DNA from: Candidatus Companilactobacillus pullicola | GTDB lineage: Bacteria > Bacillota > Bacilli > Lactobacillales > Lactobacillaceae | Direction of reading: 5' to 3' | Assembly: GCA_019116025.1 (NCBI GenBank) | Contig: DXCM01000080.1 | Location: 1-38,532 of the forward strand | Length of the DNA stretch: 38,532 bases | Part shown: positions 1 to 38,532 of the stretch, piece after piece | How the letters are laid out: every line of letters starts with the position of its first letter | Position numbering within the stretch: the first letter of the stretch is position 1 | Notes under the pieces: model-generated | Seen by the model: only the letters and a program-made list of their open reading frames with translations | Databases searched by the model: none | What the model was told of the DNA's origin: nothing | Position numbers and translations under genes: made by a program

Positions 1-57
1 TGATTTTAAAAATTCTTGAACTAATTTTACCTTTTGATCTGATGTGTATTTCGGCAT
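1..57 (-). mobile_element. 5' end of an IS transposase gene (orfA-like, partial)
   Basis: Nineteen codons are visible before the window edge, starting ATG at 55-57 and reading MPKYTSDQKVKLVQEFLKS. This resembles the N-terminus of the small helix-turn-helix ORF of IS3/IS150-type elements. A strong ribosome site (GGAGGG) lies just upstream at 61-68. A TTGACA box at 102-107 followed by CATATT about 18 bases on could be its promoter. The rest of the element lies outside the window. The outer IS end probably falls near 108-124, because a family A repeat begins there without its 5' arm. Family assignment is from short sequence only. Confidence 0.55.
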
Positions 58-124
58 GAAATCCCTCCATGGCTGAGAATATGAATTTATAGTATTTAAA
101 ATGTCAACCATAGTGGGACTATAG

Positions 125-253
125 CAGAACGTGGTGGACACGACTTGAAGCCAATTGAAAATCGCAATTGTCTTTAAGCTCGGTCTTTGACTAAACGATA
201 AATCGTTAAGTCAGATCTCACCACTGAGGGTCCACAGAGATTTTTCTTCCGAC
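125..253 (+). repeat. Family A extragenic palindrome, copy 1 (5'-truncated)
   Basis: This carries the family A core (GAACGTGG, GACTTGAAGCC), a complete second hairpin at about 188-213 (TGACTAAACGAT / ATCGTTAAGTCA) and the 3' closing arm ending CTTCCGAC. The 5' closing arm found in other copies is absent and IS sequence lies there instead. The 3' arm resembles the 5' arm of the inverted copy at 5932-6094. Confidence 0.7.
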
Positions 254-391
254 TTGATAACGTATTTTATTATTTGTCTCAATTAATTCAGAAATGTTAG
301 CACTATTCACATAAGAATTTGGATTATTTTTGAGCCTTGTAAAATAATTTTCAGTTCTATTTAATTCAACACAATCACATTCGTTTAACAT
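218..391 (-). CDS. Possible 57-residue ORF or gene remnant
   Basis: An open frame of 57 codons starts ATG at 389-391 and stops inside the family A repeat at 218-220. It begins MLNECDCVELNRTENYF and is polar and asparagine-rich. An in-frame TAG lies two codons upstream, so it cannot extend. The nearby AGAGG is too close to the ATG to be a convincing ribosome site. It may be the 3' end of a decayed gene whose last codons were overwritten by the repeat, or a chance ORF. The rest of 254-508 shows nothing I can assign. Confidence 0.2.
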   Translation of the reverse strand: MLNECDCVELNRTENYFTRLKNNPNSYVNSANISELIETNNKIRYQVGRKISVDPQW

Positions 392-508
392 CCTCTATGC
401 GTAATTTACATGTGTTAGTGGAATCATATATGCATACTTGAGCTAATCATAATAGAAAATCCCAGCATTTCTAATCTAAGGGTTATTAATCAATCAACGT
501 GCCATTCA

Positions 509-678
509 GTCCGGAGCAAAAATTGGAAATGCGTTCAGCTATGAGATCATTGTTACCGGCTTTGCCGGTTACAATGAGGCCGACTTTGAAAATCCATTAT
601 TTTACACGGAGTGTAAAATAATTAGTTTCAAATCGCGCCCATAGCGTTCCAACAGCATTCCCAATTTTTGCGGAGGAC
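509..678 (-). repeat. Family A extragenic palindrome, copy 2
   Basis: The outer arms (GTCCGGAGCAAAAATTGG and CCAATTTTTGCGGAGGAC) are complementary. They enclose two hairpins, TTGTTACCGGC/GCCGGTTACAA and TTATTTTACAC/GTGTAAAATAA. It lies 35 bases beyond the stop of the ABC ATPase gene and so could be the 3' end of that transcript. It is almost identical to the copy at 12196-12365. Confidence 0.85.
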
Positions 679-713
679 GGCAGCTTACATTAACTAAGCT
701 AAAGAACGGCATC

Positions 714-1469
714 CTACTCAAATGCTTCTAATAATGACTCTTTATCCAAATTATCCTTTTGTTCTCCACTGACATCTAACTTGATTTGTCCATCTTGAAC
801 CATGATCAAACGATTGCCATATTTTAATGCATCTGACATTTTGTGTGTGATCATCATTGTCGTTAACTTCTGTTCCTTGACGATACTATTCGTTATCGAC
901 ATTACTTCCTGGCTCGTTTTGGGATCTAGCGCTGCAGTGTGCTCGTCTAACAGCAATAGCTTAGGTTTGCTCAATGTCGCCATTAACAGCGATAAAGCTT
1001 GTCTTTGTCCACCAGAGAGGTACTTCACTTGAGTGTTCAAGAAGTTCTCTAAGCCCATATTAAGTGTCTTCAACAAAGCTAAATATTTCTCTTGTTCAGC
1101 TTTTTTCTGATACCACTTTAAACTGATTGTTTTGGTGTGACTTTTGGCTAAAACTAGATTTTGCATTACCGTCAAATCTCCTGCGGTCCCCATCTTTGGA
1201 TCCTGGAAAACTCGTGACATCCAACGTGATCGGTATGCGACTGATTTTTTGGAAACATCATGTTTTACTAGATCAATTTCACCCGCGTCAGCACTTAAGG
1301 TCCCCGCGATGGCATTCATTAGAGTAGACTTGCCGGCACCATTGTTTCCAATTACGGAAATGAAGTCTCCTTCATAAACGTTTAAATTGATATTCTTCAA
1401 AACGTGACGCTCGTTTCTAGTCCCGGGAAAGAATACTTTTTGCAGATGCTTTACTTGTAATACTTCCAT
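714..1469 (-). CDS. ABC transporter ATP-binding protein (amino-acid importer)
   Basis: This 251-residue ATPase energises the importer encoded with the next two genes. Walker A is GNNGAGKS (41-48), the Q-loop is FQDPK (about 88-92), the signature is LSGGQ (151-155), Walker B is LLLLDEH (171-177) and the switch histidine lies in MITHKM. All catalytic elements are present. The ATG is supported by TGGAGG nine bases upstream. Its first 53 bases overlap the 3' end of the permease gene in another frame, so translation is probably coupled. The three-gene set matches importers with PF04392-type binding proteins (TrpXYZ-like). Substrate is not evident from the protein; the leader suggests phenylalanine or an aromatic compound. 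Confidence 0.9.
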   Translation of the reverse strand: MEVLQVKHLQKVFFPGTRNERHVLKNINLNVYEGDFISVIGNNGAGKSTLMNAIAGTLSADAGEIDLVKHDVSKKSVAYRSRWMSRVFQDPKMGTAGDLTVMQNLVLAKSHTKTISLKWYQKKAEQEKYLALLKTLNMGLENFLNTQVKYLSGGQRQALSLLMATLSKPKLLLLDEHTAALDPKTSQEVMSITNSIVKEQKLTTMMITHKMSDALKYGNRLIMVQDGQIKLDVSGEQKDNLDKESLLEAFE

Positions 1470-2367
1470 CGTCTTCGTCCTCCATTTGTGCTAAATACTT
1501 TTTCAATTGGCGCTTCGTCCTGATTCGATTTTGAATAATTGGTACGCAGATTACGATTATCAAGATTATTGCTGATAAAATTTTTAAATCATCGGCTGGG
1601 AATCCTAAACTCATCGCAACTGTTAACAAGAAACGATAAACAATGGCACCTAGCACCATGGCTGATAATCTGACTAAAATATTGTAACCACGTAAGAAAA
1701 TTTCTCCGACTAAAACTGATGCTAAACCGATAACAATTGTTCCTATTCCCATACCAATATCGGCGTAACCATTATTTTGAGCAATCAATGCTCCTGATAG
1801 AGCAATTAGACCATTGGAGATCATATAACCAAAGATAATCATCCCGTCAGTATTGATTCCATTAGCAGCTGACATGTTCTTGTTATCGCCGGTCGCCATT
1901 AGTGACAATCCTAAACGTGTCTTGAAGAGCCAATAAAGTACAGCCATTACTATTGCGACTACGATAAGTCCTAACACAATTGTTTGCATATCAACGGTGA
2001 GACTTTCTGGTAAATATCCGGTCAAAACTTTTTGCGTTAGTAATGGAACGTTAGATTTTCCCATAATGTGCATATTGATCGAATATAAGCCGGTCATCGT
2101 CAAAATTCCTGCCAACAATGATGGAATCTTCAATTTTGTATCCAAGATTCCAGTGATCAAACCGGCTACACAGCCTGCTAAGAAACCAACAATTGTCGCT
2201 ACTAGTGCGGATTGTCCTTTAATCATCAGACTAACTGTCACAGCTGCTCCAAATGGAAAACTACCTTCTGTTGTTAGATCCGGTATATCTAAAATTCTAA
2301 ATGTAATGAAGACACCGATTGCTAATGGCGCCCACAGTAATCCTTGTCCTAAACTAGATATAATCAT
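1417..2367 (-). CDS. ABC transporter permease
   Basis: A very hydrophobic protein of about 316 residues with eight or more predicted membrane segments. It resembles the permeases paired with PF04392 substrate-binding proteins (BPD_transp_2-like, LivH/RbsC-related fold). I place the start at the ATG at 2365-2367 (MIISSLGQGLLW), with AGGTG about six bases upstream. A GTG at 2376 directly after the preceding stop codon is an alternative. The C-terminal tail is hydrophilic and acidic, and its coding sequence overlaps the ATPase start. It forms the membrane channel of the importer, in a tight operon with the binding protein upstream and the ATPase downstream. Confidence 0.88.
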   Translation of the reverse strand: MIISSLGQGLLWAPLAIGVFITFRILDIPDLTTEGSFPFGAAVTVSLMIKGQSALVATIVGFLAGCVAGLITGILDTKLKIPSLLAGILTMTGLYSINMHIMGKSNVPLLTQKVLTGYLPESLTVDMQTIVLGLIVVAIVMAVLYWLFKTRLGLSLMATGDNKNMSAANGINTDGMIIFGYMISNGLIALSGALIAQNNGYADIGMGIGTIVIGLASVLVGEIFLRGYNILVRLSAMVLGAIVYRFLLTVAMSLGFPADDLKILSAIILIIVICVPIIQNRIRTKRQLKKYLAQMEDEDDGSITSKASAKSILSRD

Positions 2368-2376
2368 TTTTATCAC

Positions 2377-3345
2377 CTATGGTTTCGTAATTTTGCTTGG
2401 ATCGATGCCGATAGCTTTGGCATTAGCTTTATTGACATAAAGTCTCAAAGTATGTGAAGTTTCAACAGGCATATCCTGAGGTTTCTTTTTGTCGATCAAA
2501 ATCTTGTAAGCCATCTTAGCGGTCTGTTTACCTAAATCGTTATAGTTGATTCCGTAAGTAGCGACACCGCCATCTTCAGCCATTTCAATTGAACCTGTAA
2601 CAACTGGCAATTTAGCTTCACGAGCTTTTTTACCGATTGTTTTCATCGAACTAGCCATTAGATTATCTGTTGGCAAATAGATTCCTGAAACTTTATCAGC
2701 CATCCCTGAAACTGCACTGGCCACATCATTAGTACTTGTCACACTGACGATGTTTAATTTAATGTGGTGATTCTTAGCATATTCCTTAACCATTTTGACC
2801 TGCAAAACGGAGTTCTCTTCAGATGAGTTGTACATAACCCCAATTGGTTTCGAACTCTTGGTCAAAGTTGTTAACAGTTTGACTTGTTTATCCACGGGAC
2901 CCAAATCTTTGGTACCAGTAACATTGGTTGCCGGTTTACGATCATCCTTCACTAATCCAGCACTCTTCAGATTAGTTACCGCTGTAACTACAATTGGAGT
3001 TGATTTAGTTTTCTTGGCCAAAGCTTGTGCAGAAGGAGTGGCAATTCCTAAGATCAAATCATTCTTCTTTTGCGTTAATTGTTGAGCCATTGAATTTAAA
3101 TTAGCCTGATCCCCCTGGGCGTTTTGATAGTTGTAATTAACTTTCATTGATTTATCGTGTTGTTTGACTTCTTTGCTCAATTCCTCTTTGAATCCTTTGC
3201 GTGCCTCGTCCAATGAACCATGAGGTACTACCTGTAAGATTCCAACGTTAATAGTCTTCTTATCTGTAGCAGTTGAACTGTTGGTACATCCTGCGAGAAT
3301 AACTGCCGCCATAATTGTCATTAATCCGATTAAATATTTTTTCAT
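2377..3345 (-). CDS. ABC transporter substrate-binding lipoprotein (PF04392 type)
   Basis: This 322-residue protein starts with a lipoprotein signal peptide: two lysines, a hydrophobic stretch, then lipobox LAGC with Cys20. It should be anchored outside the membrane and deliver ligand to the permease. The body (TINVGILQVVPHGSLDEARKG, later GIATPSAQALAKK and VVTAVTNLKSAGLV) is typical of PF04392 binding proteins, often annotated as tryptophan/tyrosine importers. AGGAGGG lies about seven bases before the ATG. It is the first structural gene behind the attenuator terminator at 3366-3406, so expression probably depends on readthrough. Phenylalanine or a related aromatic is the inferred ligand. 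Confidence 0.9.
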   Translation of the reverse strand: MKKYLIGLMTIMAAVILAGCTNSSTATDKKTINVGILQVVPHGSLDEARKGFKEELSKEVKQHDKSMKVNYNYQNAQGDQANLNSMAQQLTQKKNDLILGIATPSAQALAKKTKSTPIVVTAVTNLKSAGLVKDDRKPATNVTGTKDLGPVDKQVKLLTTLTKSSKPIGVMYNSSEENSVLQVKMVKEYAKNHHIKLNIVSVTSTNDVASAVSGMADKVSGIYLPTDNLMASSMKTIGKKAREAKLPVVTGSIEMAEDGGVATYGINYNDLGKQTAKMAYKILIDKKKPQDMPVETSHTLRLYVNKANAKAIGIDPSKITKP

Positions 3346-3365
3346 GAAAAACCCTCCTGAGAATA

Positions 3366-3406
3366 TAAAAAAAACCAGCTAGATTCGTAATCGAATCTAA
3401 CTGGTT
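3366..3406 (-). terminator. Attenuator terminator before the ABC operon
   Basis: On the minus strand AACCAGTTAGATTCG pairs fully (one G-U) with CGAATCTAGCTGGTT across an ATTA loop and is followed by eight U residues. It lies 20 bases upstream of the first structural gene and downstream of its promoter and leader peptide. That position is expected for a conditional terminator. Its 5' arm can pair instead with the 3' arm of the preceding hairpin (3427-3438), 11 of 12 bases. Confidence 0.9.
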
Positions 3407-3537
3407 TGCCCGGGCGCAATTTATCTCCAGATAGATTCAACCCGTATCTATCTGGCTTCAAAGACATGTTTAAAAGCTTTAGCCAATCAATAGATACGAA
3501 CACGTACGCGTTCGCATCCAGAGACTGAATACAAACG
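3407..3537 (-). promoter_or_regulatory. Attenuator leader with alternative hairpins
   Basis: In transcript order, hairpin P1 (3518-3493; GATGCGAAC ... GTTCGTATC) is followed by P2 (3455-3427; CCAGATAGAT, nine-base loop, ATCTATCTGG, perfect 10 bp) and then the terminator. Two rival pairings exist. The 3' arm of P1 (CGTATCTAT, 3498-3490) is perfectly complementary to the 5' arm of P2 (ATAGATACG, 3451-3443). The 3' arm of P2 (GAATCTATCTGG) pairs with the terminator 5' arm (CCAGTTAGATTC). P1 and P2 together leave the terminator free; P1:P2 pairing would release the antiterminator. The Phe codon region (3559-3553) can also pair with 3483-3477. No T-box core is present. Confidence 0.75.
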
Positions 3538-3603
3538 CTATCTAAAGAAAAAGCTAAAGGCAAATTGATTATTCAAATGTGACAACTGTTTATTAGTTTT
3601 CAT
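3538..3603 (-). CDS. Phe-rich leader peptide (21 residues)
   Basis: A short ORF starts ATG at 3601-3603 with GAGGAG nine bases upstream and ends TAG at 3538-3540. The peptide begins MKTNKQLSHL and ends FAFSFFFR, with five phenylalanines in its last eight residues (four UUU, one UUC). It precedes the alternative hairpins and intrinsic terminator of the ABC operon. This fits a ribosome-mediated attenuation leader that senses charged tRNA-Phe, as in the enteric pheA and pheST leaders. Stalling at the Phe codons would change leader folding and allow readthrough. The last Phe codon is 25 bases from P1, so how stalling reaches P1 is unclear; pairing of the Phe codons with 3477-3483 may relay it. 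Confidence 0.8.
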   Translation of the reverse strand: MKTNKQLSHLNNQFAFSFFFR

Positions 3604-3625
3604 AATAAAGTTCTCCTCGTTTGCA

Positions 3626-3667
3626 ATTTACATTTTCTAGTTAAACATTCAAAAATTAATATGTCAA
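3626..3667 (-). promoter_or_regulatory. Probable promoter of the leader/ABC operon
   Basis: A consensus TTGACA (3662-3667) is followed at 17 bases by a weak TTAACT. A second pair, TTGAAT then TAAATT at about 3626-3631 with a 16-base spacer, lies just downstream. Either places the transcript start just upstream of the leader peptide ribosome site. Which is used cannot be told from sequence. Confidence 0.45.
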
Positions 3668-3699
3668 TAATATCATTAAAATATTTTAATTTAATTTTA

Positions 3700-3735
3700 T
3701 AGGTACTTTTTAGTACCTACTGCACTTTAAAGTAC
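3700..3735. promoter_or_regulatory. Two palindromic operators (probable HxlR sites)
   Basis: Site 1 is TAGGTACT-N4-AGTACCTA (3700-3719), perfectly symmetric. Site 2 is GCACTTTAAAGTAC (3722-3735), sharing the ACTT..AGTAC core, with centres 19 bases apart. They sit directly upstream of the -35 of the MFS/HxlR operon. They are the obvious binding sites for the HxlR protein encoded by the second gene; this is inferred from position and symmetry. Confidence 0.55.
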
Positions 3736-3739
3736 GTAA

Positions 3740-3767
3740 TTGTTTATTTCTCCCAACCCCATATAAT
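3740..3767 (+). promoter_or_regulatory. Promoter of the MFS-HxlR operon
   Basis: TTGTTT (3740-3745) and a perfect TATAAT (3762-3767) are separated by 16 bases and lie 39 bases before the MFS start codon. The two palindromes end five bases upstream of the -35. Confidence 0.7.
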
Positions 3768-3806
3768 GATTCACATACTCATTATTCGCTGTAGGAGGGA
3801 AAAATT

Positions 3807-5015
3807 ATGAATAAAAAAGTTTCATCAACTTGGATTCTCTTATCATTGGCTATCAGTGCCTTTGCTATTGGATCTACGGAATTTATCAGTGTTGGGATCA
3901 TGCCATTACTAACAAAAACTTTTGGCATCTCACTAGCACAAGGAGGGCTAACTGTTTCTATCTACGCTACTGGAATCATGTTTGGTGCTCCAATCTTGGC
4001 TCTAATTACTAATCGTTGGGATCGCAAGAAACTGTTGATTGGTATTATGGTCAGTTTCATCATTGGTAACATGTTAGCTGCACTAGCACCTAGCTTTGCC
4101 ATTTTATTGGCTGGTCGTGTCATTGCCGCACTATCTCATGGAATTTTCATGACAATTGCTTCATTGATTGCTGCCGACGTAGTCGCACCTAACAAACGTG
4201 CTTCAGCCATTGCTGTCATGTTTACAGGTTTAACCGTCGCAACTATCACGGGTGTTCCACTAGGGACATTTATCGGCCAAACTTTTAACTGGCGTATGTC
4301 GTTCTTCTTCTTGGTTGCCTTGGGATTAGTTGGTTTGATCACTAATATCATCCTCGTACCAAAAGAATTACCATTGCCAAAACCAACTAGTGTCAAAGGT
4401 ATTTGGAAGATTCTTAAGCAACCACAACTACTGTTGATCTTGCTTATCACCGCTTTAGGTTACGGAGCTACTTTCCCCGTTTATACTTACCTAACTACTA
4501 TCCTCAATAAAAATATGGGTTGGTCACAGAGTGCCATTGTCATTATCCTAATTTTTTACGGCGTAGCTGTTGCTATCGGAAATACTCTTGGTGGTAGATG
4601 GGCCAATAAGCGTCCCTTAATCGCTCTTTTGAGAATGTTTGTCGGTTTGGGAATTGCCTTATTGATTACCCGCTTAGTTATCAATCTACACTTCTTAGGT
4701 TTACTAGCTATCCTCTTATTAGGCCTCTTTGCCTTTATGAACGTTCCTGGATTGCAGTTGTACATTGTTCAACTAGCTGAGAAATATACGCCTAACGAAG
4801 TCCCATTGGCCTCTGCATTGAATATTTCAGCTTTCAACGTAGGCATCACTTTAGGTTCAACTATCGGTGGTCAAGCCGTAGCTCACAATCAACTGATCAA
4901 CACTCCTTGGTTAGGAATTGCTATGCTCGTTGTCGGTATCATTTTGATTGCTATCCTCATTAGAATGGAAAACAATCCAGCTCGTGAACCAGAATTAGAA
5001 AATTGCTATGAATAA
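3807..5015 (+). CDS. MFS efflux transporter (DHA1, AraJ/YdhP-like)
   Basis: This 402-residue protein has about 12 membrane segments. The N-terminal SAFAIGSTEFISVGIMPLL is characteristic of DHA1 exporters of the AraJ/YdhP/PbuE type, and the loop 2-3 motif NRWDRKK (about 68-74) is the MFS signature. AGGAGGG lies seven bases before the ATG. Such proteins export sugars, nucleosides or drugs; the substrate here is unknown. It is co-transcribed with an HxlR regulator 41 bases downstream, a layout typical of an inducible exporter that responds to a reactive or toxic small molecule. Confidence 0.88.
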   Translation: MNKKVSSTWILLSLAISAFAIGSTEFISVGIMPLLTKTFGISLAQGGLTVSIYATGIMFGAPILALITNRWDRKKLLIGIMVSFIIGNMLAALAPSFAILLAGRVIAALSHGIFMTIASLIAADVVAPNKRASAIAVMFTGLTVATITGVPLGTFIGQTFNWRMSFFFLVALGLVGLITNIILVPKELPLPKPTSVKGIWKILKQPQLLLILLITALGYGATFPVYTYLTTILNKNMGWSQSAIVIILIFYGVAVAIGNTLGGRWANKRPLIALLRMFVGLGIALLITRLVINLHFLGLLAILLLGLFAFMNVPGLQLYIVQLAEKYTPNEVPLASALNISAFNVGITLGSTIGGQAVAHNQLINTPWLGIAMLVVGIILIAILIRMENNPAREPELENCYE

Positions 5016-5056
5016 ATAGTGATGTTACTATACAAATACTAAGGAGGATGGCAATT

Positions 5057-5446
5057 ATGAAACAAGCAATTTATAACATTGGTGTTGAAGATACAATGAG
5101 AATTATTGGTGGCAAATGGAAGCCAATTATTCTTTGTCACCTCAAACACGGAATCATGCGCACAGGTGAATTACGACGTGCCATCCCTAATATCACTCAA
5201 AAAATGTTAACTCAACAATTGAGGGAATTGGAAGATGACGGTATTATCGACCGTAAAGTTTACAGTCAGATTCCGCCAAAAGTTGAGTATTCTTTAACTG
5301 ATTACGGCGAATCACTCAACAAGATTCTCGAAGATCTTTGCGTTTGGGGCGAAAAAGATATCGAACGTCGTAAACAAAAGGGTGAAAATATTATCTTGCT
5401 AAATAAAGAGGATGTATCTGCGGATTCATTGCCTTACGCTGATTAA
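5057..5446 (+). CDS. HxlR-family transcriptional regulator
   Basis: A winged-helix protein of 129 residues. The segment DTMRIIGGKWKPIILCHL, then MRTGELRRAIPNITQKMLTQQLRELEDDGIIDRKVY, is the canonical HxlR domain. The start at 5057 is chosen because AAGGAGG (5041-5047) runs directly into an upstream in-frame ATG at 5048, which is too close, while the ATG at 5057 is nine bases away. Two cysteines (ILCHL, DLCVWG) could sense electrophiles as in YodB-type relatives, though this is inference. It probably controls the MFS operon through the two palindromes upstream. Confidence 0.9.
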   Translation: MKQAIYNIGVEDTMRIIGGKWKPIILCHLKHGIMRTGELRRAIPNITQKMLTQQLRELEDDGIIDRKVYSQIPPKVEYSLTDYGESLNKILEDLCVWGEKDIERRKQKGENIILLNKEDVSADSLPYAD

Positions 5447-5465
5447 GGGATAGAGATTGGGATAT

Positions 5466-5633
5466 GTCCTCCGCGAAAATTGGGAATGCATTCGAACGCT
5501 ATGGGCCGTTTTGAAGCTAATCATTTTACACTTCGTGCAAAATAATGGATCTTCAAAACCGGCCTTATTGTAATCGGCAAAGCCGATAACAATAATCTCA
5601 TGGCTGAACGCATTCCCAATTTTCACTCCGGAC
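5466..5633 (+). repeat. Family A extragenic palindrome, copy 3
   Basis: It begins GTCCTCCGCGAAAATTGGGAA and ends with the near-complement TTCCCAATTTTCACTCCGGAC. Enclosed hairpins are TTTTACAC/GTGCAAAA and TTGTAATCGGC-AAA-GCCGATAACAA. It starts 19 bases after the HxlR stop codon. The 66-codon frame across it on the minus strand is an artefact of the palindrome. Confidence 0.85.
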
Positions 5634-5710
5634 TAAAGAGTTCTTTGATTGTTTAGTTTGAATAAAATATTTTATTCACTATACCTCACTAAAAAAATAT
5701 TTCCAAATTC

Positions 5711-5757
5711 AAAAGGCACTTATACCAACCATTTCGGTCGATATAAGTGCCCTTTTT
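5711..5757. terminator. Bidirectional intrinsic terminator
   Basis: GGCACTTATA (5715-5724) and TATAAGTGCC (5742-5751) form a 10-bp stem flanked by AAAA and CTTTTT. It lies after the HxlR gene and its family A repeat. Positions 5758-5931 hold nothing further that I can identify. Confidence 0.8.
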
Positions 5758-5931
5758 AGTACTGATATTTTTAACATGATAAAACACTTTTAAATAATAT
5801 TGATAGATACATATACCCTATTCTCACCATTAGAGTAAATAGAGCAAAGTTTCTAATCTTTATCCGATTGTACTATCCAAATACCGCAGCTTTAATAAAT
5901 AATACTAAAAATAGAAATCTAGTCGTTCGTA

Positions 5932-6094
5932 GAAAATCTGTGGGCCCTCAGTGGTGAAGTTCTACTTAGCTTGCGTCAGCAAGGTTAGTAGAAGACCGAG
6001 CTTGGAGATCCATGATTTTGCACGAAGTGGAAAATTATTAGCTTCAAGTCGTGTCCACCACGTTCCAGCGGCCCACGGATTTTCTACGAACGAC
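5932..6094 (-). repeat. Family A extragenic palindrome, copy 4
   Basis: The outer arms CGTTCGTAGAAAATCTGTGG and CCACGGATTTTCTACGAACG are almost perfectly complementary. One inner hairpin is TTCTACTTAGCTTGC / GCAAGGTTAGTAGAA; the other surrounds TTTTGCACGAAGTGGAAAA. It lies 17 bases past the stop of the surface-protein gene. Its arm sequence differs from copies 2, 3 and 6 but the layout is the same. Confidence 0.85.
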
Positions 6095-6111
6095 GGCATA
6101 CTTATCCAATT

Positions 6112-7809
6112 CTATTTAACAATCGTCACATCCGCCGTTGGAACAAACTCATTTGTTGCCACACGATAATAAGTCTTTCCATTTAGGTAAGCTAATCGAT
6201 CCACTTGCCAGCTAGTTTGTGATGATAGATTTCTTTGTGGTACTGGCTGTCCTTGAGCATTTACCAAATCATTATCTAAATTACCCGTTTGGACAATTAA
6301 AGACTGTGTCTGATAGACGTAAACATCATCTTCTCTGACCCACTGATTGATGCCAACACGATAATAGATTGGACCATCTTTCATCTGTTTATCACTTAAC
6401 CAGTTAGTTTGAGTTGTCAATTTGTTACTTGTTTTATGACCGTTATCATCATATATTGTGGCTTTCTTATTCGGTAACGTAGCTAATAGATGGTTCACAG
6501 AGCTGATCTGCCCTTTTGAATCAATCTTCTTATAAGTTACCCTCTCTGGTGAAGAAACGATGTAACGTCCCTTTGTAGCCTGCAATTTAGTCGTATCGAT
6601 CGTGAAGGTAATAAATTTTTTATTAACCTTATAGCCATCTTTTTGCGGAATTTTAATTGTTAAAGTTGCCGTCCCATTTTTAAGACTTCCTAGAACGTTC
6701 TTATTCACAATTCGTTGGTTAACGTTATTAGGTACATTAACATCAAAGACGGCTAGGTTCTTAGCACTTTTGGCGACCCCAACATAATTACTTTTAATTA
6801 GCTGTTTACTAGTAATTACGCGTTCATTGCCCTTTCTATCAGTAATCATCCACTTTTGAAAATTGTCATTTCCAGTTAAATCCTGTCCTAAATCTGAGTG
6901 TCTCAGTGAAAAATTAGGTGGCAGATCTAATCGTTTTATATTAGTACCTGACAGTAATCCTGTTGATTTAACTTGTTTGTTGTCCCAATTACTAAAATCT
7001 AATACTTTTATCTTTTGAGCACCACTGAACATATGCTTCATTTTTTCAACATTACTAATATTCCAATTGGAAACATCTAAGTTTTTTAGCTTGTCGACTT
7101 TTGCAAACATTGAAGACATATTCTTAACGTTACTGACATTCCAGGCCGAAACGTTCAAATCTTCCAATTCCGAATCCACATTACTGGAACTAAACATACT
7201 TTGCATATCTAAAACATTACCCGTATTCCAATTGGAAACATCGATCACTGCTAATCCAGTGTTATGGAACATATAACTCATATCTATGACTCCTGAAACA
7301 TCCCAAGTTGAAACGTCGACTGACTTCAGACTACTCAAACCATCAAACATATGGCTCATATCTTTCACATTAGTAGTATTCAGTCTATCAGCATTCTTGA
7401 TTTCAACTAATCCCGAGGTTCCGTCCAAATTATTTCCTAAACCTGTAAAGAGCCACGATGAATCTTCTGGCAAATAGACATTTCCTTCAAAAATGATTCG
7501 TTTAACATTTTGTTTTTCATTATCAAATTTAACTTTAGAATATTTGTTTTCATCGACTGTCAACATTTTCCCCAAAGAACCACTAGCTAACGTTCCCGAT
7601 TTAATATGTAAAATATCATCATTCGAAATATACCACTGACATGTTCCATCGGTGCCAGCATATTTGATATCACTTAAAGAAACATTTTCATCATTCAGAG
7701 TAGCTGGATCAGTTTGTGCTTGAACTATCGTATTGTTACCGAGCAAGCCCAAGGCCATAAGTACCCCTAATGAATTAATTAGAATATTTAACTTATATCC
7801 CCTTTTCAA
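6112..7809 (-). CDS. BspA-like (DUF285) surface protein with SLAP domains
   Basis: This 565-residue secreted protein has a signal peptide (1-31, cleavage near VQAQ). Tandem DUF285 leucine-rich-type repeats at about 145-300 show the recurring MSxMFxxxxxLxxLDVSxWNxSNV pattern. Two C-terminal SLAP-like modules (about 425-500 and 500-565) contain GPIYYRVGINQWV and GKTYYRVATNEFV. SLAP domains bind wall polymers non-covalently, and no LPxTG motif is present. BspA-type repeats often mediate adhesion. The start codon is probably TTG at 7807-7809, with AGGGGG nine bases upstream; no ATG serves this frame. It stands alone between repeats and a terminator, so it appears monocistronic. Confidence 0.85.
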   Translation of the reverse strand: MKRGYKLNILINSLGVLMALGLLGNNTIVQAQTDPATLNDENVSLSDIKYAGTDGTCQWYISNDDILHIKSGTLASGSLGKMLTVDENKYSKVKFDNEKQNVKRIIFEGNVYLPEDSSWLFTGLGNNLDGTSGLVEIKNADRLNTTNVKDMSHMFDGLSSLKSVDVSTWDVSGVIDMSYMFHNTGLAVIDVSNWNTGNVLDMQSMFSSSNVDSELEDLNVSAWNVSNVKNMSSMFAKVDKLKNLDVSNWNISNVEKMKHMFSGAQKIKVLDFSNWDNKQVKSTGLLSGTNIKRLDLPPNFSLRHSDLGQDLTGNDNFQKWMITDRKGNERVITSKQLIKSNYVGVAKSAKNLAVFDVNVPNNVNQRIVNKNVLGSLKNGTATLTIKIPQKDGYKVNKKFITFTIDTTKLQATKGRYIVSSPERVTYKKIDSKGQISSVNHLLATLPNKKATIYDDNGHKTSNKLTTQTNWLSDKQMKDGPIYYRVGINQWVREDDVYVYQTQSLIVQTGNLDNDLVNAQGQPVPQRNLSSQTSWQVDRLAYLNGKTYYRVATNEFVPTADVTIVK

Positions 7810-7886
7810 TCATTCCAGCCCCCTATTAATTAAATAATGCAATTATATCACTATATAAATGCATTGTTAGTGAGCTTTTGAAGGTA

Positions 7887-7914
7887 CAAAAAAAGGAAGC
7901 CCATCTGGACTCCC
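7887..7914 (-). terminator. Intrinsic terminator after the small membrane protein gene
   Basis: On the minus strand GGGAGTCC-AGAT-GGGCTTCC (one bulged base) is followed by seven U residues. It lies 22 bases after the stop at 7937. Confidence 0.75.
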
Positions 7915-7936
7915 TAAAATAATTTGTACTATTTGA

Positions 7937-8122
7937 CTAAATAGTAAACTTGAAAGTATGCTTCTTAGAAATTCTGTCTTCTGAGTATACTGCTAAAGCA
8001 ATCAATGCTAAACCAGCAACTGGAATGGAGTATCGGCTTTGTAAAACGAATAAAATCATTAATAACATGGCCACTACCGCCATTAGTACTACTTTCATGA
8101 ATTTTACGTTTCTTGTTGTCAT
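7937..8122 (-). CDS. Small membrane protein, unknown
   Basis: A 61-residue protein begins MTTRNVKFMK and has two hydrophobic segments (about 9-28 and 31-47) separated by QSRYS, with a charged tail EDRISKKH. The ATG at 8120-8122 is spaced correctly from AGGGGTGG; a GTG at 8131 falls inside that ribosome site and is less likely. It has its own terminator. I do not recognise the family. The topology (two helices, basic ends) suggests a membrane-embedded microprotein. Confidence 0.65.
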   Translation of the reverse strand: MTTRNVKFMKVVLMAVVAMLLMILFVLQSRYSIPVAGLALIALAVYSEDRISKKHTFKFTI

Positions 8123-8493
8123 AATATCCACCCCTTAAGTGTTCTTTCTCTTTTTTTCCATAGATGAGAATAACACGTCAAAAAGTGATTTACAACCCAT
8201 TAGATCAGTACTTCCAGCCGTTTTTTAAATTGCAAATTTCTTTCTAATAAACCATATTATTATCTTAGAAGAAATTAAGGATAAAACTCTACTCTGAGTG
8301 GGATTTCAGAAAACTCTCAAAGTTTTCTAAGTTATTTTCCTTTGAAAATTAAAAATAAACTTATTCAATTATTTTTAATTTTATTTGTTCCGTAATCACT
8401 GTCGTAGCGGTCTTTGCGGACACTTGTTAAGTATGTGTGAACACACGTTTATCACTAATAACTTATATCAATTCTAATTTTATTCATACGGAC
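8123..8493. other. Intergenic region with AT-rich palindromes
   Basis: No convincing gene is present. A perfect 14-bp AT-only stem (AAAATTAAAAATAA, 8345-8358, with TTATTTTTAATTTT, 8369-8382) and smaller palindromes (AGAAAACT/AGTTTTCT near 8310; GTGTGAACACAC near 8437) occur. The promoter of the small membrane gene should lie at its left end. Confidence 0.4.
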
Positions 8494-8542
8494 CAAAAAA
8501 ATAGCACCTAATAATCCAGAATAGGATTACTAGATGCTATTT
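8494..8542 (-). terminator. Terminator of xpkA
   Basis: A 19-base stem (AAATAGCATCTAGTAATCC with GGATTATTAGGTGCTATTT, two G-U pairs) is followed by a U-rich tract on the minus strand, starting 20 bases past the xpkA stop. Confidence 0.85.
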
Positions 8543-8561
8543 ATTAGTTATCTGAATTTTT

Positions 8562-10913
8562 TTATTCCCAAGTCCAGTTCTTTACTTCTGGTAAATCGTC
8601 ACCATATTCACGAATGTACTTGTTGTGTTTGTCAACGATACCTTCCATTTCATCTGCAAAGCTAGATGCACCGTCGCCTTGAACAGCAACAGCAGCTTCT
8701 TCAGCTAAGTGGAATCTATCCATTTGGTTAACAACACGCATGTCGAATGGAGTTGTAATATCTCCTTCTTCACGGTAACCATGAACGTATAGATTATGAT
8801 TGTCACGTTCGAAGAAGATGTCTTTAATGATATCTTCGAAACCATGGAATGCGAACAATACTGGTCTGTCAACAGTGAAGATTTCATTGAATTGTTCATC
8901 AGTTAAACCACGAGGGTCTACTCTTGGTGATCTCAACTTCAATAGATCAACAACGTTAACGAATCTGATCTTAATTTCTGGTTTTTGTTTTCTTAGAATA
9001 CTAATAGCAGCTAAGGCTTCAAGGTTTGGTTCTGTACCAGCAGCAGCGATAACGATATCAGGATCACCGTTGTCATTTGATGCCCAGTCAATAACCTTAA
9101 GTCCTTTATCAGCTAATTCTTCACCTTCCTCAATTGTGTAGAATTGAGGTCTAAGTTGTTTAGAAGTTACCAACAAGTTGATCTTTTCTTGATCATCCAA
9201 AATCTTAGGCATAACAGCAAGCAATGAGTTTGTGTCAGCTGGGAAGTATTCACGGATGTATTCTGGTTTCTTTTCAGCCAAGTGAGTAATGATACCTGGG
9301 TCTTGGTGAGTGTAACCATTATGATCTTGTTGGAAAGCAGTTGATGTAGCAATAACGTTTAGTGAAGGATACTTATTTCTCCAACTCAATTCGTTAGCTT
9401 TTCTCAACCACTTGAAGTGTTGTGTAAGCATTGAGTCGACAACTCTCAAGAAGGCTTCGTAACTTGCGAAGATACCGTGACGACCTGTCAACGTATAACC
9501 TTCGTTAAATCCTTCAGCTTGATGTTCTGAAAGTTGTGAATCGATGATACGGCCAACTGGTGCTTCATATTGATCGCATGGTTCATCAACGGGTTCCATC
9601 CATTGACGAGGACTAGCTTCAAATGCGCCATATAGACGGTTAGACATTGTTTCATCAGGTCCAAATAGTCTGAAGTTATCAGGGTTATTCTTGATAACAC
9701 CGTTCATATATTTACCTAATTCAATCATATCTTGAGCTTCTGTAGCACCACGTTTGTCAAACTTCAAAGCATAGTTCTTGTAGTCTGGCAAATCAAGAGG
9801 TTTAGGATCAACCCCACCGTTAACGATTGGGTTCATAGCCATTCTGCTTTGACCCTTAGGTGTAATAGCAGCGATTTCTGGCTTCAAAGTACCATTTTCA
9901 TCAAATAGTTCATCAGGTTTGTATGATTCCAACCATTCAACCAACTTGTCTGCATGTTGCATATCATTTTGGTCAACAGGAATTGGAATTTGGTGAGCTC
10001 TGAATGAACCCTCGATAGGTGCATTATCCCATGTCTTTGGACCAGTCCAGCCCTTAGGTGCACGGAAGATAATTACAGGCCACTTAGGCATCTTAGCTTC
10101 TGAAGCTGGATGTTTTCTAGCTTCTTCTTGAATACTCTTAATCTTTTCGATAGCAGCATCAACAGTCTTAGCCATTTCTGGATGCATCTTTTCAGGATCT
10201 GTTCCTTCAACGAACATTGGATCCCAACCCATACCTTCAAAGTACTTAGTTAGATCTTCATCACTCTTACGTGACAAGATTGTTGGGTTAGAAATCTTGA
10301 AACCATTTAGATTCAAGATTGGCAATACAGCACCATCATTAACTGGGTTAATGAAGACATTTGAGAACCATGAAGCAGCCAATGGGCCAGTTTCAGATTC
10401 ACCATCACCAATAACTACAGCAGCGATTTCGTCAGGGTTATCAAGAATTGCACCAACACCGTGTGATAGAGAATAACCTAATTCTCCACCTTCATGCATT
10501 GATCCTGGTGTCTCAGGGGCAGCATGAGATGCAACACCACCTGGGAATGAGAATTGCTTGAAGAGCTTTTGCATACCCTTAGTATCTTCTGTGATTTCAG
10601 GATAAATTTCTGTATAGCTTCCATCTAGATATGAGTTAGAAACCATAACTTGCCCACCATGACCTGGGCCTTCAATATAAAACATTTTTAGTCCGTACTT
10701 GTTTATTGCACGGTTCAAATGGGCATAAATAAAGTTTTGTCCAGCAATAGTTCCCCAGTGTCCAATTGGGTGAACCTTAACATCACTAGCTTTTAATTCA
10801 CGTCTTAATAAAGGATTATCTTTTAAATATAATTGTCCAACAGAAACATAGTTGGCTGCACGCCAATATTTATCAAGTAAACTTAAATATTCTTTTGATG
10901 AGTAATCAGTCAT
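8562..10913 (-). CDS. xpkA: Phosphoketolase
   Basis: This thiamine-diphosphate enzyme cleaves xylulose-5-phosphate (and in many homologues fructose-6-phosphate) with phosphate to acetyl phosphate and glyceraldehyde-3-phosphate or erythrose-4-phosphate. It is the key step of heterolactic pentose use. The product is 783 residues, the usual size for the family. HPIGHWG (48-54), GPGHGG (82-87) and the cofactor motif GDGESETG (169-176) are intact. An upstream extension of the frame exists, but AAGGAGTG ten bases before the ATG at 10911-10913 fixes the start. A near-consensus promoter and a palindromic operator lie directly upstream, and the GntR gene precedes it, so it is probably repressed or activated by that protein. 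Confidence 0.96.
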
Positions 10914-10946
10914 TACCAGCACACTCCTTAAGTTTTTACAATTATT

Positions 10947-10975
10947 ATTGTAACCAGTTTCTGGATAGAAGTCAA
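10947..10975 (-). promoter_or_regulatory. xpkA promoter
   Basis: TTGACT (10970-10975), a 17-base spacer and TACAAT (10947-10952) form a strong sigma-A promoter 34 bases upstream of the start codon. It gives xpkA its own transcript, separate from the gntR gene. Confidence 0.85.
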
Positions 10976-10983
10976 CCACTTTT

Positions 10984-11005
10984 ATAATTGGTTCGACCCA
11001 ATTAT
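10984..11005. promoter_or_regulatory. GntR operator upstream of xpkA
   Basis: A perfect palindrome ATAATTGG-N6-CCAATTAT lies eight bases upstream of the xpkA -35. The same element recurs at 11760-11781 before the gntR gene, and the centre TCG is shared. The position suggests control of xpkA by the adjacent regulator. Confidence 0.75.
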
Positions 11006-11014
11006 TGAAAATGC

Positions 11015-11743
11015 TTACTTATTGTCTAGATCAACGAATGAATCATACTTAAAATACTTGTAATGTAGCTTCATGGTCGAGAATTCAAACGGTGTCCCAT
11101 CGTCCAAAAAGAAAATACCTTCCATGATACCTACAGGTTCATTGGCAGATAGATTTAATAATTTTTTACCTTCGTCATCAGATGGCTCGGCTGAAATCGT
11201 TAGATAAGTTTTATTGACTTCTTTTCCTAACTCAGATTCTACATAATTAAAGATAGATTCGGAAGCAATTTGTTCAGACAACTCTGGAGCTAATTTAATT
11301 GGAATGTAGCCCGTCTCTACCATAAAAGGCACATCGTCCAATAAACGTAGTCTTTTAAACGAGTATACAAATTCGCTAGGCTTCAAAAAGAGATTTCCTT
11401 GCAAATCTTTATCTGGATGAACCACATCAAATTTCAATACTTTGATACCTGGTTTTTGTCCATTAGCCTTAAAACTATCTGTGATGCCCAAATTCTTTCC
11501 ACTATAGTTAAAATATGAATCCTGTTTCAAATATAAGGGATTGACGAAAGTTCCTGAACCACGCTTCTTAAAAATAACGCCTTGATCAGACATTAAGCCT
11601 AAAGCCCTTTTGATTGAGCTACGACTTACGTTATAACTTTCTGCCAAAGATCTTTCATCTGGTAATCTCATATCTGAAAATTCACCGTCGTCGATTGCCT
11701 TCTTTAAAGATGTAATGATTTTTTGATAAACTAAATCAGCCAT
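11015..11743 (-). CDS. GntR/HutC-family regulator of xpkA
   Basis: This 242-residue protein has an N-terminal winged helix ([42 protein letters not shown], about 26-67). The C-terminal UTRA effector domain includes [21 protein letters not shown] and ends near [16 protein letters not shown]. The ATG has GAGGAAG upstream. It lies just upstream of xpkA on the same strand, and identical operators sit before both genes. This points to an autoregulated local regulator responding to a sugar phosphate. The effector and sign of control are not visible from sequence. Confidence 0.9.
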
Positions 11744-11759
11744 TTTTCTTCCTCACTTT

Positions 11760-11781
11760 ATAATTGGGTCGCACCAATTCA
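11760..11781. promoter_or_regulatory. GntR operator upstream of its own gene
   Basis: ATAATTGG-N6-CCAATT (the last two positions deviate) lies between the gntR start codon and a TATAAT at 11808-11813. It matches the xpkA operator in both half-sites, so binding would block the regulator's own transcription. Confidence 0.7.
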
Positions 11782-11876
11782 AAATATGGTATCTATCTCT
11801 CGTTTTGATTATATCTTATAAAAATGATTAATTACATCCCAAAGCTCATCTTTTTATTTAATTTTGCTAAGGGGCC

Positions 11877-12040
11877 GGCCTCCGCAACAAGAAAATTTGG
11901 CTGGAACGCCATGGGCCGACTGGAAGCTAATAATTTTCCACTTCGTGAAAAATCATGGATCTTCAAGCTCGGCCTTTACCTAAGCAATAAATTGCTAAGG
12001 TAAATCTCATGGCTGAGCCAATTTTCTTGTTGCTCCGGCC
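11877..12040 (+). repeat. Family A extragenic palindrome, copy 5
   Basis: It has the longest outer stem of the family: GGCCTCCGCAACAAGAAAATT pairs with AATTTTCTTGTTGCTCCGGCC. Inside are TTTTCCACTTCGTGAAAA and a perfect hairpin TTTACCTAAGCAAT-AA-ATTGCTAAGGTAAA (about 11975-12004). It lies about 100 bases upstream of the gntR promoter region. The minus-strand frame 11963-12148 running out of it has no ribosome site and I do not call it. Positions 12041-12195 show nothing else. Confidence 0.87.
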
Positions 12041-12195
12041 TAAATAACACTTTGACTTTCTTGTTTGAGGAAATAAAAAATCAACAATATTATTCTCCTC
12101 AAGTACTCCTATATGATTGCGCGTCCCAAACTGATAATAAGTATCCATACCAACTAATAAATTTATTTCAAACTAAACAGTAGAAACACTCCTTA

Positions 12196-12365
12196 GTCTG
12201 GAACAAAAATTGGGAATGCGTTCAGCTATGAGATCATTGTTACCGGCTTTGCCGGTTACAATGAGGCCGACTTTGGAAATCCATTATTTTGCACGAAGTG
12301 TAAAATAATTAGTTTCAAATCGCGCCCATAGCGTTCCAACAGCATTCCCAATTTTTGCGGAGGAC
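12196..12365 (-). repeat. Family A extragenic palindrome, copy 6
   Basis: Nearly identical over about 170 bases to copy 2 at 509-678 (the same two hairpins and the same outer arms, with only a few substitutions). It lies between copy 5 (inverted orientation) and the terminator of the amidase gene. Confidence 0.87.
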
Positions 12366-12385
12366 GACATCCTTCACCAAAACAA

Positions 12386-12464
12386 AAAAGCAGCGACTAT
12401 CCAGATCACACACACACATACATACAAAACGTACTGTGATTTCTAAATAATCGCTACTTTTCCA
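12386..12464 (-). terminator. Long-hairpin terminator of the amidase gene
   Basis: On the minus strand AAGTAGCGATTAT pairs with ATAGTCGCTGCTT (G-U tolerant) and is followed by six U residues. The interior contains a second pairing (AGAAATCACA / TGTGATCT) around a CA-dinucleotide run at 12409-12419. Confidence 0.7.
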
Positions 12465-12473
12465 ATAAAAATA

Positions 12474-13463
12474 TTAATTCAATGATTTGAATTCTTGTTC
12501 CATTGTTACTGGGAATTCTTTAGGTTCTTTTTGATTCTTGATCATATCGTCAGTCATTTTAACAGTATAAACACTACGATTACCATAAGGTACAAAGTAC
12601 ATGGCACGGTTTGTCATGTCCAAAACAGTTTGATACTGTGTGTAACTTGATTCGCCGTTATTTTTGATATTAACGCCACGAGGGATTGTTACACTGTCTA
12701 ACATATGCAAAATTGTGTTAACAGCTTGATGACTGTCTTTAGGTGTTTCTGTATTTTGACGCATAAAAGCTGCTCTAACAAATCTGTCGACAGCCGTATA
12801 ACCACCAGGTAATCTGAAAGTACCATTTTGACCTAATGGGATAACTTCCTCTTCACCAAAGGACTTAGCTGAAAAGTTAGTAGTTTGTGCGCCTAAATAA
12901 TTAGCTAAATTGGTCTTGTGCCAATTGTAATCTGGTGTATTAGTCATAACTCCTACTTTATCTTCTTGAAGAGTTAATCCATTTCCTTCTGGTTCAAGGA
13001 TATAAGTTGCTCCTGTAGCATCACTGAAAATCCAGTGAAGTGGTTGATTTTGTTTCATTACGCCACGATCTGACTCGATCAAATGAACTTGTTTGAGATT
13101 TTCTTTCAAATCCTCAATTGATTTGTTATTACCCAAAGCCCAAAGGATAAATTCTTCAGCAACCAGATTCATTTCTCCTTCAACTGGTTCCTTATCATAT
13201 TTAGCAGCGTTGGCAAAATATAATTCAGCCGCTGATAAACCGTATTCGTTAAATCCATCCGCTACCATGTAATTAGCACCATATTTGGCACCTGTTCCCA
13301 TCACAGCGTATTTACTGGAATATTCTTTCTTATCATAAGAAGAAACCCATTGATAATTTTCTGGTAAAAATGTTGGACGACCATTCAATTCAAAAGCAAA
13401 ATCCATTGTTCTGGCTAAAAATTTTGAACCATCCAAAGCTTCGAGACTAAGACTAGTACACAT
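12474..13463 (-). CDS. Choloylglycine hydrolase-family amidase (BSH/penicillin V acylase type)
   Basis: This 329-residue Ntn hydrolase cleaves linear amide bonds. The nucleophile Cys2 follows the initiator Met directly (MCTSLSL). Family positions are conserved: Arg18 and Asp21 (ARTMDF), Asn175 (VMTNTPDYN) and Arg230 (DRFVRAAF). No signal peptide is present, so it is cytoplasmic. Bile salt hydrolases, penicillin V acylases and acyl-homoserine lactone acylases share these residues. The N-terminal region (ELNGRPTFLPENYQW) looks less like classic intestinal BSH, and I cannot choose the substrate. It diverges from the Dyp peroxidase gene across 152 bases. Confidence 0.88.
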   Translation of the reverse strand: MCTSLSLEALDGSKFLARTMDFAFELNGRPTFLPENYQWVSSYDKKEYSSKYAVMGTGAKYGANYMVADGFNEYGLSAAELYFANAAKYDKEPVEGEMNLVAEEFILWALGNNKSIEDLKENLKQVHLIESDRGVMKQNQPLHWIFSDATGATYILEPEGNGLTLQEDKVGVMTNTPDYNWHKTNLANYLGAQTTNFSAKSFGEEEVIPLGQNGTFRLPGGYTAVDRFVRAAFMRQNTETPKDSHQAVNTILHMLDSVTIPRGVNIKNNGESSYTQYQTVLDMTNRAMYFVPYGNRSVYTVKMTDDMIKNQKEPKEFPVTMEQEFKSLN

Positions 13464-13615
13464 ATATTGTTCTTCCTTTCAACGATCTTATTAAAATTAT
13501 TATTATCTTAATTTTTAACATTATCAAGAATTTTATTTTATGAATTTTAATAATAACTACTAAAGGAATATTATGATAAGCTATCTGTATAAACAAACAT
13601 TCTGGAGGTAGATTC

Positions 13616-14560
13616 ATGACTGTAGATATAAAAAAAGCCCAAGACGTGTATAAAGACGCCGGGGAAAGTGTTATTTTTACAACCTTGATGTTGAAGCGTG
13701 AAAACTTAGAGGACGACCGCGATGCCATCGCTGAATTTTCTGACATGTCCAATTCAATTATCAACAGTATGAGGATTCGTGACCCCGAAGCCCAAGCACA
13801 CATTGCTTGGGGATTTGGATCAGATGCTTGGGACTATCTTTTCCCAAATGCTCCAAAGCCAAAAGAACTAGAAAACTTTAAAGAAATCAAAGGACCAAAA
13901 TATACAGCTGTTTCCACACCTGGCGATCTATTCATTCATATTCGCTCCAAAAAGATGGCTGTCTGCTATGAACTAATGGACCAATTCATGGAAATCTTAC
14001 GTCCAATCACAACCGTTGAAGATGAAACTCATGGATTCAGATACATGGAAGGACGCTCTATCGTTGGCTTTATTGACGGAACTGAAAATCCTGCCGGAGT
14101 TGAATCAATGGATTACACTTTGATCGACGAAGAACAGGACCCTGAATTTGTTAATGGTTCATATGCTTTTGCTCAAAAATACATTCATAATATGGATGCT
14201 TGGAAAAAATTAAAAACTGAAGATCAAGAAAAAGCCATTGGCCGTCATAAGTTCTCCGATCGTGAATTGGATGATGACGAAAAATTACCTAACGCCCACA
14301 ACGTTGTTTCTAAAGATGAAGAAGGTGGCGTCGAACACAAAATTGTTAGAATGAACGTGCCTTTCTCTGACCCTGCAAAAGATGTGACAGGAACTTACTT
14401 TATTGGTTACTCCAAAGAATTTGCTATCACTAATCGTATGTTGACTAATATGTTCACTAAGAGTGACCGTTTATTAGATTTCAGTACACCAATTACCGGC
14501 AATCTGTTCTTCATCCCATCCAAAACTACTTTGGAAAAAATTGCTGACGGGGATTACTAG
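13616..14560 (+). CDS. Dyp-type haem peroxidase
   Basis: A 314-residue dye-decolorising peroxidase of the YfeX/DypB type. The family motif GFIDGTENP (151-159) supplies the distal Asp154. His228 in the segment LPNAHNVV is the expected proximal haem ligand (compare LPENSHV in YfeX), and Arg245 (HKIVRMN) is the expected catalytic arginine. The C-terminus (GNLFFIPSKTTLEKI) is standard. No Tat signal and no encapsulin-targeting tail are present, so it should be cytosolic. GGAGG lies seven bases before the ATG. Reactions would be peroxide-dependent oxidation, possibly with a role in haem handling. The gene is monocistronic with its own terminator. Confidence 0.93.
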   Translation: MTVDIKKAQDVYKDAGESVIFTTLMLKRENLEDDRDAIAEFSDMSNSIINSMRIRDPEAQAHIAWGFGSDAWDYLFPNAPKPKELENFKEIKGPKYTAVSTPGDLFIHIRSKKMAVCYELMDQFMEILRPITTVEDETHGFRYMEGRSIVGFIDGTENPAGVESMDYTLIDEEQDPEFVNGSYAFAQKYIHNMDAWKKLKTEDQEKAIGRHKFSDRELDDDEKLPNAHNVVSKDEEGGVEHKIVRMNVPFSDPAKDVTGTYFIGYSKEFAITNRMLTNMFTKSDRLLDFSTPITGNLFFIPSKTTLEKIADGDY

Positions 14561-14585
14561 TGTTCCCTGTGAAACATTCATGAAA

Positions 14586-14630
14586 CAAAAAAGGAATCAT
14601 TTCCATTATTTGGAGATGATTCCTTTTTTG
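14586..14630. terminator. Bidirectional terminator
   Basis: AAAAAAGGAATCATTTCC and GGAGATGATTCCTTTTTT form a long stem with A and U tracts on both sides. It serves the peroxidase gene and, in the other direction, the microprotein gene ending at 14639. Confidence 0.88.
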
Positions 14631-14638
14631 ACCTCATT

Positions 14639-14812
14639 TTAGTTTGCATACTTCCACAAACGTCTAACAAATAGCAATGATAGTAAAAACATCAGCGATA
14701 CCGAGAATATCAAGGATGCTCTGCCTAAAATAAACATCGGATCAACTGTCATTTCAATCATACTGAGAATAATTGAAACTAAGACTAATAGAGCCGTCTT
14801 TTTTAGGATCAT
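14639..14812 (-). CDS. Membrane microprotein 1 (57 residues)
   Basis: It starts ATG at 14810-14812 with GGGGAGG nine bases upstream and ends TAA just before a terminator. The sequence begins MILKKTALLVLVSIILSMIE and ends FVRRLWKYAN, giving two hydrophobic helices (about 5-20 and 33-49) with positive ends. It is of unknown function. It lies 63 bases after a second microprotein gene on the same strand, so the two probably form a small operon. Confidence 0.65.
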   Translation of the reverse strand: MILKKTALLVLVSIILSMIEMTVDPMFILGRASLIFSVSLMFLLSLLFVRRLWKYAN

Positions 14813-14875
14813 GGAAATTACCTCCCCTATTTGATACGACTAGATTATATCAGTCTCATGTCCACTTGGCATTAA

Positions 14876-15028
14876 TTATTTTGGGAAGATAAAGTGGATG
14901 CCAGCAAAAAATAAAATTAAGCCAACAGCTAGGAGTGCATAATAAACTACCTCTTTTTTTGCCTTGAAAGAAACCACCATAACGGCAATCCCGAGGACGA
15001 ATAATAAAATCGATATAATTATTTGCAT
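14876..15028 (-). CDS. Membrane microprotein 2 (50 residues)
   Basis: It starts ATG at 15026-15028 with AAGGAGTG about eight bases upstream and ends TAA at 14876-14878. The sequence begins MQIIISILLFVLGIAVMVVS and ends FFAGIHFIFPK, giving two membrane helices around the basic turn KAKKE. Its codon pattern looks coding; the longer overlapping frame 14856-15038 lacks a fitting start. It is of unknown function, upstream of microprotein 1. Confidence 0.65.
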   Translation of the reverse strand: MQIIISILLFVLGIAVMVVSFKAKKEVVYYALLAVGLILFFAGIHFIFPK

Positions 15029-15218
15029 ATATTAACACTCCTTATAATTGATATTTAGTATACTTAGGTTATGATATATTATGCTTTTCATGGAAATAAT
15101 TTTTAGAATATTTAACTTTTAAAAAATATTTCGGCAATTTTTACATAATTATCTTTTTTAACACTACTTTTATCTTTATACTAGATAGGGTACTTCTTTT
15201 TTGTAGGGGAAAACATAA

Positions 15219-16328
15219 ATGGCTGTATTAAAACGTGTATTTTCAGATAAGGTGCTATGGATTGCTGGGGCAGCAGCAATTCTAACATCAATCTTTATTA
15301 GTCCACCACAATTGATGGACATTAATTGGAAGACACTTGCTTCACTATTATCTATGATGATTATAATCCAGATTTATGACTATTTGGACTTTCTAAAATA
15401 TTACGCCGCGTATATGACGCATAAAGCGAAAACTACACGTCAAATGATATTTATGTTAGCCTCTTTAGCATTTTTTGGAGCTATGTTCTTAACTAATGAT
15501 GTTACAATTTTAACCTTAGTTCCTTTATTTTACCAACTATCTAAGCATATTAAAGTAAATCCAATTTTCCCGGTCATTATTATTACCATGGCCGCTAACC
15601 TTGGTAGTATGTTTACGCCTTTTGGTAATACTCATAACTTATTCCTGTTGACGCATTTTAATCTAGGAATCAAACAATTCTTTATCATGTCCACTCCGAT
15701 AACAATTGTTACTTTCTTAGCGATTTTTCTATCAACTCGTTTCTTCGATAAAGAACCAATTGAACTAACTGAGTTGCCTGCTGTTGAATTAAACATTCCA
15801 AGTTTAACCTTAACAGTCGCTGTCACAGTGATTATTTTTTTGGGAATTTTTTCCGTAATTCCTATGTGGGGATCTTTGATTGCAGCAATCTTGCTAGTTA
15901 TTTTTATCAATCCGCATATCCTTGCGTCAGTTGATTACTCAATTGTTTTAATTTTCATGTGTTTCTTTATTGCCGTTGGTAATATCAACCGTGAACCAGC
16001 AATTGTTAATAACTTACATCAATTTTTACAAACAAGAACTAGCACTTATTTAACTTCGATCATTACTAGTCAATTCATCAGTAATGTTCCAACCACAATT
16101 TTAGTTTCTAAGTTCTCTAAATATGTACATGCTATCTTCTTAGGTACAAATATTGGTGGACTTGGTACTGTCGTTGGTTCATTGGCTAACTTGTTGGCTT
16201 TCAAACAATATCGATTTTTCTTCAAGAAAAATCCAGGAAAGTATCTAATGTATTTCACCATAATCAACTTCGCTATGTTGATTATTATTGGAACCATTGG
16301 TTACTTCCTAATAGATTTCGGATTGTAA
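15219..16328 (+). CDS. SLC13/ArsB-type anion or dicarboxylate transporter
   Basis: A 369-residue membrane protein with about 10-11 helices and two inverted halves typical of the ion transporter superfamily (PF03600-like). Paired signature regions are FLTNDVTILTLVPL followed by NLGSMFTPFGNTHNL, and SNVPTTILVSKF followed by GTNIGGLGTVVGSLANLLA. The polar Asn/Thr/Pro clusters are the substrate- and cation-binding hairpins in this fold. It is shorter than most SLC13 members but has both motif pairs, so it looks complete. AGGGG lies nine bases before the ATG, and TATACT at 15178-15183 may be the -10. Substrate unknown (citrate, other dicarboxylate, arsenite or sodium/proton). Confidence 0.82.
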   Translation: MAVLKRVFSDKVLWIAGAAAILTSIFISPPQLMDINWKTLASLLSMMIIIQIYDYLDFLKYYAAYMTHKAKTTRQMIFMLASLAFFGAMFLTNDVTILTLVPLFYQLSKHIKVNPIFPVIIITMAANLGSMFTPFGNTHNLFLLTHFNLGIKQFFIMSTPITIVTFLAIFLSTRFFDKEPIELTELPAVELNIPSLTLTVAVTVIIFLGIFSVIPMWGSLIAAILLVIFINPHILASVDYSIVLIFMCFFIAVGNINREPAIVNNLHQFLQTRTSTYLTSIITSQFISNVPTTILVSKFSKYVHAIFLGTNIGGLGTVVGSLANLLAFKQYRFFFKKNPGKYLMYFTIINFAMLIIIGTIGYFLIDFGL

Positions 16329-16358
16329 AAGTCATTCAAGTGAATGGCTTTTTTATTT
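16329..16358 (+). terminator. Terminator of the anion transporter gene
   Basis: GTCATTC-AA-GTGAATGGC followed by TTTTTTATTTT begins two bases after the stop codon. Confidence 0.8.
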
Positions 16359-16371
16359 TACTATGGACAAC

Positions 16372-16411
16372 AAAAGGTCCGTACTGACATTAAGTCAATA
16401 CGGACCTTTTT
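16372..16411 (-). terminator. Terminator of the ClbS/DfsB-like gene
   Basis: AAAAGGTCCGTACTGAC and GTCAATACGGACCTTTTT form a strong stem with A/U tracts on both sides. It can act in both directions between the convergent genes. Confidence 0.85.
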
Positions 16412-16412
16412 A

Positions 16413-16946
16413 TTATGAATTAACAGTACTCTTATCTCTTAAATTGAAGTTCTTCCATTTTCTAACTTGACGACTGTAATTATTGAATGGTGAAACAGCG
16501 TTGATTCTGATCCATTTAGCAACGGGCCACATTGCTTTGGTTGTTGCCCATTTACGTTCGCCTGGTTTAAACAATTCATCATGTGACATATTATCAACCC
16601 AAGCAATAAGTTCATCAACTGTGCTGCTTAATTCTTCTTTCTCATTATCTATGCCATCTGAACCATATTTGATATTGAAGTCATGGTAGAGCTGACGCAT
16701 TTGATCCCACTTATATCCAGGAGTTGGAGTGGTGATCTTCTCCCCACCAGCTTCAGCCTTTTCCCATGCTAAAATCATATTAATCCATCCGACTTGATAT
16801 GAGAGCATTTCACGTGGAGTTTTGTCCACTTGCTCAATTCTTTCATCGGCAACATCATCTGTTATACCCTCATATTCATCAATGAACTTATGATAACTCT
16901 CTTTAATTTGCTCTATTAGTTCTGCGGAATTTTTATATACCTGCAT
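16413..16946 (-). CDS. ClbS/DfsB-family four-helix protein (DUF1706)
   Basis: A 177-residue cytoplasmic protein in the DinB-like superfamily. ADERIEQVDKTPREMLSYQVGWINMILAWEK and the tryptophan-rich end TTKAMWPVAKWIRINAVSPFNNYSRQVRKWK are typical of PF08020. In E. coli, ClbS is a colibactin self-resistance hydrolase, but most family members are uncharacterised. The ATG at 16944-16946 (MQVYKNS) is favoured because AAAGG lies about ten bases upstream; the upstream in-frame ATG at 16964 lacks a ribosome site. It diverges from the GyrI-like gene. Confidence 0.8.
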   Translation of the reverse strand: MQVYKNSAELIEQIKESYHKFIDEYEGITDDVADERIEQVDKTPREMLSYQVGWINMILAWEKAEAGGEKITTPTPGYKWDQMRQLYHDFNIKYGSDGIDNEKEELSSTVDELIAWVDNMSHDELFKPGERKWATTKAMWPVAKWIRINAVSPFNNYSRQVRKWKNFNLRDKSTVNS

Positions 16947-17171
16947 ACCTTCGCTACCTTTCATTGATCATATTCTCAAACGAAAACTTCCCAATGTCTA
17001 TTATAGGCTAGAAATTGTCACTTTGGGTAAAAAAAGCTCATGATATAGCAAAAAAGTAGTGAGAAAGCGTTTTAATTGTGGTATATTAAGAAGTTATACA
17101 AAATTTTAGGCTGATTTCATCACCTTTCTAGTCAAAAAATTACTTATTATTTATTATTAATAAAATACGAT

Positions 17172-17218
17172 TTGACTATATTATCTGCTGGCATCTTAAT
17201 TGGTTACGTGCCTATAAT
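17172..17218 (+). promoter_or_regulatory. Possible promoter of the GyrI-like gene
   Basis: TTGACT (17172-17177) with CTTAAT at 17 bases, or a lone perfect TATAAT (17213-17218), lie upstream of the gene. The two alternatives cannot be separated. The remainder of 16965-17171 shows nothing certain. Confidence 0.4.
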
Positions 17219-17261
17219 GCGATAAAATGTTATTAATTAAAAAACTTTTGGAGGCCAGACG

Positions 17262-17885
17262 ATGAAATACGAATGGCGCAAACAAGATAAAGAATTATAT
17301 TCTACTAAGAAAGACCCTAAGATTTTATCAGTACCTGAACAAAAATTCATTTCTATCCACGGAACTGGTAATCCTAACGGACGTGAATTCAAACAAAAAG
17401 TTGAGACATTGTATCCCGTAGCCTATGGAATCAAATCAACTTACAAGAAATACGCCCAAGGCAAGGACTTAGAATTTGATGATTATACTATTTTCCCTTT
17501 GGAGGGTGTTTGGTCACTGACTTCAAAAGGACAACAAATGGATCATCTTGATAAAAATGAATTCAGTTACGATATCATGATCCGAGTTCCTAATTTTGTT
17601 CCCGATGACTTGATTACTTTTGCCATACAAGAAGTTAGGGAAAAGAAAGACCTACCAGAAATCGATAATCTCGAAGTTAAAACTTATCCTGCTACTAGTG
17701 CAGCTCAAATTTTACACATGGGTAGCTTTGATTCAGAATCTGAAAGTTTTCAAAAAATGGATCGTTTGGTTGAAGAACAAAATAGAGAGCGTGCTTCTAA
17801 AATTCATCGTGAAATTTACTTATCTGATAGTAGACGTGTGACTCAAGAGAAAGTAAAAACTATTTTGCGTTATCGAATTAGATAA
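17262..17885 (+). CDS. GyrI-like small-molecule-binding protein
   Basis: This 207-residue protein is a stand-alone GyrI-like/SOUL-type fold (PF06445). Typical features are the N-terminal MKYEWRKQDKELYSTKKDP, the strand FISIHGTGNPNG (about 30-41), FPLEGVW, then ILHMGSFDSESESFQKM with the C-terminal REIYLSDSRRV. There is no DNA-binding domain. Relatives bind hydrophobic or cationic compounds and some hydrolyse cyclopropyl toxins. GGAGG lies nine bases before the ATG. It is a single gene with its own terminator, near another putative xenobiotic protein (ClbS/DfsB-like). Confidence 0.85.
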   Translation: MKYEWRKQDKELYSTKKDPKILSVPEQKFISIHGTGNPNGREFKQKVETLYPVAYGIKSTYKKYAQGKDLEFDDYTIFPLEGVWSLTSKGQQMDHLDKNEFSYDIMIRVPNFVPDDLITFAIQEVREKKDLPEIDNLEVKTYPATSAAQILHMGSFDSESESFQKMDRLVEEQNRERASKIHREIYLSDSRRVTQEKVKTILRYRIR

Positions 17886-17893
17886 ACGGCGTT

Positions 17894-17948
17894 TAAAAAA
17901 ATCAGTGTTTCAACCCCTTTTTGAGGGTTGTTGCACTGATTTTTTTTG
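17894..17948. terminator. Bidirectional terminator between convergent genes
   Basis: AAAAAAATCAGTG pairs with CACTGATTTTTTT and an inner stem CAACCCC/GAGGGTTG strengthens it. It serves the GyrI-like gene and, on the minus strand, could end the C69 dipeptidase transcript after its family B repeat. Confidence 0.85.
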
Positions 17949-17965
17949 GTTTGATTTTATTCCTA

Positions 17966-18035
17966 GTTAACCATGGTTCTATGTCTTATAGTTTTGTTTC
18001 TATTCATGGTTAACCATGGTTCTATGTCTTATAGT
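17966..18035. repeat. 27-bp perfect direct repeat at the distal end of repeat B1
   Basis: The segment beginning GTTAACCATGGTTCTATG is present identically at 17966-17992 and 18009-18035 with 16 bases between. The second copy is the distal edge of family B element B1. The first is a free-standing edge fragment, either from an earlier deleted element or from slippage. Confidence 0.85.
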
Positions 18036-18169
18036 GGAAACGAGCTACGCAAGGGCAACCTCCTGTGGTTTGCTACAGGACTGAAATTGCCCGCAAAGTA
18101 CGCGTGCGATTCCAGTCCTTAGGCAAATCCTCGGAGGATGGGCGCCCTTGCTTCGCTCTCTGCTCTCTA
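18009..18169 (-). repeat. Family B stop-anchored 3'-UTR element B1
   Basis: Read on the minus strand, the element starts with the dipeptidase stop codon (TAG, then AGAGCAGAGAGCGAAGC) and ends near AACCATGGTTAAC. A long-range stem GCAAGGGC/GCCCTTGC encloses CCTCC/GGAGG, then GGACTGGAAT/ATTTCAGTCC with an apical GC-rich loop. It is GC-richer than its surroundings. The same arrangement occurs after trxA, a VIT gene and the second dipeptidase. Confidence 0.87.
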
Positions 18170-19588
18170 TAGATTTGGATCCATCTTAAATGTTAACTTA
18201 CTTAGCTCTGTTCCTTGTGTAACTAAATCTCCTAAATGGGCTTTAGTAGCTTCGTTGAAGTGTTTAGCGATTTCTTTGTTCTGTTCTGTTAGATAGTCTG
18301 TTAAGGCTTCTCCTGACAGATTAAGAGCTTTCTCGTCTACTTCTGCTATCTTCTGGCATGCCCATTGTTCTAATTCTTTTTGATAGTCTAAATTAGGTTC
18401 TACAAATTCTTGATAGTGACTTTCTACTACGAATTCTAATGCTGTGTATAACCAATAAGCACTGTCCAAATTCATCTTCTCTGGTACAAAGCTGTATGAC
18501 TTGTCAATCGCATTGGCATTGGTAAAGAATGGCACATAGGCGCTAAAGCATGGCATCCCTAGTCCTTTCCACTCAATGGCTTGATTGCCTGTATCTGTAT
18601 CACGCATTTGCAAAATATGTGAATTCATTGTTCTGGATAAACAAATGGCACGATAGCGTTTTTTGTCTTCTTCACTGCCGCTACCCATGGGATCGAATTT
18701 TGTTTCATTATAGTGTGAAGCTAAAATAGCTTGGATATCTTCGACTGCAATCTTCTTTTCTGGTTTTCTCAGAAATGGTAGGTTCGAGGATTCGGGATCT
18801 TGTTCAACTGATGGATTCAACATTCTTTGACCGTACCAAACACGTGGTGTGTTGTAATGGCGGTCTTTTTTAGTATCTGTTCCAAAAATATGTCTGAAAT
18901 TCCAACTATCGAAGTCAGGATTTAAATTATTCTTGGTAACAAATTCTTGAATGCCATCAGACCACATATAATTTTCTGGATCAGAGAAATCAATTTCTTC
19001 AATACCAATTTGATTGGCAGCTACGGCATAAGAATCATCTGGGATACGGATTGCTACCCAATGGTGGCCTGTAGCAATTTCCATGTACCAAATATCATCT
19101 TTATCAAAGAATTCAACGCCATTACTCTCAGTTGAACCATATTTAGCAATCAAATTACCTAGGTACTCAACACCTTCACGTGCTGAATCAATGTATGGCA
19201 AAACTAAAGTAGTCATCGAATCTTCGGCCACACCGTTTTCAATCAAAGGATCATAGGCTAAAACTTTTTCATTGGCTGTCACACTTTCAGTGGCACTCAT
19301 TCCAACATTTTTTTCGTTGATACCATCCTCTTCATAATATCCCTCATCTTGGTTAGCATCTGGAGAAGTAGTATAACGATAGCCATTCTCTGGCAATTCA
19401 ACGGTCAACTTATTGTATGGTGAAACATAAGTTTCATGACGATTCTTAACCGCCTTTTGTACATAGAATTTCTTAGGCCAGTTAGCTACGAAATTGTCCT
19501 CATTACGAGCAATGTAATTAGATCCGTCAATTGAGGCCTTTTTACCAACCATAATCGAAGTACAGGCTGCATGTGTATGTCTTTTCAT
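18167..19588 (-). CDS. pepD: C69-family dipeptidase (PepD), paralogue 1
   Basis: A 473-residue Ntn-hydrolase dipeptidase. Its likely nucleophile is Cys9 in HAACTSIMVGKKASIDGSNY, normally exposed by removal of a short propeptide. The segment YIARNED, the central WYMEIATGHHWVAIRIPDD and C-terminal DYLTEQNKEIAKHFNEAT are typical of lactobacillar PepD. It hydrolyses dipeptides in the cytoplasm. I start at 19588 because GGAAGGA lies nine bases upstream; an in-frame ATG at 19606 is inside the ribosome site region. It is highly similar to the gene at 23137-24564, and both end KLTFKMDPNL immediately before a family B repeat. Confidence 0.92.
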   Translation of the reverse strand: MKRHTHAACTSIMVGKKASIDGSNYIARNEDNFVANWPKKFYVQKAVKNRHETYVSPYNKLTVELPENGYRYTTSPDANQDEGYYEEDGINEKNVGMSATESVTANEKVLAYDPLIENGVAEDSMTTLVLPYIDSAREGVEYLGNLIAKYGSTESNGVEFFDKDDIWYMEIATGHHWVAIRIPDDSYAVAANQIGIEEIDFSDPENYMWSDGIQEFVTKNNLNPDFDSWNFRHIFGTDTKKDRHYNTPRVWYGQRMLNPSVEQDPESSNLPFLRKPEKKIAVEDIQAILASHYNETKFDPMGSGSEEDKKRYRAICLSRTMNSHILQMRDTDTGNQAIEWKGLGMPCFSAYVPFFTNANAIDKSYSFVPEKMNLDSAYWLYTALEFVVESHYQEFVEPNLDYQKELEQWACQKIAEVDEKALNLSGEALTDYLTEQNKEIAKHFNEATKAHLGDLVTQGTELSKLTFKMDPNL

Positions 19589-19644
19589 TAATAAAATTCC
19601 TTCCATTAAAAAATTTTCTTATATAATAGTTTACTTCTGAATAA

Positions 19645-19677
19645 CTAAAAAAGCTGAAAGATTTACTCTTTCAGCTT
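19645..19677 (-). terminator. Terminator of the DUF6978/DUF1828 pair
   Basis: AAGCTGAAAGA-GTAAA-TCTTTCAGCTT followed by TTTTTAG begins five bases past the stop at 19682. The pepD promoter region (TATTAT just beyond) abuts it. Confidence 0.85.
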
Positions 19678-19681
19678 AATT

Positions 19682-20443
19682 TTATTTCAACATCATTATT
19701 TCTGATTTGTTTTCCCAAGGAATTAACCTCAAATCGTATTTTTCAGCTATATTCATACTTTTACGACTGGGACGAGACATTTGTGAATTATATATAATAA
19801 TAAACTCAGAATTACTTAAGTTATATTCCAAGCCATTTGAAATGTCCCCGTACATAGCTCCAGTCATTGCTATTGTAGAAAAAGAAGAAGTATTTGTGAA
19901 ATTAATGAATCTGAATGGACGATTTCCTTTTAAGGGGATAGTATAGTCCACCACGTAATTATTTCCGCTTTCTCCATAAGGTCTATAAGTCTTAAGTCCA
20001 CCAAAATCATTTTTTTCAAAAAATTGATAAACATCTGACTTAAAAAATCCTGAATATTTCTCCTGACGAGTCATCAATAAATCATCAATATGAATTATTG
20101 CTTGCATTAAACGTTGCTTCATATCTGGGAAATTCATTCTTTCTCCCACAACAAAAAGCTCTTTATCAACACATTGAACATTGTAATTTCTCAATATACT
20201 ATTTAAATATTTTTTTCGGGTTAAGGTATCAAAATTCATCCCCATCATTTCTAAATCGCCAATTGTGTCAAAATCATCGGTTAAAGTTATCGTTCCATCA
20301 GGATTTGAAGAGGCATAGATTGTTATATTATCACCTATTGAATTGGTAAATGGAGTTACTATTTCATCGCTACCATTTAGCTGTTCAATACGATATTGAC
20401 TTTTTAACCAATTCAAATAATTATCTATTAACGAAGAATCCAA
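19682..20443 (-). CDS. DUF1828/DUF1829 protein
   Basis: A 253-residue protein whose N-terminal third carries the DUF1828 pattern (DGTITLTDDFDTIGDLEMMGMNF, about 49-71). The C-terminal half (GNRPFRFINFTNTSSFSTIAMTG and later FIIIYNSQ) fits DUF1829. Both domains occur in bacterial and phage proteins of unproven function. The start is TTG at 20441-20443, nine bases after GGAGGG. That ribosome site lies inside the last codons of the upstream gene, two bases away, so the pair is translationally coupled. AT content is visibly higher than in neighbours, which suggests transfer. A toxin-antitoxin or defence role is a guess. Confidence 0.75.
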   Translation of the reverse strand: MDSSLIDNYLNWLKSQYRIEQLNGSDEIVTPFTNSIGDNITIYASSNPDGTITLTDDFDTIGDLEMMGMNFDTLTRKKYLNSILRNYNVQCVDKELFVVGERMNFPDMKQRLMQAIIHIDDLLMTRQEKYSGFFKSDVYQFFEKNDFGGLKTYRPYGESGNNYVVDYTIPLKGNRPFRFINFTNTSSFSTIAMTGAMYGDISNGLEYNLSNSEFIIIYNSQMSRPSRKSMNIAEKYDLRLIPWENKSEIMMLK

Positions 20444-20445
20444 TA

Positions 20446-20886
20446 TTATTCGCCCTCCTCTACAAAAACAACGTTATCCAGTTTAACTTTATTATAAATA
20501 AAAAATATTTCTAAATCTTTCTGAAAATCTAAAAAATCATTTGAAATTCTACCAAGTGGAAATGGAAGACTAGATTTCTCAATGAATTCACAGTCAAAAA
20601 TATTTTCAGAATTAAATATATGCAAGTGAGGAGTAGCGTATCCATGATGGGATTTACCTATAATATCAAACCTCATCATATTGCCTCCATCACTAGACCT
20701 GATCATCAAAGACAGTTTTTTCTTTTTATGTCCTTTGCAATTCATAATAACAGTAAATTTTTTATTTACATCAAATAAACCATGAGCAAAATAGCATTTC
20801 TGTTCATTAATACCTGCTAACCTCACTCTTGGCCTATTCAACACCTTATCCAACGTAAATAATTTATCATATGCATTTTTATCCAC
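20446..20886 (-). CDS. DUF6978-like protein, partner of the DUF1828 gene
   Basis: A 146-residue protein. The central segment KKKKLSLMIRSSDG ... MRFDIIGKSHHGYATPHLHIFN resembles the DUF6978 pattern (a leader-core ending in PHLHIY). Its two histidine motifs (KSHHG, PHLH) could bind metal or form an active site. It starts with GTG (20884-20886), seven bases after AGGAG, and ends two bases before its partner. Function unknown. It is AT-rich like its partner and lies between metabolic genes of ordinary composition. Confidence 0.65.
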   Translation of the reverse strand: MDKNAYDKLFTLDKVLNRPRVRLAGINEQKCYFAHGLFDVNKKFTVIMNCKGHKKKKLSLMIRSSDGGNMMRFDIIGKSHHGYATPHLHIFNSENIFDCEFIEKSSLPFPLGRISNDFLDFQKDLEIFFIYNKVKLDNVVFVEEGE

Positions 20887-20944
20887 AAGTAAACTCCTAA
20901 TTATGTTGACTTTAGGTACACATTAATAAATTACGTTTTTTATT

Positions 20945-21811
20945 TTATTCGCCAAAAATTTCTTTCTTCAATTTCAAAGCGGTTGGTGTTGTTGCCAATC
21001 CACCTTCGGCCGTCTCTTTGAAAATAGCAGGCATTTTTTGTCCAACTTGATGCATAGCTTCTACCACTTCATCAGTTGGTATCACACTTGTAATTCCTGC
21101 CAATGCCATATCAGCGGAGATCATTGCTTGAGAAGCTCCTAAAGCATTACGTTTAACACAAGGAACTTCTACTAGGCCAGCTACAGGATCACATACTAAG
21201 CCCATCATATTTTGCAAAGTTATTGAGATGGCTTCTGCGGCCATTTGTGCTGTCCCACCTTTAGCACACACAAGGGCAGCTGAAGCCATTGCGGCCGCAG
21301 ATCCTACCTCAGCTTGGCATCCACCTTCAGCACCAGCAATAGATGAGTTATTCGCGATTACCAATCCAAAAGCACCGGCTGTGAACAAAAAGTCGACTTG
21401 TTGCTCACGAGTTAAATGTAGACGATCTCTAGTTGCAACCAAAACTCCAGCCAATACCCCAGCACTACCTGCAGTCGGTGTAGCACAGATCAAACCCATT
21501 TTAGCGTTGACTTCGTTAACAGCAACCGCATTTCGAACGGCCTCCAAGATAGGTTCGCCACTTAAAAAGTCGCCCTTTTCAATATAGGAATTCATTTTCT
21601 TGGCATCGCCACCTGTTAAACCAGTTACTGATCTAACACCAGCAATACCTTCTTTAATTGAATTTTCCATAACTTCAAGGTTACGTTCCATCGTTGAACG
21701 GACGAATTCTTTACTACGGTCAGTATTCTTCATTTCTGTCTGTACCATTAAATCAGCAACAGAATCGTAATCTGCGCTTTGTTTGACTAATTCTTTAATT
21801 GTATAAAACAT
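20945..21811 (-). CDS. sdaAA: L-serine dehydratase, alpha subunit
   Basis: A 288-residue iron-sulfur subunit of the two-subunit L-serine dehydratase, which deaminates L-serine to pyruvate and ammonia. GLICATPTAGSAGVLAG (about 106-122), AGAEGGCQAEVG, LVCDPVAGLVEVPCVKRNA and the end GLATTPTALKLKKEIFG are all diagnostic. The cysteines in CATPTAGS, GGCQAE, VCDP and PCVKR include the cluster ligands. The ATG at 21809-21811 is chosen (AGGGG eight bases upstream) over an in-frame TTG at 21817. It follows the beta gene by 11 bases, so they form one operon. Confidence 0.96.
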   Translation of the reverse strand: MFYTIKELVKQSADYDSVADLMVQTEMKNTDRSKEFVRSTMERNLEVMENSIKEGIAGVRSVTGLTGGDAKKMNSYIEKGDFLSGEPILEAVRNAVAVNEVNAKMGLICATPTAGSAGVLAGVLVATRDRLHLTREQQVDFLFTAGAFGLVIANNSSIAGAEGGCQAEVGSAAAMASAALVCAKGGTAQMAAEAISITLQNMMGLVCDPVAGLVEVPCVKRNALGASQAMISADMALAGITSVIPTDEVVEAMHQVGQKMPAIFKETAEGGLATTPTALKLKKEIFGE

Positions 21812-21822
21812 CAGCAATACCC

Positions 21823-22494
21823 CTATTCAAAATATGTGGCACTATCAACATTTGGTAATGCACGTAATTTTTGTAAAATTTCATCTCGTTGACGACGTTC
21901 ATCGACTTCAATAATCATGATGGCTTTCTCACCCTTTGAAGCTCTGGTAACTGTCATCGTACCGATATTGATATTGAGATTAGAGAAAACATCTGTGACT
22001 TTAGCAATCATTCCGGAAACATCTTGATGGACTGTAATATAGGTTGGTGTGCCCAAGCTAAGTGACATCTTAAAACCATTGATTTCTGAAATTTGAATAT
22101 TTCCTCCACCAATCGAAACACCCGTCACAGTCAGGTTATGATCACCTTTTACTAATTTTATTTTGGCCGTATTGGGATGGTCCACTTCCTTACTTTCAGG
22201 AACAAAAGCGACTTTTATACCTTTTTCATAAGCTATTTTCAAAGAATCAGACAGTCTCTCATCATCTGGTTCCATGCCTAAGAGTCCACCAACTAGGGCG
22301 ATGTCAGTTCCATGTCCACGATAAGTCTTTGCGAATGATTCATATAAATGAATAGTTACTTTTTCAGGTTTCTCACCAAAAATGTCATGAACAACCTTAC
22401 CAATTCTGGCTGCACCGGCAGTATGTGAACTGCTGGGGCCCACCATAACTGGACCAATTATATCGAAAACACTTTTAAAACGTAATTCTGTCAT
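21823..22494 (-). CDS. sdaAB: L-serine dehydratase, beta subunit
   Basis: A 223-residue partner subunit. FDIIGPVMVGPSSSHTAGAARIG (about 10-32) is the family signature, and residues about 150-220 (YITVHQDVSGMIAKVTDVFSNLNINIGTMTVTR) form an ACT domain likely to bind serine. It is translated first, with sdaAA 11 bases downstream. Together they feed serine carbon to pyruvate, consistent with a peptide-using organism. AGAGGTAACCC lies before the ATG. Confidence 0.95.
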   Translation of the reverse strand: MTELRFKSVFDIIGPVMVGPSSSHTAGAARIGKVVHDIFGEKPEKVTIHLYESFAKTYRGHGTDIALVGGLLGMEPDDERLSDSLKIAYEKGIKVAFVPESKEVDHPNTAKIKLVKGDHNLTVTGVSIGGGNIQISEINGFKMSLSLGTPTYITVHQDVSGMIAKVTDVFSNLNINIGTMTVTRASKGEKAIMIIEVDERRQRDEILQKLRALPNVDSATYFE

Positions 22495-22588
22495 TTGGGT
22501 TACCTCTGATTAACTGTATTATTTATAAGTTTACAATTTTTATTTAATATATTCACCCTATTTAACTAATGAACGATTATTTATAGAC

Positions 22589-22626
22589 ACAAAAAAACGG
22601 CAAATGCTGCAACATTTGTCGTTTTT
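22589..22626 (-). terminator. Intrinsic terminator upstream of sdaAB
   Basis: AAACGGCAAATG/CATTTGTCGTTT with A/U tracts on both sides. It lies downstream of the second dipeptidase and its family B array on the minus strand, so it probably ends that transcript. It could also sit in an sdaAB leader. 22627-22813 has no recognisable feature. Confidence 0.75.
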
Positions 22627-22813
22627 CCATTTTGTAAATAGAATCGTTATTTTCACTTTATTGATTTCTTATAGAGTTTTACTTGTTAATATTTTTTTAT
22701 TTTGGATTGAAGGATTGATATATTATGGACTTTTTGTCGGGATTCTTTTTTGCTCTTGTTGAAATCAATAACGTTTTTTGGATTGCTATTTTTTAGTTCT
22801 GCTTTCTATTCTA

Positions 22814-23139
22814 ATGAACCATTGTTCTCTGCTGAATAGTGGAAACGAGTTCCACAGGCCAGATTCCTGTGCTTTGCCTGACTTCACGAACTGCCTGCTT
22901 CGCAGTCAATTCGCAAAGTCCTGCAAATGCTCAGAATCTATGCAGTCCTGTTCCACTCTCTATCTGAAACGAGCTACGCAGGGGCAACCTCCTGTGGTTT
23001 GCTCTTTATCTGAAATGAGCTGCGTGAGGGCAACTCCTTCCGGTTAAGTCAACTTTCTCTGCCGGCACTTCGTTGCCGACTGAGAAAGTAGTCTTAATCC
23101 TCGGGAGCTGGGCGCCCTCACTACGCTCTCTGCTCTCTA
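22814..23139 (-). repeat. Family B stop-anchored element array B2 (three units)
   Basis: Read from the dipeptidase stop codon (CTC TAG, then AGAGCAGAGAGCG), unit B2c (about 23010-23139) is followed by a partial unit B2b (about 22964-23009) and a full but divergent unit B2a (about 22814-22961) ending AACCATT. Junctions are marked by repeats of TATCTGAAA(C/T)GAGCT. B2c has its own hairpin AACTTTCTC/GAGAAAGT where B1 has another, so inner modules differ while the borders are conserved. Confidence 0.82.
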
Positions 23140-24564
23140 GAGATTTGGATCCATCTTGAATGTTAACTTACTTAACTCTGTTCCTTGTGTAACCAAATCT
23201 GCTAGATGTTTCATTGTCTCTTCATTGTAATGTTTTACAATTTCATGGTTTTGCTCTGTTAGATAATCTGTTAGAGCTTCTCCTGTCATTGTCACGGCTT
23301 TTTCATCAACTGCAGCAATCTTTCTTCTTGCCCATTCTGATAATGCTTTTTGATAATCTAAGTTTGGTTCTACGAATTCCTTATAGTGACTTTCTACTAC
23401 CATTGCTAAGGCTTCATACATCCAGTATGCACTCTTTAGATCCATCTTTTCTGGTGTGTAACTGTATGATTCGTCGATATCGTTGGCATTTGTAAAGAAT
23501 GGTACTTGTGGGCAGAAGCTTGGAATTCCGAATCCTGTCCATTCTACTCCGGCTGCTCCGTTCTTATCTGAATCTCTCATTTGAAGAATATGTGAGTTAG
23601 CTGTACGTGACAATGAAATAGCACGATATGTCTTCTTGTCATGTTCACTACCACTGCCTAGTGGATCATACTTTGTTTCATTATAGTGTGATTTCAATAG
23701 ATATTGGATGTCTTCTACGGCAATCTTCTTTTCAGCTTTTCTAATAAATGGAAGTTCTGCTGACTCTGGATCTTGCTCATCTGAAGGGTTCAAGTAACGT
23801 TGTGCAAACCATACACGTGGTGTGTTGTAATGGTGATCTTTTTCTGTATCTGTACCAAAGATATGTCTGAAGTCCCAACGATCAAAGTCAGGGTTCAAAT
23901 TATGTTCTGATACGAATTCTTGAATGCCATCGGACCACATGTAGTTGTCAGGATCATTGAAGTCAATATCTTGAATTGCTACTTGGTTTGCAGCAACGGC
24001 ATAACAATCGTCTGGAATACGTACGGCTACCCATTGGTGTCCTGTTACTACTTCCATGTACCAAACTTCATCTTTATCGTTGAATTGAAGTCCGTTACCT
24101 TCAGCAGAACCATATTTAGCAACTAATCTACCAAGATATTTAACACCATCACGTGCTGAATTAATGTATGGCAATACCAAGGTTGCAAGTGAATCTTCAG
24201 CTAAACCATTTTTTACATATGGATCAAAAGCAAGAACTTTTTCATTAGCATAAACACTCTCAGTTGCGCTCATACCAACGTTCTTTTCGTTGAATCCATC
24301 TTCTTCGTTAGGACCAGTACTTTGGTCAGCATCAAGAGTTGATGTGTAACGATAACCATTTTCAGGATAAGGTGCTGTCATCTTGTTGTATGGTGAAACA
24401 TAAGTTTTGTCACGGCCTGAAACAGCAGGTTGAACGATAATACGTTTTCTATAAATAGCATTCAAACGGTCTTCGTTTCTTGAAATATAAGTTGCTCCAT
24501 CCATTGAAGCCTTCTTACCAACCATGATTGATGTACATGCTGATAATTCAATACGATCTGTCAT
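23137..24564 (-). CDS. pepD: C69-family dipeptidase (PepD), paralogue 2
   Basis: A 475-residue Ntn-hydrolase with the nucleophile cysteine in LSACTSIMVGKKASMDGATY near residue 10. YISRNED, WYMEVVTGHQWVAVRIPDD and DYLTEQNHEIVKHYNEET match its paralogue at 18167-19588 almost throughout. I start at 24564 (MTDRIEL), six bases after GGGGGAT, rather than at 24579, which overlaps that site. It follows a PqqD-like gene and an OPT transporter on the same strand. The operon would therefore import peptides and cleave dipeptides. The final codons lead straight into a family B array. Confidence 0.92.
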   Translation of the reverse strand: MTDRIELSACTSIMVGKKASMDGATYISRNEDRLNAIYRKRIIVQPAVSGRDKTYVSPYNKMTAPYPENGYRYTSTLDADQSTGPNEEDGFNEKNVGMSATESVYANEKVLAFDPYVKNGLAEDSLATLVLPYINSARDGVKYLGRLVAKYGSAEGNGLQFNDKDEVWYMEVVTGHQWVAVRIPDDCYAVAANQVAIQDIDFNDPDNYMWSDGIQEFVSEHNLNPDFDRWDFRHIFGTDTEKDHHYNTPRVWFAQRYLNPSDEQDPESAELPFIRKAEKKIAVEDIQYLLKSHYNETKYDPLGSGSEHDKKTYRAISLSRTANSHILQMRDSDKNGAAGVEWTGFGIPSFCPQVPFFTNANDIDESYSYTPEKMDLKSAYWMYEALAMVVESHYKEFVEPNLDYQKALSEWARRKIAAVDEKAVTMTGEALTDYLTEQNHEIVKHYNEETMKHLADLVTQGTELSKLTFKMDPNL

Positions 24565-24606
24565 TTTAATATCCCCCATTAATAAAAATTTTTAATTATT
24601 TAATAA

Positions 24607-24963
24607 TTATGATACTCGTTCTATCAGATGGTCGACACTCTCAATTTGTTGCAGGAACAAAATTAATCTCGTGTAACGATACTTATCAGTATCTGGAAAT
24701 TTTTCAGCAAGTTCTTTTCCGATTTCGTAGGCGTTGCGACGTCCATTAACTTTAGTAAAAACATAGCTACCATACTCATCCATCTCTAGATAGGTTTCTT
24801 CAGGAATGTGCATATGCAATTTGCGGAAAAATTTTTGAATCGGATGATTCTGTTCCCGGACAATCGTAACGATTCCTGCCTTTCTCTTATAGACAACTTC
24901 CGGATTCTTCTGAAATATCATATGTTTTAAATCTTCTTCAGTTAATTCTGGACGTTTAGCCAT
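24607..24963 (-). CDS. PqqD-like protein in a peptide-transport operon
   Basis: A 118-residue protein. Its C-terminal two thirds (YLEMDEYGSYVFTKVNGRRNAYEIGKELAEKFPD, about 56-89) has the PqqD / RiPP-recognition-element pattern. This is a winged-helix-like fold that binds leader peptides in RiPP pathways. No radical-SAM enzyme or precursor peptide is nearby. It lies 16 bases after the OPT transporter and 42 bases before the dipeptidase start, so it may bind a peptide or act with the transporter. The ATG at 24961-24963 is preferred; an ATG two codons earlier abuts AAGGGGCG. Confidence 0.72.
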   Translation of the reverse strand: MAKRPELTEEDLKHMIFQKNPEVVYKRKAGIVTIVREQNHPIQKFFRKLHMHIPEETYLEMDEYGSYVFTKVNGRRNAYEIGKELAEKFPDTDKYRYTRLILFLQQIESVDHLIERVS

Positions 24964-24979
24964 TTTCATCGCCCCTTAC

Positions 24980-26893
24980 TTATTTTGCTTCCTTTTTAAT
25001 ATTTAACAATGGAATGATAACGGCAATCACTAAGACTGCTAATAAGATCAATCCCATTACGTTACTGCCGGCAAAACCAGCGGGAACCTTGTCGCCAAGT
25101 ACTCCAGTAACATGTAGGATAATCCCAATCAATCCAATAATTGAACCACCAGCAATTAAACCTGATGATAGACTGACACCGCTTTGAATACGTCTGTCTT
25201 TCAACTCTTTATTCTTTGTTACCTTATCGATCAATAATTTGATCAAAGCACCAACTAGAATAATTGAAGTTGTTGAAATTGGTAGATAGAATCCTAAAGC
25301 AACAGTCATAATTGATAGACCTAACATCCAACAAACAATAGCCATAACGACACCGATAATAATCATAATCCAAGGAAGATTTCCTGACATGATTCCGGTT
25401 GTCAATGTAGCAATTAAGTTAGCTTGTGGCATTCCGAATGGTGGATTTGAACCTGTGATCTTTAATTGAGGTTCAAGAATTACAGTTGTTCCGACTACGA
25501 CAATAACACCGATAATGGCAGCAATCATGAAGTACTTCATCATTTCTTTCTTATTACCACCGATAACATAATCGACTTTTTGTGTCTGCATATAAGCACC
25601 ACCAACAGAAATGGCAGTAACAATAAATACACCAAATAGTAGAAGAATTTGATTATCAGCATTGCTCTTCCAGCCAAAGATAACGAAAACTAACGTCATA
25701 ATAACTAGTGAAGCAATCGTCATACCTGAAACAGGTGCGTTAGAACAGCCAATTGTTCCGGCTAGTCTAGCGGAAACAATAACGAATAACATTGCCAAAA
25801 TAATAGCTAAAATACCACCTACAATGGCCATCAAAATATTTCCTGATACAAAGAAACCAACGACAAAGATAGCAATAACGGCAATAACTAATGACCAAAT
25901 ACCTAACATATTACGATCTTCGCTGCTGCCATTTCTAGCATTCAAAGTCTTTTTAATAGATGTAACAATAACTGGAATCAATTTTACAGCTCCGACGATA
26001 CCACCACAGAGCATCATACCGGCACCAATATATTTGGAATATGAACCAGCAACTTGATCAACACCCATTTGATTTACAGCAAGTGCCACATCATTCCAAT
26101 CTTTAGCATTATTTCCAGCCATCTGCGTAAAGTTAGCAATCAATGGTGTGATGGCAAAATTGGAAAGAATTGAACCAGCAAACATTGTCAACGCAACATC
26201 CAGTCCAACAACGAATCCAATACCAGCTAACATTGGGTTAACTTCCGTCGACATCTTCCAACGATAGAAAGAATTACCAACATAAGTAATTGTACTGTTG
26301 ACCCAACCAAAGACTTGCGTCGTTAGCAAGGTCAAAATACCACCAATTCCAAAACCAATACCCATGAACTTCAATGAGTCACCACCAGCTTCTGAAGCAA
26401 CTAAGGCTTCAGAGATAGCCATTGATTCTGGATAAACTAATTTTCCGTGCTCTTCAACTACCAAGTAGTTCTCAACTAGTGAAGCAGTACCGATAGCAAA
26501 TAATACCGCTAAAGCACCAACTATAACCCCGGATATGAAGTTGACACGACCGCCAATAATTATGATAGCGGGTAAAACGTAAATCATCCCACTGGCAATT
26601 GATTCACCACCACTGGACATCCCTTGCAGAAGATTCTTGCCTAAAATACCCTTCTTCTTAGCAAAAGCTGCGATCAAACCAGAACCAATAATTGATCCCG
26701 GAATACCTGCAGCAACTGTTAAACCAGCCTTCATACCTGAATATGCTGTTGAAGCTGCAAAAATAACTGCTAAGATGGCACCCATGATCATGACAACAGA
26801 ACTGCCACCGTGATTATCTTTATCGGTTACATATGGTACGTACTTCTCACCTGAAATACCACCATATGCCGATTGAGACAGGCTCTTTTTCAT
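24980..26893 (-). CDS. OPT-family oligopeptide transporter
   Basis: A 637-residue membrane protein with about 14-16 helices. The N-terminal YGGISGEKYVPYV followed by VVMIMGAILAVIFAASTAYSGMKAGLTVAAGIPGSIIG is the standard opening of bacterial OPT proteins, and SLVENYLVVEEHGKLVYPESMAISEAL is also typical. These are proton-coupled importers of short peptides. GGGGAGG lies eight bases before the ATG. It heads an operon with the PqqD-like gene and a C69 dipeptidase, which fits uptake and cleavage of peptides. Confidence 0.92.
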   Translation of the reverse strand: MKKSLSQSAYGGISGEKYVPYVTDKDNHGGSSVVMIMGAILAVIFAASTAYSGMKAGLTVAAGIPGSIIGSGLIAAFAKKKGILGKNLLQGMSSGGESIASGMIYVLPAIIIIGGRVNFISGVIVGALAVLFAIGTASLVENYLVVEEHGKLVYPESMAISEALVASEAGGDSLKFMGIGFGIGGILTLLTTQVFGWVNSTITYVGNSFYRWKMSTEVNPMLAGIGFVVGLDVALTMFAGSILSNFAITPLIANFTQMAGNNAKDWNDVALAVNQMGVDQVAGSYSKYIGAGMMLCGGIVGAVKLIPVIVTSIKKTLNARNGSSEDRNMLGIWSLVIAVIAIFVVGFFVSGNILMAIVGGILAIILAMLFVIVSARLAGTIGCSNAPVSGMTIASLVIMTLVFVIFGWKSNADNQILLLFGVFIVTAISVGGAYMQTQKVDYVIGGNKKEMMKYFMIAAIIGVIVVVGTTVILEPQLKITGSNPPFGMPQANLIATLTTGIMSGNLPWIMIIIGVVMAIVCWMLGLSIMTVALGFYLPISTTSIILVGALIKLLIDKVTKNKELKDRRIQSGVSLSSGLIAGGSIIGLIGIILHVTGVLGDKVPAGFAGSNVMGLILLAVLVIAVIIPLLNIKKEAK

Positions 26894-27698
26894 CTTAAAT
26901 GCCTCCCCTAACTAATTGGGTCTCTATATAATTCCAAAGTCATTGTGAGAAGAAATTTATTTACAATAGAATCACGGATATACTCATTATTAAGAACTAA
27001 ACTAGTTTCAGTATTGACTAAATTTTATAATTTCAGCACTACCCCATCCAACTTTTTACTAGTTTTTTCAATGATTATAGTCGTTAAATGCACGCCTCTC
27101 CTTACAACGCTTTCATTTTCATGATAACGGTTGCATTTACAAAAATCAATAGAATTTGTGACGTAGTTCACATCTGTCACCGTACGTTTTTCCGAAATAA
27201 ATTCACAAGTGTTCACCATGCATAAACACTTGTATTCCCTATTTGATATGTAATTACTGATATCACAACATTAGTTAAACTTTAATAATTTCAATCTTAT
27301 GATTGAATATATTAGTCATTTACTAATCAAGATATTTTTATCACAATCTTTTTTCATTCAAAGATACTCTTTAATTTTCATATATTTGTTACTTTACTTG
27401 AAAAAGTTCAACGTTATAACGACGATTTAAGATTGATTTGACGCTTTTCTATTGAGACGTATTTTTCTCTACTGAAATACGTCTAGATAATCATTTGTTA
27501 AAAACTTATATACATAATTTTGACTTTGCTCAAATTTCGAAATGATGATTTCTTAGCAAATCCCTCTGTTCTTGTTCATTAATCAAAAAAACGAGCAGCT
27601 TTTGTTTACTCGTCATTAAGAGTTGGCATATTTATTTCACGTTCACAAAATTTTATCAAAATAAAAAAATATTTTATTCTAACTTTGCTTTTCTCTAC
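26894..27698. other. Long intergenic region with several palindromes
   Basis: About 800 AT-rich bases upstream of the OPT operon. It contains a Crp/Fnr-type box (27157-27172), a cre-like TGATAACGGTTGCA (27122-27135, one mismatch), ACAAGTGTT/AACACTTGT (27205-27233) and AGACGTATTT/AAATACGTCT (27454-27484). A weak terminator-like hairpin ACGAG/CTCGT followed by U7 on the minus strand lies at 27585-27613. The 64-codon frame at 27025-27219 (MVNTCEFISEKRT) has no ribosome site and is unconvincing. A regulatory RNA between 27500 and 27240 is possible but unsupported. Confidence 0.4.
27157..27172. promoter_or_regulatory. Crp/Fnr-family (ArcR/FLP-type) operator
   Basis: TGTGACGTAGTTCACA matches the TGTGA-N6-TCACA palindrome exactly. 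In Firmicutes this consensus is used by ArcR-like Crp/Fnr regulators. It is about 265 bases upstream of the OPT start codon, so a nearby unseen promoter would be needed. Confidence 0.5.
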
Positions 27699-27734
27699 AA
27701 AAAAATACCCTATGAATTTAAAATCCATAGAGTA
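27699..27734 (-). terminator. Terminator of the cellobiose operon
   Basis: TACTCTATG and CATAGGGTA form a stem, with extra pairing inside, followed by seven U residues on the minus strand, 26 bases beyond the EIIC stop. Confidence 0.82.
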
Positions 27735-27759
27735 TAAATTAAGTGACTATAATATCTAA

Positions 27760-29079
27760 TTATGCTTCTTTAACGTCCATTCCTTGGTTTTCTTTTGCAA
27801 GAACCTTATCGTTGATCATAACGAATGGAATATAAACTAGAACGCCCAAGATGAAGGTAATCAATTGAATAACAACAGCACGCCAGTCACCAGCAGTGGC
27901 TAGAAAGGCACTGAATCCAATTGGTGTCGTCCATGGAACTTGAATAACACATGGGTTCATCCAACCTAAAACAGTTGTTACATAACTAATTACAAGACCC
28001 ATAACAGGTACAAGTACAAATGGGATTGCTAGTGAAATGTTATAAACGATTGGGTAACCGAAGATAACAGGTTCGTTAATATTAAAGAATCCAGGTGCAA
28101 TTGATAATTTAGCAACGTTCTTAGTTACGGCACTGTGTCCAACTAGGAATGTGGCAACTAGTAAACAAAGTGTTGAACCGGAACCACCCATCAAACCATA
28201 AGTTTGAACTTGGGAAACGTTGATAATATTAGGAATAGCTTTACCAGCATTATATGCGGCAATGTTTTGTGTAATATTGATAATCAAAAGTGGTTCTAGA
28301 ATTGAACTGTAAATAACTGATTGGTGAATACCGAATAACCAGAGTAAGTTACCTAGTGAGTAAAGAATAATAACTCCCCAGATACCTGTTCCGATATGAC
28401 GGAGTGGTTCTTGGATGAATGTTGTGATCAAATTGATCAAATTCATTCCTGACAAGTTGTAAAGTAGTGCTGAAATAATAGCTGAACATGATAAAACAAT
28501 AATCATAGGAATCAAAACATCAAATGATTTACCAACAGCTGGTGGTACATTTTCACCTAAGTGAACTTGTAACTTCTTAATTCTAGAGATTCTGACAAAG
28601 GCTTCAGTAGCAATCAAACCAACGATAACACCGGCGAACATTGCTCCTGTACCCAAGTTAGTAAATGGCAAAACAGCTGAAATATCGACTGTTTTTTTAG
28701 CGCCATCTGGAATCAATTTAACTGTATTTGGCATCATAGTTACCAAAGCAGACATTGATACTAGAGCAGCAGAGATTGGATTATCAAAGCGTCTGTTTTT
28801 AGCTAAACAATAACCAATCATAGCTGCAATTAAAATACCTGAAATATTTAATGTCGCATTACTCAATAAAGTTCCCCAATATTGAACGTGCAACAATGTC
28901 TTACCCTTAAAAATCCAAGTAAAGACTGTGTTATTTAATAGAACCGCTAATCCAGCAAGGATATAAAGCGGCATGATAGTGGCAAACGCATCACGTAATG
29001 AACGTAGATGAATTTGAGCACCCATTTTAGCTGCAAAAGTCGCAAATTTATCTGCAGCTTTTGAATTCTGTAATGACAT
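27760..29079 (-). CDS. PTS cellobiose/lactose-family EIIC component
   Basis: A 439-residue permease of the lactose/cellobiose PTS family (PF02378). It begins FAAKMGAQIHLRSLRDAFATIMPLYILAGLAVLLNN and contains LLWLFGIHQSVIYSSILEPL (substrate-site region) and FFNINEPVIFGYPIVYNISLAIPFV, the signature that includes the Asn-Glu-Pro loop. It transports and, with separate EIIA and EIIB proteins not in this window, phosphorylates beta-glucosides. GGGGGCG precedes the ATG. It follows the GH1 gene by 36 bases in one operon. Confidence 0.93.
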   Translation of the reverse strand: MSLQNSKAADKFATFAAKMGAQIHLRSLRDAFATIMPLYILAGLAVLLNNTVFTWIFKGKTLLHVQYWGTLLSNATLNISGILIAAMIGYCLAKNRRFDNPISAALVSMSALVTMMPNTVKLIPDGAKKTVDISAVLPFTNLGTGAMFAGVIVGLIATEAFVRISRIKKLQVHLGENVPPAVGKSFDVLIPMIIVLSCSAIISALLYNLSGMNLINLITTFIQEPLRHIGTGIWGVIILYSLGNLLWLFGIHQSVIYSSILEPLLIINITQNIAAYNAGKAIPNIINVSQVQTYGLMGGSGSTLCLLVATFLVGHSAVTKNVAKLSIAPGFFNINEPVIFGYPIVYNISLAIPFVLVPVMGLVISYVTTVLGWMNPCVIQVPWTTPIGFSAFLATAGDWRAVVIQLITFILGVLVYIPFVMINDKVLAKENQGMDVKEA

Positions 29080-29115
29080 ACTTTCGCCCCCGAAAAAGTT
29101 TTTTAACTTAGATAC

Positions 29116-30498
29116 TTACTTCAAATCTGACAAATCACCTCCATTCGTTTCAATAACGTGTTTCAACCACCAATAACTCTTCTTTGGTACACGTTTCATA
29201 TCTTTAAGGTCATGATTTGTACGGTTGACGTAAACTGTTCCGTAACGCTTGTCCATATTTCCACTAGAACTAGGGATATCAATCAATCCCCATCCCAGAT
29301 AACCTAAGACTTCAACGCCGTCTTCAAAGATTGCGTCTTCCATAGCTTGAATGTGGTCACGGTGATATTTGATACGATAGTCATCGTTTATCTCACTACC
29401 ATCAAACTCTTCACGAACACCGATTCCGTTCTCAATTGGAAACATTGGTACACCATATTCGTTGTAGACTTTTGTCAAGATATCTCTAAATCCTAATGGA
29501 TCAATTTGCCAACCAAATTCTGATGTTTCCAAGAAAGGATTCTTCTTAACGCCTTTATCAAGGTAATAATTAGGAATCGTTCCTTCAGGAACCATTTCAG
29601 CACTGATCGTATCACTACGGTAATAACTGAAAGCAATAAAATCAGATGTTACTTTGATCAAAACTTTATCATCATCTGGTTGATAATCCATATCGATATT
29701 GTGGTTCTTAACAAAAGTCAAAACTTCATTTGAATAACGTCCATAAACGAATACGTCCAACAAATTACGGTTAAGAAATTCATTGATTTGGCGAGCATAT
29801 AAAATATCTTTAGGATTTGGTGATGCTGGATAAACTTCACTGTATGCCAACATCCCACCGATTTGACAATCCGTATTTTCATGAATGTAATTAGCTACAC
29901 CAACATGGGCCAACATAACGTGATGACTAATTTGATATAGTTCATCGTCAGTTTCGTCACCTTTTAAGTAACCGGCAATTCTGAAGGCCTCGCTCATGGA
30001 ATAAAGATTTTGTTCATTAAATGTAATCCAATATTTTACACGATCTCCAAAACGTTTAACCATTTCAGTACTATAACGAACAAATGCATCCACAACGTGA
30101 CGGGACAAAAAGCCATTATATTTCTCTGCCAAATTCAATGGCATATCGAAATGATACAAACAAATCATCGGTGTAATATTCTTGGCTATTAAGGCATCGA
30201 TCAATTTGCTATAAAATTCAATACCCTCTTCGTTAAAGTCTCCATCACCAGTAGGATTTACACGGCTCCAAGAAATTTGGAAACGATAGCAGTTCATTCC
30301 TTGTTTAGCCATTAAATCAAAATCTTCATCGTAACGATGATATTCATCAATTGCATCGTGCCAATCAGAAGAATTTTCAGTTGCTGGTCTTACATCATAA
30401 ACGGATTTACCTTTACCGCCAACATTCCAAGCACCCTCAGTTTGCATACTTGAAGTTGAATTACCCCAGAAGAAGTTTTCCGGTAATTTATTTGTCAT
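29116..30498 (-). CDS. 6-phospho-beta-glucosidase (GH1)
   Basis: A 460-residue GH1 enzyme. It starts MTNKLPENFFWGNSTSSMQTEG, with the acid/base Glu in WITFNEQN and the nucleophile Glu in FPIENGIG. It hydrolyses phosphorylated cellobiose or related glycosides delivered by the PTS. GGGGTG lies six bases before the ATG at 30496-30498; the frame extends 14 codons upstream through the promoter and cre box, so the longer form is rejected. It is first in the operon with EIIC, divergent from its probable GntR regulator. Confidence 0.94.
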   Translation of the reverse strand: MTNKLPENFFWGNSTSSMQTEGAWNVGGKGKSVYDVRPATENSSDWHDAIDEYHRYDEDFDLMAKQGMNCYRFQISWSRVNPTGDGDFNEEGIEFYSKLIDALIAKNITPMICLYHFDMPLNLAEKYNGFLSRHVVDAFVRYSTEMVKRFGDRVKYWITFNEQNLYSMSEAFRIAGYLKGDETDDELYQISHHVMLAHVGVANYIHENTDCQIGGMLAYSEVYPASPNPKDILYARQINEFLNRNLLDVFVYGRYSNEVLTFVKNHNIDMDYQPDDDKVLIKVTSDFIAFSYYRSDTISAEMVPEGTIPNYYLDKGVKKNPFLETSEFGWQIDPLGFRDILTKVYNEYGVPMFPIENGIGVREEFDGSEINDDYRIKYHRDHIQAMEDAIFEDGVEVLGYLGWGLIDIPSSSGNMDKRYGTVYVNRTNHDLKDMKRVPKKSYWWLKHVIETNGGDLSDLK

Positions 30499-30518
30499 TT
30501 TTTTCACCCCACGTTTTT

Positions 30519-30559
30519 TGAATACGTTTACAGTATACAATATTTTTTAATTATGTAAA
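30519..30559 (-). promoter_or_regulatory. Promoter and cre box of the cellobiose operon
   Basis: TTTACA (30554-30559), a 16-base spacer and TATACT (30532-30537) form the promoter. A cre-like box TGTAAACGTATTCA (30519-30532) directly abuts the -10 and matches TGWNANCGNTNWCA at all but one defined position. CcpA bound here would block transcription when preferred sugars are present. Confidence 0.82.
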
Positions 30560-30572
30560 CACTTTCTTTTAA

Positions 30573-30588
30573 AAAAGTATATACTTTT
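30573..30588. promoter_or_regulatory. Palindromic operator of the divergent GntR regulator
   Basis: AAAAGTATATACTTTT is a perfect 16-base palindrome 13 bases upstream of the cellobiose operon -35 and about 70 bases before the gntR start codon. Its placement between divergent promoters makes it the probable site of the adjacent HutC-type regulator. Confidence 0.65.
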
Positions 30589-30656
30589 AAAATAAAGCGA
30601 AAAACTTTTATTTTCATGCTAAACTTAGGGCGAAGAGAGTTTTAGGAGAGAAAATC

Positions 30657-31382
30657 ATGGCTTACAAATATAAAGAAGTCGCTGACGACTTAAGAAATAA
30701 GATCAACTCTGGGAAATATGCACCTGGGGAATTGATGCCCGATCAAAATCAAATTGCAGCAGATTATAATACAACCAGAATCACTGTTCACAAGGCCCTT
30801 CAGCTTTTAATGGTTGAAGGTATGGTCTATTCAAAACGTGGATCTGGAACATTTGTTAGAAAAGACTACAGTCCTGAAAAGAATTCTAGTAAGTTTGGAA
30901 AAGTATCTCCCATTGACAAACCTTTTGGAGCTACCTTAACTAATCAGGGCAAAAAAGTTACTAGTAAAGTATTGGAATTATCGGCTCGCATCCCTACTAC
31001 TAAGGAAGCTGATCAACTCATTATTCCTCCAACAGAACCTGTTTATGTCATTCGTCGTGTTCGTTTTGTTAATGGCGAAGTTTTTGCCTACGAGCACACA
31101 ATTATGCCTACCTCCATCACAACCCTAACTAAAGAAGTCCTAGAGGGTTCTATCTATGGTCATCTTCAAGAAGATGGATTGAGTATTGAAGGATCACATA
31201 GAATCATTAGTGCTGGAGCTGCTGATGATGAGGACGTTAAAAACGGTATTGCCAGTAAAGTTGGCGAGCCTGTTTTAGTTATCAAACAGCTGAGTTATCT
31301 AGATGACGGTCAACCATTTGAAATTTCTGAATCACGTTTTCCATATAAGACTAGTGAATTAACAGCCGATATCACACTATAA
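30657..31382 (+). CDS. GntR/HutC-family regulator of the cellobiose operon
   Basis: A 241-residue regulator. The N-terminal wHTH ([43 protein letters not shown], about 26-68) is followed by a UTRA effector domain from about 90 (VYVIRRVRFVNGEVFAYEHTIMPTSI). AGGAG lies ten bases before the ATG, and an extended -10 (TGCTAAACT, ending 30625) precedes it. Its divergent placement beside the GH1/EIIC operon and the intervening palindrome imply control of beta-glucoside use, probably responding to a sugar phosphate. Confidence 0.91.
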   Translation: MAYKYKEVADDLRNKINSGKYAPGELMPDQNQIAADYNTTRITVHKALQLLMVEGMVYSKRGSGTFVRKDYSPEKNSSKFGKVSPIDKPFGATLTNQGKKVTSKVLELSARIPTTKEADQLIIPPTEPVYVIRRVRFVNGEVFAYEHTIMPTSITTLTKEVLEGSIYGHLQEDGLSIEGSHRIISAGAADDEDVKNGIASKVGEPVLVIKQLSYLDDGQPFEISESRFPYKTSELTADITL

Positions 31383-31384
31383 GA

Positions 31385-31436
31385 AAAAGCCAGTACAACA
31401 ACCATGAACTTATGGTTGCCATACTGGCTTTTTTCA
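31385..31436. terminator. Bidirectional terminator
   Basis: AAAAAGCCAGTA and TACTGGCTTTTTT with an inner CAACCAT/ATGGTTG stem separate the convergent gntR and LCP genes. Confidence 0.9.
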
Positions 31437-31440
31437 ATTT

Positions 31441-32463
31441 CTAATATGTGCTATTTGTATAATGCGTTGTATCTAAGCCAAACGTATCATAATCAATATC
31501 ATCTTCGTCAGCGAAGAATTTTTTATTTTTAGCATTTAATTTTGTTTCTGTATTATTTAGAGTCTTAGGTTCCAATCCTAAGTTATCTCTTAAGTTATTA
31601 GAAGCATTTTGCATAGTTGAGGTTGGCAAAATTTGATAAGAACTTTGATTGATCCAGGCTGTCTTACCTTGAATCTGGTTGAAGTCCATGTTGTCAGCAC
31701 TGCTATGATATTTCATGACAATTTCATTGATTTCTTTTGAAGTTAAATCGGTACTTATATCTTTACCCAAATCTTTAATTAAATCAGGAATCTTAACTAA
31801 ATATTGTGGAGACTCCAACTTCTTAACAACTGCTTTCAAAACTTGTTGCTGTCTAATTTGACGTCCGTAGTCGCCACGTGGATCTTGATAACGCATTCGA
31901 GCGTATGTTAGAGCTTCTTTACCATTTAAATGATGAGTTCCCTTGGGAATCGTTACCCCATCAAAGGAAACTTTCAAATCACTTTTAACAGTCACACCAC
32001 CAACAAAATCAACGGTCCGTTTCAAAGCATCCATATTGATTGCGACGTGATAGTCGACAGGAACACCTAATAAACTACCGACAGTATCCTTGGCCATATC
32101 CGACAGGCCAATATTGTATGCCGCATTTATTTTTTGAACGTTCTTTTGCTTATCACCGACCATTTCTGCCAATGCATCACGAGGAATTGAGTAAGCTACC
32201 GTATTCTTTTTCTTCGGATTCAAAGTCAACAACATCATGGTATCTGAATTACCACGATCCACACGACCGTCGGCTCCCGTATCAGCCCCCAAAAGTAGGA
32301 TTGAGAATGGCTTACCCTGACTGATTTTCTTAGAGACACTAGTCTTATTCGTATCTAACGAATTCAGTGCTTGTTGCGTCCGATAAACAAATACTCCCCC
32401 TATTGCTAGAATGATGACTAGGATTATACCTATAATAATAGAAAATATTTTTAGTTTTTTCAT
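31441..32463 (-). CDS. LytR-CpsA-Psr (LCP) family protein
   Basis: A 340-residue membrane-anchored protein: a short basic N-terminus, one membrane helix (about 5-27), then an extracellular LCP domain with ILLLGADTG, RGNSDTMMLLTLNP, AYSIPRD, KINAAYN and the arginine-rich segment ALTYARMRYQDPRGDYGRQIRQQQVL. LCP proteins transfer wall polymers such as teichoic acids or capsule from lipid carriers to peptidoglycan. A TATAAT at 32492-32497, with TTGGCG 18 bases upstream, fits a promoter. The C-terminal tail is acidic and polar. Confidence 0.93.
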   Translation of the reverse strand: MKKLKIFSIIIGIILVIILAIGGVFVYRTQQALNSLDTNKTSVSKKISQGKPFSILLLGADTGADGRVDRGNSDTMMLLTLNPKKKNTVAYSIPRDALAEMVGDKQKNVQKINAAYNIGLSDMAKDTVGSLLGVPVDYHVAINMDALKRTVDFVGGVTVKSDLKVSFDGVTIPKGTHHLNGKEALTYARMRYQDPRGDYGRQIRQQQVLKAVVKKLESPQYLVKIPDLIKDLGKDISTDLTSKEINEIVMKYHSSADNMDFNQIQGKTAWINQSSYQILPTSTMQNASNNLRDNLGLEPKTLNNTETKLNAKNKKFFADEDDIDYDTFGLDTTHYTNSTY

Positions 32464-32616
32464 TTTTTTACCTTAAATTTTATTATTTTCCATTATAAAA
32501 CGAATCAACTGCTGTCGCCAATTTTTTAAAGGTGTTCAATTCAACCGATATCGCTTCCAAATTGACTACGTTAATGTTAGTCTCAGGTTAGAAAAAACTT
32601 TAGGGGAAGTGATCTT

Positions 32617-33105
32617 ATGCCAAAGATGGCTGAAGCACTTTTAGTTATAGATATGCAAAAAGCTCTCCAATATAGTTACAATTTTAACGACTTAATTAAC
32701 AATATTGATCATCGAATTTCGGAATATCGTCAAGCTAATCTACCAATTATTTTCATCCAACACCACGATCAAGACTTAGAACGTGATACTGATTTGTGGA
32801 AATTATCTGACAAATTGGATAGAAAAGATGACGACACAGTTATTGAGAAAACTCATCCTGATGCCTTTTATAAAACGAACTTAAAAGATGTCCTTAATGA
32901 AAATGGCATCAAGACTCTTGAGATTTGCGGAGCCCAGACAGAATATTGTTGTAACGCAACGATTACCGTGGCTCATGATTTAGGTTACAAGATAATTATG
33001 GAACACGACATGACGACTACTTTTGATAATAATTATATGATTGCCGAAGATACTATTTCGTTCTTCGAAAATACTTGGGATCAAAAGTACGTAGCTTTCC
33101 AGTAA
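32617..33105 (+). CDS. Isochorismatase-like cysteine hydrolase
   Basis: A 162-residue hydrolase with the family triad: Asp12 (LLVIDMQ), Lys78 (VIEKTHPDAFYKT) and the nucleophile Cys111 (GAQTEYCCNAT), followed by the helix ITVAHDLGYK. Family members hydrolyse nicotinamide, isochorismate or N-carbamoyl compounds. The short length and absence of a recognised metal site argue against a definite nicotinamidase call. AGGGGAAG precedes the ATG. The gene stands alone between terminators. Confidence 0.87.
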   Translation: MPKMAEALLVIDMQKALQYSYNFNDLINNIDHRISEYRQANLPIIFIQHHDQDLERDTDLWKLSDKLDRKDDDTVIEKTHPDAFYKTNLKDVLNENGIKTLEICGAQTEYCCNATITVAHDLGYKIIMEHDMTTTFDNNYMIAEDTISFFENTWDQKYVAFQ

Positions 33106-33151
33106 AAAAGAAGAGACAGGTACATAACTAATACCTTGTCTCTTCTTTTTT
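33104..33151. terminator. Bidirectional terminator
   Basis: AAAAAAGAAGAGACA and TGTCTCTTCTTTTTT with an inner GGTA/TACC form a strong stem between the convergent hydrolase and hypothetical genes; it touches both stop codons. Confidence 0.9.
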
Positions 33152-33419
33152 ATGCATATGTAGCATTGCTATGGATCAATTCATAACCATTCAAGTTCAA
33201 TCTGCCTAAAACTTGATTAATGGTATCATCTGGAAATGCTGCTTCAGGTTTTTTAACTAGATAAAATTTCGATAGATCATCCGCATCTATCCAGCGTCCT
33301 AATCTGGTTAGTTCTGAATACTGCTTTGGATCGAATTCAACTGAGCGTCCAAAATCAATAGTAATGATTTCACCCTCAAACCAACTGATTCGTCCAACTG
33401 TCTTTGGTACACCATCCAT
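33150..33419 (-). CDS. Hypothetical 89-residue protein
   Basis: A small soluble protein beginning MDGVPKTVGRISWFEGEIITIDFGR and ending GRLNLNGYELIHSNATYA. The N-terminal part looks like an SH3-like beta-barrel (short strands with a GxIxxFEGExITIDFG pattern). GGGATG precedes the ATG by seven bases. A cre-like TGTAACCGTTTTTC lies at about 33446. I do not recognise a family. Confidence 0.7.
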   Translation of the reverse strand: MDGVPKTVGRISWFEGEIITIDFGRSVEFDPKQYSELTRLGRWIDADDLSKFYLVKKPEAAFPDDTINQVLGRLNLNGYELIHSNATYA

Positions 33420-33545
33420 TATTCATCATCCCTTTGAATAAATTATGTAACCGTTTTTCTATATGACAATATACCACGTTTCAGTTAGTAATTACGGTCA
33501 AATTCGAAGTATTCGTGATTATTTGAACGAATATACTAAATATCT

Positions 33546-34100
33546 TTATGCATTCTTCAAACTCGAGAAATCACCCATAAAAGTATTGATCTCTTTGACA
33601 GCTTTTTCCTTATCATAAGCATAATCTCTGGCAGCGTTTAAATAAATTTGTTTGCCATCTGTAGTTGTAATTTCAATTCCGACAGGATTCTTCATCATTG
33701 ATAAACGTGAATAGAAAATACTGTAAGCATTGGAAAATGGAACCATCGAAGGAAGTTGGGTTTGATCTTGAATATTTCCCATTAATTGAACAGACTTTAT
33801 CTGTTCCTTTTTTATTGTCTCCATTTTTGCAAAGCTGGGGAAAAATATCATACTTACACGTTTAGCTGGACTTGCCATATTATTATATTCAAGTTTCTCC
33901 CCATCGAATTGCCAATAACTAAATAATGCAGGCAATTCTGAATAATAATGAGCAAATATAATACTAAAGAAACAAAGACCAACGAAAAGTCCAATCAGAC
34001 CATTTCCAGAGATGGCATAAGCTGCATTTCCTGGAATAAATCCGATAAGTAAACTAATCAATAATGGTCTAAAATTAACTTTCTTACCAAATTGCATCAT
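33546..34100 (-). CDS. Hypothetical membrane protein, PH-like C-terminus
   Basis: A 184-residue protein with two membrane helices (about 11-30 and 36-52, including LFVGLCFFSIIFAHYYS). A cytoplasmic domain follows with strands YWQFDGEKLEYNN, VSMIFFPSFAKMETIKKEQIKSVQLM and VGIEITTTDGKQIYL, suggestive of a bacterial PH-like fold. Two adjacent ATGs (34100, 34097) follow GAGG. A perfect cre palindrome and an extended -10 TATAAT lie just upstream. Role unknown; it may be a stress- or sugar-regulated membrane protein. Confidence 0.72.
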   Translation of the reverse strand: MMQFGKKVNFRPLLISLLIGFIPGNAAYAISGNGLIGLFVGLCFFSIIFAHYYSELPALFSYWQFDGEKLEYNNMASPAKRVSMIFFPSFAKMETIKKEQIKSVQLMGNIQDQTQLPSMVPFSNAYSIFYSRLSMMKNPVGIEITTTDGKQIYLNAARDYAYDKEKAVKEINTFMGDFSSLKNA

Positions 34101-34148
34101 AGTGATCGCCTCTTGCTGTTTTTACGAGATCATTATAGCACCAGTCTT

Positions 34149-34162
34149 TGTAATCGATTACA
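34149..34162. promoter_or_regulatory. cre box upstream of the PH-like membrane protein
   Basis: TGTAATCGATTACA is a perfect palindrome that fits the cre consensus TGWNANCGNTNWCA fully. It lies about where the -35 of an extended -10 promoter (TGC-TATAAT, about 34130-34138) would be, so CcpA would repress. Confidence 0.7.
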
Positions 34163-34208
34163 ATTAACTTTTGATTTATTTTTACGTGCCAAGTATAGAC
34201 ATTAGAGC

Positions 34209-34245
34209 AAAAAAAATAGACAAATCCGCCTACTGATTTGTCTAT
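34209..34245 (-). terminator. Terminator downstream of trxA and repeat B3
   Basis: ATAGACAAATC-N8-GATTTGTCTAT is a perfect 11-bp stem followed by eight U residues on the minus strand. It ends the trxA transcript about 290 bases past the stop codon, with the family B element in between. 34246-34341 is otherwise empty. Confidence 0.88.
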
Positions 34246-34341
34246 ACTTTGTTGCTTTATATTCGTCTATTATTTAGTGTATTTCTTATTTTTTATTGGT
34301 TTAACAATTTTTTTAGGAGGGATTGGAGCCTCTGATTGGAA

Positions 34342-34500
34342 TAACCATTGTTCTATGCAATATAGTGGAAACGAGCTGCGTAAGGGCAACCTCCTGTGGT
34401 TTGCTACAGAACTGAAATTGCCCGCAAAGTACGCGTGCGATTCCAGTTCTTAGGCAAATCCTCGGAGGCTGGGCGCCCTTACTACGCTCTCTGTTCTCTA
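34342..34500 (-). repeat. Family B stop-anchored 3'-UTR element B3
   Basis: Starts with the trxA stop codon (ATG TAG, then AGAACAGAGAGCG) and ends near AACCATTG with CATAGAACAATGG. The long stem GTAAGGGC/GCCCTTAC and the inner CCTCC/GGAGG and AGAACTGGAAT/ATTTCAGTTCT stems are intact. It is very similar to B1, with paired substitutions in the outer stem. Confidence 0.87.
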
Positions 34501-34821
34501 CATATACTTTTCCAATTCCAAACGGAACTTCTCTTCTGGTTGATAACCAACCATGCGTCCTACTACGTTACCATCTTTCTTGATGATAAATGTAGGGATT
34601 CCTTGGATTCCAAAATTATTTGGTGTATCTGGATTGTGATCTACGTTCATTGATGTAAACTTGATCTTATCACCTAACTCATCTGTTGATGATAACTTTT
34701 CAAGAATTGGGTTCATCATTTTACATGGAGGACACCAGTCTGCATTAAAATCTGTAATGACTAGGCCTTTGTTGGTCTCGTCATTGAATGTCTTGTCTGA
34801 TAATTCTGTAATATTAGCCAT
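34498..34821 (-). CDS. trxA: Thioredoxin
   Basis: A 107-residue thioredoxin with active site WCPPCK (about 29-34, instead of WCGPC), the cis-proline in GIPTF and the C-terminal FRLELEKYM. It reduces protein disulfides in the cytosol. WCPPC is a known variant that shifts redox potential. AGGAG lies eight bases before the ATG at 34819-34821; a second ATG three bases earlier is possible. It has a promoter whose spacer is a CsoR-type palindrome and is divergent from a CsoR-family gene. This suggests a specialised, metal- or sulfur-stress thioredoxin rather than the housekeeping one. Confidence 0.93.
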   Translation of the reverse strand: MANITELSDKTFNDETNKGLVITDFNADWCPPCKMMNPILEKLSSTDELGDKIKFTSMNVDHNPDTPNNFGIQGIPTFIIKKDGNVVGRMVGYQPEEKFRLELEKYM

Positions 34822-34853
34822 CATTCAATCTCCTTCTCATCTCTATGTATTTC

Positions 34854-34882
34854 AATATACCCCTAGGGGTAATATTTGGCAA
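34854..34882 (-). promoter_or_regulatory. trxA promoter with CsoR-type operator in the spacer
   Basis: TTGCCA (34877-34882), 17-base spacer, TATATT (34854-34859). The palindrome TACCCCTAGGGGTA (34858-34871) fills most of the spacer and overlaps the -10 by two bases. Such C/G-run palindromes are typical of CsoR/CstR/RcnR operators, so binding should exclude RNA polymerase. Confidence 0.82.
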
Positions 34883-34926
34883 CAATTTTGTTTTATTAGT
34901 ATTTATAAGAAAAATAATGTAATTAT

Positions 34927-34955
34927 TTGCCACCCGGTACCCGCATAGGTATAAT
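34927..34955 (+). promoter_or_regulatory. Promoter and operator of the CsoR-family gene
   Basis: TTGCCA (34927-34932), 17-base spacer and perfect TATAAT (34950-34955). TACCCGCATAGGTA (34938-34951), a degenerate version of the trxA palindrome, sits at the same place and overlaps the -10 by two bases. The geometry mirrors the trxA promoter exactly. Confidence 0.75.
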
Positions 34956-34986
34956 TGCTATATGAAATCTATTTGGGAGGTTACTA

Positions 34987-35256
34987 ATGACTCAAACGCC
35001 CGAAGAAATTGCTAGTAAAAAAATCACTAGTCGTCTTAAACGTTCTCGTGGTCAACTCGATGCTGTGCTTCGAATGATGGACGACGGTAAGCCTTGTGAT
35101 CAGGTCTTAATGCAATTATCTGCCGTTAAATCAAGTGTTGATAAAGCCATGAAACTGGTTATGGCTCAAAACATTCGTCGCAACAGTAATTGTCAAGATG
35201 CCCAACAATTAGAAGAATTACAAAAATCATTGGACTTAATGTTAAAGACTAAATAG
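34987..35256 (+). CDS. CsoR/CstR-family metal- or persulfide-sensing repressor
   Basis: An 89-residue all-helical repressor of the DUF156 family: RLKRSRGQLDAVLRMMDDGKPCDQVLMQLSAVKSSVDKAMKLV. Cys37 is the conserved first cysteine. The second cysteine, Cys69, lies in NIRRNSNCQ, about three residues beyond the usual place, and the Cu(I)-ligand histidine of true CsoR is missing. This looks closer to CstR-like thiol sensors than to copper sensors, but the offset leaves function open. Divergent from trxA with matching operators, it probably represses both. Confidence 0.87.
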   Translation: MTQTPEEIASKKITSRLKRSRGQLDAVLRMMDDGKPCDQVLMQLSAVKSSVDKAMKLVMAQNIRRNSNCQDAQQLEELQKSLDLMLKTK

Positions 35257-35275
35257 TCAGCGAACAATTTTATTA

Positions 35276-35314
35276 AAATAACCTGTGTCTTAATTGGCAC
35301 AGGTTATTTTTTAC
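35276..35314. terminator. Bidirectional terminator
   Basis: AAAATAACCTGTG and CACAGGTTATTTTTT form a stem between the convergent CsoR-family and desulfidase genes. Confidence 0.88.
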
Positions 35315-36582
35315 TTATTCATCATAATATTCAAAATCACAGGATCAGTTTCTTTTAATCCTTCTGTTCCCAGTACTCCTAGTCCTTGAATCGTTGCATC
35401 TATATCATCGCAAACCAAGCCGTTACTAGAAGGGATTACAATACCTTTTCTAGCCAATTGTGTTGCTCGATACATTGAAGAAACTGCGCTGGCCACTTTC
35501 ATTGCACATGAACAACCGGCACCGTCACAAACCATTCCTACGGAATCACCAACCATATTCTTTATTGCCATACAGGCTGCTTCATAATCATCTTCTAACA
35601 AATACATTACTCCAGCTGCTGCTCCCATGGCAGCCGAATCAGCTGCACAAAACGCTGATAGCACTGGCAAAAAAGCATGGATATAAATTGCAGTCAAATG
35701 TGATAATGTCAGAGCTCTAATTAATTTTTCATCATTAACATCTAGATTCTGTGCTACGACCCAGACTGGCATTGTTGCAGAAATACCTTGATTACCGGAA
35801 CCAGAATTGGACATTGCTGGCAACGTTGCTCCACCCATTCTGGCATCCGAGGCCGCTACTGTATAAGTTAAGATCTGATTGTCTAACGTTCTATTATCAT
35901 TGATCAGTGAACATCCCAATTGCAGACCATATTTATTATGTAGACCCTCATCAGATAAGGCTACATTTAAATCGGCCGCCTGTTTCATAAAGCCTATTTT
36001 GTCGATCGGTACGTTTGTAGCAAAGTCCCAAATATTTTTGAATTTTTCAGTCTGCATATAAAGTTTAATTTCTGATTTAGCATGTGGTGCGGGAGGATCT
36101 TTTTTAAAAATAACTTCCCCATTCTTCTCAATACGGAAAATATTTGTATGATCACCAGCTATCCATACTTGGACGTTTTCAGACCCACTTGTTATTTTCA
36201 CATCTACATATAAGTCATCCGGAACCTGAGCTAGCCTAACCTGTACTTTTCCGGAATAAGCTAATCGTTTAATCTCTGGAATATCATCTTGCGTTATACC
36301 TGCGATTACTTTTAGTTTGGCCTCTGGATCTCCTATCAGAGCCCCTGCAGATGCAGCTATTTGCAATCCTGGTTCTCCCGTACCAGGAACGATTACAGCT
36401 GTCGCATTCTTCATAATATTTAATGAGACATTGACCTCAATTTTATCCACAACCCCATCGGATAAATACTTCATACAATTCGCAGCTCCATATGCAACTG
36501 CCACCGGTTCTGTACAGCCTGTAGCTGGAACTACGCCTTCATGTAATGCTTGGATAAATTTTTCAGTACTTTCTTCATTCAT
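35311..36582 (-). CDS. cyuA: L-cysteine desulfidase / serine dehydratase-like protein
   Basis: A 423-residue protein of the UPF0597/CyuA (YhaM) family. It has TGCTEPVAVA with Cys23 near the N-terminus and the cysteine-rich CDGAGCSCAMK near residue 355, expected ligands of a [4Fe-4S] cluster. MGGATLPAMSNSGSGNQGISATMPV is diagnostic. Family members convert L-cysteine to pyruvate, ammonia and hydrogen sulfide. A perfect cre box adjoins a TATACT -10 upstream. Its convergent neighbour is a CsoR/CstR-like repressor with thioredoxin, which could cope with the sulfide or persulfide made here. Confidence 0.9.
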   Translation of the reverse strand: MNEESTEKFIQALHEGVVPATGCTEPVAVAYGAANCMKYLSDGVVDKIEVNVSLNIMKNATAVIVPGTGEPGLQIAASAGALIGDPEAKLKVIAGITQDDIPEIKRLAYSGKVQVRLAQVPDDLYVDVKITSGSENVQVWIAGDHTNIFRIEKNGEVIFKKDPPAPHAKSEIKLYMQTEKFKNIWDFATNVPIDKIGFMKQAADLNVALSDEGLHNKYGLQLGCSLINDNRTLDNQILTYTVAASDARMGGATLPAMSNSGSGNQGISATMPVWVVAQNLDVNDEKLIRALTLSHLTAIYIHAFLPVLSAFCAADSAAMGAAAGVMYLLEDDYEAACMAIKNMVGDSVGMVCDGAGCSCAMKVASAVSSMYRATQLARKGIVIPSSNGLVCDDIDATIQGLGVLGTEGLKETDPVILNIMMNK

Positions 36583-36635
36583 AATTAAAACCCCGCATTC
36601 TAATTATTTTCGACCTGTCATACCAAAAATATCTT

Positions 36636-36654
36636 TGTAACCGTTTACAGTATA
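36636..36654 (-). promoter_or_regulatory. -10 and cre box of cyuA
   Basis: TATACT (36649-36654) is followed immediately by TGTAAACGGTTACA (36636-36649), which meets the cre consensus at all defined positions. The same -10/cre arrangement precedes the cellobiose operon. No clear -35 is seen. Confidence 0.78.
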
Positions 36655-36696
36655 ACAACTATGTGATTCTTTTAACACAGTCTTGGCTTAATATAC

Positions 36697-36747
36697 TAAA
36701 AATAGGATGGAAACCTCAGAGTAAAAATCTGAATTCCATCCTATTTC
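36697..36747 (-). terminator. Terminator downstream of the VIT operon
   Basis: AAATAGGATGGAA pairs with TTCCATCCTATTT, with an inner CAGA/TCTG, followed by U-rich sequence on the minus strand. It lies about 190 bases past the VIT stop, beyond repeat B4. Confidence 0.85.
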
Positions 36748-36779
36748 TTCATTTATTTGTTGTATTTTCTATTTTTAAT

Positions 36780-36936
36780 AACCATGGTTCTATGCAATAT
36801 AGTGGAAACGAGCTGTGCAGGCCAATTTCCTATGGTTTGCTACAGATCTGAAATCATCCGCAAGTTCGGCGGATAATTCCAGGTCTTAGGCAAATCCTCG
36901 GAAATTCCCAGGCCTGCTTCGCTCTCTGCTCTCTTA
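36780..36936 (-). repeat. Family B stop-anchored 3'-UTR element B4
   Basis: Starts at the VIT gene stop codon (TTG TAA, then GAGAGCAGAGAGCGAAGC) and ends near AACCATGGTTATT. The outer stem is GCAGGCC/GGCCTGC where B1 has GCAAGGGC/GCCCTTGC, and TTTCC/GGAAA replaces CCTCC/GGAGG, so both arms changed together. The apical stem is TTATCCGC/GCGGATGA. Confidence 0.87.
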
Positions 36937-37635
36937 CAACATTAATCCAACGGAATAATGTATTGCCATGGTAATAATTCCTACGATAACATTTCGAATA
37001 ATAGCGGTCTTAACTAATCCATCACCTAACTTAGCACTTAAATATCCTGTAAGTGCAACTGACAATGTGACGGCCAATATTGTTCCTGGCCATTTGATTG
37101 CTGATGGTAATAGTGTCATTGCTACTAATGGGAAAATACCACCTGAGGCAGCTGATACTAGTGATGAAAATGCTGCATCCCATGGGCTCATGTAATGTCC
37201 TAGTTGCAGGTCATACTTCACTCTGACTACTGTTCCTAAAGCATCCTTTGACATTAATTCTTTAGCAATGCTGTCGGCGGTTCCTTTTTTTACACCACGT
37301 TCTATATAGTAGTTTGCTACTACATCTAATTCATCTTGATAATTAGTTTTAATCAATTCACGTTCTTTTTCAATTGCAGCTCTTTCAGTATCTTTTTGAG
37401 AGCTAACTGAGGCATATTCCCCAGAAGCCATTGAAAAAGCACATGCCAAAAGGTCTGACAGACCGGCAATGAAAATAGTAAAGGTATTAGTTGTCGCAAC
37501 GGCCACTGAAAATAGCACTCCGACAACGGTTAAGATTCCATCATTTGATCCTAAGACACCAGCACGAAGGGTATTCGAACGTTCGGCCATGGTTTTCTTT
37601 TGTTTCTTTGGTTTTGAAATTGACATAGTTTTCAT
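36934..37635 (-). CDS. VIT/CCC1-family membrane protein, copy 1
   Basis: A 233-residue protein of the VIT family (PF01988): LRAGVLGSNDGILTVVGVLFSVAVAT, then DLLACAFSMASGEYASVSSQKDTERAAIEKER, a cytoplasmic charged helix region, ALGTVVRVKYDLQLG and three C-terminal helices. Family members transport Fe2+ or Mn2+ out of the cytoplasm. The conserved Glu in SGEYASVSSQKD and acidic residues in the hydrophilic loop fit the metal-binding region. AGGAGGG lies seven bases before the ATG, 15 bases after the upstream VIT gene. A tandem paralogue implies a two-gene operon. Confidence 0.92.
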   Translation of the reverse strand: MKTMSISKPKKQKKTMAERSNTLRAGVLGSNDGILTVVGVLFSVAVATTNTFTIFIAGLSDLLACAFSMASGEYASVSSQKDTERAAIEKERELIKTNYQDELDVVANYYIERGVKKGTADSIAKELMSKDALGTVVRVKYDLQLGHYMSPWDAAFSSLVSAASGGIFPLVAMTLLPSAIKWPGTILAVTLSVALTGYLSAKLGDGLVKTAIIRNVIVGIITMAIHYSVGLML

Positions 37636-37650
37636 ATTTCTTCCCTCCTA

Positions 37651-38340
37651 CTAATGTGCAAATAGTGATCCAATCGCATAAGTTACCAACATTGTTAATA
37701 ATCCTGAAACAACATTTCTAATGACAGCTTTACCACGTTTGGCACCACCTAGAGTAGCAGCGGCATATCCAGTAATCACTAAGGCGATAATAACAGCAAT
37801 CACAGTCGCAAGTAATTTAATATCTTGAGGAAACATTGTAATTGATACTAAAGGTAAAATTGATCCTGTTGGGAACGAAATCATCGAAGCCAATGCCGCT
37901 GCGATGGCACTTGTTTGTTCCTTAGGATTGAAGCCATATCTTTCACGAACTGCTACATCTAAAGGATCATCGCTCAACATTTCCGTTGTAGCTTGAGTAG
38001 CTAATTCTTCCGAAATCCCAGTTGCTTGATACTTATCGCGAATGTAGCCAAATTCTTCATCATAATGACCATCAAGTCTTGCGGATTCCTTTTCAATAGC
38101 ACGTTTCTCGGTATCACGTTGCGTACTTACAGAAACCCATTCACCCATAGCCATTGAAATGGTTCCAGCTAACATACCAGCGATTCCTGATAGAAAAATA
38201 GCATGATTATTACTTTGTGCACTGGCAACACCAATAACGATTCCGGCAACGGATATAATTCCGTCGTTAGCGCCCATAACACTGGCACGCATTACGTTAA
38301 TTTTTTCAGCTAAACTTTGTTTCTTCTTTGTCTTAGGCAT
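37651..38340 (-). CDS. VIT/CCC1-family membrane protein, copy 2
   Basis: A 229-residue paralogue with the same plan: MRASVMGANDGIISVAGIVIGVASA, MAMGEWVSVSTQRDTEKRAIEKE, a charged loop with REKYGF-like RERYGFNP, and C-terminal TGYAAATLGGAKRGKAVIRNVVSGLLTM. I choose ATG 38338-38340, eight bases after AAGGGG, over the in-frame GTG at 38349, which is inside the ribosome site. VIT proteins may assemble as dimers, so a heterodimer with the downstream copy is possible. It is first in the operon; the promoter would lie near the family A repeat upstream. Confidence 0.92.
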   Translation of the reverse strand: MPKTKKKQSLAEKINVMRASVMGANDGIISVAGIVIGVASAQSNNHAIFLSGIAGMLAGTISMAMGEWVSVSTQRDTEKRAIEKESARLDGHYDEEFGYIRDKYQATGISEELATQATTEMLSDDPLDVAVRERYGFNPKEQTSAIAAALASMISFPTGSILPLVSITMFPQDIKLLATVIAVIIALVITGYAAATLGGAKRGKAVIRNVVSGLLTMLVTYAIGSLFAH

Positions 38341-38399
38341 AGTGCTCACCCCTTAAGTTTCGGTTCTTACTCAAATTCGGTTGTAGTTGTGTTCTTGCC

Positions 38400-38532
38400 G
38401 TCCTCCACAACAAGCCCGATTGGTCTGGAACGCTGTGGACACTGATTTGAGCCAATTGAAGTTCACAATTGTCTCAAATTCAGGTCTTTTACTAGGTGAT
38501 AAATCACCAAGTAAAATTTCACGGCTGAGACC
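38400..38532 (+). repeat. Family A extragenic palindrome, copy 7 (cut by the window edge)
   Basis: It begins GTCCTCCACAACAAGCCCGATTGG, followed by the core GGAACGCTGTGG. Hairpins are GATTTGAG/CTCAAATTC and TTTTACTAGGTGATAAATCACCAAGTAAAA. The 3' arm starts at CTGAGACC and runs out of the window. It lies about 60 bases upstream of the VIT operon. Confidence 0.82.

What the first reader, a model, noticed from the sequence alone, without database searches (positions are those of the whole stretch)
17966..36936. Family B: structured repeats anchored exactly at stop codons
Seen: four loci (18009-18169, 22814-23139, 34342-34500, 36780-36936) where a conserved element begins at the stop codon of a minus-strand gene, reading TAG-AGAGCAGAGAGCG or TAA-GAGAGCAGAGAGCG. 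All four lie between stop and terminator, so all are in 3' UTRs. The hosts are unrelated (two C69 peptidases, trxA, VIT). Random intergenic insertion would not give zero- or one-base spacing four times. Inference: either a mobile element that targets stop codons, or a 3'-UTR regulatory or stabilising RNA that travels with gene ends.
Basis: partly seen in the sequence, partly recalled or inferred. Interest (0 to 1): 0.82.

Follow-up and report, generated by a model that had tools for sequence, protein, structure and literature searches.

The report
Hairpin repeats anchored at stop codons
In this lactic acid bacterium at least 66 copies or small arrays of an RNA-hairpin repeat are found, and most start almost exactly at the stop codons of unrelated genes, often supplying the stop codon itself; related repeats occur in many lactobacilli, which makes them a good test case for how a DNA repeat comes to sit where translation ends.

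Summary
The window (a Companilactobacillus contig) has four copies at the stated stop codons. A covariance model gives 77 tabulated sense copies in 66 arrays in this genome; 58 of 66 arrays start within -8..+9 nt of the stop of an ORF of 100+ codons on the same strand, 26 at offset 0. The first bases, TAG, usually are the stop codon. In 17 of 17 host genes the element-free orthologue of one relative ends at the same residue, mostly with TAA. The hairpin shows strong covariation; G-U outnumbers A-C 7:1 on the sense strand. A terminator-like hairpin follows 50 of 58 anchored arrays. 35 of 36 Companilactobacillus and 88 of 251 sampled Lactobacillaceae genomes match; no Rfam family does. It works like pneumococcal BOX and GTAG-REP elements but fails two defining REP features, and neither Y1 nor DDE_3 transposases accompany it regularly. 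Many orthologous copies are remnants, so it looks like a tolerated, formerly spreading element rather than an indispensable regulator. Outside the genus anchoring is looser (13 of 26 by the same rule). How it reaches stop codons, and its effect on translation or mRNA, are inferred.

The parts
18010..18169 (-). single-unit element; TAG (18169-18167) is the stop codon of the C69 dipeptidase gene, hairpin, then tail CACTATAAGACATAGAACCATGGTTA
   Evidence: z -6.65; 177 bits
17967..18009 (-). second tandem copy of the about 43-nt tail
   Evidence: (D9)
17894..17944 (-). terminator-like hairpin with T-run downstream of the element
   Evidence: limits read by eye; a terminator for this array was detected
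18167..19606 (-). host gene, C69 family dipeptidase
23011..23139 (-). array, unit 1 (hairpin type with GGATTAAGACTACTTTCTCAG...); TAG is the stop codon of the second C69 gene
22963..23008 (-). array, truncated middle unit (3' arm only)
   Evidence: (D7)
22814..22962 (-). array, last unit with tail
   Evidence: 110 bits
23137..24579 (-). host gene, C69 family dipeptidase (paralogue)
34341..34500 (-). single-unit element; TAG (34500-34498) is the stop codon of the thioredoxin gene
   Evidence: 180 bits
34210..34245 (-). terminator-like hairpin with T-run
   Evidence: limits read by eye; a terminator for this array was detected
34498..34824 (-). host gene, thioredoxin (trxA-like)
36778..36936 (-). 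single-unit element; follows TAA (36936-36934), the stop codon of the VIT-family gene
   Evidence: z -5.99; 162 bits
36698..36748 (-). terminator-like hairpin with T-run
   Evidence: limits read by eye; a terminator for this array was detected
36934..37635 (-). host gene, VIT family protein

Best explanation
A non-coding, probably non-autonomous palindromic repeat family of Lactobacillaceae. One unit is about 125 nt: TAGAG, a long imperfect hairpin with internal loops, then CGTTT. In Companilactobacillus the last unit carries a 3' tail (CACTATnnnnCATAGAACCATGGTTA). Units occur singly or in tandem. Shown: most copies in this genome sit in sense orientation with their 5' edge at a stop codon, usually providing it as TAG; host protein ends do not change; a terminator-like hairpin usually follows; copies decay and change by internal deletion, and at one plasmid locus by unit loss and swapping of the hairpin interior. 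Inferred: insertion occurs at a TA dinucleotide in or just after the stop codon (TAA becomes TAG), by an unidentified enzyme that recognises the folded ends; transcribed copies form a hairpin whose base a terminating ribosome must open, so they are tolerated there and probably slow termination and shield the mRNA from 3'-to-5' decay. I put 0.6 on the core ('formerly spreading, tolerated, stop-codon-anchored repeat') and about 0.3 on the predicted effect on termination or decay.
For: Anchoring: 58 of 66 arrays; stops TAG 48, TAA 9, TGA 1; 42 read TAGAG. 33 of 40 loci in five other Companilactobacillus genomes (30 within -8..0, L216 at -16, L215 and L220 through the first unit of an array). TAG at hosts 48 of 58 against 21 of 70 other mechanical ORF ends of 150+ codons (Fisher 2e-9). 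For 17 host genes, G000 stops are 14 TAG and 3 TAA; the element-free orthologues in G004 are 14 TAA, 2 TAG, 1 TGA. All 17 proteins end at the same residue in G004, and 10 of 10 in G003 (the orthologues were found by C-terminal similarity, which favours conserved ends). First dinucleotide before GAG: TA in 47 of 66 arrays. Structure: 97.4% of cells paired, covariation 0.619 against 0.214 shuffled, 40 of 40 pairs with some double change; G-U 257 and A-C 36 cells, 20 against 5 columns, 115 distinct rows. Terminator within 150 nt after 50 of 58 arrays and 34 of 69 control gene ends (Fisher 1e-5). Decay: remnants at orthologous stops. Dynamics: seven L. plantarum plasmid records share the celB 3' end and the element's outer ends, but five carry a different hairpin interior from the other two, and one keeps a unit joint so that the next unit's TAG is the in-frame stop.
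Against: No insertion with clean flanks and a target-site duplication was found; in the two most similar genomes compared, all nine tested sites held an element, a remnant or (L364) at least a TAGAGA stub. In one of these nine (L347/L362) the protein end is not conserved, because the gene reads into the element. No partner enzyme: PF01797 is one partial broken copy in G000 and absent from G002, G003, G004, G006 and G008, but present in G001, G005 (fragment) and G007; PF13358 occurs in 1 of 36 genomes; other transposase families were not searched. Anchoring is weaker outside the genus (12 of 26 within 2 nt, 13 by the -8..+9 rule). Eight of 66 own arrays are not anchored. Internal loops kept open and occupation of the same gene ends in several species (trxA, segs 1, 3, 8, 12, 17) could mean host selection. 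There are no expression data, so transcription is inferred.
Confidence: 0.6

Rival explanations
1. A host-maintained 3'-UTR regulatory RNA: the hairpin directly after the stop codon is selected because it tunes termination, ribosome recycling or mRNA stability.
For: Sense orientation and near-zero spacing; strong covariation with a sense-strand G-U bias; the CTA/GTA internal loop stays open in the 24 aligned copies although a small change closes it, as in plasmid copy L305; the same gene ends are occupied in more distant congeners with different hairpins.
Against: None of 17 host genes has it in G004 and none of 10 in G003; remnants and losses at orthologous sites in the C. paralimentarius and C. 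kimchii genomes; no shared function of hosts was seen; at celB the interior differs between strains.
Confidence: 0.25
2. Random insertion plus purifying selection or spacer deletion: elements land anywhere, and mainly those abutting stop codons survive.
For: Selection against insertion in genes and promoters is expected; 50 of 58 are before terminators; eight own copies lie elsewhere.
Against: It does not explain why only two own arrays (C20:11625, C53:15233) start between 10 and 150 nt after the best upstream stop with an ORF of 80+ codons, since a 3' UTR should tolerate such copies; the copies most alike in sequence are already at stops.
Confidence: 0.12
3. A member of the GTAG-REP/RAYT system or an IS630-type MITE.
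For: Palindromic, multicopy, TAG at the end supplying stop codons as reported for GTAG REPs (PMC3733652, passages); TA before the 5' end in 47 of 66 arrays.
Against: Much longer than 20-40 bp REPs; the base before TAG varies; no intact Y1 and no DDE_3 transposase found in the own genome.
Confidence: 0.08

Closest known systems
BOX elements of Streptococcus pneumoniae (PMC3049150, passages seen)
   Same: Modular 5'-internal-3' build with a variable number of internal tandem units and an RNA-like fold; in the passage seen, 36 of 58 CDSs that overlap BOX do so at their extreme 3' end, with BOX encoding the stop codon and no strong evidence of truncation.
   Different: Different bacterial family; BOX sequences were not compared here. 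Stop anchoring is near-complete here (58 of 66 arrays), and units, not only an end module, typically start with TAG.
GTAG-tagged REP elements with RAYT transposases (PMC3733652, abstract and passages seen)
   Same: Extragenic palindromes next to 3' ends of genes; termini often supply TAG stop codons; plausibly transcribed.
   Different: REPs are 20-40 bp; these units are about 125 nt with internal loops and a separate tail; no intact Y1 gene in the own genome.
E. coli REP sequences close to stop codons that lower translation (Liang, Rudd and Deutscher 2015; recalled, not found in the listings)
   Same: Hairpin within about 15 nt of the stop codon; suggested ribosome effect.
   Different: Effect not tested here; unrelated size (recalled) and sequence not compared.
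Stem-loops near stop codons in low-GC Firmicutes (PMC1590033, passages seen)
   Same: Stable stem-loops enriched right after stop codons.
   Different: Those were described as mostly AT-rich and terminator-like; this is a repeat family usually placed before a separate terminator.

Membership tests
S. pneumoniae BOX | boxA-(boxB)n-boxC sequence modules | not tested
   no BOX sequence was fetched or compared; the order-wide search does not name genomes
S. pneumoniae BOX | modular build with variable numbers of internal tandem units | tested here: met
   tandem units with one 3' tail in the window; 11 of 66 own arrays hold two model matches
GTAG REP / RAYT | 20-40 bp palindrome tagged GTAG | tested here: not met
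   unit about 125 nt; base before TAG is variable
GTAG REP / RAYT | associated Y1 (RAYT) transposase | tested here: not met
   one partial broken PF01797 match in G000; none in five of eight congeners searched (G002, G003, G004, G006, G008), which have 51, 4, 14, 48 and 64 model matches
MITE of an IS630-type element | DDE_3 transposase in the same genome or genus | tested here: not met
   1 of 36 genomes; other transposase families were not tested
MITE of an IS630-type element | TA target duplication | tested here: inconclusive
   TA before the 5' end in 47 of 66 arrays and GGTTA at 46 of 55 listed 3' ends, but no clean empty/filled pair
known Rfam RNA family | match to a covariance model | tested here: not met
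   no gathering match for the window or for five loci; three hits with E 1.6-3.9 around copy 1, none over the hairpin on its strand
intrinsic terminator | short GC-rich hairpin directly followed by a T-run | tested here: not met
   the hairpin ends in CGTTTCCACTAT without a long T-run; a separate terminator-like hairpin follows 50 of 58 anchored arrays
integron attC site | integron integrase and cassette array | not tested
   no integrase search was made

The most novel reading that the evidence does not exclude
An unknown transposition or recombination process places this element by sensing where translation, or a transcript, ends: at in-frame stop codons in sense orientation, and, as rare exceptions, right after the T-run of T-box and other terminators. 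It would be a mobile element targeted to the ends of expressed units rather than to a DNA sequence.
Probability: 0.18. Interest if true: 0.9.

Novelty: new variant of a known kind. Interest (0 to 1): 0.62.

Why it matters
Many lactobacilli may carry structured RNA at the very point where ribosomes terminate. That gives a natural series of genes with and without a strong hairpin at the stop codon, so the effect of such hairpins on termination, trans-translation and mRNA decay becomes directly testable in food bacteria. It also poses a clean question: how can a repeat reach stop codons so precisely? The listings of my searches showed no description in lactobacilli; the library searched is open-access and lacks most subscription journals.

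Tried and rejected
Y1/RAYT and IS630 (DDE_3) partner searches gave no regular partner. Target-site duplication: 17 host genes in up to four relatives and nine more in C. kimchii and C. paralimentarius gave no clean filled/empty pair; the sites filled only in G000 (segs 2, 4, 6) have flanks too diverged. A search for tails gave 52 matches; I did not sort out those away from hairpins. Phage records: no match. The orthologous-versus-non-orthologous hairpin identity test was mixed: median 0.76 against 0.69. Of its 33 extracted sequences, seg 3 G028, seg 12 G014 and seg 16 G014 are not real hairpins and spoil four of the 20 orthologous pairs, and seg 4 G000 over-ran; so I conclude only that seven pairs are alike (0.83-0.97) and several others no more alike than unrelated pairs. 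The first terminator scan was too strict (36 of 58 and 26 of 67) and was replaced by one allowing longer loops, with shuffles (50 of 58, shuffled 0; controls 34 of 69, shuffled 5).

Rows dropped: of 115 model matches in G000 I tabulated 77; 35 were weaker antisense shadows of palindromes already listed and three were weak independent matches (C96:73307, C42:31933, C79:16068). Only 150 of 678 first-look candidates were scored, so the copy number is a lower bound. The wobble count left out the 19 lowest-scoring of 140 rows, nearly all antisense shadows. Loci sampled in relatives and other genera were taken from the listed, best-scoring matches, not at random.
Full report
Observation. The window is contig C56 of a 2.93-Mb draft genome, G000, 99.43% complete with 8.2% contamination. 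Its thioredoxin is 98% identical to those of Companilactobacillus paralimentarius and C. kimchii. Hosts are two Peptidase_C69 paralogues, a thioredoxin and a VIT-family protein. Three of the four copies have a terminator-like hairpin within 150 nt.

Anatomy. The minus-strand unit reads TAGAG, then a long hairpin, then CGTTT; the last unit ends in CACTATnnnnCATAGAACCATGGTTA. In the window the copy at 22814-23139 is an array of a full, a truncated and a third unit. Three copies were folded singly and fold far better than shuffles. On 24 copies, 21 of 40 pairs have compensatory double changes. On 140 matches (131 distinct, the 19 lowest-scoring nearly all antisense shadows), 97.4% of cells pair and the covariation score is 0.619 against 0.214 in shuffles and at most 0.091 when slid; this alignment was fitted to the model, which leans towards it. 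On 115 distinct rows of the upper 121, G-U cells number 257 and A-C cells 36, which points to the sense strand as the one that folds. In the 24 aligned copies an internal loop CTA against GTA is kept open, and a second one near GA; other hairpin types in the arrays have other loops.

Position. In G000 a covariance model gives 77 tabulated sense matches, grouped into 66 arrays. In 58 of 66 the array starts -8..+9 nt from the stop of an ORF of at least 100 codons on the same strand; 26 have offset 0 and 42 read TAGAG at the stop. Stops are TAG 48, TAA 9, TGA 1. The eight others: two directly follow a terminator T-run (C20:11625, C62:68245), the second after a T-box leader (Rfam T-box, E 1.9e-16, 74 bits against a gathering score of 93); one has its host reading 29 nt into the element; the other five lie upstream of genes or are unclear. 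In 40 loci of five other Companilactobacillus genomes, 33 abut a stop (30 within -8..0, L216 at -16, L215 and L220 through the first unit of an array), seven do not. Three convergent gene pairs (C5, C31, C34) carry one anchored element per gene facing the other. For 56 of the 58 anchored arrays the first stem base lies 1-9 nt after the stop codon; in the other two the stop is inside the stem, so a terminating ribosome would have to open the stem base (inference).

Empty and filled sites. Of 27 thioredoxin loci (L063-L089; L085-L089 are only 54-59% identical and not counted further), four of 22 carry the element, all after TAG; by eye three carry other hairpins at the stop and two carry other palindromes. 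For 17 further host genes, G028 (C. kimchii) has model hits at 10 of 16, G014 (C. paralimentarius) at 10 of 17, G004 at 0 of 17 and G003 (C. formosensis) at 0 of 10; several hits are tail or arm remnants only. All 17 proteins end at the same residue in G000 and in the element-free G004 orthologue, and 10 of 10 in G003 (host genes were chosen with the stop at -8..0 and found by C-terminal similarity). Stops in G004 are TAA 14, TAG 2, TGA 1, against TAG 14, TAA 3 in G000. So the element arrived at the stop codon without changing the protein. In nine more genes compared between C. kimchii and C. paralimentarius, no clean empty site was seen: one side often kept only a mini-hairpin, an arm or a TAGAG stub, and in one gene (L347/L362) the protein end itself differs. 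Loss by deletion is thus common, and recent gain was not caught.

Strain-level dynamics. Seven L. plantarum plasmid records carry the celB 3' end, nearly identical, with the element at its stop (six with celB annotated, L311 with only the end); the same gene end with an element occurs in C. kimchii. Two records carry one hairpin interior and five another between nearly identical outer ends. One record retains a unit joint upstream of a TAG, so the next unit's TAG became the in-frame stop. Two records have lost the first TAG and stop nine nt later inside the stem. This is what gain and loss of tandem units would produce; it is one locus.

Distribution. 35 of 36 Companilactobacillus genomes, G000 included, match at E <= 1e-4. 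88 of 251 sampled family genomes in 16 of 40 genera match at E <= 1e-5, own genus included, with strict filters and at most 12 candidates scored each. In an order-wide draw 11 of 246 match, two of them in another family. In 26 loci from other genera and that second family, taken from the best-scoring matches, 12 start within 2 nt of a stop, 13 meet the -8..+9 rule (L325 has its stop inside the unit), four more are at -9, at -15 or reach the stop through an array (L333, L303), and nine are not anchored. Outside the genus the claim is therefore weaker. L340, from the second family, has a unit directly after a terminator T-run downstream of a T-box-like leader (motif recognised by eye); G014 and G028 have one at the locus that matches the G000 T-box copy.

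Mechanism. Shown: location, orientation, structure, stop supply, decay and modular change. Inferred: insertion into or beside the TA of a stop codon, because TA precedes the element's GAG in 47 of 66 arrays and filled sites have TAG where empty ones mostly have TAA. The enzyme is unknown; Y1 and DDE_3 transposases are not regular companions. A role in translation or mRNA decay is plausible from position and the recalled E. coli REP work, but untested. Occupation of the same gene ends in more distant congeners (trxA; segs 1, 3, 8, 12, 17) can be old insertion with turnover, repeated insertion, or selection; I cannot separate these.

Known relatives in kind. [quoted passage not shown] So stop-supplying palindromic repeats are a known kind. 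What differs here is size, structure, the near-complete anchoring in sense orientation in this genome, the TAG at the start of most units, the lack of a known transposase, and the host group.

Noticed in passing
window 487-693, 5466-5674, 5922-6109, 11904-12380: A second, unrelated-looking palindromic repeat family (GTCCTCCG...GGAATGC / GAACGC...GGGCCG, and ...GTCGTTCGTAGAAAATCTGTGGGCC) recurs in the window; by eye, similar sequence sits in relatives at 3' UTRs where the stop-anchored element is a remnant or lost (L369, L242).
   Followed up: no
L068 and L080, directly after the thioredoxin gene: Two Companilactobacillus species have yet another long palindromic repeat at the same gene end (by eye), suggesting that this 3' UTR hosts several repeat families.
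   Followed up: no
L304 and L305, celB element of two plasmids: The two copies differ in the hairpin by GTAGC against TAGGC, the change that makes the 3' arm a perfect complement of the 5' arm there, as template switching in a DNA hairpin would do.
   Followed up: partly
L040 1284-1500, L345, L358, L340: Copies begin within a few bases of the T-run of a T-box-type terminator in three Companilactobacillus genomes and in a genome of another family; only the first was checked against Rfam.
   Followed up: partly
G000 C5:27518, C66:135283; L361, L363: Minimal hairpins of about 30-60 nt (AGAGCGAAGCAGGCC/TGCGTAGCTCGTTTC and like) at stop codons, apparently left after deletion of the hairpin interior, recur at several loci.
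   Followed up: partly
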